Virus record (IMG/VR): IMGVR_UViG_3300009548_000009
Coordinates: 1-53,217 of that record
Direction: 5' to 3' (one strand)
Origin: a virus
Length of the DNA: 53,217 nt
Positions 1 through 53,217 of the stretch are shown piece by piece. The notes beneath the pieces were generated by a model. The model saw only the letters and a list, made by a program, of their open reading frames with translations, made no database searches and was not told the DNA's origin. Within the stretch, counting starts at the first letter, position 1. Each line of letters starts with the position of its first letter. Both the position numbers and the translations under genes were made by a program.

Positions 1-117
1 AATCTCACGCGGCTCGGGGAATATGTTGTTTCTGATCTTGACTATTGGATCGTACGCCCTACCTATCAGGTGTGTTGCGTTTACCTTGGCCTCGCGTTCT
101 GCGTTCCACTGTGACAT
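1..117 (-). CDS. Partial hypothetical protein (left-edge fragment)
   Basis: An ATG at 117 opens a frame of exactly 39 codons that runs off the window, beginning MSQWNAEREAKVNATHLIGR. No family is recognised. It is preceded by a very AT-rich stretch that looks like an archaeal promoter. A matching 3' fragment on the same strand runs off the right edge. If the genome is circular the two are probably one gene, but joining the window ends directly gives a stop after three further codons, so a base count error or missing bases would be needed. Confidence 0.6.
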   Translation of the reverse strand, partial: MSQWNAEREAKVNATHLIGRAYDPIVKIRNNIFPEPREI

Positions 118-119
118 TT

Positions 120-146
120 ATTTTATATATATTATATTTTAATTAA
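120..146 (-). promoter_or_regulatory. AT-rich TATA-like region upstream of the left-edge gene
   Basis: On the minus strand the 27 bases before the ATG at 117 are almost pure A and T, with an ATATATATAAAA core. This fits a TATA box for a short-leader or leaderless transcript of the edge gene. It is also simply the gap after the peptidase gene, so the assignment is tentative. Confidence 0.35.
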
Positions 147-938
147 GCCCGCCAACTCTGACTCAGCAGCTATGCACCAACAATCACTAGCGATACCGTT
201 TGTTATATACCCATACGGCAGCCATCCATACCCTGACATTCCCCAACTCGTGCCCCACGAATTGAGCGTAAGAAATGCCTGTTTTGAGTCGTCATGGCCA
301 ACCCACAGCATGCAGTGACCGCCAATGGCTGCCTCATCCTCACCGGGCATTTCTATCATTCCGTCTGGGCCGACGTTTTCTATTTGTTCGTATACGTTAG
401 TCCCGAATACTACTGGTAATCCAGTAACAGCTAAAACGGTTTTTATGTTTGTAAGCGTCGCATTGTACCCATCCGTGCTATCTACAAGATAATAGTTAGT
501 TGATTCATCTTTTACAGCTGCAGCGGCCACATCTGCTGGTATTTTCTTGTCGAACCTTTTGATGTCATACGGCCACATTGTCTCAGGAGCAACACCATAT
601 TGTGCTGTTGACTTGACTGCGCCGCGTATCGTGCCGCCGTTGTCGCCCGGGTAGTCTCCTTCTAAAATTCTTGTATCTTCATAGACCTGCAGCCTGGATC
701 CAAGTACGCAACTGCCGGTTCGTTTTACCTGCAACGCTTCAAACGCGCTTGTGGTTCCGTGTGCGGTGCATGATCCAAGTTGGCCCTGGTCTTTTACCTG
801 TGAGATCAGGTTCCGCAGGTCGCTTGTCTGAGGGAGTGGAGGGGCAACGCCACGCAGTTTTTCTTCATAGCGGTAGTCTCTATGATCGGGTGCAGCCTTG
901 CGCCAGCCGAAGTAATATTTTTTTCCTTTTATGTTCAT
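132..938 (-). CDS. Papain-like (C1A) cysteine peptidase, probable lysis or entry enzyme
   Basis: This 268-residue protein has the full papain catalytic layout. The oxyanion Gln51 lies six residues before the nucleophile Cys57 in QGQLGSC. The catalytic His208 is in GGHCMLWVGH and Asn226 is in LNSWGTSWG, followed by the usual Gly/Trp-rich end. There is no obvious signal peptide or long propeptide. Its ATG overlaps the stop of the upstream putative glycosidase (ATGA), and a holin-like peptide precedes that gene. The context suggests degradation of the host surface layer at lysis or entry, which is inference. In archaea without pseudomurein the target would be an S-layer or sheath protein. Confidence 0.85.
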   Translation of the reverse strand: MNIKGKKYYFGWRKAAPDHRDYRYEEKLRGVAPPLPQTSDLRNLISQVKDQGQLGSCTAHGTTSAFEALQVKRTGSCVLGSRLQVYEDTRILEGDYPGDNGGTIRGAVKSTAQYGVAPETMWPYDIKRFDKKIPADVAAAAVKDESTNYYLVDSTDGYNATLTNIKTVLAVTGLPVVFGTNVYEQIENVGPDGMIEMPGEDEAAIGGHCMLWVGHDDSKQAFLTLNSWGTSWGMSGYGWLPYGYITNGIASDCWCIAAESELAGLIKI

Positions 939-1981
939 TGTACTCTCTTACCTCTCGAATGCCATTTGCCGGTTGTATCTGACCAGTATAGATTTCCGTC
1001 AACACCTATCGCGTAAAAGTCGCCAGTTGACGTTATTGCTGGCTCAGTTCCGCTTTCGAGCTGGCCGCCTAATGATTTCCACGTAACGCCTTTGTCTGTG
1101 CTATACCACAACGCATTGTCGCTTCCTTTCATGCAGACGTATGTACCGCATGCTACCGGACTGCCGACCATTGTGATCTGTTTGGGGGTTGGTGCTGGTG
1201 TAACACCTTTAAACCTGTTCTTCATCGTAACGTTCGTAGGCGGCCATAGTGCCATCCAGGCAGCATACCATGAAGCGAATCTGTTATAGACTGCGTTCAT
1301 GTTATTTCCGTATCCACTCCAGACGCCTATTCCTGCACAGGGTACGCCGTGAGCTTCCATTTCATATATCAAATTGATGTAATCCTGCGCGCTACTGGTT
1401 TTGAGTATATGATCAAGATGATCAATGCCTCTTTTTGCTAATTGGGCTTGCATCATCCAGCTTCCAACTAAAATGCCTATCTCCTTAACGCCATGCTTTT
1501 GTGCATCAAGCATGCCCGGGCCTACAACGTCCCATCCCCAGAAGTTAGCAGACGCATCATATGTTTCTAAATAAGAAGCAGCGCCGAATCCGTGGACCGG
1601 CGATGGGTGTGTAGCGGCCCAGACATCATCGTTTGTTCCGCCACCTGTACCCATGCCGCCATAGTCTAAAAAGATCAAGCTATTCATTATAGCATCAATC
1701 TCATTAGCTTGTTCTGATTCGCCGCCTGCAGCGTGGTAGCCGAGTGAAACTATTTTAGGATAGTAGGTTGATGTGCCATCCCACCCAGCCTTTCCATCGT
1801 TGCCGTTATTCAGGATTGGTGAGAGACCTGCGGCATTGCAGTCTAGGACGAACTGAGCAAGTGGAATTACACCCCCGCCGTGTACGACAAGGTGCGCGTC
1901 TATAATGCCAACTGTTCTAAGTGCGCCTAAGTTTGAATAACTGTCTCCAGCTATAAAGTAAGCCATGCTGTGGTTCATCAT
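935..1981 (-). CDS. Putative glycoside hydrolase-like protein with C-terminal lectin-like repeats
   Basis: A 348-residue protein. The first 250 residues look like an alpha/beta barrel, with alternating strands such as GIIDAHLVVHGGG, SPILNNGNDG and KEIGILVGSWMM, as in glycoside hydrolases, but no family signature is certain. The last 85 residues carry two Trp-rich segments (NALWYSTDKGVTWKSL and DGNLYWSDTTGKWHS) resembling tachylectin or PLL-type sugar-binding propeller blades. It is translationally coupled to the downstream papain-like peptidase, so the pair may form a surface-layer-degrading module. The role is inferred from context. Confidence 0.5.
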   Translation of the reverse strand: MMNHSMAYFIAGDSYSNLGALRTVGIIDAHLVVHGGGVIPLAQFVLDCNAAGLSPILNNGNDGKAGWDGTSTYYPKIVSLGYHAAGGESEQANEIDAIMNSLIFLDYGGMGTGGGTNDDVWAATHPSPVHGFGAASYLETYDASANFWGWDVVGPGMLDAQKHGVKEIGILVGSWMMQAQLAKRGIDHLDHILKTSSAQDYINLIYEMEAHGVPCAGIGVWSGYGNNMNAVYNRFASWYAAWMALWPPTNVTMKNRFKGVTPAPTPKQITMVGSPVACGTYVCMKGSDNALWYSTDKGVTWKSLGGQLESGTEPAITSTGDFYAIGVDGNLYWSDTTGKWHSRGKRVQ

Positions 1982-2011
1982 TTTGGTTGCTTTTAAGTTT
2001 GTAACTGATAT

Positions 2012-2158
2012 TTACGCGCCAAATAACGCGCTGAATCCTAATGCTATCAGGAGCGCCTTAAACAGGACGCTGCCGAGTAGTCCAAACGCACCACCTAGAA
2101 TCCACGTAACTATGAGTGTGAGCAATGCATCGTAGTTGACTGCAATAATTTCTAGCAT
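2012..2158 (-). CDS. Small holin-like membrane protein
   Basis: A 48-residue hydrophobic peptide starting MLEIIAVNYDALLTLIVTWI. It has one long or two short membrane segments separated by a Gly-rich turn. An AGGAGG Shine-Dalgarno site lies about 12 bases before the ATG. It is followed by the putative glycosidase and the papain-like peptidase, the usual place for a holin. No holin family is recognised, so the role is inference from size, hydrophobicity and position. Confidence 0.6.
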   Translation of the reverse strand: MLEIIAVNYDALLTLIVTWILGGAFGLLGSVLFKALLIALGFSALFGA

Positions 2159-2179
2159 TTTTTAGTTCTCCCTCCTGTG

Positions 2180-2326
2180 TTATTTTTGCCTCTCAACGAT
2201 CTTCTTTTTGATTTCTGCTTTGATCTCTGCCTTCATTACGCCTTCTTGCCAGTCCTTGTTTCGCCCCCACCTCGTCGGAGGCCGCTCAAGCATTCGATCG
2301 ATTGTGGTCTTTTTATTGTCAGTCAT
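2180..2326 (-). CDS. Small charged hypothetical protein
   Basis: A 48-residue protein starting MTDNKKTTIDRMLERPPTRW and ending in a Lys/Glu-rich amphipathic helix. The frame opens further upstream, but that would overlap the HNH gene by 41 bases. The ATG at 2326 has an AAAAGGC motif before it and is preferred. Function unknown. It sits between the HNH nuclease and the holin-like gene. Confidence 0.55.
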   Translation of the reverse strand: MTDNKKTTIDRMLERPPTRWGRNKDWQEGVMKAEIKAEIKKKIVERQK

Positions 2327-2351
2327 TTTTGCCTTTTTGTATATTAGCCTT

Positions 2352-2786
2352 TTAATTCCTACCGCAGCGGACAGATGCAATACTACCGCCATGATCTAGA
2401 ATCATAAACGTTCGTGTCCATGGTCCAAATGCCGCGGCTTTTCTCAATAACTTAACTGCCTCAACATCGCCTTTCATTTCGTGTATTAAAATGTGAACAT
2501 CAACAGGACAGCAGAGCAGGTTGACAGGATTGTTATTCGTCTTGTCTTTATCTTTATGATGGATATGATAGCCTGCGGGAATCTTAACTTTAAAGTGTTG
2601 TTCCCACGCTTTTCTATGATTGGCTGAGAATGCTCGCCTATATCCCCGTCCAGCTAAAGGAACTGATGATTGTGCAAGTTCCGGTTCTATACGTTCAACT
2701 GGCTCAAGGAACCTGCGGCTATACTCCTGAGCATCGGCCCTTATCTCAGCAAGGTATTCATCTAAAGTTATATTTGATTTTGTCAT
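2352..2786 (-). CDS. HNH homing-type endonuclease
   Basis: A 144-residue protein with an HNH core at residues 73 to 102: AGYHIHHKDKDKTNNNPVNL followed by a His-x3-His segment. This is the HNH_3/NUMOD-associated layout of phage free-standing homing endonucleases. It lies directly after the gene for the terminase ATPase domain, 28 bases from its stop, with a near-perfect palindrome in between. Free-standing homing nucleases of this kind are known to sit next to, and sometimes split, conserved phage genes. Here it is the first gene of the block that separates the two terminase halves. Confidence 0.8.
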   Translation of the reverse strand: MTKSNITLDEYLAEIRADAQEYSRRFLEPVERIEPELAQSSVPLAGRGYRRAFSANHRKAWEQHFKVKIPAGYHIHHKDKDKTNNNPVNLLCCPVDVHILIHEMKGDVEAVKLLRKAAAFGPWTRTFMILDHGGSIASVRCGRN

Positions 2787-2798
2787 TCGTGTTTTGTG

Positions 2799-2812
2799 TT
2801 AACCCAGGTTAA
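2799..2812 (-). promoter_or_regulatory. Operator-like near-palindrome TTAACCCAGGTTAA
   Basis: It matches 13 of 14 positions of the perfect palindrome found twice upstream of the 139-residue coiled-coil gene near 19.4 kb. It lies precisely in the gap between the terminase ATPase gene and the HNH gene, where a promoter for the inserted block would be expected. Confidence 0.5.
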
Positions 2813-2813
2813 T

Positions 2814-3647
2814 CTAAAGTGATAGTTCTCCGTTAATAAACAACGGCTTTACGTCCTCGCTTACGCTTTCCTGTATCTCCTCATCGCTGAAATACTGCTC
2901 AACGTTCTCGCTGAACTCGCACATGTACTCTTGCCTGAACCACCACTCACCTAGAACGGCTTTTTCTTCTTTTAAAAAAGCTTTAGAGATTCGCGGGCAT
3001 TCGTAGGCTGTTACCTTAAAGCCCTGCCACCCACCTAGGTTATCAGTTACATAATCGTTCCAGGATTCGTAAAAGAAGCCTCTGCGTCCGAATGGTGTTG
3101 AAAGTAAAATTAATCGGCCTTGAGAAACCGCAAGCATTGGCCGTAAGGAGCCGTAATAGAGCTCATCATCCTCGATTTGTGCTGCTTCATCAATAATCAT
3201 CAGACTCGGCGCGCTGAACCCTCGCACTGTCTGCGGCTTGGATGGTAGGCTTATTATCCTGCTTCCATTCGTTAATTCTAACGTATGCTTATTCTCTGCA
3301 TCGCTCGGGACCGGCCTGCCACGTTCCTGGTAAAAATCTGCTACTTTCTTAAATAGTTCTGTTGATTGCCGGTATCCTCTGCTTATGATGAGCACAAGGG
3401 AGTTAGGATTGTAAAGGGCGCTGTGTAACGCTATTATAGCGGTTATTGTTGATTTGCCTGACTGCCTGGCACAATTCAATATTATCTTTTTTTCTTCTGA
3501 GGTGAGCAGTTTGCGCTGCCAAGGATCGGGGTCAATGCCGAGTAATTGAGCGAATTTGATCGGGTTGATAGCAAGAGCTAGTTCTTTGCGTTCGCTTTCG
3601 TTTAAGGTTAGGATTGCGTCGTCAAATCTACTAGTACTAATCGCCAT
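2814..3647 (-). CDS. terL: Terminase large subunit, ATPase domain (split gene)
   Basis: This 277-residue protein carries only the DNA-packaging motor domain. It has Walker A CARQSGKST (Lys65), Walker B SLMIIDEA (Asp153-Glu154) and coupling motif LLSTPFG (about 181 to 187). It ends after EYMCEF and a short acidic linker, the point where a full-length terminase continues into the RNase H-like nuclease. That nuclease is a separate gene at the far right of the window. Full-length proteins of the family have roughly 400 to 600 residues, so this is a natural domain-boundary split and not a random truncation. Its start overlaps the small-subunit gene by 11 bases. Confidence 0.9.
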   Translation of the reverse strand: MAISTSRFDDAILTLNESERKELALAINPIKFAQLLGIDPDPWQRKLLTSEEKKIILNCARQSGKSTITAIIALHSALYNPNSLVLIISRGYRQSTELFKKVADFYQERGRPVPSDAENKHTLELTNGSRIISLPSKPQTVRGFSAPSLMIIDEAAQIEDDELYYGSLRPMLAVSQGRLILLSTPFGRRGFFYESWNDYVTDNLGGWQGFKVTAYECPRISKAFLKEEKAVLGEWWFRQEYMCEFSENVEQYFSDEEIQESVSEDVKPLFINGELSL

Positions 3648-4167
3648 CTGAATCTAATTGCTCGCTAAACTCTATGCGTTTTTCAATCGGTAGCGTTTTA
3701 AGAACTTCTTTAAGCTTTGCGACATCAGGGCCAGTTTTAACCTCACCACTGAGCTCTACCTTTTGTTTGTCAAGCCCAAGGATCTGCATAAACTTATCTA
3801 CACCTAGCTCCCAGCGTTTCCGCGCTTCTTTTGAGCCTATCTCACCTGTTTGCATATTCTCAAAGGCTTTATCGGCTATTTCAAGGGCTTCTTTTGAGCG
3901 CTGGTCTTTGAACTTTAATATTCTGTTCTCAAACGTCTGTAGTGCTTTCTTTTGCAGGTAATCGTCATATGCACGTGTGCGTTGCACCCAGTTATGATTT
4001 GCACTAAGACGGCCTAGGTAGCGTAAATATGATGGTTTCTTGTCGGCTTTCTGGCGTAGCTTTTCAAGTGAGCGTTCTGGACCCATATCACGGTACATAC
4101 AAAAAAGATCAAATGCTTTAGACCGCTCGGTATTCTGACGCGCCCATAATTCAGCTTCGCTGGGCAA
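3637..4167 (-). CDS. terS: Terminase small subunit-like protein
   Basis: A mostly helical 176-residue protein with a DNA-binding-like N-terminus (YRDMGPERSLEKLRQKADKK) and the WVQRTRAYDDYL motif frequent in small terminases. It lies immediately before the ATPase gene with an 11-base overlap. I prefer the TTG at 4167, which has GGAG six bases upstream. The frame extends to an ATG at 4221 but gains only a hydrophobic stretch without a ribosome site. The family role is to recognise viral DNA and load the motor; the assignment is by motif and position. Confidence 0.7.
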   Translation of the reverse strand: MPSEAELWARQNTERSKAFDLFCMYRDMGPERSLEKLRQKADKKPSYLRYLGRLSANHNWVQRTRAYDDYLQKKALQTFENRILKFKDQRSKEALEIADKAFENMQTGEIGSKEARKRWELGVDKFMQILGLDKQKVELSGEVKTGPDVAKLKEVLKTLPIEKRIEFSEQLDSDGD

Positions 4168-4225
4168 AGATATCTCCAATAGAAAGAACGGAAAAATAAT
4201 ACTTAAGTATTGTGTGTACAATAGC

Positions 4226-4675
4226 TTATTTTATGGCCTTTTTGAAGGACTGAACGCTTGTATATTCATTATATAATATTGTTAACGCATCACTAAGGTA
4301 TTCACATTCATCACGCAATGCCAATTCTAACTCCTCATCTTTAAGCCCGGCGATCCTAGCGTGTTCAACGTTGAGTTCTTGATGTAATAAATTGAAGTTA
4401 TTCTCCCAGTGACTGTTATGCACTCGTTTCCAGTGTTTTATAATTGCTGCTGAACGGGCTTCTTCTTCCGGTGTAGCAAGCACGCCGTCGTGTATTTTCT
4501 TTTGCTCTCTGGAAACGTGCGTGAGCTGTAACCTGGAAACGCCGCCTAGCTCTTTTTCAATTTTAATGAGCTTGCCAAGTATGTTACAAAAAAGTATTCG
4601 TTTGCCGGAGTCTATGATCTCATCTTGAATTGTGAAAAGTCGACCCCGTATTCCAGTGTAGTCGGGTTCTGCCAT
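4226..4675 (-). CDS. Hypothetical helical protein upstream of terminase
   Basis: A 149-residue, charged, mostly helical protein beginning MAEPDYTGIRGRLFTIQDEI. No family is recognised. It is the first gene after a TATA-like box and directly precedes the small terminase gene, so it is probably the first gene of the packaging and head operon. Confidence 0.6.
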   Translation of the reverse strand: MAEPDYTGIRGRLFTIQDEIIDSGKRILFCNILGKLIKIEKELGGVSRLQLTHVSREQKKIHDGVLATPEEEARSAAIIKHWKRVHNSHWENNFNLLHQELNVEHARIAGLKDEELELALRDECEYLSDALTILYNEYTSVQSFKKAIK

Positions 4676-4728
4676 TATGGTTGCTATAATTTAGCACACA
4701 GTATTTCAAAAGAGAATTGGAGTTGAAG

Positions 4729-4738
4729 GGTATATAAT
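4729..4738 (-). promoter_or_regulatory. Candidate TATA box for the packaging/late operon
   Basis: On the minus strand CATTATATACCC lies about 55 bases before the ATG at 4675, in a 73-base non-coding gap. In archaea this would place a transcription start near 4704. It would head the gene set small terminase, ATPase, lysis block and, across the window ends, the structural genes. Confidence 0.45.
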
Positions 4739-4748
4739 GATTACTAGA

Positions 4749-5000
4749 TCAAAATTTATTCCTAATAGAGAGACCAACCACCGCCATCCACGCACAGATG
4801 TCAATACCGTCTCCACAGACTGCAAGCCAAAGGCCCAATGTACCATAGATCATACCTAAGATCATGAGCGCCGCGAGAGTGGTTGTTCCCGATACAACAT
4901 TCATTGAGGTTCCATTGCGCTTGAGGTCGAGGATTTGCGGTATTAGTAGTAAACCGAAAACCAAATTAAGTGAGAGAATACCAACGTCCTGCCATACCAT
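4749..5000 (-). CDS. SemiSWEET/PQ-loop-like small membrane protein
   Basis: An 83-residue protein with three hydrophobic segments. The first contains LLLIPQILDLKRNGTSMN, matching the PQ-loop pattern (Pro-Gln, then a basic loop, then Gly-x-Ser). Bacterial and archaeal SemiSWEET sugar transporters are single three-helix PQ-loop units of about this length that act as dimers. A PQ-loop gene in a virus is unexpected. The fold assignment is moderate and the substrate unknown. Confidence 0.5.
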   Translation of the reverse strand: MVWQDVGILSLNLVFGLLLIPQILDLKRNGTSMNVVSGTTTLAALMILGMIYGTLGLWLAVCGDGIDICAWMAVVGLSIRNKF

Positions 5001-5015
5001 TACAAAGCGTCCACA

Positions 5016-5162
5016 TTAACTTGCTGAATACACTCTTTTATTACATTCTTCACAGGCAATTAAGCCCTTATCGGCGTCTTCTGGATCTATATAGACAATA
5101 AACGCTATTTCTCCATCGCAGATCTCACGGCCACATTCTGAGCAGTAGACTTTACTTAGCAT
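5016..5162 (-). CDS. Small zinc-ribbon protein (CxxCGREI family)
   Basis: A 48-residue protein with paired knuckles CSECGREI and CEECNKR about 30 residues apart, as in a zinc ribbon. The ATG at 5162 is preferred because the frame above it overlaps the neighbouring gene by 80 bases. The CGREI motif recurs in the tiny proteins at 14.3 and 15.0 kb, so these are probably paralogues. Function unknown. Confidence 0.55.
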   Translation of the reverse strand: MLSKVYCSECGREICDGEIAFIVYIDPEDADKGLIACEECNKRVYSAS

Positions 5163-5412
5163 CTTTTCTATGGTTAAGCCAGAATACTGGGCATATCCAA
5201 TATCCTGGGCAACGTTTCTCGCAGTAAGCAACTTCTTTAGGTGAGTGAGTAATTATACAAGAGACTACTAACTTTGCTTGGCTCATCTTAACACTAGGAT
5301 CTATCTGTTCGTGGGTAGGTGTGTTACCGTATAGTGGTGAGCCTATCTTTGCGAGCCGTTTTAAGGCCATGACGTGCTGTAAAAGTATTTGTTGCTCAGA
5401 TTTGCTAGTCAT
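5152..5412 (-). CDS. Fused version of two tiny genes found separately at 6.5 to 6.8 kb
   Basis: This 86-residue protein is composite. Residues 1 to 38 match the 55-residue protein encoded at 6624 to 6791 (both start MTSKSEQQ and share PLYGNTPTHEQID). Residues 43 to 86 match the 43-residue protein at 6496 to 6627 (VVSC, EVAYC, YW, C). In the other locus the two are separate coupled genes; here they are one frame joined at Lys-Met. The C-terminal part has four or five cysteines and may bind metal. Function unknown. Confidence 0.7.
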   Translation of the reverse strand: MTSKSEQQILLQHVMALKRLAKIGSPLYGNTPTHEQIDPSVKMSQAKLVVSCIITHSPKEVAYCEKRCPGYWICPVFWLNHRKDAK

Positions 5413-5534
5413 TTTTCTGCCTTTTTTTCATCCTTCAATGATTCTTTGAATTGTTTCCTATATGCTATGGGGCCTTTCTTATCCGCTTCTTTCACGGTTT
5501 CAAAATTATCTAACCAACACGGTTCCCTATTCAT
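5409..5534 (-). CDS. Tiny hypothetical protein ending in the junction element
   Basis: A 41-residue, charged protein starting MNREPCWLDNFETVKEADKK and ending DEKKAEK. GAGGT lies before its ATG. Its stop overlaps the next ATG (ATGA) within the recurring junction sequence. No family is recognised. Confidence 0.55.
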   Translation of the reverse strand: MNREPCWLDNFETVKEADKKGPIAYRKQFKESLKDEKKAEK

Positions 5535-5558
5535 TTTTCAACCTCTTTTTTATATATA

Positions 5559-6395
5559 TTAATGTTTTAAGTGCATAAACATACACGATAATAGCGCACC
5601 GCTCTTAGTAAATTCATCTATATCCACAAAGCAACTATCCAAACCCAGCTTAGCCGCGATTTCTGTTAAGGTGTTGTTCTTATGTGTGGTTTCGGGTGTT
5701 TCATCGTGAACCATGCCGTTATATATCGTGTCTTCTATTCTAAGAGAGTTAGTTATGCCCTCATAGCAGTCTTCTAAAGCTACGTTTATTACATTAAATT
5801 CCTTATTTAATAATTCCCAATCGTCGTCAGTAATAACTTCCTTACACGCTAGTATAGTATCGCTATCTACTGGAAATATGAAACAATCCACGTGGTAAAG
5901 GTAGTTGTCTAAGGCTTTTAATTTTATTATCTCTGCGTCAAACGCTTTTTCAATCCAGCATAAGGTTTCATATGAGGTAAATAACCCATAACTGGCTATA
6001 TACTGGTTATCGCGTATCCATTTAAGCTCGCCTTCGCCCTCAAAATACGCTGGTGGTGTATAACATGTGTACCCAAGAGTTTCTAAGAAGCCCAAGGCTA
6101 CCCATTCCTCACCGACTCGCCCATCTGCTCTAAAATGACTTATTACTGCGGTTTTATCTAAGTGCGGTAATACACATGCCGGATTTGTGGCATAAGTCTG
6201 ATCCTGTAACCCTGGTGTTGGTGGCAACAGGTACACCAGTGCGTGATTGGTAATTATCATATACAACGCCATAAACTGTTCTAGTGCGGCATCTAGGTTT
6301 ATTTCGCGTTCCTTTTGGGGTAAATCGAGCATCCATATGTTGTTTATTGTAGTGGTGCTCAGGTACCTGGGTGGGCACATAAGTAGTTCTTTCAT
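5559..6395 (-). CDS. Amidinotransferase/DDAH-like guanidino-modifying enzyme (pentein fold)
   Basis: A 278-residue protein with the ordered motifs of the guanidino-modifying enzymes: N-terminal MCPPRYL; NPACVLPH and SHFRADGRVGEE (substrate-binding Arg and Glu, 71 to 97); FEGEGE (117 to 123); YHVDCF with the catalytic His168; and KSGALLSCM with the nucleophile Cys271. Family members hydrolyse or transfer the guanidino group of arginine or methylarginine to give citrulline or related products. Length and motif order fit dimethylarginine-dimethylaminohydrolase-type enzymes. It sits alone as a full metabolic-type gene among tiny accessory genes and starts within an ATGA overlap. Virus-encoded arginine chemistry, or modification of protein arginines, is inference. 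Confidence 0.75.
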   Translation of the reverse strand: MKELLMCPPRYLSTTTINNIWMLDLPQKEREINLDAALEQFMALYMIITNHALVYLLPPTPGLQDQTYATNPACVLPHLDKTAVISHFRADGRVGEEWVALGFLETLGYTCYTPPAYFEGEGELKWIRDNQYIASYGLFTSYETLCWIEKAFDAEIIKLKALDNYLYHVDCFIFPVDSDTILACKEVITDDDWELLNKEFNVINVALEDCYEGITNSLRIEDTIYNGMVHDETPETTHKNNTLTEIAAKLGLDSCFVDIDEFTKSGALLSCMFMHLKH

Positions 6396-6499
6396 ATTTT
6401 GTTTATTCCTACTAACAGGAAATGGTATGGCACGCTGATAATCACCATGCAGCCGAAAAGGAAAAGGAAGAGTATATCTTCAAAAGGATAGTCGGTCAT
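6392..6499 (-). CDS. Tiny single-span membrane protein
   Basis: A 35-residue peptide starting MTDYPFEDILFLFLFGCMVI with one hydrophobic segment. It starts and ends in four-base ATGA overlaps with its neighbours, which supports translation. Function unknown. Confidence 0.55.
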   Translation of the reverse strand: MTDYPFEDILFLFLFGCMVIISVPYHFLLVGINKI

Positions 6500-6627
6500 T
6501 TTTCATTAACTTCTGGATTTGTAACTCTAAACGCTGAGCATGTCCAATACATACTGCAGCACTTTTTACAGTAAGCGACTTCGATCGGGAAATATGTGAT
6601 CGGGCATGATACTACCTGTTTGCTCAT
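6496..6627 (-). CDS. Tiny cysteine-rich protein, paralogue of the C-terminal part of the fused gene at 5.2 kb
   Basis: A 43-residue protein starting MSKQVVSCPITYFPIEVAYC with five cysteines in a C-x11-C-x2-CC-x5-C layout. It matches the second half of the protein at 5152 to 5412. It is linked to both neighbours by ATGA overlaps. Possible metal binding; function unknown. Confidence 0.6.
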   Translation of the reverse strand: MSKQVVSCPITYFPIEVAYCKKCCSMYWTCSAFRVTNPEVNEK

Positions 6628-6791
6628 TTTTTCAGGTCTTTTTGTTTTATATAATCTTCAAGTTCCTTAGCCCAAGCGTCTATCTGTTCGTGGGTAGGTG
6701 TGTTGCCATATAGTGGTGCTCCTATCTTTGCGAGCCGTCTTAGGGCCATGACGCGCTGAAGTAATACCTGCTGCTCAGATTTGCTAGTCAT
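6624..6791 (-). CDS. Tiny protein, paralogue of the N-terminal part of the fused gene at 5.2 kb
   Basis: A 55-residue protein starting MTSKSEQQVLLQRVMALRRL. The DNA is strongly similar to 5290 to 5411, evidence of a local duplication. The proteins diverge after HEQID, where this copy continues with a charged tail. Function unknown. Confidence 0.65.
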   Translation of the reverse strand: MTSKSEQQVLLQRVMALRRLAKIGAPLYGNTPTHEQIDAWAKELEDYIKQKDLKK

Positions 6792-6794
6792 TTT

Positions 6795-6899
6795 TCAGCC
6801 CTCTTTTTCTTCATCTTCCTCGGACCTGTAGAACATACATGCAATGAGGTCAGTGTCTGGGTCTATTCTTGAATAAATACAACATTTCTCACAAGTCAT
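6795..6899 (-). CDS. Tiny cysteine-containing protein
   Basis: A 34-residue protein starting MTCEKCCIYSRIDPDTDLIA, with CxxCC and a fourth Cys, then an acidic tail ending DEEKEG. The junction sequence is present at its end, but one extra G moves the reading frame so that the first TGA is used and the next ATG lies three bases on. This shows that the DNA string, not the peptide, is conserved. Confidence 0.5.
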   Translation of the reverse strand: MTCEKCCIYSRIDPDTDLIACMFYRSEEDEEKEG

Positions 6900-7003
6900 T
6901 TTTCCACCTCTTTTTCTTCTATGATTACAACACCGTTTTCAAATCTCACCCGTTTCGTTCCGTCTGCAAGAATCGCATCAATAACATCCTCGCACGTAGT
7001 CAT
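6896..7003 (-). CDS. Tiny hypothetical protein
   Basis: A 35-residue protein starting MTTCEDVIDAILADGTKRVR and ending EEKEVEK. It has ATGA overlaps on both sides. The predicted strand-rich centre (RVRFENGVVIIEE) is not assigned to a family. Confidence 0.5.
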   Translation of the reverse strand: MTTCEDVIDAILADGTKRVRFENGVVIIEEKEVEK

Positions 7004-7191
7004 TTTCCAGCCTCTTCTTCCTCACACTCACCTTCAAAATAATTTTTATCTTTATCAATCAAACCGAGTTTCTTTAATTTACATTCATCATCCTTAGAAG
7101 CGGGTAAGGTAACGTCAAAGCCTAACTCGTCATCTTCATCACTAAGCCAGCTAATATGGTATTTATTTAGATGTATCTTGTCTTTGGTCAT
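7000..7191 (-). CDS. Small acidic hypothetical protein
   Basis: A 63-residue acidic protein starting MTKDKIHLNKYHISWLSDED and ending EEEEAGK within the junction element. ATGA overlap with the next gene. No family is recognised. Confidence 0.55.
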   Translation of the reverse strand: MTKDKIHLNKYHISWLSDEDDELGFDVTLPASKDDECKLKKLGLIDKDKNYFEGECEEEEAGK

Positions 7192-7194
7192 TTT

Positions 7195-7443
7195 TCAGCC
7201 CCCATGGTCAAACACAAAAGGTTCTCCGTTTATGATGCCACAGCCAAAACCTTTACCTCCCGTTACCATACCAACATTGCCAACCCCACAACTCATGTAA
7301 CATTCGCGGTGATAATGGTAGTATGTGCCGTGCCGGTTAAATGTTGGATAGTTATTTGAGATATCATCGGTAACGTATTCTATATCATCACCTGTGATTA
7401 ATCTACCACAGATTATACAGGAACTTGGTTTAAAAATCATCAT
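7195..7443 (-). CDS. Small zinc-binding protein
   Basis: An 82-residue protein with CIICGRLI near the N-terminus and a His/Cys cluster (HYHRECYMSCG) about 40 residues later, suggesting a treble-clef or zinc ribbon. The C-terminus is Gly-rich. It ends HGG, using the junction element in the frame where TGA precedes the next ATG by three bases. Confidence 0.6.
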   Translation of the reverse strand: MMIFKPSSCIICGRLITGDDIEYVTDDISNNYPTFNRHGTYYHYHRECYMSCGVGNVGMVTGGKGFGCGIINGEPFVFDHGG

Positions 7444-7679
7444 TTTTCAGCCTCTTTTTCTTTTCTTCTTTTCAATATTTCCTCTATTTTGTCAAGTTGT
7501 AATAACCAAAGGCGTACTGACTTTTTATCCCAAGTCATTTTTTCAGCCTCTTTTTCTTGCCTAATTATAAAGTTCGCCATTAGTTTTTCGATGAATATAC
7601 AATCCTCTACATTTCTATTACGCTTACCCGTAAGCCCGTTGAAATCCCCACAATATCTACACCTATTATAGGCAGTCAT
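7440..7679 (-). CDS. Apparent one-base fusion of two tiny genes
   Basis: A 79-residue frame with an internal copy of the junction: residues 41 to 48 read RQEKEAEK and are followed immediately by Met-Thr. Elsewhere the junction has five A residues between GCTG and TG; here there are six, so the stop is lost and the two genes read through. The first part (47 residues) has a CxxC knuckle, the second (32 residues) is a charged helix also ending KEKEAEK. Internal initiation at the second Met, at 7538, remains likely because the Shine-Dalgarno GAGG is intact. Confidence 0.6.
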   Translation of the reverse strand: MTAYNRCRYCGDFNGLTGKRNRNVEDCIFIEKLMANFIIRQEKEAEKMTWDKKSVRLWLLQLDKIEEILKRRKEKEAEK

Positions 7680-7875
7680 TTTTCAGCCTCTTTTCATATT
7701 TGCTACAACTAATATCAATAAAGTTAGGGGGAGACGTTACCCAAAATGTGCCGCCGATGGTGCACTCAATATCCAAATCACCACCCCAATCTGCCGTTAC
7801 GAGCCAAGGACTTTTGCAATTCTTACAGGACTGACAGAGTATTGGTTTATCATCTGTACATTCGTTATCAGTCAT
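7666..7875 (-). CDS. Small cysteine-rich protein
   Basis: A 69-residue protein with CQSCKNCKS and later Cys residues (IECTIGG, ISCSKY), a probable zinc site. It reads through the junction element in the third frame (RLKND), ending 14 bases inside the next gene. No family is recognised. Confidence 0.55.
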   Translation of the reverse strand: MTDNECTDDKPILCQSCKNCKSPWLVTADWGGDLDIECTIGGTFWVTSPPNFIDISCSKYEKRLKNDCL

Positions 7876-8074
7876 TTTTCAGCCTCTCTTTCACCCCGTA
7901 TTCATACGGTTTCCACTCACCCGGCAACATCCCCTTTAGCTTCTGTAAAAAATCACCCCTATCTTCATAACTGATTTGCAGTACTTCTTCTATCGTCGCA
8001 TTGTTAAATGCCATTTCTACTGCGCTGATTATCATGCTATTCAACTTATCTGACCTTGTCTGCTTTTTAGTCAT
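7868..8074 (-). CDS. Small hypothetical protein
   Basis: A 68-residue helical protein starting MTKKQTRSDKLNSMIISAVE and ending KERLKND, again reading the junction element in its third frame. It has no cysteines. Function unknown. Confidence 0.55.
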   Translation of the reverse strand: MTKKQTRSDKLNSMIISAVEMAFNNATIEEVLQISYEDRGDFLQKLKGMLPGEWKPYEYGVKERLKND

Positions 8075-8193
8075 TTTTCAGCCTCTTTTTCCTTCGTTAA
8101 ATCTAATACCTTATTGGTATTTTCACCACACAGCCACGGTTCACTATCAAAACAGCGATACCTGCAAAACGTACAAACTGATTCAAAAGTCAT
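8071..8193 (-). CDS. Tiny cysteine-rich protein
   Basis: A 40-residue protein starting MTFESVCTFCRYRCFDSEPW with CxxC, two further cysteines and the terminal KEKEAEK of the junction. Its start overlaps the DUF998-like gene by 11 bases. Possible zinc knuckle. Confidence 0.55.
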   Translation of the reverse strand: MTFESVCTFCRYRCFDSEPWLCGENTNKVLDLTKEKEAEK

Positions 8194-8779
8194 CTTTTAC
8201 TCTCCTCAAACTCAGCTTCGGATGTAAGTCCATCAGTGCAGCGCCTAATCCAACTTCCCATACAATAAGCGGATAGAACATAACCCGTTCCATGCCGCCT
8301 GTGCCTAACAGACCTGAAAACATCAAAGCGCCGCCTGCAAGCGTGATAATGCCTAATACTATCGAGACGTACGTAAACGGCGGATTAAACCGCTTGTAAA
8401 AGAAAAGCATAACGATTGCGCCAAATACGACTATCAACATTGCAGATGAAATATGCAGATACGGTGCATATTTAAATGGATGCAGCGAAGGGAATACCCC
8501 TACGCCAATTTGACCTAAGCAGGATATACATAAAAGCCCAGTGAATCGGCTGCCGAGCGTTTTACGTACCAGCAGCGCGCCTATTAGTGCGAGTGATCCA
8601 GCGGTTACAAGTGTAATGCCGAAAAGTAGTATCGTTGGCGACAGCGCACCCAGTTCACTGATCGTATCTAAGCGCACCGAATAGGTAGGGTTTAACGCTT
8701 CCATAACAGGTATAAGCAATAGTCCTAAAAATCCGGCCAAGAAAATTAGAGTGCCGCCGAGTTGTTGTTTATCAGTCAT
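8183..8779 (-). CDS. DUF998-type integral membrane protein
   Basis: A 198-residue protein with about six hydrophobic segments. The ISELGA motif after the first segment, and the spacing of TMs with the conserved PSLHPFKYAPYLH loop, fit the DUF998 family. Those are widespread archaeal and bacterial membrane proteins of unknown biochemical role. I place the start at the ATG at 8779 (MTDKQQ), which overlaps the upstream gene by 8 bases and has a G-rich stretch 12 bases before it. It is unusual for a virus and probably host-derived. Confidence 0.7.
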   Translation of the reverse strand: MTDKQQLGGTLIFLAGFLGLLLIPVMEALNPTYSVRLDTISELGALSPTILLFGITLVTAGSLALIGALLVRKTLGSRFTGLLCISCLGQIGVGVFPSLHPFKYAPYLHISSAMLIVVFGAIVMLFFYKRFNPPFTYVSIVLGIITLAGGALMFSGLLGTGGMERVMFYPLIVWEVGLGAALMDLHPKLSLRRVKDDF

Positions 8780-9008
8780 CGCTCGAATAAACCCCCGTTT
8801 CATTTTCGTCGCTTACATCGTGCGGCCATGTTCTAGCGATAACGATGCGCTCTATGCTGCCATCCTTGCGCTTAAAGATGTAACCAATGCGTCCAGGGTA
8901 TAATACATCAAGTTTATCGAAGTCGGTATCGCCTGGATATACTACCCTGAATAACTCCAGCGGCCCCCATCGCTTTGGGTTTACTTCTGCGATTGTATCT
9001 TCTGCCAT
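8772..9008 (-). CDS. Small hypothetical protein
   Basis: A 78-residue soluble protein starting MAEDTIAEVNPKRWGPLELF with predicted beta strands around GRIGYIFKRKDGSIERIVIA. No family is recognised. Coupled to the DUF998 gene by a short overlap. Confidence 0.55.
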   Translation of the reverse strand: MAEDTIAEVNPKRWGPLELFRVVYPGDTDFDKLDVLYPGRIGYIFKRKDGSIERIVIARTWPHDVSDENETGVYSSDD

Positions 9009-9014
9009 TGCCTC

Positions 9015-9263
9015 TCAAATATGTTTAACAGTTTTGCCGTTGCCGAACGTACAACTCACGGCTTTCTTTGTTCGAGATATGAAATGCACGCAGTCGTAAC
9101 AGTTTCTAATTGACCGCGTACCCGTAGTTAATGAGTTCTTACCTGGCCATGGACACGGTACTTTGCCTATATTCTCTGAGGCCCCTGACCATTGGATCGG
9201 AACTTCATGTGTTGCTTCTATCGAGCTCGTGTTAGCCCGCCTCACCTTTGGCTGTGTTACCAT
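9015..9263 (-). CDS. Small cysteine-containing hypothetical protein
   Basis: An 82-residue protein with PCPWPG, CYDCVHF and SCTFG segments that give a CxxC pair plus flanking cysteines. Possible metal binding. Function unknown. Confidence 0.5.
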   Translation of the reverse strand: MVTQPKVRRANTSSIEATHEVPIQWSGASENIGKVPCPWPGKNSLTTGTRSIRNCYDCVHFISRTKKAVSCTFGNGKTVKHI

Positions 9264-9282
9264 CTTTAAACCTTTAAACAGA

Positions 9283-9612
9283 TCACCTCATAACCGTACC
9301 CATCACGATTAAAATTGCTCCTAAGAGCGCCCTAAAGACGCGCCCACCGTCGCGCATTATGTTGTGCACCTGGCCCTGTTCTATGTAGATACTACCTACA
9401 CCGTCCATGATAATCCAAACTCCTAGACCTACTAATAGCGCCCAGCCCCAGGTTCCGAGGCCTAAGAACGCCATGCACATTAGCGTTACGCCGATGTACG
9501 ACCGTATGATGCGACCGCCATCGAAAACCCAACCGTGAGCTCCTTTCGCTGCGATGCTAACTATCCCATCTAAGAAAAGGATGAGCCCTATTAATGCTGC
9601 TAACCAGATCAT
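9283..9612 (-). CDS. Four-helix membrane protein with an internal duplication
   Basis: A 109-residue protein with four hydrophobic segments that divide into two similar halves. The first half has LDGIVSI then VFDGGRIIRSYIGVTL. The second has MDGVGSI then MRDGGRVFRALLGAIL. The repeat suggests gene duplication and a pseudo-twofold fold. A GGGAG-like Shine-Dalgarno precedes the ATG. No family is recognised. Confidence 0.6.
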   Translation of the reverse strand: MIWLAALIGLILFLDGIVSIAAKGAHGWVFDGGRIIRSYIGVTLMCMAFLGLGTWGWALLVGLGVWIIMDGVGSIYIEQGQVHNIMRDGGRVFRALLGAILIVMGTVMR

Positions 9613-9615
9613 TTT

Positions 9616-9732
9616 TTACTCCCAACACATCGGATAGTACCAGTACCACTCCACTAATGAAGGGTCTACAGGGTCACGACGACCAGCTGGAATGGGCCAT
9701 TCTTTCTTTTCTTTTTGTTCTGTGTTAGTCAT
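9616..9732 (-). CDS. Tiny hypothetical protein
   Basis: A 38-residue protein starting MTNTEQKEKKEWPIPAGRRD, ending in a Trp/Tyr-rich tail (VEWYWYYPMCWE). ATGA overlap with the upstream gene, and its end supplies GGGAG for the next gene. Confidence 0.5.
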   Translation of the reverse strand: MTNTEQKEKKEWPIPAGRRDPVDPSLVEWYWYYPMCWE

Positions 9733-9944
9733 TTTTCAGCCTCTTTTTCTATAAGTTCTGAGTCTACGCATTGATAACAATAGTGAATATTTTTACTCCA
9801 TGGTGGGAGCCACAACTCTCCTTTAAATGGGTGGAAATAGTCACCGCGACAAACATCATAGCCAAAACGACAGGATTTCAATGGCTTATGTTGCTTGCTC
9901 CATAATGGTATTTCTATATTAGTACGATTACATCTCCACTTCAT
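9729..9944 (-). CDS. Small zinc-binding protein
   Basis: A 71-residue protein with cysteines at CNRTN, SCRFGYDVC and CYQCVD, and terminal IEKEAEK from the junction element. Probable zinc ribbon; function unknown. Confidence 0.55.
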   Translation of the reverse strand: MKWRCNRTNIEIPLWSKQHKPLKSCRFGYDVCRGDYFHPFKGELWLPPWSKNIHYCYQCVDSELIEKEAEK

Positions 9945-9947
9945 TTT

Positions 9948-10139
9948 TCAGCCCTCTTTTTTACATTTGTTCCATTCTTTTAAAACCGCGTTATTTTCAT
10001 TCTCTAATACCGGAATAGGCACAACGCTCTGGCAATAAGGACAAAGCACGTACGTCTTATCTCCGTCAAATGTCAGGTAGTGCTTTGGTATTATTGGCTT
10101 CCTGCATTTCTGATTTTGGCATTTGATAGGGGCGTTCAC
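9948..10139 (-). CDS. Small zinc-ribbon protein
   Basis: A 63-residue protein with CQNQKCRKPI and CPYCQSV about 25 residues apart, a classic two-knuckle zinc ribbon. The start is GTG. It ends CKKEG, using the junction DNA in the shifted frame. Confidence 0.55.
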   Translation of the reverse strand: MNAPIKCQNQKCRKPIIPKHYLTFDGDKTYVLCPYCQSVVPIPVLENENNAVLKEWNKCKKEG

Positions 10140-10140
10140 C

Positions 10141-10290
10141 TTAGCTTATCTCTTTAAGGATCTCGTCAAGCAATTTATGCCGCTTGTCCAACTCGCAATA
10201 ACTGCACCATAGTATTCCATCAACATAAACAGCATGCCCAGAAACGTGCTCGCCGCATCTATTACAGCGCCCAAATGTTAGTTCAGACAT
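10141..10290 (-). CDS. Tiny zinc-ribbon protein
   Basis: A 49-residue protein starting MSELTFGRCNRCGEHVSGHA with a second knuckle CSYCEL, then a basic helical tail. Overlaps the upstream gene by 8 bases. Similar in plan to the CxxCGREI proteins of this region. Confidence 0.6.
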   Translation of the reverse strand: MSELTFGRCNRCGEHVSGHAVYVDGILWCSYCELDKRHKLLDEILKEIS

Positions 10291-10477
10291 CTTTTACTCC
10301 TTTTTGTTTACACCGTATCCATTCGTGCTCAGGACAGTACTTGCGTTGCCTCCAGCCTTTAACCCGAACATAAAACTTGCCTTCCCATCGTCCTTTTTCG
10401 ACTTTTATTGGTGTGCTGCATCCTGGATAAGCGCATTTTTTAATGATAATATGGCGCTTGTCGACAGTCATTGGCAT
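10283..10477 (-). CDS. Small zinc-binding protein
   Basis: A 64-residue basic protein with CAYPGCSTPI and YCPEHEWIRC segments, resembling a treble-clef half-site. Its ATG follows the stop of the HNH gene with no spacer (TAAATG). Confidence 0.55.
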   Translation of the reverse strand: MPMTVDKRHIIIKKCAYPGCSTPIKVEKGRWEGKFYVRVKGWRQRKYCPEHEWIRCKQKGVKDV

Positions 10478-11254
10478 TTATTCTTCCCTACTAGACGTCA
10501 TCATTATCCCCATGAATTCAGCTTCAGTTTGTATTCCTTTTCGAGCATTGCATTCTCGACATGCGAGCGCTACATTCGTTATATCATTAGAGCCGCCGCG
10601 TGATATAGGGATCTTGTGTTCTATTTCAAAATAATATTCGAGAGTACCGTTAATAAAAAATGATGCCCCACAATAATAGCAGCGGTGATTTTGTTGATCG
10701 GCTAAAGCTAAGACGTCTTTTTGTTTAACCACACCTTCATTCTGACGCGCTTTTACTCTTCGTCGGTGCGTGGCAATCTTCTTAATTGCTGCATATTTAA
10801 TATGGTTCTTCTTTTTACTCTCTATCGCAGATAAATTATCTGCTTTTCTTTGGCAGTCGCTACAACGCTTTTTTAGCGGGCTTCGTGCCATTAATATTAT
10901 TCCACAATCAATGCATTTAATCTCTTTATGAAATGGTCCTTTGTAGTTGTATGTCCTTATATGAAAATTCCAAGCTTTTTCTGCAGATATAGCAGTTGAA
11001 CATGAATGACAATATCTTCTATTCTTACCAGGTCCTGATAAAAGCATTATAGTACCACATTTTACGCACGGCTTAATCCTCGGTAAGCGAGGTTTATAAT
11101 AATATTTTGAACCCCCTTCGCGTTCTCTTTTTGCTCGCATTAATTCTGCATTGACTTTCTTCCTACACTCATCGCAATATTTTCTGAGCTTTGAGCGCCA
11201 ATACAAAGTCATAACCTTGCCGCAGTGCTCACATGTTTTTATTAGCGGTTCCAT
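10478..11254 (-). CDS. HNH endonuclease with three N-terminal zinc ribbons
   Basis: A 258-residue protein. Three similar zinc ribbons occupy residues 1 to 135 (CEHCGKVM to CDEC; CVKCGTIM to CHSC; CIDCGIIL to CSDC). A basic linker follows, then an HNH nuclease near the C-terminus: HRCYYCGASF, FEIEHKIPISRGG, NVALACRECNARKG. The last block has the catalytic His and structural cysteines of the McrA-like HNH class. It follows directly on the stop of the Mu gpF-like gene (TAGATG). It may be a homing nuclease or a DNA-processing enzyme; the triple zinc array probably binds DNA. Confidence 0.8.
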   Translation of the reverse strand: MEPLIKTCEHCGKVMTLYWRSKLRKYCDECRKKVNAELMRAKREREGGSKYYYKPRLPRIKPCVKCGTIMLLSGPGKNRRYCHSCSTAISAEKAWNFHIRTYNYKGPFHKEIKCIDCGIILMARSPLKKRCSDCQRKADNLSAIESKKKNHIKYAAIKKIATHRRRVKARQNEGVVKQKDVLALADQQNHRCYYCGASFFINGTLEYYFEIEHKIPISRGGSNDITNVALACRECNARKGIQTEAEFMGIMMTSSREE

Positions 11255-12127
11255 CTATTCTTCCTCTGGTAGCGCCATGCTTGCCTCACCTAGTGCTGAT
11301 TCTTCCTCTTCTGGTGATAGTTCGCTTTCTTCTTCTGAGGGCCCCGTCGAATATTCTAAGACGCACATACAATTAATGGTTTCAGAAGCTGGGCCGCTTG
11401 GATCACCAGGATATGCCAAATCGCCGTCTTCAAGTTCAAAAACGTCATCTATTGCGATTTCTGTGCCTTCAATTTCCTCGTGGCTAGGGCGTGGGTTTCC
11501 AGATGTAGTCCACCAAATTTTTGTTGCTCCGTCTGGAAGCAAGTCTTTAGCAGTTTCATTGCTCGCGTAAGAATATGCCCCGTGCGTCTCAGTAGTCGCA
11601 ATTGTACGCGCCCTACTATCTGATACATTATCAAAATCATCTACTAGATCATCGGCTATCTCGTCCTGTGTCTTACCCTCACTTACACCGCTTCTTAACG
11701 TATTCGCTAACCACTCCTGGTCTGTGTCAGTTATCCCATCAATCTTAGTTCCTGCGTGCTGATCCATCCATTCATCTGCATAATCCTGATAATCCTTTTG
11801 AATTATTTCCTCTGTCTTTTTAACTGGATTATGATGTTCTTTTACAAAGTCTTCAGCTTCCTCAGCGGCGTTGAGCCATACTTGCTTGAGTGCTCGAGAC
11901 CACATAGGTTTAAAGTTCACTTTGAAGAATAACGGTAAGCCTTCTATCGCCATTTTTGGTGTCCTTGAACGGACATAGCGTAAAATCAAAGGTTTCTGTT
12001 TGCGATAGACGGCGCGTATGATATTGTAGTTCTGACCGCCGTGAAACGCTCCTTTAGAGTCTTCACGTCCTATGATATTGTTCATGAGGAGTTTATGCCT
12101 GTGGATCAAGTTGGTTTTGCTTGCCAT
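11255..12127 (-). CDS. Phage head morphogenesis protein, Mu gpF / SPP1 gp7-like
   Basis: A 290-residue protein. The C-terminal half carries the family hallmark: SRARTIATTETHGAY, then WWTTSGNPRPSHEEIEGTEI, an acidic loop, and ETINCMCVLEY. Members are minor head proteins that associate with the portal or enter the capsid. The final 30 residues are Glu/Ser-rich. It lies in the accessory region, far from the portal (about 14 kb even on a circular map), whereas the family usually sits next to the portal gene. The N-terminal 35 bases overlap the upstream zinc-protein gene; a start at Met15 would remove the overlap but has no ribosome site. Confidence 0.8.
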   Translation of the reverse strand: MASKTNLIHRHKLLMNNIIGREDSKGAFHGGQNYNIIRAVYRKQKPLILRYVRSRTPKMAIEGLPLFFKVNFKPMWSRALKQVWLNAAEEAEDFVKEHHNPVKKTEEIIQKDYQDYADEWMDQHAGTKIDGITDTDQEWLANTLRSGVSEGKTQDEIADDLVDDFDNVSDSRARTIATTETHGAYSYASNETAKDLLPDGATKIWWTTSGNPRPSHEEIEGTEIAIDDVFELEDGDLAYPGDPSGPASETINCMCVLEYSTGPSEEESELSPEEEESALGEASMALPEEE

Positions 12128-12758
12128 TTGTTCTTAGTTTATGTTTTGAGGCACGTTCTGAGGCACGTTCTAAAACAAAAGTAAGTCTTTGAATCGTTTC
12201 CTCTTTGAGGGCGCTTCTCTGTTCGTAATAATCCCACCACTCTTTAGCTGTGTTTACTTCGATTTGCAGTTGTTCAATGAGTGCGTCTTTCCGCCTGATC
12301 TCTTCTCTTTGGTTTCTGGTTAGTATCGTAAGAGTTTTTGCTCTAGCTTTCGGAGCACACCTATTATGAAAACGTGCATTAGAAACTTTTGCTTTACCTG
12401 GTTTTTTACAATATTCACAAATAAATTTTTTTAAAGGCTTGTTCGCGTACCACCGGCGCTCCCTTTCTAGGTAATATTCTCTATAACTCAAATCTTCTTT
12501 TATCCTTATCTTTGTTGCAGCCTCCTCTAAAAGACGACCGCAATAGTAGCAAAAATCAGTATTACTATTATTATTCCAATAACTGTTCTTACACCGAAGG
12601 CATATTCGTTCTCTAATGTTTTTCCCATGTGCTGAGTGATACTTACCTCTACATTCGGGATTGCAAAAATGCCTCTTGAGTCCTAGCTCGGACGAGCTAA
12701 TTTCTATTTCTTTTCCACACCAATCACAATTGACTATAACTGTCTTACGTAGCACCAT
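12093..12758 (-). CDS. Zinc-ribbon and coiled-coil protein
   Basis: A 221-residue basic protein with successive knuckles CDWCGKEI to CNPEC, CLRCKN to CYYCG and CEYCKK. The last 90 residues are a charged helical segment rich in Arg, Glu and Gln, a probable coiled coil. The knuckle pattern is like that of the HNH protein two genes on. It is the first gene after the terminator near 12.8 kb. Function unknown; nucleic acid binding is likely. Confidence 0.6.
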   Translation of the reverse strand: MVLRKTVIVNCDWCGKEIEISSSELGLKRHFCNPECRGKYHSAHGKNIRERICLRCKNSYWNNNSNTDFCYYCGRLLEEAATKIRIKEDLSYREYYLERERRWYANKPLKKFICEYCKKPGKAKVSNARFHNRCAPKARAKTLTILTRNQREEIRRKDALIEQLQIEVNTAKEWWDYYEQRSALKEETIQRLTFVLERASERASKHKLRTNGKQNQLDPQA

Positions 12759-12770
12759 TCTGTGCCCCCT

Positions 12771-12799
12771 AAAAAGGAAAAAGCCGCATAAAGCGGCTT
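12771..12799 (-). terminator. Hairpin plus U-tract terminator
   Basis: On the minus strand a seven-base-pair stem AAGCCGC/GCGGCTT with a five-base loop is followed by TTTCCTTTTT. The stem begins in the stop codon of the 280-residue gene. It has the form of a bacterial rho-independent terminator; in archaea the U-tract alone could suffice. Confidence 0.75.
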
Positions 12800-13640
12800 A
12801 TCGCTCACATCCTTTCGTGAACCAACCATATTCTGGTCTCCAACAATCCTGGCGTTCCTGTATTGGCTCAATTACTAAAGGAGGTTCTTTTTGATCGCCT
12901 ACTGCCTTTGCTTGCACGAACTTACTCTGGTCAAATACGTCTCTAAGGTGCTCAGTAAATCCTTCTATTCCCTCCTCATCTAGCGTTAATTTGCCAGAAC
13001 TGTAGATCTTTATATATTGAGTGGGGAGTTTATCACCCTTCCCGCGCATCCATTCCCGATATATACGCACCTCTGCCACATCAAGAATGCCTGGCTGCAT
13101 GTGATAATGACGCATTTCTTGTTGGTGTTGCTCGGTTATTGCTTTCTTGACGCTTTCGTCGTCGAGAAACAACATGTTAGAAAGCGGCGTGTTCTTCATG
13201 CTCACTGCATATTCCGTGTCTGGATGAAAGCGTTTTGCTCCCTCCTTTTTATTGAGCACGTCGCCTAGGTCTGGCATCTTTCCTCTCACCACTATATTGT
13301 GAATGGTCAGGTCGTCGCAATGGCTCTGTCTGATATAATCGATTGTTTCGTTCACTGGGAACTCAGCTCTCTCTTTACTTCGTCTAACGTCGTAGGTTAC
13401 CCCAACGTCTTCGACGCACTTCACTTTATGTCGTAGGAATTGAGGGAGGTCTGATTCTATCGGTTCGTTGTTCTTTAGCCAACCGCGCGATGCCATCAAG
13501 CGCAGTATCTTTTCTTGTTTCACCATCGGAATGATGCGGGTGAAGCAATTCGACGCAATGAACGACTCGGTTTTGATCTTCTTGTACAAAAGATTCGCAT
13601 CGGTCGTCGTTGCGACGCTTCGTTCGTCTATTTCATTCAT
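12798..13640 (-). CDS. Hypothetical protein before terminator
   Basis: A 280-residue soluble protein starting MNEIDERSVATTTDANLLYK. It is mixed alpha/beta with no cysteine knuckles except near the C-terminus. No family is recognised. It is the last gene of a transcription unit, its stop being merged with the stem of a terminator hairpin. Confidence 0.6.
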   Translation of the reverse strand: MNEIDERSVATTTDANLLYKKIKTESFIASNCFTRIIPMVKQEKILRLMASRGWLKNNEPIESDLPQFLRHKVKCVEDVGVTYDVRRSKERAEFPVNETIDYIRQSHCDDLTIHNIVVRGKMPDLGDVLNKKEGAKRFHPDTEYAVSMKNTPLSNMLFLDDESVKKAITEQHQQEMRHYHMQPGILDVAEVRIYREWMRGKGDKLPTQYIKIYSSGKLTLDEEGIEGFTEHLRDVFDQSKFVQAKAVGDQKEPPLVIEPIQERQDCWRPEYGWFTKGCER

Positions 13641-13704
13641 TGGTTTTTCAACTCTTTTTTTAAGTTAGGGGCTAACAGCCACATGACTACTAGCCTTTCC
13701 TACT

Positions 13705-13920
13705 TCATTTCAGCACTCCAAATACAATAACCACAGCCAGCACCCAGGGCACGATACAAAAAGCAACGGTCATCGCATGATCTTTTTTAGCATTCCGGTG
13801 TCGAAGGCAGTAGGAGCGGTAGCCCATTGGGATTAATCTGTTTATTCTAATATCCCTAATCTCTTCACGATAGCGTTCGATTCTTTTTTCTATTCTTTCA
13901 ATCTTTTTAGTCCTTTCCAT
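13705..13920 (-). CDS. Small coiled-coil protein with C-terminal membrane anchor
   Basis: A 71-residue protein. The first 30 residues are a highly charged helix (ERIEKRIERYREEIRDIRI); the last 22 are a single membrane segment. An AAGGAGG Shine-Dalgarno sits six or seven bases before the ATG. Function unknown. Confidence 0.6.
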   Translation of the reverse strand: MERTKKIERIEKRIERYREEIRDIRINRLIPMGYRSYCLRHRNAKKDHAMTVAFCIVPWVLAVVIVFGVLK

Positions 13921-14119
13921 TTAACCCCTCCTTATCTGAAATGTTCTGCAGTCTCATCATAACGCCCCACCCTCTGCTCAGCTTTTTCGGATCACCGGCA
14001 TAGGACGGGCATGCCTCGGTAAATGCGCTTATTGTTTCGCCTGTGTCCCTGCAGCGGATGTGTAGGTCTCTCAACGTATATGCCCGCCTGCAGGTGTGGC
14101 AGCGTTTTATTTTGGCCAT
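13907..14119 (-). CDS. Small zinc-binding protein, overlapping its paralogue
   Basis: A 70-residue protein starting MAKIKRCHTCRRAYTLRDLH, with CHTC, CRDTGE and CPSYAGD. The layout (CxxC, about 15 residues, C-x-x-G, about 12 residues, C-x-SYA) is the same as in the gene overlapping it in another frame, so the two look like tandem duplicates. Confidence 0.5.
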   Translation of the reverse strand: MAKIKRCHTCRRAYTLRDLHIRCRDTGETISAFTEACPSYAGDPKKLSRGWGVMMRLQNISDKEGLNGKD

Positions 14120-14273
14120 TTCTTGCATAAGAGTTACACAGTACAAGCGTTAGGTCTAAGCTTATTAGCTCCTCGTGCTCGGTAGGAAGGTTAAACCCTC
14201 GTGCTTTGCAGTAGTACGCATTATGTCGTATGACTGCGTTCGAGCAGCTGTTACACGGCGAAGGAAGCTTCAT
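13992..14273 (-). CDS. Small zinc-binding protein with a run-on C-terminus
   Basis: A 93-residue frame. Residues 1 to 52 are protein-like (CNSCSNAV, CKARGF, CNSYA) and resemble the next gene. The last 40 residues merely read the next gene out of frame, an overlap of 128 bases. This suggests that an original stop was lost, or that the ribosome normally shifts or restarts here. The paired CxxC layout argues for a zinc site. Confidence 0.5.
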   Translation of the reverse strand: MKLPSPCNSCSNAVIRHNAYYCKARGFNLPTEHEELISLDLTLVLCNSYARNGQNKTLPHLQAGIYVERPTHPLQGHRRNNKRIYRGMPVLCR

Positions 14274-14416
14274 TTTTCACCCTCTTTTATATTCGTATCC
14301 TGGTGCATCCATGCCTCTCTACAGGCTGAATGGATAGTGTACGGCATGGCATCCCTTACCCCACTATAATGTGGTTCGCGTGATTTTATCTCCCTGCCGC
14401 ATTGTTCGCACAGCAT
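14270..14416 (-). CDS. Tiny zinc protein (CxxCGREI family)
   Basis: A 48-residue protein starting MLCEQCGREIKSREPHYSGV, with a later lone CREAW. It ends IKEGEK in the junction element with an ATGA overlap. AAGAGG lies before the start. It resembles the 44-residue protein at 14922 to 15056. Confidence 0.6.
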   Translation of the reverse strand: MLCEQCGREIKSREPHYSGVRDAMPYTIHSACREAWMHQDTNIKEGEK

Positions 14417-14419
14417 GTT

Positions 14420-14620
14420 TTACCTCTTAAGATGGTACATAATCCGCCTACCGTCAGTTGTTGAGAGCCACATACCTACCTTTCCATCCTGGCGTAGTTG
14501 CAGTAAATACCTACATGTCGTAGGCTGCGAGGTCTTTGTTGCTTTTGCTAGTTCCCGGGAAGTACAGGGGCCTATTTGTGCCATTGCTGTAAGATAAAGA
14601 CTCTCAGAATAGAGCTTCAT
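14420..14620 (-). CDS. Winged-helix DNA-binding protein
   Basis: A 66-residue protein with helix-turn-helix ELAKATKTSQPTTCRYLLQL followed by a wing (GKVGMWLSTTDGRRIMYHL). This is the size of the bare winged-helix domain found in archaeal and phage regulators. A shorter start at Met13 is possible. Likely a local transcription regulator; targets unknown. Confidence 0.65.
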   Translation of the reverse strand: MKLYSESLYLTAMAQIGPCTSRELAKATKTSQPTTCRYLLQLRQDGKVGMWLSTTDGRRIMYHLKR

Positions 14621-14623
14621 TCT

Positions 14624-14911
14624 TCAACCGTAGCCAACATCATACTGTAATGGTTTTTGATCGCTTTCTTTCATCTCATGGAGTTTCATTTGAATCCTCA
14701 GAGCAAGTTCAAGCCGCTGTAAATACTCATGATAATCATCGCGCATTTTAGTAACTTCTGGATCGCTGTCAGGTATGCCTCTTCTTTGTAAGATATTCAA
14801 CAATGTAGCAAGCCCTGTGACTATTGATTCGCACGACATTACCATAAAGGCCGCGATATCTGCTCCGTTGAGTGTGATCTCAATCTCTTTAAGTTCTAGT
14901 TCCTCAACCAT
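14624..14911 (-). CDS. Small helical hypothetical protein
   Basis: A 95-residue acidic protein starting MVEELELKEIEITLNGADIA. Two or three long helices are predicted. No family is recognised. TGAGG, from the end of the preceding gene, serves as ribosome site. Confidence 0.5.
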   Translation of the reverse strand: MVEELELKEIEITLNGADIAAFMVMSCESIVTGLATLLNILQRRGIPDSDPEVTKMRDDYHEYLQRLELALRIQMKLHEMKESDQKPLQYDVGYG

Positions 14912-14921
14912 TTGATAGGCC

Positions 14922-15056
14922 TCATTTATTTGGTGATCTTAGATAGTTCGCTCTACAAGCGAGGTGCAACTGGTACTGCTCACCGTCTCGCATCCCAATA
15001 AGAATAGACTCGCGTTCCTTTATCTCCCTGCCGCAGTAGGTGCAATTTTCGGTCAT
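14922..15056 (-). CDS. Tiny zinc protein (CxxCGREI family)
   Basis: A 44-residue protein starting MTENCTYCGREIKERESILI with a later HLACRANY. Paralogue of the protein at 14270 to 14416: same CGREIK-x-RE core and spacing to the third Cys. Confidence 0.6.
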   Translation of the reverse strand: MTENCTYCGREIKERESILIGMRDGEQYQLHLACRANYLRSPNK

Positions 15057-15066
15057 TTTTCACTCT

Positions 15067-15255
15067 TCACGCGTACCAAAAGTCCCCCTCATATTTTCTA
15101 ATAAGTTTCATTCCTTCCGTGTACCCTGCTTCTTCTAGCACATCAAAACATAAATCATCTATCTTACTGTGAGCTTCTTCGTTATCAAAGATTCCAAGTT
15201 CCCCATTATAACTTAGGGCTTCCTTAACTTTCTTTTCAAATTCTTCTGGTGTCAT
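15067..15255 (-). CDS. Small acidic hypothetical protein
   Basis: A 62-residue helical, acidic protein starting MTPEEFEKKVKEALSYNGEL. No family is recognised. Its ATG overlaps the stop of the 30-residue gene above it. Confidence 0.5.
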   Translation of the reverse strand: MTPEEFEKKVKEALSYNGELGIFDNEEAHSKIDDLCFDVLEEAGYTEGMKLIRKYEGDFWYA

Positions 15256-15344
15256 TTTTCAATCTCCCATAAAATGTGCATATTCTTAGGCATGCCAAAT
15301 AGCAGCCACATCATGGTCCGGTAGTGCTTTTTTAAGGTGGTCAT
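15252..15344 (-). CDS. Very small hydrophobic/basic peptide
   Basis: A 30-residue peptide starting MTTLKKHYRTMMWLLFGMPK. The start and stop overlap neighbours within junction-like sequences, which is the only evidence that it is translated. Confidence 0.35.
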   Translation of the reverse strand: MTTLKKHYRTMMWLLFGMPKNMHILWEIEK

Positions 15345-15571
15345 TTTTCATTCCCGATTAGCTGCCCAAGCGCAGTAATATCTTTTATTTCTGTATTTGG
15401 GATGGTTAACCAACTGTTGTCACATGAGGGGCATGCAGTAACCACCAACCCTTCCTTGTCAAATAAACATTCTGGTATAATCTCAAGTTGTTCTTTCTCG
15501 CAAAACGGACACGTTATAAATACAGATGTTGGTTCTGCTTTAGATTTTGGTTTTGGTGATGCTTTAACCAT
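15341..15571 (-). CDS. Small zinc-ribbon protein
   Basis: A 76-residue protein with a basic N-terminus, CPFCEKEQ and CPSCDNSW about 25 residues apart, and a short acidic tail ending GNEK. Canonical zinc-ribbon spacing. Function unknown. Confidence 0.6.
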   Translation of the reverse strand: MVKASPKPKSKAEPTSVFITCPFCEKEQLEIIPECLFDKEGLVVTACPSCDNSWLTIPNTEIKDITALGQLIGNEK

Positions 15572-15574
15572 TTT

Positions 15575-16219
15575 TCAGCCACCTGATTTAAACTGCGTAG
15601 TGCTCGGAAGAAACTGGACAATACGAGGCCACTCGTCTCCCCGCTGGTTCTTTACGTTCTTCACCATCACTCTCACATGCTGGCCCAGGAGGTCATCAGT
15701 AGTCAGCGACTCAGGATACCCACCTAGTGTAACGCTAACTAAATCACGCAGTATTGAGCCTTCATTATAGTTTAGTGACATGCGCCTGGTTATCTCGCCA
15801 AAAGAGGTTTCAAAAGAGATGTATAAAAACGTCCTGACTCCAGGGCTGCCGTCTGGTGTTTTATTGTAATAGTCTGGATCTTCGCTTGTCCATGTTTTCC
15901 TTATTACAGCTTCGTAAACGTCTTCTTTTACTGCACTAAGATGCTTCTTGCGGATTATTTCTATTGTTTCATGCTTTGGGCCGCGTTCTTCTGTTGAGCT
16001 TGCAGAATTTGGAGTATCAACATTTACTACTTTATATGGCCTTTCATCTGCCCTTTCTGCGTTAACTTCTGAGGGAGTCATATAACGCGGTTCTTTTTTG
16101 GGTTTAGTTACTTTAAATGCCTTTGCTGCTTCATCCTCTTCAGACTCACTGGGGATAAATTCTTCCTCTTTTCTGGCCTGTTCAGCTTTCCATTCTTCTT
16201 CTGTTTTTAGTTCTTTCAT
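15575..16219 (-). CDS. Possible OB-fold single-strand DNA-binding-like protein
   Basis: A 214-residue protein. The first 95 residues are Glu/Lys-rich and disordered. The rest is strand-rich, with YEAVIRKTWT, RTFLYISFETSFGEITRR and LLGQHVRVMVKNVKN, which resembles phage proteins of the DUF669 / SSB-like OB-fold type. The ATG at 16219 is favoured by GAGGC in the junction element. If correct it would be the only recognisable replication-type protein here. The assignment is weak. Confidence 0.45.
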   Translation of the reverse strand: MKELKTEEEWKAEQARKEEEFIPSESEEDEAAKAFKVTKPKKEPRYMTPSEVNAERADERPYKVVNVDTPNSASSTEERGPKHETIEIIRKKHLSAVKEDVYEAVIRKTWTSEDPDYYNKTPDGSPGVRTFLYISFETSFGEITRRMSLNYNEGSILRDLVSVTLGGYPESLTTDDLLGQHVRVMVKNVKNQRGDEWPRIVQFLPSTTQFKSGG

Positions 16220-16344
16220 TTTTCTGCCTCTTTCGTAATTGAGACTATTCCCCATTCTATACTTCCGTCTTCTCTTTTTATTCGTTTGGCTTCTGCACGA
16301 ATTCCCTTTGTCACAATAGTTACTTTAGTTGGATGATCTGTCAT
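16216..16344 (-). CDS. Tiny hypothetical protein
   Basis: A 42-residue protein starting MTDHPTKVTIVTKGIRAEAK with strands predicted (IEWGIVSIT), ending ITKEAEK from the junction element. It overlaps the next ATG. Confidence 0.5.
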   Translation of the reverse strand: MTDHPTKVTIVTKGIRAEAKRIKREDGSIEWGIVSITKEAEK

Positions 16345-16347
16345 TTT

Positions 16348-16530
16348 TCACCCCAATATCACCTTTTTTAAGATCTCTTCAACCATCGCCGATACTGGCA
16401 GCATTTCATCGTGCGCCATTTTCTCTACTGTTTCGCGTATATCAGGTCCGAGCCAGATGTAGAGCTTTCTGTATCCTTCCTCTGCTCTTCTCCTTTCCCA
16501 TAACATCTTTTTACTTTGATATTTTACCAT
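16348..16530 (-). CDS. Ribbon-helix-helix-like protein
   Basis: A 60-residue basic protein with a strand (YRKLYIWLG) followed by two helices (PDIRETVEKMAHDE and VSAMVEEILKKVI), the RHH layout. Such proteins dimerise and bind operators. Targets unknown. Confidence 0.55.
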   Translation of the reverse strand: MVKYQSKKMLWERRRAEEGYRKLYIWLGPDIRETVEKMAHDEMLPVSAMVEEILKKVILG

Positions 16531-16540
16531 CTTACTAGTT

Positions 16541-16690
16541 TCAGATTTTAATGTTGAGTCTTAGTTTATAGACTTCCTCAGCTAACGCGCAGAGGGCCTC
16601 TGCGAGCAGGAGCACGTCGCGACTGTACAATTCTTTACATTCATCTTCTTGTATTTCGCTCAGTCTGTGGTCAAGTTCCAGGAATCCCAA
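16541..16690 (-). CDS. Tiny helical protein with TTG start
   Basis: A 49-residue helical protein, second residue Gly, with core SEIQEDECKELYSRDVLLLA. Start TTG at 16690 has AGGAG eight bases upstream, inside the end of the preceding gene. No family is recognised. Confidence 0.5.
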   Translation of the reverse strand: MGFLELDHRLSEIQEDECKELYSRDVLLLAEALCALAEEVYKLRLNIKI

Positions 16691-16705
16691 CGTTATCACT
16701 CCTTA

Positions 16706-16822
16706 TTACAACTTTACGTTCAAGCGTCGTGCAAGCATATCAAAACCCTTAAAGATCAAGAGCCCTTCAACCAAGACTCCGACGCCTATGCAAAGTTCAA
16801 TCACAATCAGTTCGATTATCAT
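16706..16822 (-). CDS. Tiny single-span membrane protein
   Basis: A 38-residue peptide starting MIIELIVIELCIGVGVLVEG with one hydrophobic segment and a basic tail. The ATG lies one base after the stop of the HNH gene. Confidence 0.45.
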   Translation of the reverse strand: MIIELIVIELCIGVGVLVEGLLIFKGFDMLARRLNVKL

Positions 16823-16823
16823 A

Positions 16824-17180
16824 TCAGATCAGCTGTTTCCATTTCGGTCTATTTTTAATCTTATTGTTCCAAATTCTTGCATCTTCAACTACATCAGGAT
16901 TATAGCTTACCCATCTACATAAATGGCCGAAAGACCAGTGATGCGTACGGCAAAGCGTTATCAGATTATCCTCATCCAATTCTTTTTCCGGATACCACTG
17001 GAACGGCAACACATGATGAACAGCGCTGTTATTGCTACGAGCTATAGCGCCACATACTGCACAAGCGGGGTGTTTTTTCCTGAACCGTCTGCTTACTCTA
17101 GACCAGTTAGGACTCCTAGCGTATGTAGAGAGAAAAAGCCTATCTCTGCGTATATCACGTAACGTAACACTTGCGCTCAT
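16824..17180 (-). CDS. HNH endonuclease
   Basis: A 118-residue protein with a standard compact HNH domain: CAVCGAIARSN, AVHHVLPFQWYP (catalytic His-His), ELDEDNLITLCRTHHWSFGHL. The DEDNL Asn and final His-His complete the motif. This small form is typical of phage HNH nucleases near packaging genes and of homing nucleases. Here it lies in the accessory block, overlapping the regulator gene by 26 bases. Confidence 0.85.
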   Translation of the reverse strand: MSASVTLRDIRRDRLFLSTYARSPNWSRVSRRFRKKHPACAVCGAIARSNNSAVHHVLPFQWYPEKELDEDNLITLCRTHHWSFGHLCRWVSYNPDVVEDARIWNNKIKNRPKWKQLI

Positions 17181-17415
17181 ACCACACTTTCTCTGTTCTG
17201 ACGTATCCTTCCTTTTCTAATGTTCTGATCCGATGATACAGCATAGGTTGTTTTAATCCGCTGAACCGACCGAGCACAAGACACATCCAAATCATTTTTA
17301 CGTTACTGCCTGGCCGGTCGCGGAGGCAGTCAAGTATTCCCTGATCCAAAAGATCAAGTTCGCTGCTAGAGTCGGTTCGCCATTCACGGTACTTGGATGT
17401 CTGTCTCTTGAGCAA
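17155..17415 (-). CDS. Archaeal-type winged-helix regulator
   Basis: An 86-residue protein with a winged helix: LDQGILDCLRDRPGSNVKMI, a recognition helix around QPMLYHRIRTLEKEGYV, then a short wing. The start is TTG at 17415 with GAGGAGG six bases before it. A regulator of early genes is likely; targets unknown. Confidence 0.65.
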   Translation of the reverse strand: MLKRQTSKYREWRTDSSSELDLLDQGILDCLRDRPGSNVKMIWMCLVLGRFSGLKQPMLYHRIRTLEKEGYVRTEKVWYERKCYVT

Positions 17416-17593
17416 TATGCGCCTCCTCGTTAACCTGGATTAATCCTTCAGTATGCCGTTTTTCTTGGACTGATCTCCGTATATCCTCAATCTGCCTTAG
17501 GTGCTCTTTAACACTGTCTTCTAGCTGTGAGATTACTTCCCAGATAGAATTGAATTCTTTGGTAATTTGCTCATGTGTTAAATCATGGTTCAT
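17384..17593 (-). CDS. Small coiled-coil protein
   Basis: A 69-residue protein starting MNHDLTHEQITKEFNSIWEV, with heptads through the first 45 residues. It overlaps the regulator gene by 32 bases. A degenerate copy of the TTAACCTAGGTTAA palindrome lies inside it (17430 to 17443) and may be coincidental. Confidence 0.5.
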   Translation of the reverse strand: MNHDLTHEQITKEFNSIWEVISQLEDSVKEHLRQIEDIRRSVQEKRHTEGLIQVNEEAHIAQETDIQVP

Positions 17594-17766
17594 CGTACGC
17601 CTACCTTGATGATTAACGAAAGACCGTATAGGATTATGACCGTTGCAATGCCGTTTAAAAACAGGAACCAGTACAGCTTAGCAACTGTAACCCATGTTTC
17701 ACGAAAAAGAGTATGCCGCCTATTAATTTTAGTTGTGGTTGTGATATTAGCAGTATTAGCAGCCAT
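17590..17766 (-). CDS. Small single-span membrane protein
   Basis: A 58-residue protein starting MAANTANITTTTKINRRHTL, with one membrane segment (LYWFLFLNGIATVIILYG). GGGGGAT lies before the ATG at 17766, and its end overlaps the coiled-coil gene (ATGA). It may form a unit with that gene. Function unknown. Confidence 0.55.
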   Translation of the reverse strand: MAANTANITTTTKINRRHTLFRETWVTVAKLYWFLFLNGIATVIILYGLSLIIKVGVR

Positions 17767-17899
17767 CTTTATCCCCCCATTGATTACAGGAATGATCTTT
17801 CTCAAAATAAGCACGCTGCGGGATACACCAGCGGTGCGGAGCGTAGCTGTCTGAGTTACGCACGTTTATGCAGGTGTCGCACCTTCTTTCCTGAGACAT
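17756..17899 (-). CDS. Tiny cysteine-rich protein
   Basis: A 47-residue protein starting MSQERRCDTCINVRNSDSYA with CDTC and three later cysteines. The ATG follows the stop of the gene above with no spacer, and its 3' end provides the G-rich ribosome site of the next gene. Confidence 0.55.
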   Translation of the reverse strand: MSQERRCDTCINVRNSDSYAPHRWCIPQRAYFEKDHSCNQWGDKDGC

Positions 17900-18052
17900 T
17901 CAGATGCACCCCCATTCATAAGAAAGCACTGGTCTTATAAAAACGTTTATGCGCTGGCGCTGGTCACACTGGTGGCATGTGTGCATAAAAGCCTGCTCCT
18001 CTTCACCTAGTGAAGCGCCGCAATATTTACAGTGCTCGCCGTCGATGATCAT
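17900..18052 (-). CDS. Tiny zinc-ribbon protein
   Basis: A 50-residue protein starting MIIDGEHCKYCGASLGEEEQ with a second knuckle CHQCDQ 17 residues later. ATGA overlap with the pentapeptide gene in the junction element. Confidence 0.6.
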   Translation of the reverse strand: MIIDGEHCKYCGASLGEEEQAFMHTCHQCDQRQRINVFIRPVLSYEWGCI

Positions 18053-18738
18053 TTTTCAGCCTCTTTTTCTTCTAATCCAACTGCTTTGTCTTTGTTTAGC
18101 GCACCCTGAAGGTTAGCACCCCAAAGGTTAGCACCCCAAAGGTCAGCACCCCAAAGGTTAGCACTCTGAAGGTTAGCACTCTGAAGGTTAGCACCCCAAA
18201 GGTTAGCACCCCGAAGGTTAGCACGCTGAAGGTCAGCACCCTGAAGGTCAGCACCCCGAAGGTTAGCACGCTGAAGGTCAGCATCCCGAAGGTCAGCACC
18301 CTGAAGGTCAGCATCCCGAAGGTCAGCACCCCAAAGGTTAGTACCCTGAAGGTTAGCATCCTGAAGGTCAGCACCCCAAAGGTCAGCACCCCAAAGGTTA
18401 GCACTCTGTAACATCTGTGGTGTAAACCACGATTCCAAATCGGCGATGTTGAAGATACTACGCGCTACTGCTGCGAATGCTTCTTTACAAGCTCGGAGTT
18501 TATAGCCACGTTTGATTACCCACCCATCTGGGTAATACTTATCAGCTACGTCGTGTACAATATCATCTCGTATCTGGTCTGGAAACAACACTTCAAATTT
18601 AATATGCGGTCTTTTTCCATAACGTAGGTCATCATCAAGCGTTGCTAAAAGTTCATCATGCGAACACACTTTCGGTTGTGCGTAAACTTTCCATTCTCCA
18701 TCTATCTTTTCGGTTATTACCGCTAAACCTTGGCACAT
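18049..18738 (-). CDS. Pentapeptide-repeat protein
   Basis: A 229-residue protein. Residues 1 to 110 form a novel N-terminal domain (MCQGLAVITEKIDGEWKVYA and onward). Residues 112 to about 211 are some 20 consecutive A-(D/N)-L-x-x pentapeptides, which fold as a right-handed quadrilateral beta helix. Known members include DNA-mimic gyrase inhibitors and other protein-binding scaffolds. The repeat units vary only at two positions, using mostly WG, QG, RG, QS and QD, so the array has recently expanded. It ends EEKEAEK in the junction element. A role as a mimic or inhibitor is inference. Confidence 0.85.
   Translation of the reverse strand: MCQGLAVITEKIDGEWKVYAQPKVCSHDELLATLDDDLRYGKRPHIKFEVLFPDQIRDDIVHDVADKYYPDGWVIKRGYKLRACKEAFAAVARSIFNIADLESWFTPQMLQSANLWGADLWGADLQDANLQGTNLWGADLRDADLQGADLRDADLQRANLRGADLQGADLQRANLRGANLWGANLQSANLQSANLWGADLWGANLWGANLQGALNKDKAVGLEEKEAEK
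18100..18410 (-). repeat. 15-bp tandem DNA repeats coding pentapeptides
   Basis: About 20 copies of a 15-bp unit (plus strand close to AAGGTTAGCACCCCA) lie in tandem within the pentapeptide-repeat gene. The high DNA identity explains why other frames also stay open here. Confidence 0.9.
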
Positions 18739-18739
18739 C

Positions 18740-18880
18740 TCAGTCCAACCCCTCTATAAGTTGTTCAACTACAAGGTCGGGAGTTACGTGTCGGGCGTTG
18801 GCATAGTCAAAGAGAGAAAGTAATATCCCCTCATCCATAACCATGCTGATCTTAGAAAAGTAGCCACTCTTTTTAACCAT
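18740..18880 (-). CDS. Tiny possible RHH protein
   Basis: A 46-residue protein starting MVKKSGYFSKISMVMDEGIL. A strand (KISMVMDE) precedes two short helices, compatible with RHH, but it is at the lower size limit. ATG directly follows the TAA of the gene above. Confidence 0.45.
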   Translation of the reverse strand: MVKKSGYFSKISMVMDEGILLSLFDYANARHVTPDLVVEQLIEGLD

Positions 18881-19300
18881 TTAGTCCACTTCCGTTGATA
18901 ATAGCTTTAGAAGCTCCACGCGGATTTTCAAGTCTCCACGTCTCTCGTGCTCGCAGACGATCTCGTTTTTCATCTTCTGCACTACCTTCAGCATGTCCCT
19001 GTGCGCGTCAAGTGCAGCCTCGTAACCTTCAACGTCGCGAAGCATGATTTCACTAGCTGCTTTTTGGCTGTCAAGGTTCGGATTAATAAGCTTGCCTGTG
19101 ATCTTGCTGACCTCAGTTGCCGCCTTAACGAACGCCTGAGCCTTCGCTAAGTTGAGTTGATCCATGACTCCTGCAGCTTCGTATTCGGTTTCTGCGATTG
19201 CGTCACTCAACGACTTTATGTGGTTCCGCGAGTTGCGGAGATCCCGAAGAATCTGTTCCGCTGTCGCCTCGACGGATGACTTAAGAATTGGTTCTTGCAT
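18881..19300 (-). CDS. Coiled-coil hypothetical protein
   Basis: A 139-residue, almost wholly helical protein starting MQEPILKSSVEATAEQILRD. GAGGTGA precedes the ATG. It is the first gene after a promoter bracketed by two perfect 14-bp palindromes. No family is recognised. Confidence 0.6.
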   Translation of the reverse strand: MQEPILKSSVEATAEQILRDLRNSRNHIKSLSDAIAETEYEAAGVMDQLNLAKAQAFVKAATEVSKITGKLINPNLDSQKAASEIMLRDVEGYEAALDAHRDMLKVVQKMKNEIVCEHERRGDLKIRVELLKLLSTEVD

Positions 19301-19330
19301 TTTTAGTCACCTCTTTTGTTAACCTTGGTA

Positions 19331-19344
19331 TTAACCTAGGTTAA
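19331..19344 (-). promoter_or_regulatory. Perfect palindrome TTAACCTAGGTTAA (copy 1)
   Basis: A 14-bp perfect palindrome between the inferred transcription start and the ATG of the 139-residue gene. An identical copy lies 126 bp away on the other side of the promoter. It is a likely operator or ParB-type binding site. Confidence 0.6.
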
Positions 19345-19395
19345 CTTTTAGGCTGGATACACTCTCATGTACCCATTTACCTTAATGCATCCTTT

Positions 19396-19410
19396 CAATA
19401 AAAAGCTTTC
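19396..19410 (-). promoter_or_regulatory. Candidate promoter (AAGCTTTTTATTG)
   Basis: On the minus strand GAAAGCTTTTTATTG resembles a B-recognition/TATA element. The parB upstream region carries nearly the same string (AAGCTTTTATTGG). The shared sequence supports a common promoter type. Confidence 0.5.
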
Positions 19411-19456
19411 TATTTACCTCTAATAACAAAAATAGTACAAAAAAAGAAAGCGAGTG

Positions 19457-19470
19457 TTAACCTAGGTTAA
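19457..19470 (-). promoter_or_regulatory. Perfect palindrome TTAACCTAGGTTAA (copy 2)
   Basis: Identical to copy 1 at 19331, six bases past the stop of the 154-residue gene. The two copies bracket the promoter in the 175-base non-coding gap, an arrangement typical of looping repressors or of a partition site. Confidence 0.6.
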
Positions 19471-19475
19471 TTAGA

Positions 19476-19940
19476 TTAACGGCGTTTATGCATCGCCTTT
19501 TCGTATTCACAAAATTGCTCTTCCGTAACATTGTGGCCATCAACGGTATATTTGAATTCACCTTTACCTACTGATAACACCGTCTCTCGCGGAATCGTAT
19601 TATACTCCTCACAAAGGTACGTATCCACCTTTCCTTTAACTTGTCGTGCAATCGAATCAATATCTTGCCGCCGTTCCTTCTCTCGTAACTTGTGTAGACG
19701 TTGCCATTCTCTATGTTTCTTCTCATCTCTGCGTTTTTGTAACGTAGATTCGAGGCCTAACTGTTCTTCAATACCTTCAATGGCGCTTTCAGCAATCTTT
19801 TGTGCGTCTTCGTTACCAGGAACAAACCATGCATCATCATATGTTTCTTCATAATAACCTTCTCGCCATTCGGTTTCGTCATACTCTTTAAGGAGTCTAT
19901 CACGTAACGCGGTTAACTGCTCACGCTCTGTCTGTTTCAT
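19476..19940 (-). CDS. Charged helical hypothetical protein
   Basis: A 154-residue protein starting MKQTEREQLTALRDRLLKEY, rich in Glu, Lys and Arg, mostly helical with a short strand-rich C-terminus (GEFKYTVDGHNVTEEQF). It lies 11 bases after parB and is probably co-transcribed with it. GGAGATG precedes its start. Function unknown; a partner in partition or regulation is possible. Confidence 0.55.
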   Translation of the reverse strand: MKQTEREQLTALRDRLLKEYDETEWREGYYEETYDDAWFVPGNEDAQKIAESAIEGIEEQLGLESTLQKRRDEKKHREWQRLHKLREKERRQDIDSIARQVKGKVDTYLCEEYNTIPRETVLSVGKGEFKYTVDGHNVTEEQFCEYEKAMHKRR

Positions 19941-19951
19941 TTTTCATCTCC

Positions 19952-21001
19952 TCATTTAAACAATACGACATAAACTATTTCCTGGGGGTTCCACTCAACT
20001 TTATATTTCTCTATCCATGCCTCTTTAAACGTCTCAAGATCGGGATACCCAGCGCTCTTTGCATCCATGTCTTTGAACCGGCCCAGTGGTCTTTTGAACA
20101 CGTCAGAAATTTCAAGCGGCTCAGCTCTGATGAGTGGTTCAACAATAGCATCCTCCCTTAATCCTGGTTTGAGCGTGCGTTCTATGAGAACCCGTTTCGT
20201 TCCGGACCGCAGGGCCTCGTAGTCTGCTGCTGTCATGACAAGTGTGGGCCGGAGCGGTTCAAGGTGCTCGAGTCGTCGTTGCGTTAACTCAGTTATAGGC
20301 GTTTCTGGTTCCTCACGGGCTTCTGAAATTAATAGTCGCGCTCTGTCGCTTGTGAGCTTCGGATGCGTCACTATCTCCTGCGCTACTTCCCTTTGTCTTT
20401 CTTTATCAGGAATATGTGATATTTCATACGCTATTCTGTCAGTTATCGAACCTTGCGGGATCTTGCCTGACTGATCTGATGGTGCTACAAGGTCCTGCAC
20501 TTCCGGATCAAGGTCTGTTACGAGTTTAACAAACTGATTAATTCTTGCTGTTGATATGCCAAGCCTGCGCGCCATTGCCCGTTGATTTGGATACTTTGAG
20601 CTAAAGCGCTTTTGTAATTCTAAAAGAGCTCTTCCCATCTCAACGCCGCTGAGGTTTCGACGGATGGTAGAAACGAGTCCAAATTCCAAGACCTCATCGT
20701 CCGTTTTCGACAGGATAAGTATAGGAACAGTGGCTTGCTTTGCCTTAATCGCGGCCTGTAAGCGCCTGTCGCCGTCATAGACCTCGTAAAGATGGCCTTC
20801 TTCGTCTTCCTCTATCGGTCGCACGCGTATCTCAGTATCAACTCCTCGAACTGAAATACTCTGGAATAGTTGTTTATCCTCCTCTTTATCGACCTCTGTG
20901 CGAGGGTTTAAGCGATTAGGGCGGATTAGTTTTGTACTAACAAATAATCGTTTTGTTTCTTTTGGGTATTCTTCCTTTGTTTCAATTCCTTCTGTTGCCA
21001 T
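19952..21001 (-). CDS. parB: ParB-like protein fused to an ASCH domain
   Basis: A 349-residue protein with three parts. Residues 18 to 118 are a ParB/Srx-type nucleotide-binding domain with IRPNRLNPR and the GDRRLQAA box that in ParB proteins binds CTP. Residues 120 to 165 are a KorB/ParB helix-turn-helix (NQRAMARRLGISTARINQFV). Residues about 252 to 349 look like an ASCH (PUA-related) domain: LRSGTKRVLIERTLKPG, LEISDVFKRPLGRFKDMDAK, SAGYPDLETFKEAWIEKY, EIVYVVLFK. ParB proteins bind centromere sites or act as regulators; ASCH domains are thought to bind RNA or modified nucleosides. No ParA lies nearby. A GGGGGTGA ribosome site precedes the ATG. Confidence 0.8.
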   Translation of the reverse strand: MATEGIETKEEYPKETKRLFVSTKLIRPNRLNPRTEVDKEEDKQLFQSISVRGVDTEIRVRPIEEDEEGHLYEVYDGDRRLQAAIKAKQATVPILILSKTDDEVLEFGLVSTIRRNLSGVEMGRALLELQKRFSSKYPNQRAMARRLGISTARINQFVKLVTDLDPEVQDLVAPSDQSGKIPQGSITDRIAYEISHIPDKERQREVAQEIVTHPKLTSDRARLLISEAREEPETPITELTQRRLEHLEPLRPTLVMTAADYEALRSGTKRVLIERTLKPGLREDAIVEPLIRAEPLEISDVFKRPLGRFKDMDAKSAGYPDLETFKEAWIEKYKVEWNPQEIVYVVLFK

Positions 21002-21016
21002 AATAGTTCACCCCCA

Positions 21017-21059
21017 TTAGGGAAAACCTAAATGAAGGCTTCCAATAAAAGCTTATTGG
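21017..21059 (-). promoter_or_regulatory. parB promoter with two inverted repeats
   Basis: A 7-bp inverted repeat CCAATAA/TTATTGG with a four-base centre (21042 to 21059) overlaps the likely TATA element CTTTTATTGG. A second repeat TTAGG/CCTAA (21017 to 21031) lies between it and the start codon. The overlap with the promoter suggests autoregulation. Confidence 0.55.
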
Positions 21060-21137
21060 TTTGTGATACGTTAAAGCTATGTTACACAAGGGTGTTACAA
21101 ACCATAGAGGGCTTATTTTTAATTATTAACGCGAAAA

Positions 21138-21560
21138 TCAATAATTTCCGTGTCGTTCGTTTTTTCTCCCATTATAATAATCTCTAGCCTTTTCTTCCGT
21201 GATCCAACCAGTAGAGATCAATTCAGTTACTCGACCGTACGGTGGCTTAAATCCTTTATACGTCGTGTGAGTTGGGTTTTGGCAGCGTGTATGGTCGCAG
21301 CATACAAAAAGCTTACGTCTGTCTGGTAGCGTGTACCATGTTGTCAAAAAGAGATATCTGCGAATTTGAACGTATCTCCCTTGACCATCATCTGTCTCCA
21401 CCATCTCCTTAGTTAGATAAAGTTGACCTGTATCGTCCTTATCTTTCAGAGTCCAACACCCTGGTTCAAAACATCCGTCTATCCTATCTCGCAGCTCTTT
21501 TCTTATCCGGACGTGGTTTTGTTCGGAGAGTCCCGGTCTAAGTCGGAAGATATTTGCCAT
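21138..21560 (-). CDS. HNH-like (degenerate) treble-clef protein
   Basis: A 140-residue protein. The order GCFEPGCWTL, RRYLFLTTWYTLP, FVCCDHTRCQNPTHTTY matches the phage HNH family whose final motif is C-x-NP-x-H. The usual central catalytic His is not evident, so it may be a DNA-binding relic. The ATG at 21560 is preferred: a TATA box ends 20 bases before it, so the longer upstream frame would lie within the promoter. It is divergent from the plus-strand RHH gene. Confidence 0.6.
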   Translation of the reverse strand: MANIFRLRPGLSEQNHVRIRKELRDRIDGCFEPGCWTLKDKDDTGQLYLTKEMVETDDGQGRYVQIRRYLFLTTWYTLPDRRKLFVCCDHTRCQNPTHTTYKGFKPPYGRVTELISTGWITEEKARDYYNGRKNERHGNY

Positions 21561-21882
21561 AAATATTAGTGTGTGCTGATTATATATAAAAGAGTTGCAA
21601 ATCTGTAAATCTGTACCGACTCCGCGAAGCAATCTCCTCCTAACGAAAGTGATATTCAGATGTGCGTGCTATTTACCAACTTATTTATAGTATAAAATAC
21701 AATAACAAACGAAGGATTTTTTTGATTAACTTACTCACTCTTTTTTTGAGAGGGGTCTTTCGGAAGCTAACACAGGTTTACAGATTTGTAACTTTTTTAT
21801 AAAGGATCTGTAAGTTTAATCCAGCTTAACTTTCTCATCACAATCATAACCTTTATCATCTCTCCTTATAAGGTTACAACTT
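21561..21882. promoter_or_regulatory. Divergent control region with repeated ATCTGTA operators
   Basis: This 322-bp gap between divergent genes holds no gene. CTTTTATATATA at 21581 to 21592 is a TATA box for the minus gene, spaced for a leaderless or nearly leaderless mRNA. CAAATCTGTAAA at 21598 to 21609 is the exact reverse complement of TTTACAGATTTG at 21777 to 21788. Further ATCTGTA cores are at 21609 to 21615 and 21806 to 21812. The four cores in opposing orientations next to both promoters look like operators, possibly for the RHH protein encoded alongside. An AT-rich stretch near 21690 to 21720 could hold another promoter. Confidence 0.6.
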
Positions 21883-22203
21883 ATGCCATCAATCAAACTG
21901 GATCTCGACGATGATCTCTTAGAGAAAGTAGAGCGGGACACTCTTGACAACGGCACATCTAGGCAGAAGGTCATTCAACATGCCGTTGAGATATATTACT
22001 CATCAGAAGCGCATAATATTGATCTGCTTAAAAAAGAGCTGGAACACAGGGGTGAATTGCTGCAGCTGCGAGAGAAAGAATATACAAAGCTTAACTTTGA
22101 TTTTGAATGGTTACGGGGGCAGTATGATCTCGTTACGACAAAACTTCTACCTGCAGCGGAGCCTTGGTGGAAGCGATGGTTTAGGAGGAAAAATAAAGAC
22201 TGA
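21883..22203 (+). CDS. Ribbon-helix-helix protein with coiled-coil tail (only plus-strand gene)
   Basis: A 106-residue protein. Residues 1 to 45 are an RHH domain (strand SIKLDLDDDLLEKVE, helices through SRQKVIQHAVEIYYSS). Residues 45 to 85 form a charged helix. The C-terminus is Trp/Arg-rich (WWKRWFRRKNKD), perhaps membrane- or nucleic-acid-contacting. AAGG precedes the ATG. It is the only gene on this strand and faces a control region with repeated operators, so it is a good candidate for the switch between early and late expression. That role is inference. Confidence 0.7.
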   Translation: MPSIKLDLDDDLLEKVERDTLDNGTSRQKVIQHAVEIYYSSEAHNIDLLKKELEHRGELLQLREKEYTKLNFDFEWLRGQYDLVTTKLLPAAEPWWKRWFRRKNKD

Positions 22204-22260
22204 GATGAGCTTCGTTATTTCGCTTTTTGCTTATTTCACGAAATTATTTCTCACCACATT

Positions 22261-22776
22261 CTATACAGGTCCCCCGTTTGCTGTGCCGTAAGTAACAAAC
22301 TCATCCTGCTGGAACGCTATATTAATCAAAGCTCCAAATAAACTCAAGCTTGCTGTCTGGGTTGAGTAACGGTTTATCGTTGGTGTGTGTCCCATAACCT
22401 GCTCGTATATGGCGCTGTTAACCGGGGTGTGTGGGCTATATCCAAAGCTCGTGCTGTTAAAGAAGTTACTCGCGTCGTTCGTATTGTCAAACTGTTTTAT
22501 GTTTAGGGCATAGGTATACATTGAGCCGTTCGACCAGATCAAGGTCGGCGTTGTGTTCTGTAGCGTCATAGAGACCTGCACAGCGTCGGAGCCGTTCTGA
22601 ACTATATTGGAACTGATTAAGGTTAGTCCAGAGTTGTCTCTAGTCGAATTTACAAACGCATTTGCATAGGCGTTCACATGTGACGTTTTAATTAAAGGGG
22701 GCAGCGAGGTGCATCCGGCTCCAGCTATAAATAATGTCATTATGAGTACGGTAATAACTAGTAATTTTTTTATCAT
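22261..22776 (-). CDS. Secreted lipoprotein
   Basis: A 171-residue protein with an N-terminal signal (IKKLLVITVLIMTLFIAGAG) followed by Cys, a lipobox-like cleavage site. The mature part is Asn/Ser/Thr-rich and predicted to be beta-rich, like many archaeal cell-surface lipoproteins. The ATG at 22776 has AGGTGA eight bases upstream. A surface protein made by a resident virus often acts in superinfection exclusion; that is inference. Confidence 0.65.
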   Translation of the reverse strand: MIKKLLVITVLIMTLFIAGAGCTSLPPLIKTSHVNAYANAFVNSTRDNSGLTLISSNIVQNGSDAVQVSMTLQNTTPTLIWSNGSMYTYALNIKQFDNTNDASNFFNSTSFGYSPHTPVNSAIYEQVMGHTPTINRYSTQTASLSLFGALINIAFQQDEFVTYGTANGGPV

Positions 22777-22777
22777 T

Positions 22778-22933
22778 TCACTCACCTTGCCGTAAACTGA
22801 TTAACCGCCGCGTTAATAGGTGCTGGATAACCTCATCCCACGTCACGCGTCTGTTCTGTTCTTTTGATCTCTCTTGCTTTATTCGCTGTAGCTCCCAGTA
22901 TGTTTTATCACTTAATGGTATTGATTTATTCAT
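22778..22933 (-). CDS. Small VapB-type/RHH antitoxin-like protein
   Basis: A 51-residue protein starting MNKSIPLSDKTYWELQRIKQ with following VTWDEVIQHLLTRRL. The pattern matches short archaeal VapB-like antitoxins. No PIN-domain toxin follows; the next gene is the lipoprotein, whose ribosome site lies in its 3' end. It may be a free regulator. Confidence 0.6.
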   Translation of the reverse strand: MNKSIPLSDKTYWELQRIKQERSKEQNRRVTWDEVIQHLLTRRLISLRQGE

Positions 22934-23087
22934 TTTTTACCTTCTTATCGTCCTTATTATCAAAATATCTCTCCCAAAACTCTTGGTATTCTTTGTATTC
23001 TTTACATGTAAGTGTGCAAGCGTCTTCCTCATACAACTTACCTTGACAACCATCACAAGGACTTTTCATAATGTTCTCCATATCCAT
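22926..23087 (-). CDS. Tiny cysteine-containing protein
   Basis: A 53-residue protein with CDGCQGK and a later C-x7-C pair (CTLTC), then an acidic/aromatic helix. GAGGTGA precedes the ATG. First gene after a TATA box. Possible zinc site; function unknown. Confidence 0.55.
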   Translation of the reverse strand: MDMENIMKSPCDGCQGKLYEEDACTLTCKEYKEYQEFWERYFDNKDDKKVKNE

Positions 23088-23114
23088 TCACCTCATTGTA
23101 GTTATCCTACAATA

Positions 23115-23146
23115 ATACTATAATACACTAATAGTATATATAATTA
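23115..23146 (-). promoter_or_regulatory. Promoter with inverted repeat ATACTAT-N9-ATAGTAT
   Basis: A TATA box (ATTATATATAC on the minus strand, about 23136 to 23146) lies 49 bases before the ATG at 23087. An inverted repeat with 7-bp arms (23115 to 23121 and 23131 to 23137) overlaps it. It would drive the cysteine protein, antitoxin-like and lipoprotein genes under operator control. Confidence 0.6.
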
Positions 23147-23282
23147 CCTAACACACCTACACAAAGCTCAGTCCTAGCAAAAAGGCTACGCTATCTTTAT
23201 ATACGGACTCTCAAAATCGCGATTGGACTGCGGAGTGGCCTTGTTTTCTATGGTGCAGCAATAACACTAAGGAGTTAAGGGT
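23147..23282. other. Non-coding gap without assigned content
   Basis: No open frame of note. A plus-strand CTTTATATAC at 23195 to 23204 could be a TATA box for a short RNA, but nothing after it forms a clear structure. Confidence 0.4.
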
Positions 23283-23314
23283 AAAAAAGAGAAAAGAAGG
23301 GCATTATAGCCCTT
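23283..23314 (-). terminator. Hairpin plus U-rich tract ending the late operon
   Basis: On the minus strand a six-base-pair stem AAGGGC/GCCCTT with a six-base loop is followed by CTTTTCTCTTTTTT. It starts three bases after the stop of the 64-residue membrane-protein gene and is the natural end of the structural and lysis operon. Confidence 0.75.
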
Positions 23315-23317
23315 GAC

Positions 23318-23512
23318 CTACTCGGCCTTTTCGACAAACTTTAGGACCACGGTCAGTATAACACCCGCAAAAAGTAGGATCGCAGATTCTAGGGCGCTTA
23401 GGTGTACATAGCTTTGTAACGCATTTACGCCAGCTAGCAACATGCTTATAATAAGCACCCACACCCATGCCCCTGGAAGCGTTCCTGACGCCTTGAGCAT
23501 ATATCTTGCCAT
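23318..23512 (-). CDS. Small two-span membrane protein, holin candidate
   Basis: A 64-residue protein with two membrane segments (WVWVLIISMLLAGVNAL and SAILLFAGVILTVVLKF) and a short charged tail. GGAGG precedes the ATG. It is the last gene before a terminator, downstream of tail-fibre genes where lysis genes usually lie. Size and topology fit a class II holin; no family is identified. Confidence 0.55.
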   Translation of the reverse strand: MARYMLKASGTLPGAWVWVLIISMLLAGVNALQSYVHLSALESAILLFAGVILTVVLKFVEKAE

Positions 23513-23534
23513 GCTATCCTCCAGTGTTTAGGTA

Positions 23535-23720
23535 TTAGCCGCTCAAATTTATCTCTGCGCTGGCCGGCAGTATGGTTAGCACAGCGTTCAAGACAGCCGT
23601 TATCAAAGAGATCATCTCAGTCTCCGTGGGTGTTAGCGCAGAGTCCGACTGGACTAAGGCATTTAACCCACCAAGTATAACGCTAACGACTATGCGGAGA
23701 TCGACAGTTGTAGTACTCAT
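23535..23720 (-). CDS. Small hydrophobic protein of the lysis-like cluster
   Basis: A 61-residue protein starting MSTTTVDLRIVVSVILGGLN with two moderately hydrophobic segments. GGAGGTGA lies about seven bases before the ATG at 23720, so the longer frame from 23738 is not preferred. It may act with the neighbouring holin-like protein. Confidence 0.5.
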   Translation of the reverse strand: MSTTTVDLRIVVSVILGGLNALVQSDSALTPTETEMISLITAVLNAVLTILPASAEINLSG

Positions 23721-23767
23721 TTTCTTTATCACCTCCATTTATGTTGATTGTTTTATAAAGATCTATT

Positions 23768-24217
23768 TTAATGATGGAACCAAACAAACGCGCTCACTAA
23801 CGCACCGATAACTAACATTAATAATGTATTTATGTATTTCTGTATAAAAGACTGCTGCTCTGATTCTTCCGTTGCACTCTTCAAAGTTAGGCTGGCCACC
23901 TTCCCTAAAATAGTATCCTGAGCTGTATCTATATTATCGAGCCGCGCTATAACGACGTCCTGTTTTGTTGAAATATACTTTAGTTTTACCCCTAATTCTA
24001 TGATCTGGTCATGAGACTTATCAGCCAGCTCCGTCGCATCGCATGTGTCTTTGTCTATCCCACCCAGCTCGGCAGTTACCCCCTTCATCCGTTCCTGAAT
24101 GACAATTACCGCGTCATGGGCTTCACGCGCCAAGCGTTCTAGCTCTTCAATCCTTGGCCCGCGCTCGATTGATTGTACGTTTAATGCGTCTTGTGCATCT
24201 TGTGCTCTGTCTTCCAT
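23768..24217 (-). CDS. Coiled-coil protein with C-terminal membrane anchor (XhlA-like plan)
   Basis: A 149-residue protein. Residues 1 to 125 are charged helices with heptads (IEELERLAREAHDAVIVIQE, then VVIARLDNIDTAQDTILGKV). Residues 126 to 147 are one membrane segment. Phage haemolysin/XhlA-type lysis accessories share this plan, but no sequence match is claimed. It lies among the small membrane proteins at the end of the late operon. Confidence 0.5.
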   Translation of the reverse strand: MEDRAQDAQDALNVQSIERGPRIEELERLAREAHDAVIVIQERMKGVTAELGGIDKDTCDATELADKSHDQIIELGVKLKYISTKQDVVIARLDNIDTAQDTILGKVASLTLKSATEESEQQSFIQKYINTLLMLVIGALVSAFVWFHH

Positions 24218-24225
24218 GTATCTAT

Positions 24226-24393
24226 TTAACCCCCGTGTCGTGCCATATCAAAAAAGAATATAGTGACCGCAGATAGCCCCGCGTAGACTGCCGCTGAAAA
24301 GCTGGCTGAGATAATAAGGAGTGGTTGTAAAAGCATTCCATCCGTAAGGAAGAACGCCTGAAGCACAATAAACATCACTACGGTTATAATCAT
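24226..24393 (-). CDS. Small two-span membrane protein
   Basis: A 55-residue protein starting MIITVVMFIVLQAFFLTDGM, with two hydrophobic segments and a short basic end. The same frame is open for about 18 more codons upstream (Lys/Ser/Trp-rich) to the end of the preceding gene, where AGGAG occurs. No ATG, GTG or TTG is available there, so the true start is uncertain. Confidence 0.5.
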   Translation of the reverse strand: MIITVVMFIVLQAFFLTDGMLLQPLLIISASFSAAVYAGLSAVTIFFFDMARHGG

Positions 24394-24436
24394 TAATCTT
24401 TTGCGTTTTGTCCACCATGACTTTGGCGTAGATGAT

Positions 24437-24724
24437 TTAGTTGCTTTTTTTCTCCTGTTCAGACTCGGCTGCCGTGTGTCTCTCAGCCGCCTCCTCTACG
24501 GACAACTCTTTAGCCTTCTTTCGGGCAAATATAGACCTGAGCATCTCTCGCCCTTCTGGGGTCGTGTAAAGGTATATCTCAGTATCTTTCTTGCAGCGTA
24601 AGCATATCCAGGTGCGGCCCTTCTTGCCACCTACGAGGTCGAGCTCTTTGGCGGTATTCCCACAGATGTCACACCCCTCTTTAGGGATCTTGACCCGCAA
24701 CCATTCAATCTCTTCTTCTGCCAT
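24437..24724 (-). CDS. Zinc-ribbon protein
   Basis: A 95-residue protein with CDICGNTAKE and CLRCKKDTE about 24 residues apart, then a charged helical tail. Canonical zinc ribbon. It sits between receptor-binding and lysis-like genes; function unknown. Confidence 0.6.
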   Translation of the reverse strand: MAEEEIEWLRVKIPKEGCDICGNTAKELDLVGGKKGRTWICLRCKKDTEIYLYTTPEGREMLRSIFARKKAKELSVEEAAERHTAAESEQEKKSN

Positions 24725-24725
24725 T

Positions 24726-24899
24726 TTAGCCTTTATCCTCTTCTCTTTGTCTCTCTCGTAGCTTTTCTATTATCTTAGCCGCCTCTTCATCGCTCAACTC
24801 GTCGTACACGCTTTTCGCGCAGACTTCAGTAAGAAATCCGTTTAGCTCATCTTCTGTAAACTCTGTAATGAGCTCATATACGCGTGTTATGGTGTCCAT
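24726..24899 (-). CDS. Small acidic helical protein
   Basis: A 57-residue protein starting MDTITRVYELITEFTEDELN, with a Glu/Arg-rich C-terminal helix. Its stop ends one base before the next ATG. No family is recognised. Confidence 0.5.
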   Translation of the reverse strand: MDTITRVYELITEFTEDELNGFLTEVCAKSVYDELSDEEAAKIIEKLRERQREEDKG

Positions 24900-24902
24900 T
24901 TT

Positions 24903-25076
24903 TTACTCACCTGTTTTCTTACCTTCCTCCCACTTTTCCTTGCAGCCTGGAGCCGCTGATTTCTTCCCGTGAAAGACGTGTCGTTTTCCTTCTACTATCT
25001 TAATCTGTCGCAGTTCACGGTTTCCTATCTGCAGCCCACAGTGTGAGCATGTTTCTGTTTCCATTTCTGTTTCCAT
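24903..25076 (-). CDS. Tiny zinc protein
   Basis: A 57-residue protein starting METEMETETCSHCGLQIGNR with a later Cys and His pair. The ATG at 25076 has GGAG ten bases before it. The N-terminal METE duplication reflects a 12-base tandem repeat in the DNA. Confidence 0.55.
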   Translation of the reverse strand: METEMETETCSHCGLQIGNRELRQIKIVEGKRHVFHGKKSAAPGCKEKWEEGKKTGE

Positions 25077-25083
25077 TTCTACT

Positions 25084-26280
25084 CTACTCCGCACTTGGTA
25101 TATACTGAAGTCTTGCGCCCTCCGCTACTGTGTCAACCACTTCATACCGCTGCGCGAAAATCCCTGCCGCAGTGCCATCGTTGTATAGTCCACCCGCGAC
25201 CAAAACGTTATTGCCAGTACTAGCCATCCACGTTTCGTCGCAGAAGTACGTGCTCGCCGATCCGCTGCCTGTAATCGGTAGGAAATAACACGTATTAGCC
25301 CCGAATATACCAGTAGGAATCATTGCTTTTATCCAACTCCCCCCCGCACCGTTCAAAATCGTGCCATATGAGACATACGGCGATGCGTAGTCAGCCCATT
25401 GATAATATGTCGGTCTGGTTCGGCTCTGTGGGGCTATCCACGCGGCTAGTGAAGTGTTAACGTTTAGCCCATCTATCACAGTTCTTTGGTTCCCCCAGAG
25501 ATTTTCGATTCCTCGATAACTCATAGCAGTTGTGCTGTTTCCGGTCGTTCCATAAGACAAGTTCCCACGATCCGTTCCTGTTGTCCCAGTCGCACCGGTG
25601 TTTGCCAATGCGCCAGCACCCGTTATCCCATTACCAATCGCGCTTTGAGAATTAAGTGACGCGTATTCAATTATATAAAGCAGTTGCAGCGCCGAGAGTG
25701 CTTGTATGTTCATCAGTTCCCACCCCGTATCCCTAGCTTCTGCGTATGAGCGCGCTACTGTATTCGTTTCAAAGGTAGTTGGCGTCACCCCTGCTACGGA
25801 GTCGATCATTATTGTATTTTGGTTTAGGTACCCCTCAAATGCGCTTACATAAGCATAATCGACATAGTTTCCATCAACTACAAAGAGTTGGTGCGTGTCC
25901 GCTTCGGTAAGCGTATGCGTGAGGCCGGAGTGTAATGTAACCGTGCTTCCTATATCCCCCATATCAGCGATATAAAACCTTGCTTCCCCTGAACCATAAT
26001 AATATGTCTCCATATAACACAAAAACGCTGGGATCTGCACCATCACCTGCCCTAGCGAGCCGGTGTTCGTATCGATATAACATCGCGTGCCCCATGTCGA
26101 TGTCACGGTGCCATCGTCCCACAGGTTAACGCGCCGCATATTCTCCCACGTGCCGAACGAATTAAATAACGTGCCGCCGCTCGCGGGGCCTGTGTAAGTT
26201 CCATTCGTGCCGTCATGTCCTATCCTCGTCAGCGTCGGCGACGAAGCATTACCAGCCCAGTTTACCCCGATTATTGTCAT
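25084..26280 (-). CDS. Receptor-binding tail protein with C-type-lectin-like fold (paralogue 1)
   Basis: A 398-residue protein. From about residue 180 it carries LLYIIEYASLNSQ and AMSYRGIENLWGN, followed by DGLN. The C-terminal GGLYNDGTAAGIF then GARLQYI is the pattern of C-type-lectin/FGE-like phage receptor-binding proteins and of diversity-generating-retroelement targets. The gene two bases-to-eleven upstream encodes a longer paralogue. No reverse transcriptase is in the window, so diversification by such an element is not supported here. It probably recognises host surface glycans or proteins. Confidence 0.7.
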   Translation of the reverse strand: MTIIGVNWAGNASSPTLTRIGHDGTNGTYTGPASGGTLFNSFGTWENMRRVNLWDDGTVTSTWGTRCYIDTNTGSLGQVMVQIPAFLCYMETYYYGSGEARFYIADMGDIGSTVTLHSGLTHTLTEADTHQLFVVDGNYVDYAYVSAFEGYLNQNTIMIDSVAGVTPTTFETNTVARSYAEARDTGWELMNIQALSALQLLYIIEYASLNSQSAIGNGITGAGALANTGATGTTGTDRGNLSYGTTGNSTTAMSYRGIENLWGNQRTVIDGLNVNTSLAAWIAPQSRTRPTYYQWADYASPYVSYGTILNGAGGSWIKAMIPTGIFGANTCYFLPITGSGSASTYFCDETWMASTGNNVLVAGGLYNDGTAAGIFAQRYEVVDTVAEGARLQYIPSAE

Positions 26281-26291
26281 TTTTCTCTCCC

Positions 26292-28121
26292 CTAATATTT
26301 GTAATACTGTATAGGCGGTCGGATATACTGAAGCCGCGTTCCGGTCACTGCGTCCGAAGAGGTGTAGCCAAACGTTACATCCTCACTGAATATTCCGCTA
26401 CCAAGTCCGGTATTGTAACTACCACCCACCCTTGGAAATCTTGGCACTGACCAGTCGCTTACGGTGTAAACTGCACACATATACGACGTCGTTGACCCAC
26501 CCATCTGATATTTTTCAAACTGCCAGTTATCATTCTGATATGAATCCCACCCAGTAGGGTACATTGGATTGCCGCTCGTCGTGGCAGCCGTATATGATGT
26601 CTGCACGTAGGGCCATTCCATTATTCCCGCTATGTTTATCAGCTCTAACGTGGACCCCGCGATTGCCTTTGCAGTACCGGCTACTGCTGAGATGCATATA
26701 TAATAAGAGTAACTTGACCCGACGCTGAGGCCCGGGTTATTAAAGCCAGGATTAGTAAAGGTGGGGGCGACAGTTTTGTTTGTGTTTATGCTCGCGGGGT
26801 AAAATGTACCCTGCCAGACGAGTGAGTCGTATGCACCGGGGGGGGCTCCTGTCGCTGGGGTGGAACCTCCAGCCAGGGTTCGGTATATCGCCACATTAAC
26901 ACCATCTGCATGTGATCCTCCCCAAGGAATAGTATTATTCTGGAATGTTATCGATGCGGCGACCTGAACCTGTGTATTCGTCGTAACAATCGTAGCTGCA
27001 AGGCCAGTAAAGGCGTATGATGTGCCACTTGTGGAATAGTTAGCCCCTAACGTTCCTGTAGTATATGGGGTGCCAGTAATAATTTGGTCTGCCGTATCGG
27101 AACCAGTGAAGTTGACCCAGATACTCCTGTCTGTCGCGATATTGATGCCATCGAGCATCGCATAAATATTCCCCCAGAGGTTTTCAATCCCTCGATAGCT
27201 CATTGCATATACGGGGTTGCCGCCTATGGTATTACACCGCACTTGTCCGCTGCTGTTGCCCAAGTCATAAGAGTGTAAGCCGTGTGCATTGACGTCTGTC
27301 GAGGATGTCCAACCTGTTTTCTCTATCGCGGTGTCGTTGGTTATGCCAGCACTTAGTCCCCCTTGTGCCGTTGACTGAGACGGTACCATGCTGTTGAGTG
27401 ACGCGTACTCGACAAGATACAGTAGTTCCAGCATGTTCCACGTCTGCCAGTCAATCATGCCAAAATCATACACGTTTGTCGGCCCTGCTCGCGTACAGTT
27501 CAATCCTGTATTTGATGCATAATCTCGGAACGTTGCGCGGGTTTGCCCCGTTGACGGGGTAACGTTTGCGATGCTGTCGAGATTGGGATACGTTGCACTA
27601 ATCGTCGGATCGATATATGCGTCATACGCGGCTACGTAAATGAAATCCAGAACGTTCGCAGTCACACCGCTTTGGCCGCGCAAGAATGCTGGATGCAGTG
27701 TGTAGCCCTCTTTAGGAAACGGGGAGACCCAGTACTGCCATATGCCTGTTGTTGGTGTATTCCTCAAAATTAGATACCAGAACTTAGGAATCTCCACCAT
27801 GATTAGTGTGGAACCAGTAAGTGACTCATTAAACGTGCTGATTCCTGCCCCATCAACTTCGCCATGAGTTGAGACATAATCCCCATTGCGGTTCATCTCT
27901 ACTCGCCGGATGCCACTCCAAGGCATGTAACTATCAAAATCAGAGGTATATACTGTATACGTCGCCGTGGAAGGTACAGATGTATCCACGCTCAAATCTG
28001 CAGCATCTCCAATCCGGGTCAAACATGCATTCGGGTCTGAGTTTGATGTATCCCACTGAACCCCGAACGCAAGGTTTGGCCTATAAACGTCATAATCGTT
28101 GTACCGTATTCCGACGGTCAT
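26292..28121 (-). CDS. Receptor-binding tail protein with C-type-lectin-like fold and inserted Ig/FN3-like domain (paralogue 2)
   Basis: A 609-residue paralogue of the next gene. It shares LLYLVEYASLNS, AMSYRGIENLWGN, DGIN and the C-terminal GGSYNTGLGSGIF then GTRLQYI. Between DGIN and the C-terminal block it has about 160 extra residues, Thr/Gly/Ser-rich with alternating strands (YAFTGLAATIVTTNTQVQVA, SYSYYICISAVAGTAKAIAG), resembling a fibronectin III or Ig-like fold. Such domains often decorate phage tail proteins. It starts in an overlap with the hub gene. Confidence 0.7.
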   Translation of the reverse strand: MTVGIRYNDYDVYRPNLAFGVQWDTSNSDPNACLTRIGDAADLSVDTSVPSTATYTVYTSDFDSYMPWSGIRRVEMNRNGDYVSTHGEVDGAGISTFNESLTGSTLIMVEIPKFWYLILRNTPTTGIWQYWVSPFPKEGYTLHPAFLRGQSGVTANVLDFIYVAAYDAYIDPTISATYPNLDSIANVTPSTGQTRATFRDYASNTGLNCTRAGPTNVYDFGMIDWQTWNMLELLYLVEYASLNSMVPSQSTAQGGLSAGITNDTAIEKTGWTSSTDVNAHGLHSYDLGNSSGQVRCNTIGGNPVYAMSYRGIENLWGNIYAMLDGINIATDRSIWVNFTGSDTADQIITGTPYTTGTLGANYSTSGTSYAFTGLAATIVTTNTQVQVAASITFQNNTIPWGGSHADGVNVAIYRTLAGGSTPATGAPPGAYDSLVWQGTFYPASINTNKTVAPTFTNPGFNNPGLSVGSSYSYYICISAVAGTAKAIAGSTLELINIAGIMEWPYVQTSYTAATTSGNPMYPTGWDSYQNDNWQFEKYQMGGSTTSYMCAVYTVSDWSVPRFPRVGGSYNTGLGSGIFSEDVTFGYTSSDAVTGTRLQYIRPPIQYYKY

Positions 28122-29473
28122 TTCAAAATACCCCCCATAGTCCGTAGTTGTTTTGTGGCCGCCAGCGCCCGCCTAGCCGCTGTGCCGCCGCTTCGTGAAA
28201 ATATCATGGCATCTGCAATAGTCGGCACTACACGCTCTCCATCAGTTGGCGACACGGTAATGTTTATCTCACGTATTACATCGCTAAACTGGAGGTCGCC
28301 CCCGGTGTATGTGTTAGGTGTTGAACCAATATCAACGTAGACGATATCTCCAAGCTCAAACGTATCCATAAACTCTGGCCCTTCATACGGAAGCAACGTG
28401 ATTTTCGCTTTCATTGCATATGAGTTCTTTGAGCACTCGATAAGCGCCTGATTCTGCATGGCGGCCATTATCGCCAGTTCTTGGTCTGAGCTTCCGCTCG
28501 AACCAGAAACGTTCCCACCATAGTCAGTAAACTCCTCACGTCTCCCGTAAAGCTCAGCACTCGTCTGATTTAAGATTTCAGTGTACATTCTATAACATGA
28601 ATCGTTAGTCTGTCCGCTGCCTGACATATCATAATTTGGCCCGCCACACATCACATAATTCGCCTGCGGCAGGCTTTCGGTATAATCAAACTTCGAGATC
28701 GTACCTAACTCAGTACCAAAAATCGCCTGCTCTGTCTTATCGGTTGGTTCGTACCAAGAGTACAGAAGCCTCGTCGAAGCGGTTTCGCTCACTTGTTTGA
28801 TCCCAAATGATTCTGTAATAACTAGGTTGGTTTGGGAAGCAAGTATATCCTGGCATGCTGTGAACAGGTTTTGGAACTTCCCCTGATAGGTAACCTGATT
28901 TCCTCGCTGCCGGTCTGGGGCAGTATCAAAATAATTGAGCCTGCGTTCCGGTACTGCCCAAGAGCCCAAATTGAAGTTCACGTAATACGCAAGACAAGAT
29001 TCACACGGGCCAAGCACGTCATCGCTCGAAATATCAGCAGTACCGCTCCACCAGCCTGTAGACTTGTCGTAGTCGCTGGTGGGGTCTGGCCACAAGTCGC
29101 GGGTTTTTAAAAATGATGTGTCACTCTCTCCAGTCAATGTTACCGTATCAGTAAATCCATCATACACCCGTTCCGCACTTATGATAATACCAGTAAGGAG
29201 TGCATCTTCCAGCGACGTGTTGTTTCTGGTAATAATCACGCCAAGCGGAGCGCCGTATTCTCCACAACCGCCAGGGGGCACTAACATAGAGCTATATAGT
29301 CCGCTGAGTTGCCACCGTTTGACAAACTCTTTTGTAGGCAGCACGAGCGACCACGTAGACACGTCCCCCCATTTAAGATCAATAGTTAACGTCGTAAAAT
29401 CAGCTACTAAGTCCATGCGCTGGAGGTTGCTGCCGCGTGTCCAAATATCGTATGTGCCTGCTGGAAACTCCAC
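28118..29473 (-). CDS. Tail hub protein, siphovirus Gp37-like
   Basis: A 451-residue protein starting with GTG. The N-terminal YDIWTRGSNLQRMDLVADFT and strand-rich body with GVIITRNN fit the ReqiPepy6 Gp37-like family of baseplate hub proteins. The late segment MDTFELGDIVYVDIG is the usual domain near the C-terminus, before a helical end. It follows Dit in the order expected of a siphovirus tail tip. Cys pair CESC at about 160 is unusual. No peptidoglycan hydrolase domain is fused to it. Confidence 0.7.
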   Translation of the reverse strand: MEFPAGTYDIWTRGSNLQRMDLVADFTTLTIDLKWGDVSTWSLVLPTKEFVKRWQLSGLYSSMLVPPGGCGEYGAPLGVIITRNNTSLEDALLTGIIISAERVYDGFTDTVTLTGESDTSFLKTRDLWPDPTSDYDKSTGWWSGTADISSDDVLGPCESCLAYYVNFNLGSWAVPERRLNYFDTAPDRQRGNQVTYQGKFQNLFTACQDILASQTNLVITESFGIKQVSETASTRLLYSWYEPTDKTEQAIFGTELGTISKFDYTESLPQANYVMCGGPNYDMSGSGQTNDSCYRMYTEILNQTSAELYGRREEFTDYGGNVSGSSGSSDQELAIMAAMQNQALIECSKNSYAMKAKITLLPYEGPEFMDTFELGDIVYVDIGSTPNTYTGGDLQFSDVIREINITVSPTDGERVVPTIADAMIFSRSGGTAARRALAATKQLRTMGGILK

Positions 29474-29477
29474 GATT

Positions 29478-29654
29478 TTAACTCTCCGAATTACCTAGAA
29501 AAAGGATACCGATAAAACCACCAAACAAAAAGCCAAAACCCCACCCTAGTTGACCGGCCCACAAAAGTAGGCCACCTATTCCACATCCGATTACCCCAAA
29601 AAAGGCAACCTTCTCATTATCACTTAGTCCTAGAAACCAGCTTTTAAATGTCAT
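29478..29654 (-). CDS. Small two-span membrane protein in the tail module
   Basis: A 58-residue protein starting MTFKSWFLGLSDNEKVAFFG, with two Gly-rich membrane segments. It supplies the GGAG ribosome site of the hub gene. A membrane protein between Dit and hub genes is unusual; function unknown. Confidence 0.55.
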   Translation of the reverse strand: MTFKSWFLGLSDNEKVAFFGVIGCGIGGLLLWAGQLGWGFGFLFGGFIGILFLGNSES

Positions 29655-29656
29655 AA

Positions 29657-30505
29657 TTATACTCCTAGGTACTTATTAACCCATCTCACTCGCAGCTCAG
29701 TGTTCTCGTCGCTATCGGTAAATATAGGCACGATCTCATTTGGCCCTGGTGCAAGTGGGAATAACTGTGAATCAGTACTCAAGCTTCCAAAATCAACGGC
29801 GACGTGGTTGCGTAATACGTCGCGGTTTCCAGGCCGCGTGTCTATGTAAACGCATTGCTTAGTTGTTACATCTTCCTGGAGATCAAAGAGAGAGCCAGTT
29901 GTTATATTCTGCACTTCAACTTCACTAAAAGCCCCGGTTAACGACCACACCGGCCACGCTGGAACATCGCCTTCATTGTAAAGGGTAATCTTTGAGTTTA
30001 TGCTGCTAATGCCTGTCTCACCAGCTTGCGCGTTTAGAAATAGTTCGTTTTCCGTTGGGTCATACCAGTACGGATCAAACGCTGTAAATATCGGAAGGAA
30101 CGCATAAAACACAGATGGAAACGCAGTATCAGATGTTTCCTGAAAGCCCATCCCTTCGCTGTAATAACAATTAATCATCCTAACCTTGCCGTCAGGAGAT
30201 ACTACTTTCAGTTTCGCTGAGCCGAGGTCGTAACTGAAGGCAACGTTTAAAGCGCGCAAGTTTTCTCGCACGCCTTCAAGGTCTTTACCAAGAACGGTAA
30301 TCGGCAGGTCTATCTCTCGAGGTTTCGTCAGCTTAATCCTGAGTACTTCACCTGGATATGTGTACACTGGTTCGCTTGTGTACTGATACGGAGGCATCCA
30401 CCTGCCACTTACCCCCCACCGGATATCATAATTAACGTGGTCTGTCAGGTCAATGGTTCCGCCGTCACCGCGAATGAAGTAGATTTTATCAGTTGTTGTT
30501 GCCAT
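29657..30505 (-). CDS. Distal tail protein (Dit)-like
   Basis: A 282-residue protein. The N-terminal half (IDLTDHVNYDIRWG, VLRIKLTKPREIDLPITVLG) and central FDPYWYDPTE are typical of siphovirus distal tail proteins, which form the ring joining tube and tip. A strand-rich C-terminal domain with PLAPGPNEI completes the family pattern. It lies between the tape measure and the hub, as expected. Confidence 0.75.
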   Translation of the reverse strand: MATTTDKIYFIRGDGGTIDLTDHVNYDIRWGVSGRWMPPYQYTSEPVYTYPGEVLRIKLTKPREIDLPITVLGKDLEGVRENLRALNVAFSYDLGSAKLKVVSPDGKVRMINCYYSEGMGFQETSDTAFPSVFYAFLPIFTAFDPYWYDPTENELFLNAQAGETGISSINSKITLYNEGDVPAWPVWSLTGAFSEVEVQNITTGSLFDLQEDVTTKQCVYIDTRPGNRDVLRNHVAVDFGSLSTDSQLFPLAPGPNEIVPIFTDSDENTELRVRWVNKYLGV

Positions 30506-31047
30506 TAGAGTAGCCTCAGATTATCTCCCCTTTCCGGGTTAGCGTTGAGGATTGGCGGATAATGCAGGTGACACGTTGCGTTCATGTACGCCCACATATC
30601 GCACTGATTCCACACCATAGCATGATTGAGAACCGCCTTTGCTGCATCCATAACTCGCCACATATATGGGTGTTCCAATATGAACCCCCTCTCAAATTTA
30701 ACAAGAGCCAGCCCTGGGGCAACCCCTCTTTTTAGTTTATTTTCCAAATCGCGCCCGAAGTGGTATCGTATCAAATCTCTAATTGTGTATTGCGTGAAGC
30801 CGCACCACAGCTCAGGGCAGTTTATTAACTCTTCAATAGCTCCATTTGGAAATACCATGTCATGCTCGACGTTTATGAAGGTCTCGCACTCATCCCATCG
30901 CTCTTGAAAGTACTCCCTATAACTATCCCAATACGTCATTTTCACCGTTGTATATTCGTAAGGATTAAGGGAGAGCAATGTTTCTGAGTGAATTTTTGTA
31001 TACGGCACAAATATTTTCACGCCTGTTGTATCAGCAGTATCAACCAT
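30505..31047 (-). CDS. Glycosyltransferase-like protein in the tail module
   Basis: A 180-residue protein with the ordered motifs of a small glycosyltransferase-like family: KIFVPYTKIH, WDECETFINVEHDMVF (acidic EHD metal/nucleotide-sugar site), NCPELWCGFTQY, GLALVKFERGF, and a closing CDMWAYMNA with HLHYPPILNAN. It starts at TGATG, one base overlapping the tape-measure stop; an ATG nine bases up is the alternative. A sugar-transfer enzyme between tape measure and Dit is unexpected. It could glycosylate tail proteins or host targets, which is inference. Confidence 0.6.
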   Translation of the reverse strand: MVDTADTTGVKIFVPYTKIHSETLLSLNPYEYTTVKMTYWDSYREYFQERWDECETFINVEHDMVFPNGAIEELINCPELWCGFTQYTIRDLIRYHFGRDLENKLKRGVAPGLALVKFERGFILEHPYMWRVMDAAKAVLNHAMVWNQCDMWAYMNATCHLHYPPILNANPERGDNLRLL

Positions 31048-34000
31048 CAGTACCATCCCGTCTGGAGGAGTTCATTGCGCTGTATCTGTTTAACCACCTT
31101 GTCAGCCATTCTTTTTACTGCTGCGTCATTTTCATCGCCAGAAACGTGCATATTGATTGTGTACTGTGTGCCGAATGAACCTACTTTATTGAGTGGGATA
31201 ACCGCTTCTGGACCTGCTTCGCCTGCGAGCACCCGTGTTGGACGGGTAATGATACCGCCGTGTTGCATCCCCATCATACCCATAGCCCCGGTTGCGACAG
31301 CCCCGATACCAGTGAAGATAGTGCCAACGTCCCCGATGATTTTGCCCCAGTCAATCGGAGCTTTTGTTGAGTGGGTAATATAGTAAGAGCCATCGTATGA
31401 AAAATTGCCACTTGTTGGCTGTTTCTGTTCCGCTATCGTGTTGGATATATCGGTGACCAAGTTGAATATCCCTTTAAAAATATCAACGATTCCGCTTATT
31501 ATCCCACTTATTCCGCTACTGCCGCCACTGCTGCCCCCGCTTCCCATCACAGATGAGAGATTTGAGATAGCGTTCGACGTCGAGTTAGTATTATTATTTA
31601 CGGCACTTACAAGATTTGCCCCGTTGGTGTTTATAGACCCGCCTGTCTTCGTTGCGCTATCTGTGCTGGCGGTTGTAAGGTTTGAAACGCCCGATATAAC
31701 ACCCATGATGCTACTACCCGCAGTAGAAGCAAGATTCATAACGCTATCAAAGATTGATTTGTTCGTGGTTATCTGCGCCTGCCCGTACTGTTGCAGGTTA
31801 GATACCACAGAGTTTGATCCTATCGCTGTGCCTGATCCTGACAATGCTGTGACAATCTGCGGTGTGCCACTACCTTCTGGCTGGCTCGTGTACGGTGGGT
31901 AATAATCAAGATTTGTGAGCACGCCGCCGAACCGCTGCGGAAGCATCTTTAGGCTTTCCTGCGCGCTCATAAGGCCAAAAACAGCGTCGCCGATTGAGGA
32001 TATTCCGCTCGTCACTGTAGATACGAGGCTGGTGATATTCTTGTTGGTTTCGGCTGCGGCCTTCGCAGTATTAGCAGCAGTTTGTGCGCCATATGCTGCG
32101 ATCAGCGTAGTCGCATCCGAGATCTTTGATGTGTCCCTTCCACTGGCTTTATAATATGTCTCGGCAGCATTGATCTGTTTCTGTAATTGCGCTGCCGTCT
32201 CTTTTGTATTCACGGCAAGCTCTGTTAAATATGCAACTTCCTCGTCGGATGTTTGATAATTCCATTTGTGTGTTTTAAGGTCTTCCCACGCGCCCGGGGT
32301 CGCTGCCGTCGCTCCGCCCGCTTTGTAACCACCAGGAAGTGTCGCGAAGTCCGCAGCCAATTTCTCCAACGCGCCCTTTACGTCGATAGTTGACGATGCC
32401 GCTTTTCCATATAACGGATAATATGTATTAACAAGGTTGATTTGTTTTTGTAATTGCGCGTTCGTTTCTCCGGTATTGAGCGCGACCGCCGTGAGATATT
32501 CAATTTCCTGGTCTGCCGTCCGCGATGGAGCGTAGTATGCACTCTTGCTGCCGCCCAGCTGTGATTTGTCCCATTGCTGTAACTGCTGCTCTTGATTATA
32601 CTTATCTATCTGCTTTTGAGTTGGATGCTTGCCGAGCTTTCTTGTATTCTCTTCGATCTTTCTTGTATTCTCTTCGGTCTTTCGTGTATGCTCTTCCGTC
32701 TTTGTTCCAGAGGTGTCATGAAAGCCGCCTGTTCCTGTGATACCGCCTTTCGCCAGTCTAGGGAGTGAATTTAAGACCGTTGACCAATCCCCACCCCATA
32801 AATGCGCTGGGATAATCGCTTCGGATTCGCCCGCTTCTCCAACTATGACGTGAGTCCCACCTACTCGTGACCCAACATTCCCTCCGCCTTGTAAACCTCC
32901 TACGTAGTAAAATGGGGGTATAATCTTTTTTTCCTGATTAATAATCCAATCCCTAAGTGCATCGACGCCATATTGCGCCTCAATCTGCTGTGTGGATGTC
33001 TCCCCAACTACCCCCCCACCCTGCAATCTTGGAAGCCCTATAGCACCAACCATAGACCCGACTGCGCTATTTTTAACACACAACCCACAGCTACAACAAG
33101 TCGGGTCGCTAGAAACGAATGTATAACCCGGTGGGCAAAAACATCCACCGTATCCATTAGGTACAGGACTGGGGCCGTATTGAAAACCTACTGCACCACC
33201 AATACGCCCGCCACCCTGCAATCTTGGCATAGCACCTACGATTACTCCTCCTGCTGCTGGGAATGGATCAGCTAAAGTGCTTAAGTGCCCCCTTGGCGAG
33301 AGACCTTGAACTTTTTTGGCATCGGGGTAATCTGCCATTAATTGGTTACAGATACTACAACCACCAGTGAGATCACTGAGGTAAAGCGTCTGCCCGCTGC
33401 CTGAATGTTGACTTGGGACTGGTTGCGAGGTCGGTCCACTTACTTTTGTCGGTCCCCCTTTATTTTGCGCACCGAGTAAGATGCCAGCTGCTTGTTGCGC
33501 CCACTGAACAATTTGTTGCCCCCACGCAAGTGCGCCATTTACCCATGATGTTACAGCCGACACTACTTGGTCAGCAATTTTCCCTCCCCACGTAAGAGCA
33601 CTGCCTATCCAATTTTCTATAATTTTTGCGACATCTTCTACAGCCTTAATACCCCAGTTAACACCACCAGTTAGCCAGTTCGTTACGCCAGATGCTAGAT
33701 CAGCGAGGAATTTGATACCCCAATCGACGCCACCAGTTAGAAAGTTCGTTACGCCAGATGCTAGATCAGCGAGGAATTTGATACCCCAATCGATCCCGCC
33801 CTGTAAAAAGTTTGTGACTGCATTGACAATTGTTTTATCTATGCCTAACGCCCAGTCTATATAACTTTGAATCCATTTTTTAACGGTAGAAACTATCGCA
33901 GTATCAATGCCTTTTGCCCAATCAATGTATCCTTGAATCCATTTTTTAACGGTAGAAACTATTGCGGTATCTATCCCCTTTGCCCAGTCTATATAACTTT

Positions 34001-36881
34001 GAATCCATTTTTTAACGGTAGAAACTATCGCAGTATCAATGCCTTTTGCCCACGTAATTCCGCCCGCTACCCATTGGCTAACTGCTGCGCCTACTCCGCT
34101 AAGACCGCTTGCTGCTCCGCTAAGCGCGCTGGTAAGGGCCCCACCAATACCTCCCATCGCTCCGCTGAGCGCGCTACCTATGCCTCCAGCCGCGCCGCCG
34201 AGCATGCCACCAATTCCACCTAACGCGCCACCAAGCGCGCTAGTGATGCTGCCACCTATTCCGCCGAGCATGCTTTTGATTGCGGTTCCTAAAGCAGAAA
34301 GAGCTTGACCCCAATCAACTTGTTTAAATCCTTGGATCAATGATTGTCCAAATGAAGGCAAAAGAACGAAAAGTAGCTGGAAAATCTGGAGCCAGTTAAC
34401 CATCCTAAACAGTTGAAGCATTGTTTGCAAGAACTGTGCGGCAGAATTGGCAAGCGACTTGAAAAGTCCCGCTATGACGTCGCCCCAGTTGATCCCTGTT
34501 AAGGCTTTTCCAACCCCACCAAATGCTCCACCTATAGTCTTTACGAATCCGCTAACAGCTCCACCCCAATCTACTGACTTAATTGCATTTAGGAGCGCCA
34601 CCCCAATCGGTGACGGTTGGAACATCTTACTAGCGATGCCACCCCAATCAAGATTTATGATGCCTTCGAGCGCGGCTTTCCCTATGGCTAAGCCTATTCT
34701 TGGAAGTAGCTCTATAAGCGCGAGCGCCAGGCCTCCGAGTGCTCCGACCAATTTTGCGAGCACGTTAGGCGCGGCTTTCGTAGCGCCGTCAACCAGTGAT
34801 TTATTCATCCCAGTAGACACGGAAGCAGTTGCTCCGGCCCCTCCTCCGCCGCCTCCGCCGAATAAACCAGTGATAGCGTTAACTAATCCGCTTATAACCT
34901 GATCCCAGTTGATGTTATTGAGCCAGCTTGTTATTTTATCGGCAATATCAGATAATGATGATAAACCACCAAGAATAATTCCACCTATCTGTCCGGCACT
35001 TTCCTTAATAGACTGGATCATCTTGCCAGCCCACTCACCCCAGTTGAAGTGAGTGAGGGCATCTATAGCGCCTTGGAATCCTGTTTTGAGTAGGTCGCCA
35101 GCTTTAGCAAAATTGCCACTCATCAGCGCGCTAGTAAGCTGCCCGACCCATCCAACGATTGATTGGAAGGTAGTTAGAATACCCCCCACCATACTCCGAA
35201 ACGTGCCGGAAGTAGCATATAAAATCGCAAAACCAGCTGCGATGGCGGCAACGATGGCGACTACGGGTAATAGTAAGGGCCCTATCGTGGCTAATAATCC
35301 TACTTCTGCCGTAGTGCCTCCAAGAGCGCCTCCAACAGCGCCTTCTGCCGCCCCCGCTTCGCCTGCCGCAGCGCCTCCACCAAGTCCGACTTTACTGCCG
35401 ATGCTTAGCACCTTTGAGGGCACGCTTGACATGCTCGAGGCGAGGTTTTTAATCTGCGGGACAATCTTTTCAATATCTTTAGGTAGGCTTTTAACGCTCA
35501 TATTAAACTTGCCGAGCACGATGTTGAGCGCACCCATCCCACCTACCAGCCCAACTAACGCCATGCCCACCAACTGTATCGGCATAGGTAAATTAGCAAA
35601 CGCGGCCACTAACGAGGTAATAATAGGTAGTAATGGGGTAATCGCATCTAAGAGGCGTTCCAATAGCGTTATTAACGTTTTCCCTAAAGGTGCAAAGGCG
35701 ACTTCTAATTTGTTTTTAAATTCGGTGAGCCTTTCTGAGAAGGTTTCCATCGCGGTTCCGGCCTTCTCGGTTGCTCCTGAGCTATTTGTGATAGAATTTA
35801 CTAACTCATCATTATCAAGTTTGCCACTCTTAGCTGCTGCCTTAAAGCTCTCCAGATTATTGCCAAGGAACTTTATCTGGTCTGCAGTAAGCTTGCCGTC
35901 CTTTGCTCCCTTAATTAAACCATCAAAGAATTGCTGCGAACTTTCGTGTGCTTTTGATGCTGCTGCCGGAATCTTCTGTATCTCTGATGCTAGTTGTCGG
36001 GCGGGAATTCCAGCGGCAGTGAGCCCAGAAAGCATCGCAATCTGCTGAGGGATAGACTGGCCCATCGCAGTCATCGATGTAGTAGTTTTATTAAATACCA
36101 TACCGATTTGACTTACGGATACGCCCGTTTTCTGGAACGCGACGGTGAACATGTCACTTAGCTGCGGCATCGTCATAAGGGGTTTCTTTGCTCCCTCGAG
36201 TCCGAGATTCGCATCATTTAACGCTTTTGTGAATGTAGTGACATTAGAAGAGGCGCTCGTTCCGGTAGCGATAGAATAATTGATTACCGCTTCTGAAGCT
36301 TTAGTGAGCTCATCGCCGTTCAGTCGGAGAGATTGATTAAGTTGGTCTATAACAGAGGTGACTGTCCCAGCTGATTCGGGGACGTTTGAGTAAACAGAAT
36401 TCCAGGATGCTTCTAGTGACGCAAGTTGTGTTCCTTGTGCGCCAGTCGCCTTCGCCATCTGTGAATACGCCCCATCGACATCTTGAGCACTCTTTACAGC
36501 GAACGCGCCGATAGCTACGGCAGCACCCCCAAGCCCTGCTGCGACAATGTTGCCCAGCCCGCCAAATGCCGCGCCTAAGCCTTTAGCTTTAGAAGCAGCG
36601 CCTTCTGCTTTTGTGCCGAGCTCTTCAGTCGCGGTAGCGGCTTGCTTAGCACCGCTTGAGAATCCTCCAAAAGCAGAAGCGTTTGAGCCAATGGTAGATG
36701 TTAACCCCTTGGCCTTGGATTCTGTTTTATCTAAAGAAGCCCCTAAATTCTCAGCGTCTCCTGCAACGCCTTTAAAAGAAGTAGATAAACCGCTGGTCTC
36801 TGCCTTAACACCAGCTAATTCAGATTTGAGGCCAGAGGTGTTGGCAAGGATTTTAACTTCAAGCGTGTCGAGAAGCGTCAT
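31047..36881 (-). CDS. Tail tape measure protein
   Basis: A 1944-residue protein, by far the longest here, with the classic features: N-terminal coiled coil (LKSELAGVKAETSGLSTSFK), PhageMin-like helical region, hydrophobic membrane-like segments, and a Gly-rich collapsed region (about 900 to 940). Eight exact 22-residue repeats with a fixed Trp follow. Next are a cysteine-rich insert, a run of TRKTEEN repeats and two copies of a YLT-x-LAxNT-ETxAQLQKQI helix. It ends with PEAVIPL and a basic tail. Tape measures set tail length and are delivered at infection. At about 1.5 angstrom per residue it predicts a tail near 290 nm. Confidence 0.9.
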   Translation of the reverse strand: MTLLDTLEVKILANTSGLKSELAGVKAETSGLSTSFKGVAGDAENLGASLDKTESKAKGLTSTIGSNASAFGGFSSGAKQAATATEELGTKAEGAASKAKGLGAAFGGLGNIVAAGLGGAAVAIGAFAVKSAQDVDGAYSQMAKATGAQGTQLASLEASWNSVYSNVPESAGTVTSVIDQLNQSLRLNGDELTKASEAVINYSIATGTSASSNVTTFTKALNDANLGLEGAKKPLMTMPQLSDMFTVAFQKTGVSVSQIGMVFNKTTTSMTAMGQSIPQQIAMLSGLTAAGIPARQLASEIQKIPAAASKAHESSQQFFDGLIKGAKDGKLTADQIKFLGNNLESFKAAAKSGKLDNDELVNSITNSSGATEKAGTAMETFSERLTEFKNKLEVAFAPLGKTLITLLERLLDAITPLLPIITSLVAAFANLPMPIQLVGMALVGLVGGMGALNIVLGKFNMSVKSLPKDIEKIVPQIKNLASSMSSVPSKVLSIGSKVGLGGGAAAGEAGAAEGAVGGALGGTTAEVGLLATIGPLLLPVVAIVAAIAAGFAILYATSGTFRSMVGGILTTFQSIVGWVGQLTSALMSGNFAKAGDLLKTGFQGAIDALTHFNWGEWAGKMIQSIKESAGQIGGIILGGLSSLSDIADKITSWLNNINWDQVISGLVNAITGLFGGGGGGGAGATASVSTGMNKSLVDGATKAAPNVLAKLVGALGGLALALIELLPRIGLAIGKAALEGIINLDWGGIASKMFQPSPIGVALLNAIKSVDWGGAVSGFVKTIGGAFGGVGKALTGINWGDVIAGLFKSLANSAAQFLQTMLQLFRMVNWLQIFQLLFVLLPSFGQSLIQGFKQVDWGQALSALGTAIKSMLGGIGGSITSALGGALGGIGGMLGGAAGGIGSALSGAMGGIGGALTSALSGAASGLSGVGAAVSQWVAGGITWAKGIDTAIVSTVKKWIQSYIDWAKGIDTAIVSTVKKWIQGYIDWAKGIDTAIVSTVKKWIQSYIDWALGIDKTIVNAVTNFLQGGIDWGIKFLADLASGVTNFLTGGVDWGIKFLADLASGVTNWLTGGVNWGIKAVEDVAKIIENWIGSALTWGGKIADQVVSAVTSWVNGALAWGQQIVQWAQQAAGILLGAQNKGGPTKVSGPTSQPVPSQHSGSGQTLYLSDLTGGCSICNQLMADYPDAKKVQGLSPRGHLSTLADPFPAAGGVIVGAMPRLQGGGRIGGAVGFQYGPSPVPNGYGGCFCPPGYTFVSSDPTCCSCGLCVKNSAVGSMVGAIGLPRLQGGGVVGETSTQQIEAQYGVDALRDWIINQEKKIIPPFYYVGGLQGGGNVGSRVGGTHVIVGEAGESEAIIPAHLWGGDWSTVLNSLPRLAKGGITGTGGFHDTSGTKTEEHTRKTEENTRKIEENTRKLGKHPTQKQIDKYNQEQQLQQWDKSQLGGSKSAYYAPSRTADQEIEYLTAVALNTGETNAQLQKQINLVNTYYPLYGKAASSTIDVKGALEKLAADFATLPGGYKAGGATAATPGAWEDLKTHKWNYQTSDEEVAYLTELAVNTKETAAQLQKQINAAETYYKASGRDTSKISDATTLIAAYGAQTAANTAKAAAETNKNITSLVSTVTSGISSIGDAVFGLMSAQESLKMLPQRFGGVLTNLDYYPPYTSQPEGSGTPQIVTALSGSGTAIGSNSVVSNLQQYGQAQITTNKSIFDSVMNLASTAGSSIMGVISGVSNLTTASTDSATKTGGSINTNGANLVSAVNNNTNSTSNAISNLSSVMGSGGSSGGSSGISGIISGIVDIFKGIFNLVTDISNTIAEQKQPTSGNFSYDGSYYITHSTKAPIDWGKIIGDVGTIFTGIGAVATGAMGMMGMQHGGIITRPTRVLAGEAGPEAVIPLNKVGSFGTQYTINMHVSGDENDAAVKRMADKVVKQIQRNELLQTGWY
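33537..34064 (-). repeat. Eight in-register 66-bp repeats (22 residues) in the tape measure
   Basis: Starting at GGITWAKG and ending before GALAWGQQ there are exactly eight 66-bp units. Each has Trp at position 5 and a hydrophobic pattern of one amphipathic helix. Units 1 to 3 are nearly identical (AKGIDTAIVSTVKKWIQ) and units 5 and 6 nearly identical (GIKFLADLASGVTN). The gradient shows stepwise local duplication. Confidence 0.85.
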
Positions 36882-36999
36882 TTATTTATGTACTCTCAAA
36901 TCTTAAAAAGCCGTCAGCTCTGGTAAACATAGATAGATAGCCTAGATTTTAGACGCAGCTTAAGAAGCTGGATCACATGCCTGGAGCCTCTGGTGAAAG
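36882..36999 (-). other. Gap between chaperone frame and tape measure
   Basis: 118 bases without a credible gene. A short palindromic hairpin (CAGCTTAAGAAGCTG, near 36957 to 36971) is the only structure seen. A weak GAGAG lies 13 bases before the tape-measure ATG. Confidence 0.4.
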
Positions 37000-37185
37000 T
37001 TATCTTGAGCCTTTTTTCGCTTCCCGCTCCATCCTCGCGAGCTCTTCTGCTTGTTCTTCGCCTCTCACGTCGTAATAGACCCGCCACAACATTAGTTCCT
37101 CAGTGGTCATATAGAGCACTTCGCGGACGGTCTTGTGAAGTTCGCCTGCTAAATCAAATATGAACCTCAACCACGTGTTTTGCGA
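37000..37185 (-). CDS. Tail assembly chaperone C-terminal domain, reached by -1 frameshift
   Basis: Directly past the chaperone gene the -1 frame is open for 62 codons with WLRFIFDLAGELHKTVREVL and MTTEELMLWRVYYDVRGEEQ, the pattern of the second tail chaperone (gpGT-type). The frame has no plausible ATG of its own. Siphoviruses almost always make this domain as a frameshift extension. The likely slip is on the TTT of GAT-TTT-CGC, or nearby. Ends in a Lys/Arg-rich tail before the gap to the tape measure. Confidence 0.65.
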   Translation of the reverse strand, partial: SQNTWLRFIFDLAGELHKTVREVLYMTTEELMLWRVYYDVRGEEQAEELARMEREAKKGSR

Positions 37186-37652
37186 AAATCCTCGCGTGAC
37201 TGTGCCAGTTCAGCCTGTGAAAGCCCTGAAAGGCTGTCTGCTACGTTGCCCAAGAGATCAATAATACCAGGGTGCTTCTGAGCGAGCATGTCGTGGTCTG
37301 CAGCGGTGAACAGCTTTGATCCTGTTGCTGGGTCGAACGCGCACTTGATTACTATTTCAATATTAGACCATTCCTTGACTGCGCTTATAGGCACGCCGTT
37401 CTGGAACTTGATCTGCGCTTTCTGCTGCAACTCTGCCCAATCACCAGCCGTAAGGCTCTTCATGAGCACTTCTGCATCGTCCCACCAGGGCACTTTGACC
37501 AGCTCTTGGCGTCGGTCATTGACGTTCAGGATGCGGTCGCGTAGTGATAATCGTGTAGCTGGCTTTGCGTCGATCTTCTTTTGCTCTTCCATCTTCTTCT
37601 GCTTCTCTGGGCATTCTGGACAATCGTCGTCTTCTACTTTTTTATCTACCAA
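37167..37652 (-). CDS. Tail assembly chaperone, N-terminal product (gpG-like)
   Basis: A 161-residue acidic protein with an N-terminal CPECPEK knuckle. The core (VPWWDDAEVLMKSLTAGDWA, SNIEIVIKCAFDPATGSKLF) is typical of tail tube chaperones. It lies between the tail-tube and tape-measure genes, which is diagnostic. The downstream overlapping frame encodes the usual second domain. Chaperones coat the tape measure before tube polymerisation. Confidence 0.75.
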   Translation of the reverse strand: MVDKKVEDDDCPECPEKQKKMEEQKKIDAKPATRLSLRDRILNVNDRRQELVKVPWWDDAEVLMKSLTAGDWAELQQKAQIKFQNGVPISAVKEWSNIEIVIKCAFDPATGSKLFTAADHDMLAQKHPGIIDLLGNVADSLSGLSQAELAQSREDFRKTRG

Positions 37653-37680
37653 AGTATATCCAATCCTCCTCTCATTTCCG

Positions 37681-38508
37681 TTAGCCGCTTATAGGGTCAA
37701 GCTCACTGTACCCGATCATATAATATTCATCTCCAGGGTTGTTAGCGCCTAAGCGGTATATCATATGGCCGTCAGCGTCAACTGTGCCCTCAAACTGCAC
37801 CGTTTCTGAAACTACGTCGCCGGTTATTACCTTGATCGCGTCTTCACTAACTTTCGCCCACGCCATCATGCTCGGGAGTGGGTTGATAGAATTCGACCAA
37901 AACTGAGCGACGGTTATAATATCGGTCGTCGGCATCTCAGTAAAGTACTGGTTGTGACCTTTCCCTGTCTTGGCCAAGTGGACATAGATCTGCGTTGCGT
38001 CTCCGCCTGAAGTAAGATCACCATAGACCAGGTCTGGGTTGTAGAAGTTAGTCAGCGTTCCTTTGCAGTCAAGTTGCACCCGCAGTCGTGATACGGTAGT
38101 CGTATTTAGTACGGTCGTATCCACGTTCTTGGAATCAACCGTCAGGTCGTACTCTTTGCAGTTAAGGAACGTTCTTAAGGGCAGATACTTCCCTGCTGAC
38201 ACTCGGACACTAACCCCCGCGCCTACTGCAGATTTGCACGTAATGACCCCGCCTAGTCTATCGAGCGAGTAGTCAGTTACGAGCTTCATGCTGGTCCATG
38301 TGGTAGGGTCTCCCGATCCTCCGTTGTGCTGAACCGTTACTGAATCAAAAGCACTTAGGCATGCCTTTATCGCGGGGCTGCCTGGCCACGTTATATGAAA
38401 CGTCTTCTGATCGACTAATGGGTTTGTAGTTGCTAATGGTGTAGAAATAGCAACAGCGGGAGCACTAAGATATAAAGCTCCCACTGATGCCGCAGTGGCT
38501 CCTGTCAT
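37681..38508 (-). CDS. Tail tube protein (paralogue 1, longer)
   Basis: A 275-residue strand-rich protein starting MTGAT. Its centre (TVDSKNVDTTVL, RLRVQLDCKGTLTNFYNP) matches the next gene upstream, so they are paralogues. Position between tail terminator and chaperone genes marks it as major or minor tail tube protein. The extra 110 residues suggest an added domain. Which of the two forms the tube cannot be told from sequence. Confidence 0.6.
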   Translation of the reverse strand: MTGATAASVGALYLSAPAVAISTPLATTNPLVDQKTFHITWPGSPAIKACLSAFDSVTVQHNGGSGDPTTWTSMKLVTDYSLDRLGGVITCKSAVGAGVSVRVSAGKYLPLRTFLNCKEYDLTVDSKNVDTTVLNTTTVSRLRVQLDCKGTLTNFYNPDLVYGDLTSGGDATQIYVHLAKTGKGHNQYFTEMPTTDIITVAQFWSNSINPLPSMMAWAKVSEDAIKVITGDVVSETVQFEGTVDADGHMIYRLGANNPGDEYYMIGYSELDPISG

Positions 38509-38548
38509 TTATGTTTCACCTCCGTTTTCGTGGCTCATACGCGCACGA

Positions 38549-39037
38549 TCACGCGCCGGTGAGTTGTGCTATAGGCCCGTTGCCTTCTACCTGGATCGTG
38601 ATTTGGTCCACATCTCCGGCGATCACTTTGGTAGCGATCTCAGATGGTAGGACACACTGCTTCCATCCGACACTATCTGAACCAGTAGGCTCAAACATCA
38701 TCATAAGTGGTGCAGTCACAGGGGTCGCTGCTAATCCAAGAAGCCACGTCCAGAGCACGTCTTGACCGTTCGTATCCGTTTCATCGTAGAAGCCAGTCAA
38801 CGTGTACTTCGTATCGACAATCACGTGTAGTCTCGCGACCGCTGTTAATCCTAGTGTCGTAACATCAACGTTTTTACCGTCAACAGTTCCGTCTGCTTCT
38901 TTTAGGCTCATAACTTCATACCACGTAGAGGGATCAGTCAACGTTCCTTCTGTTCCCCAACTTGGCACGTCTGTGTTGCTGTAGGTCCCAACGCCTATCA
39001 GAACCTTACCTAAATAGCCTGGTGTTGCTCCAGTCAT
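38549..39037 (-). CDS. Tail tube protein (paralogue 2, shorter)
   Basis: A 162-residue protein also starting MTGAT, with TVDGKNVDVTTL and RLHVIVDTKYTLTGFYDE aligning to its neighbour. The compact beta-sandwich size is that of a siphovirus major tail protein, making this the better candidate for the main tube subunit. Confidence 0.65.
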   Translation of the reverse strand: MTGATPGYLGKVLIGVGTYSNTDVPSWGTEGTLTDPSTWYEVMSLKEADGTVDGKNVDVTTLGLTAVARLHVIVDTKYTLTGFYDETDTNGQDVLWTWLLGLAATPVTAPLMMMFEPTGSDSVGWKQCVLPSEIATKVIAGDVDQITIQVEGNGPIAQLTGA

Positions 39038-39040
39038 TTT

Positions 39041-39370
39041 TTACATTTCCTCCGATTTTATGCCTTTGTCCTTCTTTTTAAAGGACATTGGCGCATCTGC
39101 CTCTGGCGTCTCTGTTGGTGCTTCTGCAAGCTGCGCCTTTGGCCCTTCTATTTCTATCACCTGTCCGCCCACTACAGAGAATTTTCTCTCTTGTTTCAGG
39201 AAGTCAACAACGACGTATTCTCCATCATAAACCTGGAATTTAACTGTAGTCTGAGCTACGTCTCCGAATCCTCTATACGAACGGTCAGTTATATCGTCAC
39301 GCCCTTCCTTCCCTACTTTAAAAAGATGAAGAGGGGGGGCTGTGATTGGCACTTCTAGATCTACTTTCAT
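39041..39370 (-). CDS. Small tail-module protein
   Basis: A 109-residue protein: an N-terminal strand-rich part (HLFKVGKEGRDDI, VKFQVYDGEYVVVDFLKQER) and a disordered Pro/Ala/Glu then Lys-rich tail. No family is recognised. It lies between tail terminator and tail tube genes. Confidence 0.55.
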   Translation of the reverse strand: MKVDLEVPITAPPLHLFKVGKEGRDDITDRSYRGFGDVAQTTVKFQVYDGEYVVVDFLKQERKFSVVGGQVIEIEGPKAQLAEAPTETPEADAPMSFKKKDKGIKSEEM

Positions 39371-39384
39371 TTTTCTTCTAAATC

Positions 39385-39888
39385 CTACGCTTCCTGCGCT
39401 ATAATTCGATATGTGGCCACCAATCGCCTGATCCCTTTTTCTGGATCGGGTATCGGTAGAGGGCCGGTTATTTCGTGAACCATCGCAAAGTTTACATTGT
39501 CATATGAGAGGGGATGTGGGTTTGCTGTGGACTCTGATAATATCGCAGTAATTTGGCTGAATATGTTGCTTGTCTCGCTTTCGCCTGGTTGGGCGCTGTA
39601 AACGCTTATGTCCCATAGCATATTCTTTCCCATACGCCCAAAGGTTTCGAAGTGCGTTGCGCTAACCTCGTCAAACACTATGTAAGGGAGTAAAGCGTTT
39701 GGGGCGGCTTCATAATTCCACACCCCTGCGCTGCCATCCTCTTGCGCTGTGAGCTCAATAATTCCTGCATCTTCTGAAAGCAGAGATTGTATCGCAGTCT
39801 GGGTTGCCCATGTCAGCATGTTAGCATACACTTTTGTCACGACCGGCTGGTTAGCAGATCCTCCTCCAGATGGTGTTACGTCAGGCAT
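39385..39888 (-). CDS. Tail terminator/completion protein, DUF3168-like
   Basis: A 167-residue protein with PYIVFDEVSATHFETFG, WDISVYS and a following helix (SNIFSQITAIL), the layout of the DUF3168 / gpU-like family that caps the tail tube. The ATG at 39888 is preferred, three bases from the previous stop; it lies just after the HK97 gp10-like gene in the standard order. Confidence 0.65.
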   Translation of the reverse strand: MPDVTPSGGGSANQPVVTKVYANMLTWATQTAIQSLLSEDAGIIELTAQEDGSAGVWNYEAAPNALLPYIVFDEVSATHFETFGRMGKNMLWDISVYSAQPGESETSNIFSQITAILSESTANPHPLSYDNVNFAMVHEITGPLPIPDPEKGIRRLVATYRIIAQEA

Positions 39889-39890
39889 TT

Positions 39891-40319
39891 TTACAATCCA
39901 CCCCACAGTTCCTTGATCTGTTTAGCAATCTTCTCATTTACGCTTGCATCATGCATTACTTCCTCTATCGCTGGTCGCAGATACGGTTGGGCAGCCATCT
40001 TGCGAGTTCCCATCTCTACGTACGTCGCATACACTACCCCATCACCTGTCTTCTGCCCCCAATCACCTGGGCCTCCTGCTACAACGTGTGCGCTACCAAG
40101 AGTCGCGCTACCGGCCTCACCGTGTTCGACTCGAATGGATTTCTTTAGAGCTCCAGTCATAACGGGGACTTTCTCTTTCGCCTTTGCTACTACCGCCTCT
40201 GCAATGTCCAATGTGGTCTTGGATGAGAGCGCACCACTCGATACGCCGGTGAACATCTTTGTGAGTTTTATGTCAAGCTTGTCGAGGCCAAGAACAGTCG
40301 TTTTGATGCTGTTTGCCAT
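39891..40319 (-). CDS. HK97 gp10-like tail/head joining protein
   Basis: A 142-residue protein with the family pattern: ALSSKTTLDIAEAVVAKAKE, KVPVMTGALKKSIRVEHG, VVYATYVEMGTRKMAAQPYL, RPAIEEV. These proteins act in joining or completing head and tail. The neighbours (stopper before, tail terminator after) agree. Confidence 0.85.
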   Translation of the reverse strand: MANSIKTTVLGLDKLDIKLTKMFTGVSSGALSSKTTLDIAEAVVAKAKEKVPVMTGALKKSIRVEHGEAGSATLGSAHVVAGGPGDWGQKTGDGVVYATYVEMGTRKMAAQPYLRPAIEEVMHDASVNEKIAKQIKELWGGL

Positions 40320-40727
40320 TTAGAACTGCTCCTCGTCCTGGCCTGCTCCGATAATTCCTGGCTCAAATTCCTTGCAACTGACTTCGAGGTGATGGTTCAT
40401 CATAACGGGATTCTCTAGACCTAAGACTGCCACAATATGCGTGCGTCCTTCTTTGGTTATGGTTAACCTGTCACCCCGTTGAACATCTGAATCTGGGTAG
40501 GTGAAGAACGTATGCGTTATGCCTGCCACGCCCTTTGCTCCTCGCTCCTCTTCATTCATTCGTGGTACTGGGATTAACACCCCTTGTAATTCTGTATCCA
40601 CTTCTGTCCAGTCTACCGTAAAGCCGCCTGCTCCGTCTGCTATAAGGGTTTTGCGTTCCTGTAGAAACGTGTCCTTGAGCAACCAGGATGAAAGGGATTG
40701 TGCTGGGTATCCGCTGAATCGTGGCAT
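40320..40727 (-). CDS. Head-tail stopper/adaptor-like protein
   Basis: A 135-residue protein, strand-rich, with THTFFTYPDSDVQRGDRLTI and HIVAVLGLENP, matching the Phage_H_T_join (SPP1 gp16-like) type. It ends immediately before the gp10-like gene. Acts in closing the filled head. Confidence 0.65.
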   Translation of the reverse strand: MPRFSGYPAQSLSSWLLKDTFLQERKTLIADGAGGFTVDWTEVDTELQGVLIPVPRMNEEERGAKGVAGITHTFFTYPDSDVQRGDRLTITKEGRTHIVAVLGLENPVMMNHHLEVSCKEFEPGIIGAGQDEEQF

Positions 40728-40736
40728 TTCTTTGTC

Positions 40737-42005
40737 TTATACTACCCCTGCTGCCGTCTGCACGTAAATTAAATAAACGTCAATCGAACCCGTGGTTGGG
40801 CCGTTAGTTGCAGCGGTATAGTAGCCATTAACGACCGTCTGTGCTGCGTAAAACTTGACTCTCTTCGTAGTGCTGTATAGGTCAGCACCCAGATCTCCTG
40901 CGGCTTCGCCGGTTACTGCGGCAGCCGTCAGCGTTGGGGATGTGATTATCTTAGCCCCGTTACCACCACCAGTATATCCTACCGTTAAAGAGGGCGTGGG
41001 TGTGTCGCCGTTGAACGTGGCTGTGCATACTGCTATCGCCTGAAGCAAAATTGCCCCAGCGGGTAGCGTGCCGATTGCCTGCGTAGCACCGCCGTTAAAG
41101 GTTACGGTTCCTTTGATTTGTTTGACGGTTCCAGTTCCGAGTTGTGAACCTGCTATTGCTGCGGTTGATGATAACTGCGTACCTGCTATTGCTGCACTCG
41201 CTGACAGCTGTGTTCCTGCTATCGCTGCGCTTGCTGATAATTGCGAACCAGTAATGCCTGCCGTCGCTGAAAGTTGCGAGCCTGCTATCGCTGCGTTTGA
41301 CGCTAACTGCGTTCCTGCGATAGCTGCGCTTGCTGATAGTTGCGAGCCTAAAATCCCTGCAGTATCGCTTAATGACGCGTGCGTAAACGTCTTAGGAACC
41401 GTCACTGACTCAGTAACTGCAGTCGAGGCAAGTTTTGCATTCGTTACTGCTCCCGCTGCTATCATTCCAGCCGTTATTGAGAGTGGGTCTATCCCAAGAC
41501 CGTTCTCAGTCTCTCTTGAAATTGACGGGAAGAAATATACATCTCCGTTTGCTCCTGAAGATGACTTGCTTGCCACTACACCAACAGGCTGTTGCATCGT
41601 GCCTGCTGTAGTCGGCGCGGTAAAGGTAATTCCACCTGCAGTACTCAAGTATGCAATATCTCCAACCGTTCGGGCAGACGTGTCCATGAACCGCACCATA
41701 GCGATGCCGTTAACATAGCCGTCGGCTCCGTCGGCGATATCGCTAAGCACGACAAACTGCGCTTGTTTCGTAGCATCAGTGTTATCTGCAGCCGCGATTG
41801 TCGGATAGTTTGAATTGTAATAAAATCCGTTTATGTAGACGAGCATTCCCTTAGTTAAGGGGCTGCCTGTCGCGTTATGCACCGGAACGCAAACCGCGTT
41901 TACCGGCTTGACAAGAAGCGAACCTGTCGCTTCGTCGATTAGGTCTCCGGCCTGTATTGCGTTGCCACTGGATGTCCTAAGTTGATTAACACCTACCCAT
42001 TGCAT
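40737..42005 (-). CDS. Head fibre/decoration-like protein with 11-residue repeats
   Basis: A 422-residue protein. Residues 20 to 165 resemble the DUF2190 decoration fold (VPVHNATGSPLTKGMLVYIN, GIAMVRFMDTSARTVGDIAY). Residues about 205 to 295 are six tandem 11-residue repeats such as SQLSASAAIAG, typical of trimeric fibre stalks. The last 125 residues are a strand-rich knob-like domain similar in style to the decoration protein beside the coat gene. It lies between the two connector genes, so a head-attached fibre is more likely than a tail fibre. Confidence 0.6.
   Translation of the reverse strand: MQWVGVNQLRTSSGNAIQAGDLIDEATGSLLVKPVNAVCVPVHNATGSPLTKGMLVYINGFYYNSNYPTIAAADNTDATKQAQFVVLSDIADGADGYVNGIAMVRFMDTSARTVGDIAYLSTAGGITFTAPTTAGTMQQPVGVVASKSSSGANGDVYFFPSISRETENGLGIDPLSITAGMIAAGAVTNAKLASTAVTESVTVPKTFTHASLSDTAGILGSQLSASAAIAGTQLASNAAIAGSQLSATAGITGSQLSASAAIAGTQLSASAAIAGTQLSSTAAIAGSQLGTGTVKQIKGTVTFNGGATQAIGTLPAGAILLQAIAVCTATFNGDTPTPSLTVGYTGGGNGAKIITSPTLTAAAVTGEAAGDLGADLYSTTKRVKFYAAQTVVNGYYTAATNGPTTGSIDVYLIYVQTAAGVV
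41125..41350 (-). repeat. 33-bp tandem repeats in the head fibre gene
   Basis: Six to seven 33-bp units coding (S/T)QL-x-x-x-AAIAG. They are well conserved at DNA level, indicating recent expansion or exchange. Confidence 0.75.
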
Positions 42006-42050
42006 GGGCCTACCTCCTCCTTCGTTTTCTTTAGTTAGTCGATTAGTTGA

Positions 42051-42218
42051 TTAGTTAGTGCTAGTGTTTGTTTTTTCGAGCCGCGCGAGTCTGTTTATTT
42101 CTATCTGATACATATGCGCCGTAGTCCCGCAACCAATTTCCGCGATCGCAGTATCCATCGCGGTTATTGCAGCAGCGATGTCTGATTTTTTCGTCATAAT
42201 AGGATCCTTTTCAGCCAT
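42051..42218 (-). CDS. Small hypothetical protein in the head module
   Basis: A 55-residue helical protein starting MAEKDPIMTKKSDIAAAITA. No family is recognised. It fills the gap between the connector gene and the fibre gene. Confidence 0.5.
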   Translation of the reverse strand: MAEKDPIMTKKSDIAAAITAMDTAIAEIGCGTTAHMYQIEINRLARLEKTNTSTN

Positions 42219-42263
42219 TATCTTCTTACTCGTGTTATCAAAAAATTTAGGGAGTTATTCGGC

Positions 42264-42650
42264 TTACCACGTCCTGTCGCTCCACATCCCTACGCGTATC
42301 TGCCTTGGTGTGGGCTGCTCGTCTTCCTGAGGCTCCGTTCCTCCGAAGTAAGGCACTGCCTGGCGGACTGCCATTTCCTTCAGCTCTTTGCTAAGCTGGA
42401 GGAAGTGTTCATACCGTTGCTGGTATGCCCCACCCCACATGCCTACCTTTTCCTCGGTAGAAGGTGCGAACCGAGCAGCGAGGGCGTTAGCTGCTACCCC
42501 CGCCGCCCAAAACGGATTAGAGTACGTCGTAGTGATAGAGCTTACCTCTTCATCGCTGAGGAGCTGGTTATTCTCGTCGGTATCGCCGATGTAGAACCTA
42601 ACCTGATCCATTAACGATGTCGTTGGGTCGCCGCTATAACTCCACGTCAT
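42264..42650 (-). CDS. Head-tail connector protein (gp6-like)
   Basis: A 128-residue protein with VRFYIGDTDENNQLLSDEEV and AAGVAANALAARFAPSTEEK, the signature of the HK97 gp6 / SPP1 gp15 adaptor class, which forms a ring under the portal. It directly follows the coat gene as expected. Confidence 0.8.
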   Translation of the reverse strand: MTWSYSGDPTTSLMDQVRFYIGDTDENNQLLSDEEVSSITTTYSNPFWAAGVAANALAARFAPSTEEKVGMWGGAYQQRYEHFLQLSKELKEMAVRQAVPYFGGTEPQEDEQPTPRQIRVGMWSDRTW

Positions 42651-42670
42651 TTCTTTTCGCCTTACTCAAA

Positions 42671-43861
42671 CTACTCAAACGAAGACGAAACGCAGCCGTC
42701 CAGGAAGTAGCCAAGGTCTTGAGCAATAAGTTCCATGCCCATTGCCATCTCAGCTTCCATCCTCATGGCGCGTCTCCACTCCAGCCTAAAGTTCCTGACA
42801 GCGAACCAACCAGCTCCACCAGAGCCAACGATGTCCTGATACGGGCTGCCTGAGCTGAGGTAACCGTTCCATCCGAACATATACCCCGCAGAGGGAGTCA
42901 GTATTGAAGGGTTCGGGTTCGAGTAACAAAGGAGCGCGTCTTTACCGTAAGCGAATCCCATTGTTGGCGATGCCGATGCACCTTCCGCAGCAGTGTTGAC
43001 GACACACATCGGGATAATGACCCTGTCAACTGAAAATACTTGAGCAAGGGCCTGCTCCGAGATGACTGCCGGACTGCCTGGAGTTCCACCGTACTTAATC
43101 CTTTCCAGGATCTCAGGGTGAACAATCAGCGCCTCGTAGACTTCTGGTCCGATAACCAGGGTGTTCGGCACAAAGCCGGTTGCCATCGCCATCTCAAGTC
43201 TGTACTTTCGCACATCTTCAATAGGCGTTGAGTTTACCTGGTCGTCCCAGTAGACGAAGTCTTTCGTGGTCGCTACATACTCGGTGTTCGTTCCGCCGTC
43301 TACTTCGTTTGTCCACACAGAGTCGGTAAAGTAGTTCGTGACAAACTGCATCTCTCGTGCGAGGAGGAGCTTCTGTGTCAAGAACAGCGAAATATCCCGC
43401 TGCATGTTGAGCGGAGCGTCTGCGTTAGCTGCAACCATGTCACCGAGGTCAACGTGAAGGCCCCACACATCACAGATGTATGTGTTCGTCATGTCGAGCC
43501 CGTAGCCGGTTCCTGCCGTTTCCGCGCCGTCTAGTCTAACCTTAGCCTCATTCGTGAACCAGTAGTCTTTAGTGTACGAGACATAGTAATCCGACTTTTT
43601 CATTACAGGAATAAGCGGAAATATCTCGGCTGCCCTAAAGTTTTGCTGGCTCTGGATGTAGGCGATGCTGAACATCGTGTTTGGAACGTTAACGTGTACA
43701 TCGAACACAGTGGGCTGAGACTTCTTGAGTTGAACCTCATTTGGCATTGTCCATGCCTCATAAGGACTCTCAATATAGCCCGCCTTCGTGAGTCGCTGTG
43801 CGGCTCCATAGAGACCTAGGTTAGGTGTTGGCGAGGCAAAGTTTCTGAAATTTGTTGCCAT
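42671..43861 (-). CDS. Major capsid protein, HK97 fold
   Basis: A 396-residue protein in the usual coat position. Features include AAEIFPLIPVMKKSDYYVSY, SLFLTQKLLLAREMQFV (spine-helix region), VPNTLVIGPEVYEALIVHPE and FAVRNFRLEWRRAMRMEAEM near the C-terminus, all typical of the HK97-fold coat of Mu/P22-like phages without covalent cross-links. Residues 46 to 70 are shared with the extreme C-terminus of the portal protein (20 of 25 identical). Confidence 0.85.
   Translation of the reverse strand: MATNFRNFASPTPNLGLYGAAQRLTKAGYIESPYEAWTMPNEVQLKKSQPTVFDVHVNVPNTMFSIAYIQSQQNFRAAEIFPLIPVMKKSDYYVSYTKDYWFTNEAKVRLDGAETAGTGYGLDMTNTYICDVWGLHVDLGDMVAANADAPLNMQRDISLFLTQKLLLAREMQFVTNYFTDSVWTNEVDGGTNTEYVATTKDFVYWDDQVNSTPIEDVRKYRLEMAMATGFVPNTLVIGPEVYEALIVHPEILERIKYGGTPGSPAVISEQALAQVFSVDRVIIPMCVVNTAAEGASASPTMGFAYGKDALLCYSNPNPSILTPSAGYMFGWNGYLSSGSPYQDIVGSGGAGWFAVRNFRLEWRRAMRMEAEMAMGMELIAQDLGYFLDGCVSSSFE
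43652..43726 (-). repeat. Coat copy of the segment shared with the portal
   Basis: Codes coat residues 46 to 70. The partner is portal residues 557 to 581 at 50313 to 50387. The peptide reads KKSQPTV-x-DVHVN-x-PN, then FSIAY-x-Q. Confidence 0.8.
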
Positions 43862-43873
43862 TTTCTTTTTTCC

Positions 43874-44695
43874 TCAGTTGTACTCGACGTACAGTGTTAT
43901 TGAGCCTGTATCCGAGCCGCCAAACGGCGTCGTGCCCTGCGTCACGTAAACGCTTATCTTGTTGGTCGGTGTAAACGAGCCTGCGGTTATAGTGCCTGCA
44001 TCGGACGTCATTACAGTACCGAAAGATTCAACGTGGGCTTTCGTTAGTTGCGTTACTGGTATTGAAAGCGTACCTATTGAAGTCGTGCCTGCTGAGCCTA
44101 GTAGGATTGTAAGCGCTGCAGATGCGCTCGTGGATGCCGAACAAACTGACGTTGCGACTGCGTATATATCAGAAACCGAGCCGGTAAATCCGAGTGGCAT
44201 TGCCTGATAAACGTAGCCGGTTGTAGCTAGTTTCGCGATAGGTATCTGGTACGGGAGCTGTCCTGCTCGTACCGTTGCGGACGCATTCGTGCGCGCCATC
44301 ATAGCGACTTCGTGAATCTCGCCGGTTCCACCAGAAACGTCTACCATAAACGCAACGATAACGTCAGAGCCTACAGTACCAGTACCGAGTCGCCCTGCCG
44401 TGTCGCCAAGCTTGAGGCCGTCGCCATGTGCGGGCGTGCTGAGCATAACTGCTTTGCTGTGTCCGAGTTCTCGCACAACGGCTATATCGCCAACTGGTGG
44501 ATCGTTTTGTAGTATTCCCCACACTCGGTTAGCTGGAACCGTCGCTGTGCTAGAAGGACCAACGCTGTTTCGCTGAGACGTTGACGCAAGATACATCAGA
44601 CCGTCGTTGCCCATTGCAACAGCACGGAATTGATATCCTGTTAAACTTTCGCCCGCGACATATGACATGTCGAGGACGGGTACATCTCCTGCCAT
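43874..44695 (-). CDS. Capsid decoration protein, DUF2190-like with extra domain
   Basis: A 273-residue protein. Residues 1 to 135 (GESLTGYQFRAVAMGNDGLM, GDGLKLGDTAGRL, GEIHEVAMM) fit the small DUF2190-type decoration proteins encoded just before the coat gene in many phages. Residues 140 to 273 are an additional beta-rich, Ser/Thr-rich domain that may project from the shell. Confidence 0.65.
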   Translation of the reverse strand: MAGDVPVLDMSYVAGESLTGYQFRAVAMGNDGLMYLASTSQRNSVGPSSTATVPANRVWGILQNDPPVGDIAVVRELGHSKAVMLSTPAHGDGLKLGDTAGRLGTGTVGSDVIVAFMVDVSGGTGEIHEVAMMARTNASATVRAGQLPYQIPIAKLATTGYVYQAMPLGFTGSVSDIYAVATSVCSASTSASAALTILLGSAGTTSIGTLSIPVTQLTKAHVESFGTVMTSDAGTITAGSFTPTNKISVYVTQGTTPFGGSDTGSITLYVEYN

Positions 44696-44696
44696 G

Positions 44697-45704
44697 TTAC
44701 TGCCTCCCCGCTGTTAGGTTGCGCTGAAGGACTTGGTTGTATCCTTCTGGGTCTGCGTGTACGATGTCAGTATACGCCTGTTCATACGTGACGCCGCTCT
44801 TTTGTACTCTCTCCTGTGCCAGTGCGTCCCACCTTGTAAGCGGATCTGAGGCATCGGCTTCGAGCGCGCTACCGTACTCGGCAAAAAGATCACCTTTCCG
44901 TAGCATCTCCTCGTGAGCGTCGAGCAGGTGAATGAAGCTCTGGAATCCCTTTTCACTGAGGTTGTCAGCGGCTTCCTTCATAAGAGCAACAAAGTCTGCG
45001 CCCTTGGCGATGCGCGTATATTGCGCCGCCTTCTGGACAAAGACTCGCTCCCTGTCTGCCTCTTCCATCTTCCTGATACGCTCTTCAAGGGCAAACTTCT
45101 CGCGCCATAGCGGTCGGACTGCCTTTTGAACGTCCTCGGGGAGAAGGTCGAGATCTTCCTCTTTCTCAATTTTCTCGAGGGCTTTTTCTATACTTTTCTT
45201 CATTTTTCTAGCCTTGGACTTCTTAGCGCCGTCACCGTCTTCTTCCTCATCGTCATCTCCATCCTCGCCGTCATCTCCATCATCTCCGTCTCCGTCAGAA
45301 GGTTTTCCCTTCCCTTTCTTGAAACCGGAGAGCGCAGCGACTCTTTCAAAAACGTCGTCTGGAAGAACTTCAGCGACACTCTTTGTGAGCTTCATGATGC
45401 CCGTTAGGGCCTCAGTCGCTTCAGGTGGCAGCCCTTTGAATTCCTTTTCAATAACTTCACCGTCGGGCGTATCCTGTTTGAGTACGTCGATGGCGAAGGC
45501 TGCTTCTTGTTCTTGATCCATAAAATTAGATCCTGATGTGCGCTTACCAGCTGACTTAACCAAGTGAAGCTTTTTCTGGTTTGCACCCCGCGTAACGAGA
45601 TGCACGCTCTCTACTTTAGTATCGGTCAGCTCAGTGTCTTTTTCTAGATGTATCTGTAGATTAGCAAGGCTAGGTGCGTCATTTGTATCGACTTTATCGT
45701 TCAC
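44697..45704 (-). CDS. Capsid scaffold-like protein
   Basis: A 335-residue, GTG-started protein. Its N-terminus contains SVHLVTRGANQKKLHLVKS, the C-terminal element of XkdF-type proteases (V-D/H-L-V-x-R-G-A-N). Then come an extremely acidic stretch (about 135 to 160), long charged helices with a basic centre, and a helical end. This is the composition of a scaffolding protein and lies between protease and coat genes. Likely cut by the protease during maturation. Confidence 0.65.
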   Translation of the reverse strand: MNDKVDTNDAPSLANLQIHLEKDTELTDTKVESVHLVTRGANQKKLHLVKSAGKRTSGSNFMDQEQEAAFAIDVLKQDTPDGEVIEKEFKGLPPEATEALTGIMKLTKSVAEVLPDDVFERVAALSGFKKGKGKPSDGDGDDGDDGEDGDDDEEEDGDGAKKSKARKMKKSIEKALEKIEKEEDLDLLPEDVQKAVRPLWREKFALEERIRKMEEADRERVFVQKAAQYTRIAKGADFVALMKEAADNLSEKGFQSFIHLLDAHEEMLRKGDLFAEYGSALEADASDPLTRWDALAQERVQKSGVTYEQAYTDIVHADPEGYNQVLQRNLTAGRQ

Positions 45705-45721
45705 TCGCGCCTTGGTTCTCT

Positions 45722-46213
45722 TCAGTTATTACGCTTAACGCGCACACCTGTTCCGTCGATGCTATATGCGCCGAACTCACCGCTCTGCGCACGCTTCCAA
45801 AGAGCATCGTTTATTGCGGTAAACAGCACCCAGGAGCCTTTTATTATATGTTCGCCATCGACGACCATATCAACGGGCGCGATGAAGCTCTCCACAGGCG
45901 TCGCCTCGGACTGACTCACCAGTTTTTCGTGGTGGGTTCCAATCCTGCTGCTGTTGGCGAGGTATTCGTGCGCAACCTTCCGCAATTCATCGGGACGTAT
46001 AAAGTCCCCTTGCGTGTCGGTCTTGCAGACATCGCCAGAGTTGCAGGGTTCGTAAACAACACCCCACACGAGATGGTCTGTCCCTTTCAACAGGCGGGCC
46101 GTGTAGTGCCAGGCCGCTGCTTGTTTTTCTATCGTTTCAAAATTCTTTTTTGAGTATTTAAGTATTGCTTGTACCTTTACAGGTGCTTGTACCTTTACAG
46201 GACGCCTTGCTAG
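45722..46213 (-). CDS. XkdF-like prohead protease domain, probably made by -1 frameshift from the UDG gene
   Basis: The frame encodes HLVWGVVYEPCNSGDVCKTD, TQGDFIRPDELRKVAHEYLA, GTHHEKLV (His nucleophile-activating region), SFIAPVDMV and IKGSWVLFTAINDALWKRAQ then GEFGAYSIDG. This is the XkdF-type putative serine protease. The domain begins before its first possible start (TTG at 46090). The frame stays open upstream for 41 codons without ATG, GTG or TTG, straight into the end of the UDG-domain gene, where the heptamer A-AAA-AAC precedes the UAG stop in the correct register. So it is probably the C-terminal part of a frameshift fusion. A protein from TTG at 46090 is the alternative. Confidence 0.7.
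   Translation of the reverse strand, partial: LARRPVKVQAPVKVQAILKYSKKNFETIEKQAAAWHYTARLLKGTDHLVWGVVYEPCNSGDVCKTDTQGDFIRPDELRKVAHEYLANSSRIGTHHEKLVSQSEATPVESFIAPVDMVVDGEHIIKGSWVLFTAINDALWKRAQSGEFGAYSIDGTGVRVKRNN
46166..46201 (-). repeat. 18-bp perfect tandem duplication
   Basis: TGCTTGTACCTTTACAGG occurs twice in tandem just past the UDG stop. It codes PVKVQA twice in the protease frame, preserving that frame, which supports translation of this stretch. Confidence 0.85.
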
Positions 46214-47508
46214 TTTTTTCGGTATCTAGCTTCAAGAGCCTTTGACACCTGTAACCTTTTCCTTTGAAGCTCATCCTTTGTCCTCGGCGTGTATAATGAA
46301 TTAGGATGAGGCATCGTAAATTCAACGTCCCTTTCCAGTGCTTTCTTGACCGTGTGGCCCAGCGCGATTATCGGGATTTTGCGCTTAGACTTTGATCCGG
46401 CTTCTACTTTTGCCAGCTCATCCCTAAACCAGGGTTGCCACGATTCAATCTCATCAACTGTAGGTTCTCTGACTTTTCCGCTCTCGTCTTTGAGCAGTTG
46501 CGGCACGAGGTAAGTTATAACCACATTATCTCGCGTCAGTCCTAAAGGCGTTAGGTATTCGTCGTTGAATATCTTGCCAGTAGATCCTACTAACGCCGAT
46601 TTCCTGATTGACTCTACTTCTCCAGGTGAAGCTGCTACGAAGGTAAGAATGGGCCGCTTTCCGATGAAGGTTGGCACGTCAGATTTCTTAACGCTCTTCT
46701 TAGCCTTCTCCTTCAATTTCATGCAGTTGGTTTTCACCTTTTCACAATCCGCATCTGCCTCTTCAGCGGTTTCCTTCGCTATATTATCCGGTGCATCCTC
46801 GCCGATGTCCTTATAATACGACCGAAGCGTTGCTTTCATTGAATCCAACTCTGACGCTGGGATTCCACTAGATTGGTTGATCCTGCCGGCTGCAGCTGCG
46901 AGTCCTACCCTGCTTATCTGGAACTTGCCGTTGATTATGTCAGCTACTGGAAACTTGTAGCCGCCTGCGTTGTCTGCGTTGTCTGGGTCGTGATATAGGA
47001 ATCCTTTACCGTACTTCTGCCAGTCTACGTTTTCCTTATCTGGACCGCCTGCCCATGCTAAAAGCCTCTTTTGTGCAGCTCCAGCATCCCATGAGCCCGT
47101 AGAGGCTACAGGTGCGTCCTGCTTCCCATGTGCTGTCTTTTCCATTTTCTTGTTATCTCTACATTTTTGCGTGTCTTGTTCCTCGCACGCTCCGTCAGCT
47201 TTACCATCATCGTCGTCGTCTTCATCTACTCCAGATGGGAGTGGCTGTTTGTTAACCTCTGCGCTCACTTCTGCTTGTGTATCCTGTGCCTGGTGCGCTT
47301 CTGTGGCTGCCTGCGTGTCGGCAGATTGTGACTGCGCCTGCGCCGCTCGTGCCTTAGCGCTTGCCTTTCCACCAGCACGCGGCAGGGCCTTTCTGTGTAG
47401 ATCATTCATTACGTGCGGAGGAACATACTGCCGCACTGCGTCAAGTAGTTCACTTATGTATTCCGGTGAATACTCCTTTTGTTTCGCTTCCTTTTCTAAA
47501 TCATCCAT
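46210..47508 (-). CDS. Head-assembly protein with uracil-DNA-glycosylase-like domain
   Basis: A 432-residue protein. Residues 1 to 135 are low-complexity, Ala/Gln- then Asp-rich. Residues 139 to 245 (WDAGAAQKRLLAWA, GYKFPVADIINGKFQISRVG, LRSYYKDIGEDAP) match a domain found in phage capsid-maturation proteins. Residues 280 to 425 resemble a family 4-type uracil-DNA glycosylase: ILTFVAASPGEVES, ALVGSTGKIFNDEYLTPLGL, NVVITYLVPQL, REPTVDEIESWQPWF, IIALGHTVKKAL, MPHPNSLY. The usual iron-sulphur cysteines are absent and the first motif has A-S-PGE where G-E-x-PG is common, so activity is uncertain. It ends at a slippery site. Confidence 0.65.
   Translation of the reverse strand: MDDLEKEAKQKEYSPEYISELLDAVRQYVPPHVMNDLHRKALPRAGGKASAKARAAQAQSQSADTQAATEAHQAQDTQAEVSAEVNKQPLPSGVDEDDDDDGKADGACEEQDTQKCRDNKKMEKTAHGKQDAPVASTGSWDAGAAQKRLLAWAGGPDKENVDWQKYGKGFLYHDPDNADNAGGYKFPVADIINGKFQISRVGLAAAAGRINQSSGIPASELDSMKATLRSYYKDIGEDAPDNIAKETAEEADADCEKVKTNCMKLKEKAKKSVKKSDVPTFIGKRPILTFVAASPGEVESIRKSALVGSTGKIFNDEYLTPLGLTRDNVVITYLVPQLLKDESGKVREPTVDEIESWQPWFRDELAKVEAGSKSKRKIPIIALGHTVKKALERDVEFTMPHPNSLYTPRTKDELQRKRLQVSKALEARYRKN
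46213..46219 (-). promoter_or_regulatory. Slippery heptamer A AAA AAC for -1 frameshifting
   Basis: The last codons of the UDG-domain gene are CGA AAA AAC UAG. A-AAA-AAC in this frame is a canonical X-XXY-YYZ slippery site. Slipping by -1 gives AAA AAA CUA GCA and enters the protease frame. No strong downstream structure was seen by eye. Confidence 0.65.
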
Positions 47509-47554
47509 CGTAGCATTATTCCTCTTGTTTAATCTAAATTTTAGGTTTTAAGTA

Positions 47555-48526
47555 TCAAACATAAAATGGCCTGAACGTTACCGTAAATTCTGTTATTCCT
47601 TCCTCATCAACCCCCATAGTTATAAAATGATAACCAGTATGATTGGCCAACCGCTTGCTTCGCATCCATCTGGATTGTGTCGATAGCGCCCCGCCGCTTA
47701 CAGCATGGATATGGCGTTCAAAGAAATACCCCTGTTTGTGGCTATGTCCCATAAGCAAGACATGCGGTTTTTCTCCTCCGGTGAAGGATTCGATGAGTTT
47801 CTGAACCCGATATGATGTAGCATAACTTGATCCGTCCTCCCCGTGAAAAACACGTATCAATACCCCACTAATTTCTATATCGCCTTCATCACGCCCGATA
47901 TACTCCATATTTGGGACAGACTCACATACATCTTCTACGATGTTCGCGCCCATTGCTTCATACCACCTGTCATGATTGCCAGAGATCAGATACGTATGAA
48001 ACGGTATTTTTGATAGTTGTTCTTCAGCGTACGCTTTCTGTGCTGCGTACCCAATATCTCTTAATTCATAAATTAAATTATATTTTCTTGGGTCCATCCC
48101 ATGTGTAAGGTCCCCGCCAAATATGCAAAACTGAGCCTTTCGTTTTTTGCATGTTTGTATAAAATCATCCAAGAACTCCTCGTGATAATAGATGCTTGAC
48201 ATATGGGCGTCAGTAAAGTACCCAAAGCGTATTTCCTCTCCTGAATGGCCTATCTTTACTTTTGGGGGCGTTACAGAGAATGAGCCAAGACCTTTACCCT
48301 TGCTTATTGCCGCTAGTTCTTCAGCGGTGTATTTGCCGTGGATTCCTTCTAGGTAACGGACCCCCCGTTTTCTTTGCCTAAAGCTCCGCGTCCATTCGTT
48401 TTTGTACTCACGCTCTTTTTCTCGGTTCTCTACACGATACAATCTACATGCTTCTCGGCACGCATCGCACGTTTTAAACCCACCTGACTCGATCGGTTTA
48501 TTGCAGCGGGAGCAATGTTCTGTCAT
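47555..48526 (-). CDS. Calcineurin-like metallophosphoesterase with N-terminal zinc ribbon
   Basis: A 323-residue protein. The N-terminus is a zinc ribbon (CSRCNKPI to CDACREAC). From residue 100 it shows all metallophosphoesterase motifs: GYFTDAHMS, CIFGGDLTHG, YLISGNHDRW, FHGEDG and LLMGHSH. Such enzymes hydrolyse phosphodiesters of nucleic acids or nucleotides with a two-metal centre. The gene is embedded in the head module between the portal-side small genes and the UDG-protease gene, so a role in packaging or DNA processing is possible but inferred. Confidence 0.85.
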   Translation of the reverse strand: MTEHCSRCNKPIESGGFKTCDACREACRLYRVENREKEREYKNEWTRSFRQRKRGVRYLEGIHGKYTAEELAAISKGKGLGSFSVTPPKVKIGHSGEEIRFGYFTDAHMSSIYYHEEFLDDFIQTCKKRKAQFCIFGGDLTHGMDPRKYNLIYELRDIGYAAQKAYAEEQLSKIPFHTYLISGNHDRWYEAMGANIVEDVCESVPNMEYIGRDEGDIEISGVLIRVFHGEDGSSYATSYRVQKLIESFTGGEKPHVLLMGHSHKQGYFFERHIHAVSGGALSTQSRWMRSKRLANHTGYHFITMGVDEEGITEFTVTFRPFYV

Positions 48527-48548
48527 GTTTACGTATAGAATTTAGAGT

Positions 48549-48719
48549 TCAGAAGAATTCTTTTAACCAATCATTCAGAGTTTCTTCATCGTCTAGGTGT
48601 ATCCACTCCAGCGTTAGTGCAAAGATAAGGTCATCGTAACCCTTTTCTTCCAACCAGGGATGTCTTTGTTTTGCAGCGTCTAATGCCTGGACTGTCTCTT
48701 TTGATAGTTTGACGTTCAT
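48549..48719 (-). CDS. Small RHH-like protein
   Basis: A 56-residue protein starting MNVKLSKETVQALDAAKQRH, a strand followed by two helices as in RHH. It lies eight bases from a near-copy of the TTAACCTAGGTTAA palindrome, so it may bind such sites or be regulated by them. Confidence 0.55.
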   Translation of the reverse strand: MNVKLSKETVQALDAAKQRHPWLEEKGYDDLIFALTLEWIHLDDEETLNDWLKEFF

Positions 48720-48726
48720 GTTTATC

Positions 48727-48740
48727 TTAACCTAGCTTAA
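48727..48740 (-). promoter_or_regulatory. Operator-like near-palindrome TTAACCTAGCTTAA
   Basis: Matches 13 of 14 bases of the palindrome near 19.4 kb and sits in the gap just before the RHH-like gene. Confidence 0.5.
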
Positions 48741-48775
48741 TTGTAATAAATCATCATCGTCCTTTTTTAACCGGC

Positions 48776-49075
48776 TTATTCCATCCGACACCCTACATAC
48801 CCATCTGGTTTTTCTCCCCACCAACGACGCCACTGTTCGCCATGCTCCCTTAATTGATTAAATATCTCATCTTCTGTGAGGGCGTTATACTTACGTCGGA
48901 CTTCTTCCACTCCTGGTAGTTTTGATGCTTTCATTATAAAATCTAACGCGAAGTCTCGTTCTTCCGTCGTTGGATCTTTAAAGCAAATGATAAAGTTGCC
49001 AGTATTCATTAACTTTATCTGACCATCCCCATCAGAAGGAAGTTTCTTTTGTTCAGATATTACAGTAATTGACAT
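48776..49075 (-). CDS. Hypothetical protein in the head module
   Basis: A 99-residue protein starting MSITVISEQKKLPSDGDGQI; the C-terminal half is helical and ends with WRRWWGEKPDGYVG. No family is recognised. The start overlaps the upstream stop by one base. Confidence 0.55.
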   Translation of the reverse strand: MSITVISEQKKLPSDGDGQIKLMNTGNFIICFKDPTTEERDFALDFIMKASKLPGVEEVRRKYNALTEDEIFNQLREHGEQWRRWWGEKPDGYVGCRME

Positions 49076-49830
49076 TATCTTCCCTTCTTAATCGGCCTCT
49101 GCGGTTTCTTTGATGCAGCCACTCTGAAGAAATCAGCCTCGCTCATTGGCTGGCCGCCTACAGTAAACCCCTCGCCCTCTGCTATCGCTCCAAGCTTCGG
49201 AAGTATCGGGAGTGGTTTATCGTGGAGCATGCTCGCTGGGTTTGATGAAGTCATTGCCTGCCTGCGCTGGTTTAAGCGGCTTAGGTTCTTAATCAACTCA
49301 TCATCAGGCTCTTGCCTTTCTGGTCTGGGAATGTCAACCAACATCGCTTTTCGTATATCGTTGTTACGTTCCATCTCCTCGTCGTGGAGCGTTAACAGAT
49401 AATCAAGCGCCGTATCGTCGTTTATTGGCATCTTTGAGTAGACTGCTTTCTCGGCAGCCGTTACGCCTGGCCGGTTAAGCAAAGAAGAACGCATGCCTTC
49501 TAGCATCGTGTGCCAGTGGACGAGTAAATCTCCAGTTATTTTTAATGTGATCGGTTTGAACGTGCGACGTTTTGCCGCCTTCTCCATCTTCTTAGTAGCT
49601 TCCTCAATAATCTTTAGGTCTGCCTCCTCTTTGAGTGCAGCAAAAGCATCTATTGGCGGTGGTGGTTCTTTCACCATACGCTGAAGAAAGTCGCCTACTA
49701 AAGACTTCTCACTCACTTCTGGTTCTGGTTCAATCCCTTGCACTACGTCAATGACTATCTCTTCTTTAGGTTCAGGTTTAACTTCGGGTTTAACTTCAGG
49801 CTTAGGTTTCGTTGCTTTCTTTTTTGGCAT
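49075..49830 (-). CDS. Head-module protein with Pro/Glu/Lys repeats
   Basis: A 251-residue protein with a low-complexity N-terminus (KPKPEVKPEVKPEPKEE) and a helical body. No family is recognised. A CCTAGGTTAA half of the recurrent palindrome lies just before its start, at about 49839 to 49848. Could be a portal-associated or scaffold-like component from its position. Confidence 0.55.
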   Translation of the reverse strand: MPKKKATKPKPEVKPEVKPEPKEEIVIDVVQGIEPEPEVSEKSLVGDFLQRMVKEPPPPIDAFAALKEEADLKIIEEATKKMEKAAKRRTFKPITLKITGDLLVHWHTMLEGMRSSLLNRPGVTAAEKAVYSKMPINDDTALDYLLTLHDEEMERNNDIRKAMLVDIPRPERQEPDDELIKNLSRLNQRRQAMTSSNPASMLHDKPLPILPKLGAIAEGEGFTVGGQPMSEADFFRVAASKKPQRPIKKGR

Positions 49831-49844
49831 TAGTTCCTCCTAGG

Positions 49845-50126
49845 TTAAAAGTGGAATACAAAGTGCGCTATGAGTATCCAGAGTATCGGATACACGAAGA
49901 TCATGAACAGCGCAAATAGCGTATTTCTGGTTTGGTTCTCTGGTTGTTCTGGTAACCCTTTTTTTCTCTCTCCAAGTAGCATTTCAAATCCTTCCTTCTC
50001 TGAATCAGTGAGCGGTCGCGTTGCGTCTCCGTCCTTTATGACTGATATATCTATCAGGTCTTTTGTGTTTACTAGGACCCTATGAAGTGACTCAAGGTTG
50101 ATAGTTTCTCCAAATTCGTTTTTCAT
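49845..50126 (-). CDS. Small membrane-anchored protein
   Basis: A 93-residue protein, soluble for 68 residues then one C-terminal membrane segment (FALFMIFVYPILWILIAHFV). No family is recognised. ATGA overlap with the coiled-coil gene before it. Confidence 0.55.
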   Translation of the reverse strand: MKNEFGETINLESLHRVLVNTKDLIDISVIKDGDATRPLTDSEKEGFEMLLGERKKGLPEQPENQTRNTLFALFMIFVYPILWILIAHFVFHF

Positions 50127-50269
50127 CTTAACTTCAGCTCCCGAAACGGGCAGTTATTTACATGCATCTTTAAATCCCGTTTCAGCTCCTTTACTTCGTT
50201 TTCAAGTTTTAAGAGCACCTGTTGCATCTCCATTTCGGTAAGAAGGTTAGCTGCTTTATTAGTGGGCAT
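50123..50269 (-). CDS. Tiny coiled-coil protein
   Basis: A 48-residue protein starting MPTNKAANLLTEMEMQQVLL with heptads through most of its length. It overlaps the portal end by 11 bases and the next gene by four. Probably a small head-assembly accessory. Confidence 0.5.
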   Translation of the reverse strand: MPTNKAANLLTEMEMQQVLLKLENEVKELKRDLKMHVNNCPFRELKLR

Positions 50270-52055
50270 TTTTCTTTTTCTTCTTTTTCTTAGGTTGTGT
50301 TTGTTCTAAGCCCTGGACATATGCAATACTAAAATCCTCATTGGGCCGGTTTACGTGGACATCTAAAACCGTCGGCTGGCTCTTTTTAGCTGGCAGCGGT
50401 TTGCCCCATGTATCTGTTTGTCCACGATACGGCGTCTCCTCGTTTATCGGCTGAGATCGTTCTCGAGCTGCAGCTGCAGTCTGCCCAGGCAGCAACGAAT
50501 CTACCGGCGTGGCCAATGGGCTTTCCGGTTCCGGTTCCTTTGGCAAGTGTATCAGATCCCATAGGGCGTTTCTAAACGTCACGTCATCTGGGATTGGCAC
50601 TCCGCCCCGGGCGACGTTGCTTAGGAATGTACCCACGTCATTGATCTCTGCGCTTGCTACGTCGCCATGCACAAGTTTAGGCAATGATTCGGGGTTTATA
50701 TCAGGATTGAGTTGCGCGAGTCGTGGAACAGCGTATGAGTTGAATACCTGGCAAATTGAATCCAATATCGCGCTTATTGAAATTGAAAAGAGATTATTTC
50801 TTGTTTCAGCAAGGGCGTATGATCCTGTCGTATCCTGGCCAAGCATAAGAAAATCAGCAAGGACAGTCATTGCTATCCATTTGCTAAACATCTGGATTAT
50901 GCCAACAATGTCAAACTGTCTTTGTGACTGCGGACCTGCTAGTTCTAAACTATACATTGGGCCGCCGCCTACATCAGAAGGATAATTGTTTGATGGTAGA
51001 AGTATGCCTTCGTCTTGGTTTCGCTTGAGATTGCGAACTATCCGTTTTAACATCTCTGCCATTGCTGATGAACGTGCATCGACTCCGGTTAGTACCTCAC
51101 CAGGAGCACGCAAGACAGGAACGCCTGCCATATCACGTTCTAGTCCTGTCATCATAATCTCTTCAGCCAGCTTTTTGAACATATATGTTCTATATGCCCC
51201 ACGCAAAAGACTCACACCTTCTGGGTTGCCCTTTCGAGGTTTAACTCGGAACAATAACAGTTTCTCTATCGGTATTTCAGTAATCCTAAAGTGAGGTGGA
51301 GCAAGTTGTCTGAATCCTCGTATGCCGCCGTTAACGTCAAAGTCCCAGTTTAATAGTGTTTCCTGGGCCCTAGTAGCAAACTTCCTCCAGCCTATTCTCC
51401 CATCATCAAAGTTGCTATTTAATGTCGGATCTTCTGGATGTGGCCCCTCTCGTTTCTTATAGACTATTTCTGAGATATGATAACCGAAGATAAACATGCT
51501 AAGAACCTCAGAAAGCAGATCATTTGGATTAACACTCATATCCTCCCAGCATTGTTGGTAAAATTCCAATGCTTTTAAGTCCTCAGGAGTAGAACCGTCA
51601 GTTTCCCACCAGAGGTTTACTGATCTGCATGACATCTCGACCGCATAAAAGATTGATGATATGACGGCATCCATCATGTACATCTCTTTGTACATACGGA
51701 CGCCGCGAGTGTATTGAAGTTCAGTCAGCCACTCCTCATACACGTAGGGAGGAATGTACATTAAGCCGGTCGTGCCGTACTCTGCGAAGTAGTTGAGGTT
51801 AACCGGAGCACCAGGTGACGAGGGGCCTATTCCCATGAGGTCGCCTGAGCCGAGCGTGGGCAAGCCCTGGGCAGTGAACGGCATCTCTTGTAAATCAATA
51901 AGTTTCTTTATGGTTGCCTGTTCAGACTTGGACAGCTTTTCAAACGCTGCGCTTTCTGATTCAGTAAATGATGTTATTCCGTTCGGGGGACTTTCGGGAA
52001 ATGAGGTTATCCCGTTCGGTTCCGTATTATTTTTCTTTATATTTTTTCGAGCCAT
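50259..52055 (-). CDS. Portal protein (DUF935/Mu gp29-like)
   Basis: A 598-residue protein. The core has YTRGVRMYKEMYMMDAVISS, LSEVLSMFIFGYHISEIVYK, REWA-type strand FRVKPRKGNPEGVSLLRGAY, and KWIAMTVLADFLMLGQ, the pattern of DUF935-type portals that form the 12-fold DNA gate. The N-terminus has a short duplicated NGITSF motif. The last 42 residues are a lysine-tailed extension that repeats a coat-protein segment (residues 557 to 581). The gene follows the terminase nuclease, the standard order. Confidence 0.8.
   Translation of the reverse strand: MARKNIKKNNTEPNGITSFPESPPNGITSFTESESAAFEKLSKSEQATIKKLIDLQEMPFTAQGLPTLGSGDLMGIGPSSPGAPVNLNYFAEYGTTGLMYIPPYVYEEWLTELQYTRGVRMYKEMYMMDAVISSIFYAVEMSCRSVNLWWETDGSTPEDLKALEFYQQCWEDMSVNPNDLLSEVLSMFIFGYHISEIVYKKREGPHPEDPTLNSNFDDGRIGWRKFATRAQETLLNWDFDVNGGIRGFRQLAPPHFRITEIPIEKLLLFRVKPRKGNPEGVSLLRGAYRTYMFKKLAEEIMMTGLERDMAGVPVLRAPGEVLTGVDARSSAMAEMLKRIVRNLKRNQDEGILLPSNNYPSDVGGGPMYSLELAGPQSQRQFDIVGIIQMFSKWIAMTVLADFLMLGQDTTGSYALAETRNNLFSISISAILDSICQVFNSYAVPRLAQLNPDINPESLPKLVHGDVASAEINDVGTFLSNVARGGVPIPDDVTFRNALWDLIHLPKEPEPESPLATPVDSLLPGQTAAAARERSQPINEETPYRGQTDTWGKPLPAKKSQPTVLDVHVNRPNEDFSIAYVQGLEQTQPKKKKKKKNAH
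50313..50387 (-). repeat. Portal copy of the segment shared with the coat protein
   Basis: Codes portal residues 557 to 581, 20 of 25 identical to coat residues 46 to 70. It is followed by QGLEQTQP and a run of seven lysines. Confidence 0.8.
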
Positions 52056-52094
52056 CTTTGCGTTGTTACCTTTAACCTTTACGTTTAATTTTGA

Positions 52095-52778
52095 TTATCC
52101 CGGAAGTATCGTACCCATACCTTCACCTACAATAACTGGCATAAAACCGCTTTCCCCTTTTTTCTGAGCGTACCAGCACGCCAGCGAAACAGCGAACACT
52201 AAATCATCATGCTCTCCCTCGCGCCATGCTTCGTATGAGTCATGTCCAGTTGCGATGTTTACCTTGACGTGAAAGTTCTGCAGTTCTTTCATGAGCGTTT
52301 CACGAAACGGCGTCCCCTTTGCTATTTTCAATCGCTTTTTACCCAGCAGTACTTTTGGCACTGAGACCAGATCCCGTTTAGGAACGCTCCAATAGCCTTT
52401 TTCAAACGACGTGTGTTGGCCGCCGGTTACGGTTACTGGTATAGGTTGTAGGCCTTTTAGTTTGAAACTGTCAATTATAGCTCTACCTACGCCGGTTGCA
52501 TCAACGACAAGAAAAAGCGGAACGTTTTGTTGTTTGAACTGCTGAACCATTTTATATATATATTCTTCAACGTTAGTATAGCTGGTTTCAAGTGGCAGAC
52601 GCTCACAGTGGCGGAGGTTATATTCTAAGTTTAACCGGCTTTCCATTGAGCTTGAGCCACTAAACATCTCGTTTTCTGATACGCTAACACTAACCGGATT
52701 GCGTTCTATTATAGCAAGTGCTGTATAATCCCTTGCTTGTCCGATATCTAGGCCCATAAAATAAGTATTACTTGTCAT
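52095..52778 (-). CDS. terL: Terminase large subunit, nuclease domain (split gene)
   Basis: A 227-residue RNase H-like domain with the three acidic motifs of terminase nucleases: GLDIGQARDYTALAII (first Asp), PLFLVVDATGVG (second Asp) and EHDDLVFAVSLACWYA (third, Asp pair). It has no Walker motifs. The ATPase partner is a separate gene at 2.8 to 3.6 kb. It starts MTSNTYF, so it is an independently translated half. It directly precedes the portal gene. Confidence 0.85.
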   Translation of the reverse strand: MTSNTYFMGLDIGQARDYTALAIIERNPVSVSVSENEMFSGSSSMESRLNLEYNLRHCERLPLETSYTNVEEYIYKMVQQFKQQNVPLFLVVDATGVGRAIIDSFKLKGLQPIPVTVTGGQHTSFEKGYWSVPKRDLVSVPKVLLGKKRLKIAKGTPFRETLMKELQNFHVKVNIATGHDSYEAWREGEHDDLVFAVSLACWYAQKKGESGFMPVIVGEGMGTILPG

Positions 52779-52789
52779 TCTTTAGTTCT

Positions 52790-52930
52790 TTAGTCAAATG
52801 AATTCTTATACCTGGCTTTTCTCTCAAGCCGCTCGAGCTGCGAAGTCATCTGCCTGCCCTGTGCCTTGCAGTCATAGCACCACCTACCTTTCAAAGAGCA
52901 CCAACTCCCGCAGCTTGGTTTTTGTTCCAC
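52790..52930 (-). CDS. Tiny cysteine-rich protein
   Basis: A 46-residue GTG-started protein with CGSWC, CYDC and a basic helical end. The Cys pairs suggest a zinc knuckle. It is located just before the terminase nuclease gene. Start is uncertain. Confidence 0.45.
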   Translation of the reverse strand: MEQKPSCGSWCSLKGRWCYDCKAQGRQMTSQLERLERKARYKNSFD

Positions 52931-52961
52931 TTTTCATGTCCACTTTTACATTAAAAAAAAT

Positions 52962-53217
52962 TCATCTTCGCCTTCTTGCCTTTCTCTCAGCCTCAAATTT
53001 ATCCCTAGCTTTAGCCCACTGTTCTTGCGACAGAGTATCTACCGGAGCATTTGATGGTAAAACTATACCTTCATCTTGCCTCTCGGCCCTCGGTGCTGGC
53101 GGTTCTGCGGTTGCGTCCCACGTTTCAGACCCATTAATCGTAAATGATGCAGTATCATCAAGTGGATACACTACTTTTTGCTTGCCCTTAAGCACTACCC
53201 GCACTTCATACGTGTAC
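52962..53217 (-). CDS. Partial hypothetical protein (right-edge fragment)
   Basis: An open frame entering from the window edge and ending RKARRRR. About 84 residues are visible, strand-rich at first (YEVRVVLKGKQKVVYPLDDT) and then charged and helical. A GTG at 53204 is a possible but unsupported start. The segment QDEGIVLPSN also occurs, nearly identical, in the portal (DNA 50988 to 51020). Probably the 3' part of the gene that is cut at the left edge. Confidence 0.55.
   Translation of the reverse strand, partial: YTYEVRVVLKGKQKVVYPLDDTASFTINGSETWDATAEPPAPRAERQDEGIVLPSNAPVDTLSQEQWAKARDKFEAERKARRRR

What the first reader, a model, noticed from the sequence alone, without database searches (positions are those of the whole stretch)
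5409..19945. Array of about 50 tiny genes joined by one mobile-looking stop/ribosome-site/start element
Seen: more than twenty junctions share GAGGCTGAAAAATGAC or close variants, well beyond a bare Shine-Dalgarno. The upstream genes read the element in three different frames (EAEK stop, EG stop, RLKND), so the nucleotide string is what is conserved. Many of the genes are 30 to 80 codons with CxxC knuckles. Known: ATGA overlaps couple translation. Inference: the element is a cassette boundary through which small genes are gained, lost, duplicated and shuffled in frame-independent fashion, giving a polycistron of small effectors, possibly anti-defence proteins.
Basis: partly seen in the sequence, partly recalled or inferred. 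Interest (0 to 1): 0.8.

Follow-up and report, generated by a model that had tools for sequence, protein, structure and literature searches.

The report
Stop-and-restart linker between swappable virus genes
A virus, probably of methane-making microbes, strings dozens of tiny genes together with one short repeated DNA linker that stops one protein and starts the next, and comparison with sister viruses shows genes being added, lost, duplicated and exchanged exactly at that linker.

Summary
Of 50 gene starts in the array, 21 match GAGGCTGAAAA within 3 of 11 bases, against 1 of 29 structural-gene starts. The core TGAAAAATGA occurs 17 times on the coding strand at 5-20 kb, 0 times at 21-53 kb, 0 on the other strand, and 7 times in 1.15 Mb of cellular loci. 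Upstream genes read it in all three frames.

In two independent close pairs, nearly every linker junction adjoins a gene difference: 19/20 and 7/7-8/8, against 12/33 and 17-19/42-44 for other junctions. One relative has a 165-bp exact duplication of a single cassette with both ends inside the linker. Cassettes sit at different places in more distant relatives.

It is a stop/Shine-Dalgarno/start adaptor with TGA stops in two frames (all three in a sister lineage), so neighbours can change without regard to frame; it probably works by termination-reinitiation. Whether it actively promotes recombination, or only makes insertions tolerable, is unresolved. Anti-defence function has no support. Closest known: start-associated sequences of cluster K mycobacteriophages and phage boundary sequences.

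The parts
5152..5412 (-). gene W50: duplicate of the two-gene unit 6496-6791 in which the two genes are fused into one; starts at an element
   Evidence: 83% and 59% aa identity to W45 and W46; absent from close relative L026
5409..5423 (-). linker copy AAGGCAGAAAAATGA (start of 5152-5412)
   Evidence: 2 mismatches
5531..5545 (-). linker copy GAGGTTGAAAAATGA (start of 5409-5534)
6788..6802 (-). linker copy AGGGCTGAAAAATGA; downstream end of the seven-gene block absent from L026
6795..8074 (-). seven linker-joined small genes (W38-W44), absent as a block from relative L026, which carries one linker copy at the corresponding junction
   Evidence: blastn blocks; homology switch inside GCTGAAAAATGACTA
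6896..6910 (-). linker copy GAGGTGGAAAAATGA
7000..7014 (-). linker copy GAGGCTGGAAAATGA
7188..7202 (-). linker copy GGGGCTGAAAAATGA; upstream gene ends GG* at the C-TGA stop (gap +3)
7440..7454 (-). linker copy GAGGCTGAAAAATGA (exact)
7440..7679 (-). gene W40: two small genes fused in frame through a linker with one extra A (internal peptide EKEAEKMT, linker at 7536-7550)
7666..7875 (-). gene W39; its homologue in G3 (22-kb relative) lies elsewhere and ends EKEAEK*, whereas W39 reads the linker as KRLKND (one A fewer)
7676..7690 (-). linker copy, exact; read as RLKND by the upstream gene
7872..7886 (-). linker copy, exact; read as RLKND by the upstream gene
8071..8085 (-). linker copy, exact; upstream end of the seven-gene block absent from L026
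8071..8193 (-). gene W37 (MTFESVC..), a relocated cassette: in G3 it lies between homologues of W19 and W20, with linkers on both sides
9616..9944 (-). two linker-joined genes (W31, W32) present in L030 and absent from L026
9729..9743 (-). linker copy, exact
9941..9955 (-). linker copy AGGGCTGAAAAATGA
14270..14284 (-). linker copy GAGGGTGAAAAATGA; L026 carries two extra linker-joined genes exactly here
15053..15266 (-). gene W16 and its two flanking linkers (15053-15067, 15252-15266); gene absent from L026, homology switches at ATGAC
15341..15582 (-). gene W14 and its flanking linkers (15341-15355, 15568-15582); gene absent from L026
16216..16355 (-). gene W12 and its flanking linkers; the slot holds a different gene set in each of three close relatives
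18049..18063 (-). linker copy, exact, after the pentapeptide-repeat gene
19937..19951 (-). weak linker copy GGAGATGAAAAATGA after the ParB-like gene

Best explanation
The repeat is a stop/Shine-Dalgarno/start adaptor. It packs TGA stop codons in two reading frames (C-TGA-AAA-ATG in the start codon's own frame, and A-TGA in the next; a sister lineage adds TGAGG and so closes all three), a GAGG ribosome-binding site and an ATG. Any small gene that carries it at an end can be joined to any other and still be cleanly terminated and restarted. Shown by sequence: the adaptor anatomy, its enrichment, its use in three frames, and the fact that gene gains, losses, duplications and relocations have their ends in it. 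Inferred: that ribosomes reinitiate across it as at archaeal and bacterial ATGA pairs; that the copies supply short homologies for recombination or slippage; and that the host is a methanogenic archaeon. The result is a long coupled polycistron with a backbone of core genes in conserved order, into which accessory small genes are slotted.
For: Motif enrichment over structural starts, the opposite strand and cellular DNA. Three frames. Locally unneeded stop codons are mostly retained: among the AAAAATGA-type starts of the window, 16 have both TGA-AAA-ATG and ATGA and 1 has all three stops; L150/L151 have 6 exact TGAGGTTTGAAAAATGA. W vs L026: 19/20 linker junctions broken vs 12/33 others, p=1.6e-5; counting only event boundaries, p=0.001. 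Independent pair L150/L151: 7/7 and 8/8 broken vs 19/44 and 17/42, with unrelated gene sets between the same flanks. 165-bp exact single-cassette duplication running from GGTTTGAAAAATGA to GGTTTGAAAAATGA. Homology switches inside the element. Relocated homologues of W37, W39, W36, W33. Accessory genes carry it more than core genes, 17/32 vs 4/22, p=0.0095. Coupling at stop/start overlaps is experimentally established in an archaeon and E. coli (PMC6728339), with gaps of about 20 nt almost abolishing it (PMC10666635); the element mostly gives -4, +3, -8 or -14.
Against: No expression data. Per-junction counts in multi-gene blocks are not independent; at event level about half of the W/L026 differences (HNH nucleases, a methylase, longer genes) do not use the element. 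Similarity of the two linkers at exchanged sites exceeds random pairs only modestly (191 of 20,000 random sets reach it). The 165-bp duplication is close to short-read length and lies in one metagenome contig, so a misassembly cannot be excluded. Gene calls come from a simple script, not a curated annotation.
Confidence: 0.7

Rival explanations
1. Purely translational signal: the element is simply this virus group's best reinitiation site. Genes come and go by ordinary illegitimate recombination, and only events that leave a clean stop/start survive selection, so the element marks survivors and plays no part in recombination.
For: The conserved block ends at the start codon region. Several turnover events occur without it. 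Microhomology excess at exchanged pairs is modest.
Against: Structural genes do not use it (no core copy at 21-53 kb). Backbone genes keep ordinary, diverse RBS in the same region. Exchanged ends fall inside shared sequence at the linkers. Unneeded stop codons are retained.
Confidence: 0.3
2. Protein- or RNA-binding site (regulatory start-associated sequence) that controls a regulon of accessory genes.
For: Resembles in position the cluster K start-associated sequences, whose function is unknown (PMC3203893). Strict orientation and restriction to non-structural genes.
Against: Conserved positions coincide with SD, stop and start functions. Other lineages of the group change the SD part (GAGGCTG, GAGGCCG, GAGGTTTG) but keep the GAAAAATGA end, which fits stop/start function more than a protein site.
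Confidence: 0.07
3. Site-specific cassette system (integron-like) with a recombinase acting on the element.
For: Neat single-cassette duplication and relocation.
Against: No stable hairpin at three sampled junctions. No recombinase among the proteins scanned. Breakpoints vary within the element rather than at one base.
Confidence: 0.03
4. Generic host ribosome-binding site, nothing special.
For: Contains a standard SD and an ATGA overlap.
Against: 1 of 29 structural starts match. 7 copies of the core in 1.15 Mb of cellular loci. Eight cellular genomes sampled have 0-3 near matches each.
Confidence: 0.02

Closest known systems
Start-associated sequences (SAS/ESAS) of cluster K mycobacteriophages (PMC3203893); a similar 26-bp start repeat in Citrobacter phage Mordin (PMC4611695)
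   Same: Short asymmetric repeat holding the SD, just upstream of ATG, one orientation, confined to non-structural genes, shared by unrelated genes
   Different: SAS is GGGATAGGAGCCC, sits mostly before genes with more than 50-bp upstream gaps, about half carry inverted repeats, and no link to gene turnover was reported in the passages read; here the stop codons are built in, there is no gap, and gene changes have their ends in the repeat
Conserved boundary sequences proposed to drive lambdoid phage mosaicism (cited in PMC3029335; original papers not read)
   Same: Short shared sequences between genes at which homologous recombination could swap neighbours
   Different: Many near-identical copies in one operon, working as stop/start linkers read in several frames, with single-gene cassettes
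Promoter-stem-loop (PeSL) mobile regulatory cassettes of T4-like phages (Arbiol 2010; Comeau 2014, cited in PMC4503421; not held, not read)
   Same: Repeated control element linked to shuffling of small accessory genes
   Different: PeSL are promoter plus stem-loop; this element is translational and without a stable fold
Termination-reinitiation at overlapping gene pairs (PMC6728339, PMC10666635)
   Same: ATGA overlap and SD inside the upstream gene, distances of -4
   Different: Ordinary pairs are not described as sharing one nucleotide string across dozens of unrelated genes
Integron gene cassettes (from general knowledge)
   Same: Array of small promoterless genes gained and lost as units
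   Different: No folded attC-like site seen and no integron integrase found; cassettes are linked by a translation signal

Membership tests
Cluster K start-associated sequences | 13-bp GGGATAGGAGCCC sequence | tested here: not met
   Element is GAGGCTGAAAAATGA(C); SAS sequence from PMC3203893
Cluster K start-associated sequences | One orientation, immediately upstream of start codons, non-structural genes only | tested here: met
   All 24 matches on the coding strand; core 17 vs 0 in the structural part
Cluster K start-associated sequences | Mostly before genes with more than 50-bp upstream gap | tested here: not met
   Gaps of -4, +3, -8, -14 predominate
Termination-reinitiation (ATGA) coupled pairs | Overlapping stop/start or very short distance, with SD in the upstream gene | tested here: met
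Termination-reinitiation (ATGA) coupled pairs | Downstream translation depends on upstream translation | not testable with these tools
   Needs reporter or ribosome profiling experiments
Boundary-sequence mosaicism | Breakpoints between different neighbours fall in the shared sequence | tested here: met
Boundary-sequence mosaicism | Exchange driven by homology of the boundary sequence | tested here: inconclusive
   Modest excess of similarity, driven by two events
PeSL cassettes | Stem-loop next to a promoter | tested here: not met
   Weak folds only, -0.1 to -4.0 kcal/mol over 50 nt at three junctions; promoter part not tested
Integron cassettes | Folded attC recombination site | tested here: not met
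   Same folds
Integron cassettes | Integron tyrosine integrase | tested here: inconclusive
   None among proteins scanned, but not every gene was scanned and the record may be a fragment

The most novel reading that the evidence does not exclude
A virus group has evolved a dedicated frame-independent cassette adaptor: a repeated stop-SD-start string, closing two or all three reading frames, that both couples translation and provides the crossover site, so that single small genes are captured, duplicated and traded between viruses as plug-in parts without an integrase.
Probability: 0.4. Interest if true: 0.8.

Novelty: new variant of a known kind. Interest (0 to 1): 0.64.

Why it matters
[quoted passage not shown] Here the boundary is repeated, well preserved, present in several related lineages with lineage-specific spelling, and closes several reading frames, so a passive and an active role can be tested directly. 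It also gives a handle for finding accessory small genes in viruses of uncultured hosts: they lie between adaptor copies.

Tried and rejected
Megablast of the array against known phage genomes found nothing. A search with the portal protein in cellular genomes found nothing; a TerL profile did. Host assignment: the TerL halves best match a methanogen MAG (64% and 61%), but the other genes tested did not match those loci, so it is a lean only. The isolates with the nearest TerL are Thermus and Meiothermus phages. The 18-base adaptor was not found in the seven genomes of that archaeal class held. Anti-defence: no PHROGs family and only weak PADLOC hits for 43 array proteins. Searches for the 18-19-base string in viral contigs also hit contigs with single copies, treated as chance or ordinary RBS. 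The L030 comparison adds few changes (W12/W13 slot and W25; the W34-W44 rows there are an artefact of the L030 contig end). Worry considered: that interior junctions of multi-gene blocks drive the 'broken junction' counts; a boundaries-only count still gives p=0.001. Structure prediction was not used.
Full report
What is there. The window is a 53-kb virus record with its genes almost entirely on the minus strand. It looks like a tailed virus: TerL, portal, tape measure and tail genes were identified. Between a ParB-like gene (19952-21001) and the TerL region lie 48 called genes (W1-W49, numbered in transcription order), median 69 aa, 36 of them 100 aa or shorter, with 34 of 47 junctions overlapping or spaced by 5 nt or less.

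The motif. GAGGCTGAAAAATGA with up to 3 mismatches occurs 24 times, against 2.1 expected, always on the coding strand. 21 of 50 starts fit GAGGCTGAAAA within 3 of 11, against 1 of 29 structural starts. Pairwise similarity is raised at -15..-8 (0.41 vs 0.34) and -7..-1 (0.49 vs 0.35), never reached in 2,000 label permutations, and is not raised further out. The core TGAAAAATGA is enriched in all eight viral sequences tested, nearly always at called starts, and is rare in cellular loci (7 in 1.15 Mb).

Anatomy. TGA-AAA-ATG puts a stop in the start codon's own frame three bases before it, and ATGA puts one in the next frame. The remaining frame is read as RLKND into the next gene. In the sister lineage L150/L151 the spelling is TGAGGTTTGAAAAATGA, found six times exactly, with TGA at -13, -6 and +1, that is, in all three frames. 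Upstream genes in the window end in EAEK* and similar (gap -4), EG*/G* (gap +3) or RLKND.. (overlap 8-14). Most copies keep the stop they do not need locally.

Gene turnover at the element, first pair. Relative L026 (about 90% identical) differs from the window by blocks whose ends fall in linker copies: seven genes at 6795-8074, W14, W16, W31-32, W49-50, two extra genes at 14270, and a slot at W12 that is different in three viruses. 19 of 20 linker junctions are not conserved, against 12 of 33 others (p=1.6e-5); boundaries only, p=0.001. Other differences (HNH nucleases, a methylase-like gene, longer genes) do not use linkers.

Second, independent pair. L150 and L151 (mostly 85-95% identical in shared blocks) have their own array upstream of ParB with their own spelling. 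Between conserved flanking genes (95% and 96% aa identical) one has five and the other nine genes with no counterparts. 7/7 and 8/8 linker junctions are broken, against 19/44 and 17/42 (p=0.006 and 0.002). In L151 one cassette is present twice as a 165-bp exact repeat that begins and ends inside the linker, with different neighbours on both sides. A misassembly of a repeat of about read length cannot be excluded.

More distant relatives. In G3 (22-kb contig) homologues of W37, W39, W33, W36 and L026_5 lie at other places in the array, and W3/W4 are swapped. Alignments show homology beginning or ending at ATGAC or the linker (W37, W39, W36). W39 and its G3 homologue differ by one A before the linker, changing the end from EKEAEK* to KRLKNDCL* while the linker stays intact. 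L134 shares the backbone order W0, 2, 6, 7, 9, 11, 19, 21, 22, 26, 29, 45, 52, 53 without the linker at those starts. In the window, linkers precede 17 of 32 accessory and 4 of 22 core genes (p=0.0095). W50 is a fused duplicate of W45-W46, and W40 is two genes fused through a linker with an extra A.

How it works. Inference: the ribosome finishing one small gene terminates beside the SD and restarts at the ATG. Such coupling is established for overlapping pairs in an archaeon and E. coli (PMC6728339), and it nearly collapses at about 20-nt gaps (PMC10666635); nearly all linker geometries here are short. Because the adaptor supplies stop, SD and start itself, a gene joined at it works largely regardless of the neighbour's frame. 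Copies also supply short stretches of homology; whether that drives recombination is open.

Function of the genes. CxxC motifs are three to four times commoner than in shuffled proteins. Recognised: pentapeptide repeats, an ArsR-like HTH and a DDAH-like enzyme, DUF998. There is no evidence for anti-defence.

Host. TerL halves match methanogen MAGs best; other genes do not confirm this.

Verdict. Observation confirmed, cassette-boundary reading largely supported, anti-defence unsupported, active recombination undecided. It works like start-associated and boundary sequences of phages but is not a member of the cluster K SAS family.

Noticed in passing
2814-3647 and 52095-52778: TerL appears to be encoded in two pieces (ATPase part and a second part whose homologues lie just downstream of TerL in relatives) at opposite ends of the record; in relative G4 the two pieces are adjacent genes overlapping by 4 nt. 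If the genome is circular they are a few kb apart, with an HNH-like gene and others between.
   Followed up: partly
5559-6395: Protein matching the DDAH (dimethylargininase) Pfam family inside the array, unusual for a virus; also in L026 at 90%.
   Followed up: no
18049-18738: Pentapeptide-repeat protein whose repeat region gives a long overlapping ORF in another frame; the repeats align between relatives in many registers.
   Followed up: no
7536-7550: Linker with six A instead of five turns a stop/start into an in-frame fusion (EKEAEKMT); slippage on the A run could give both fused and separate products.
   Followed up: no
11255-12127: A head-morphogenesis gene sits in the middle of the accessory array, next to an HNH gene, and is part of the conserved backbone.
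   Followed up: partly
L147:3694-4504: A further viral contig, otherwise little related, with five consecutive small genes joined by copies of the same linker.
   Followed up: partly
132-938: Papain-like cysteine peptidase (by eye) shared by several relatives, next to a conserved neighbour (935-1981); possible lysis or cell-wall enzyme.
   Followed up: no
L150:2760-4366 and L151:4090-5709: Second array site upstream of ParB with a lineage-specific linker that closes all three frames.
   Followed up: yes
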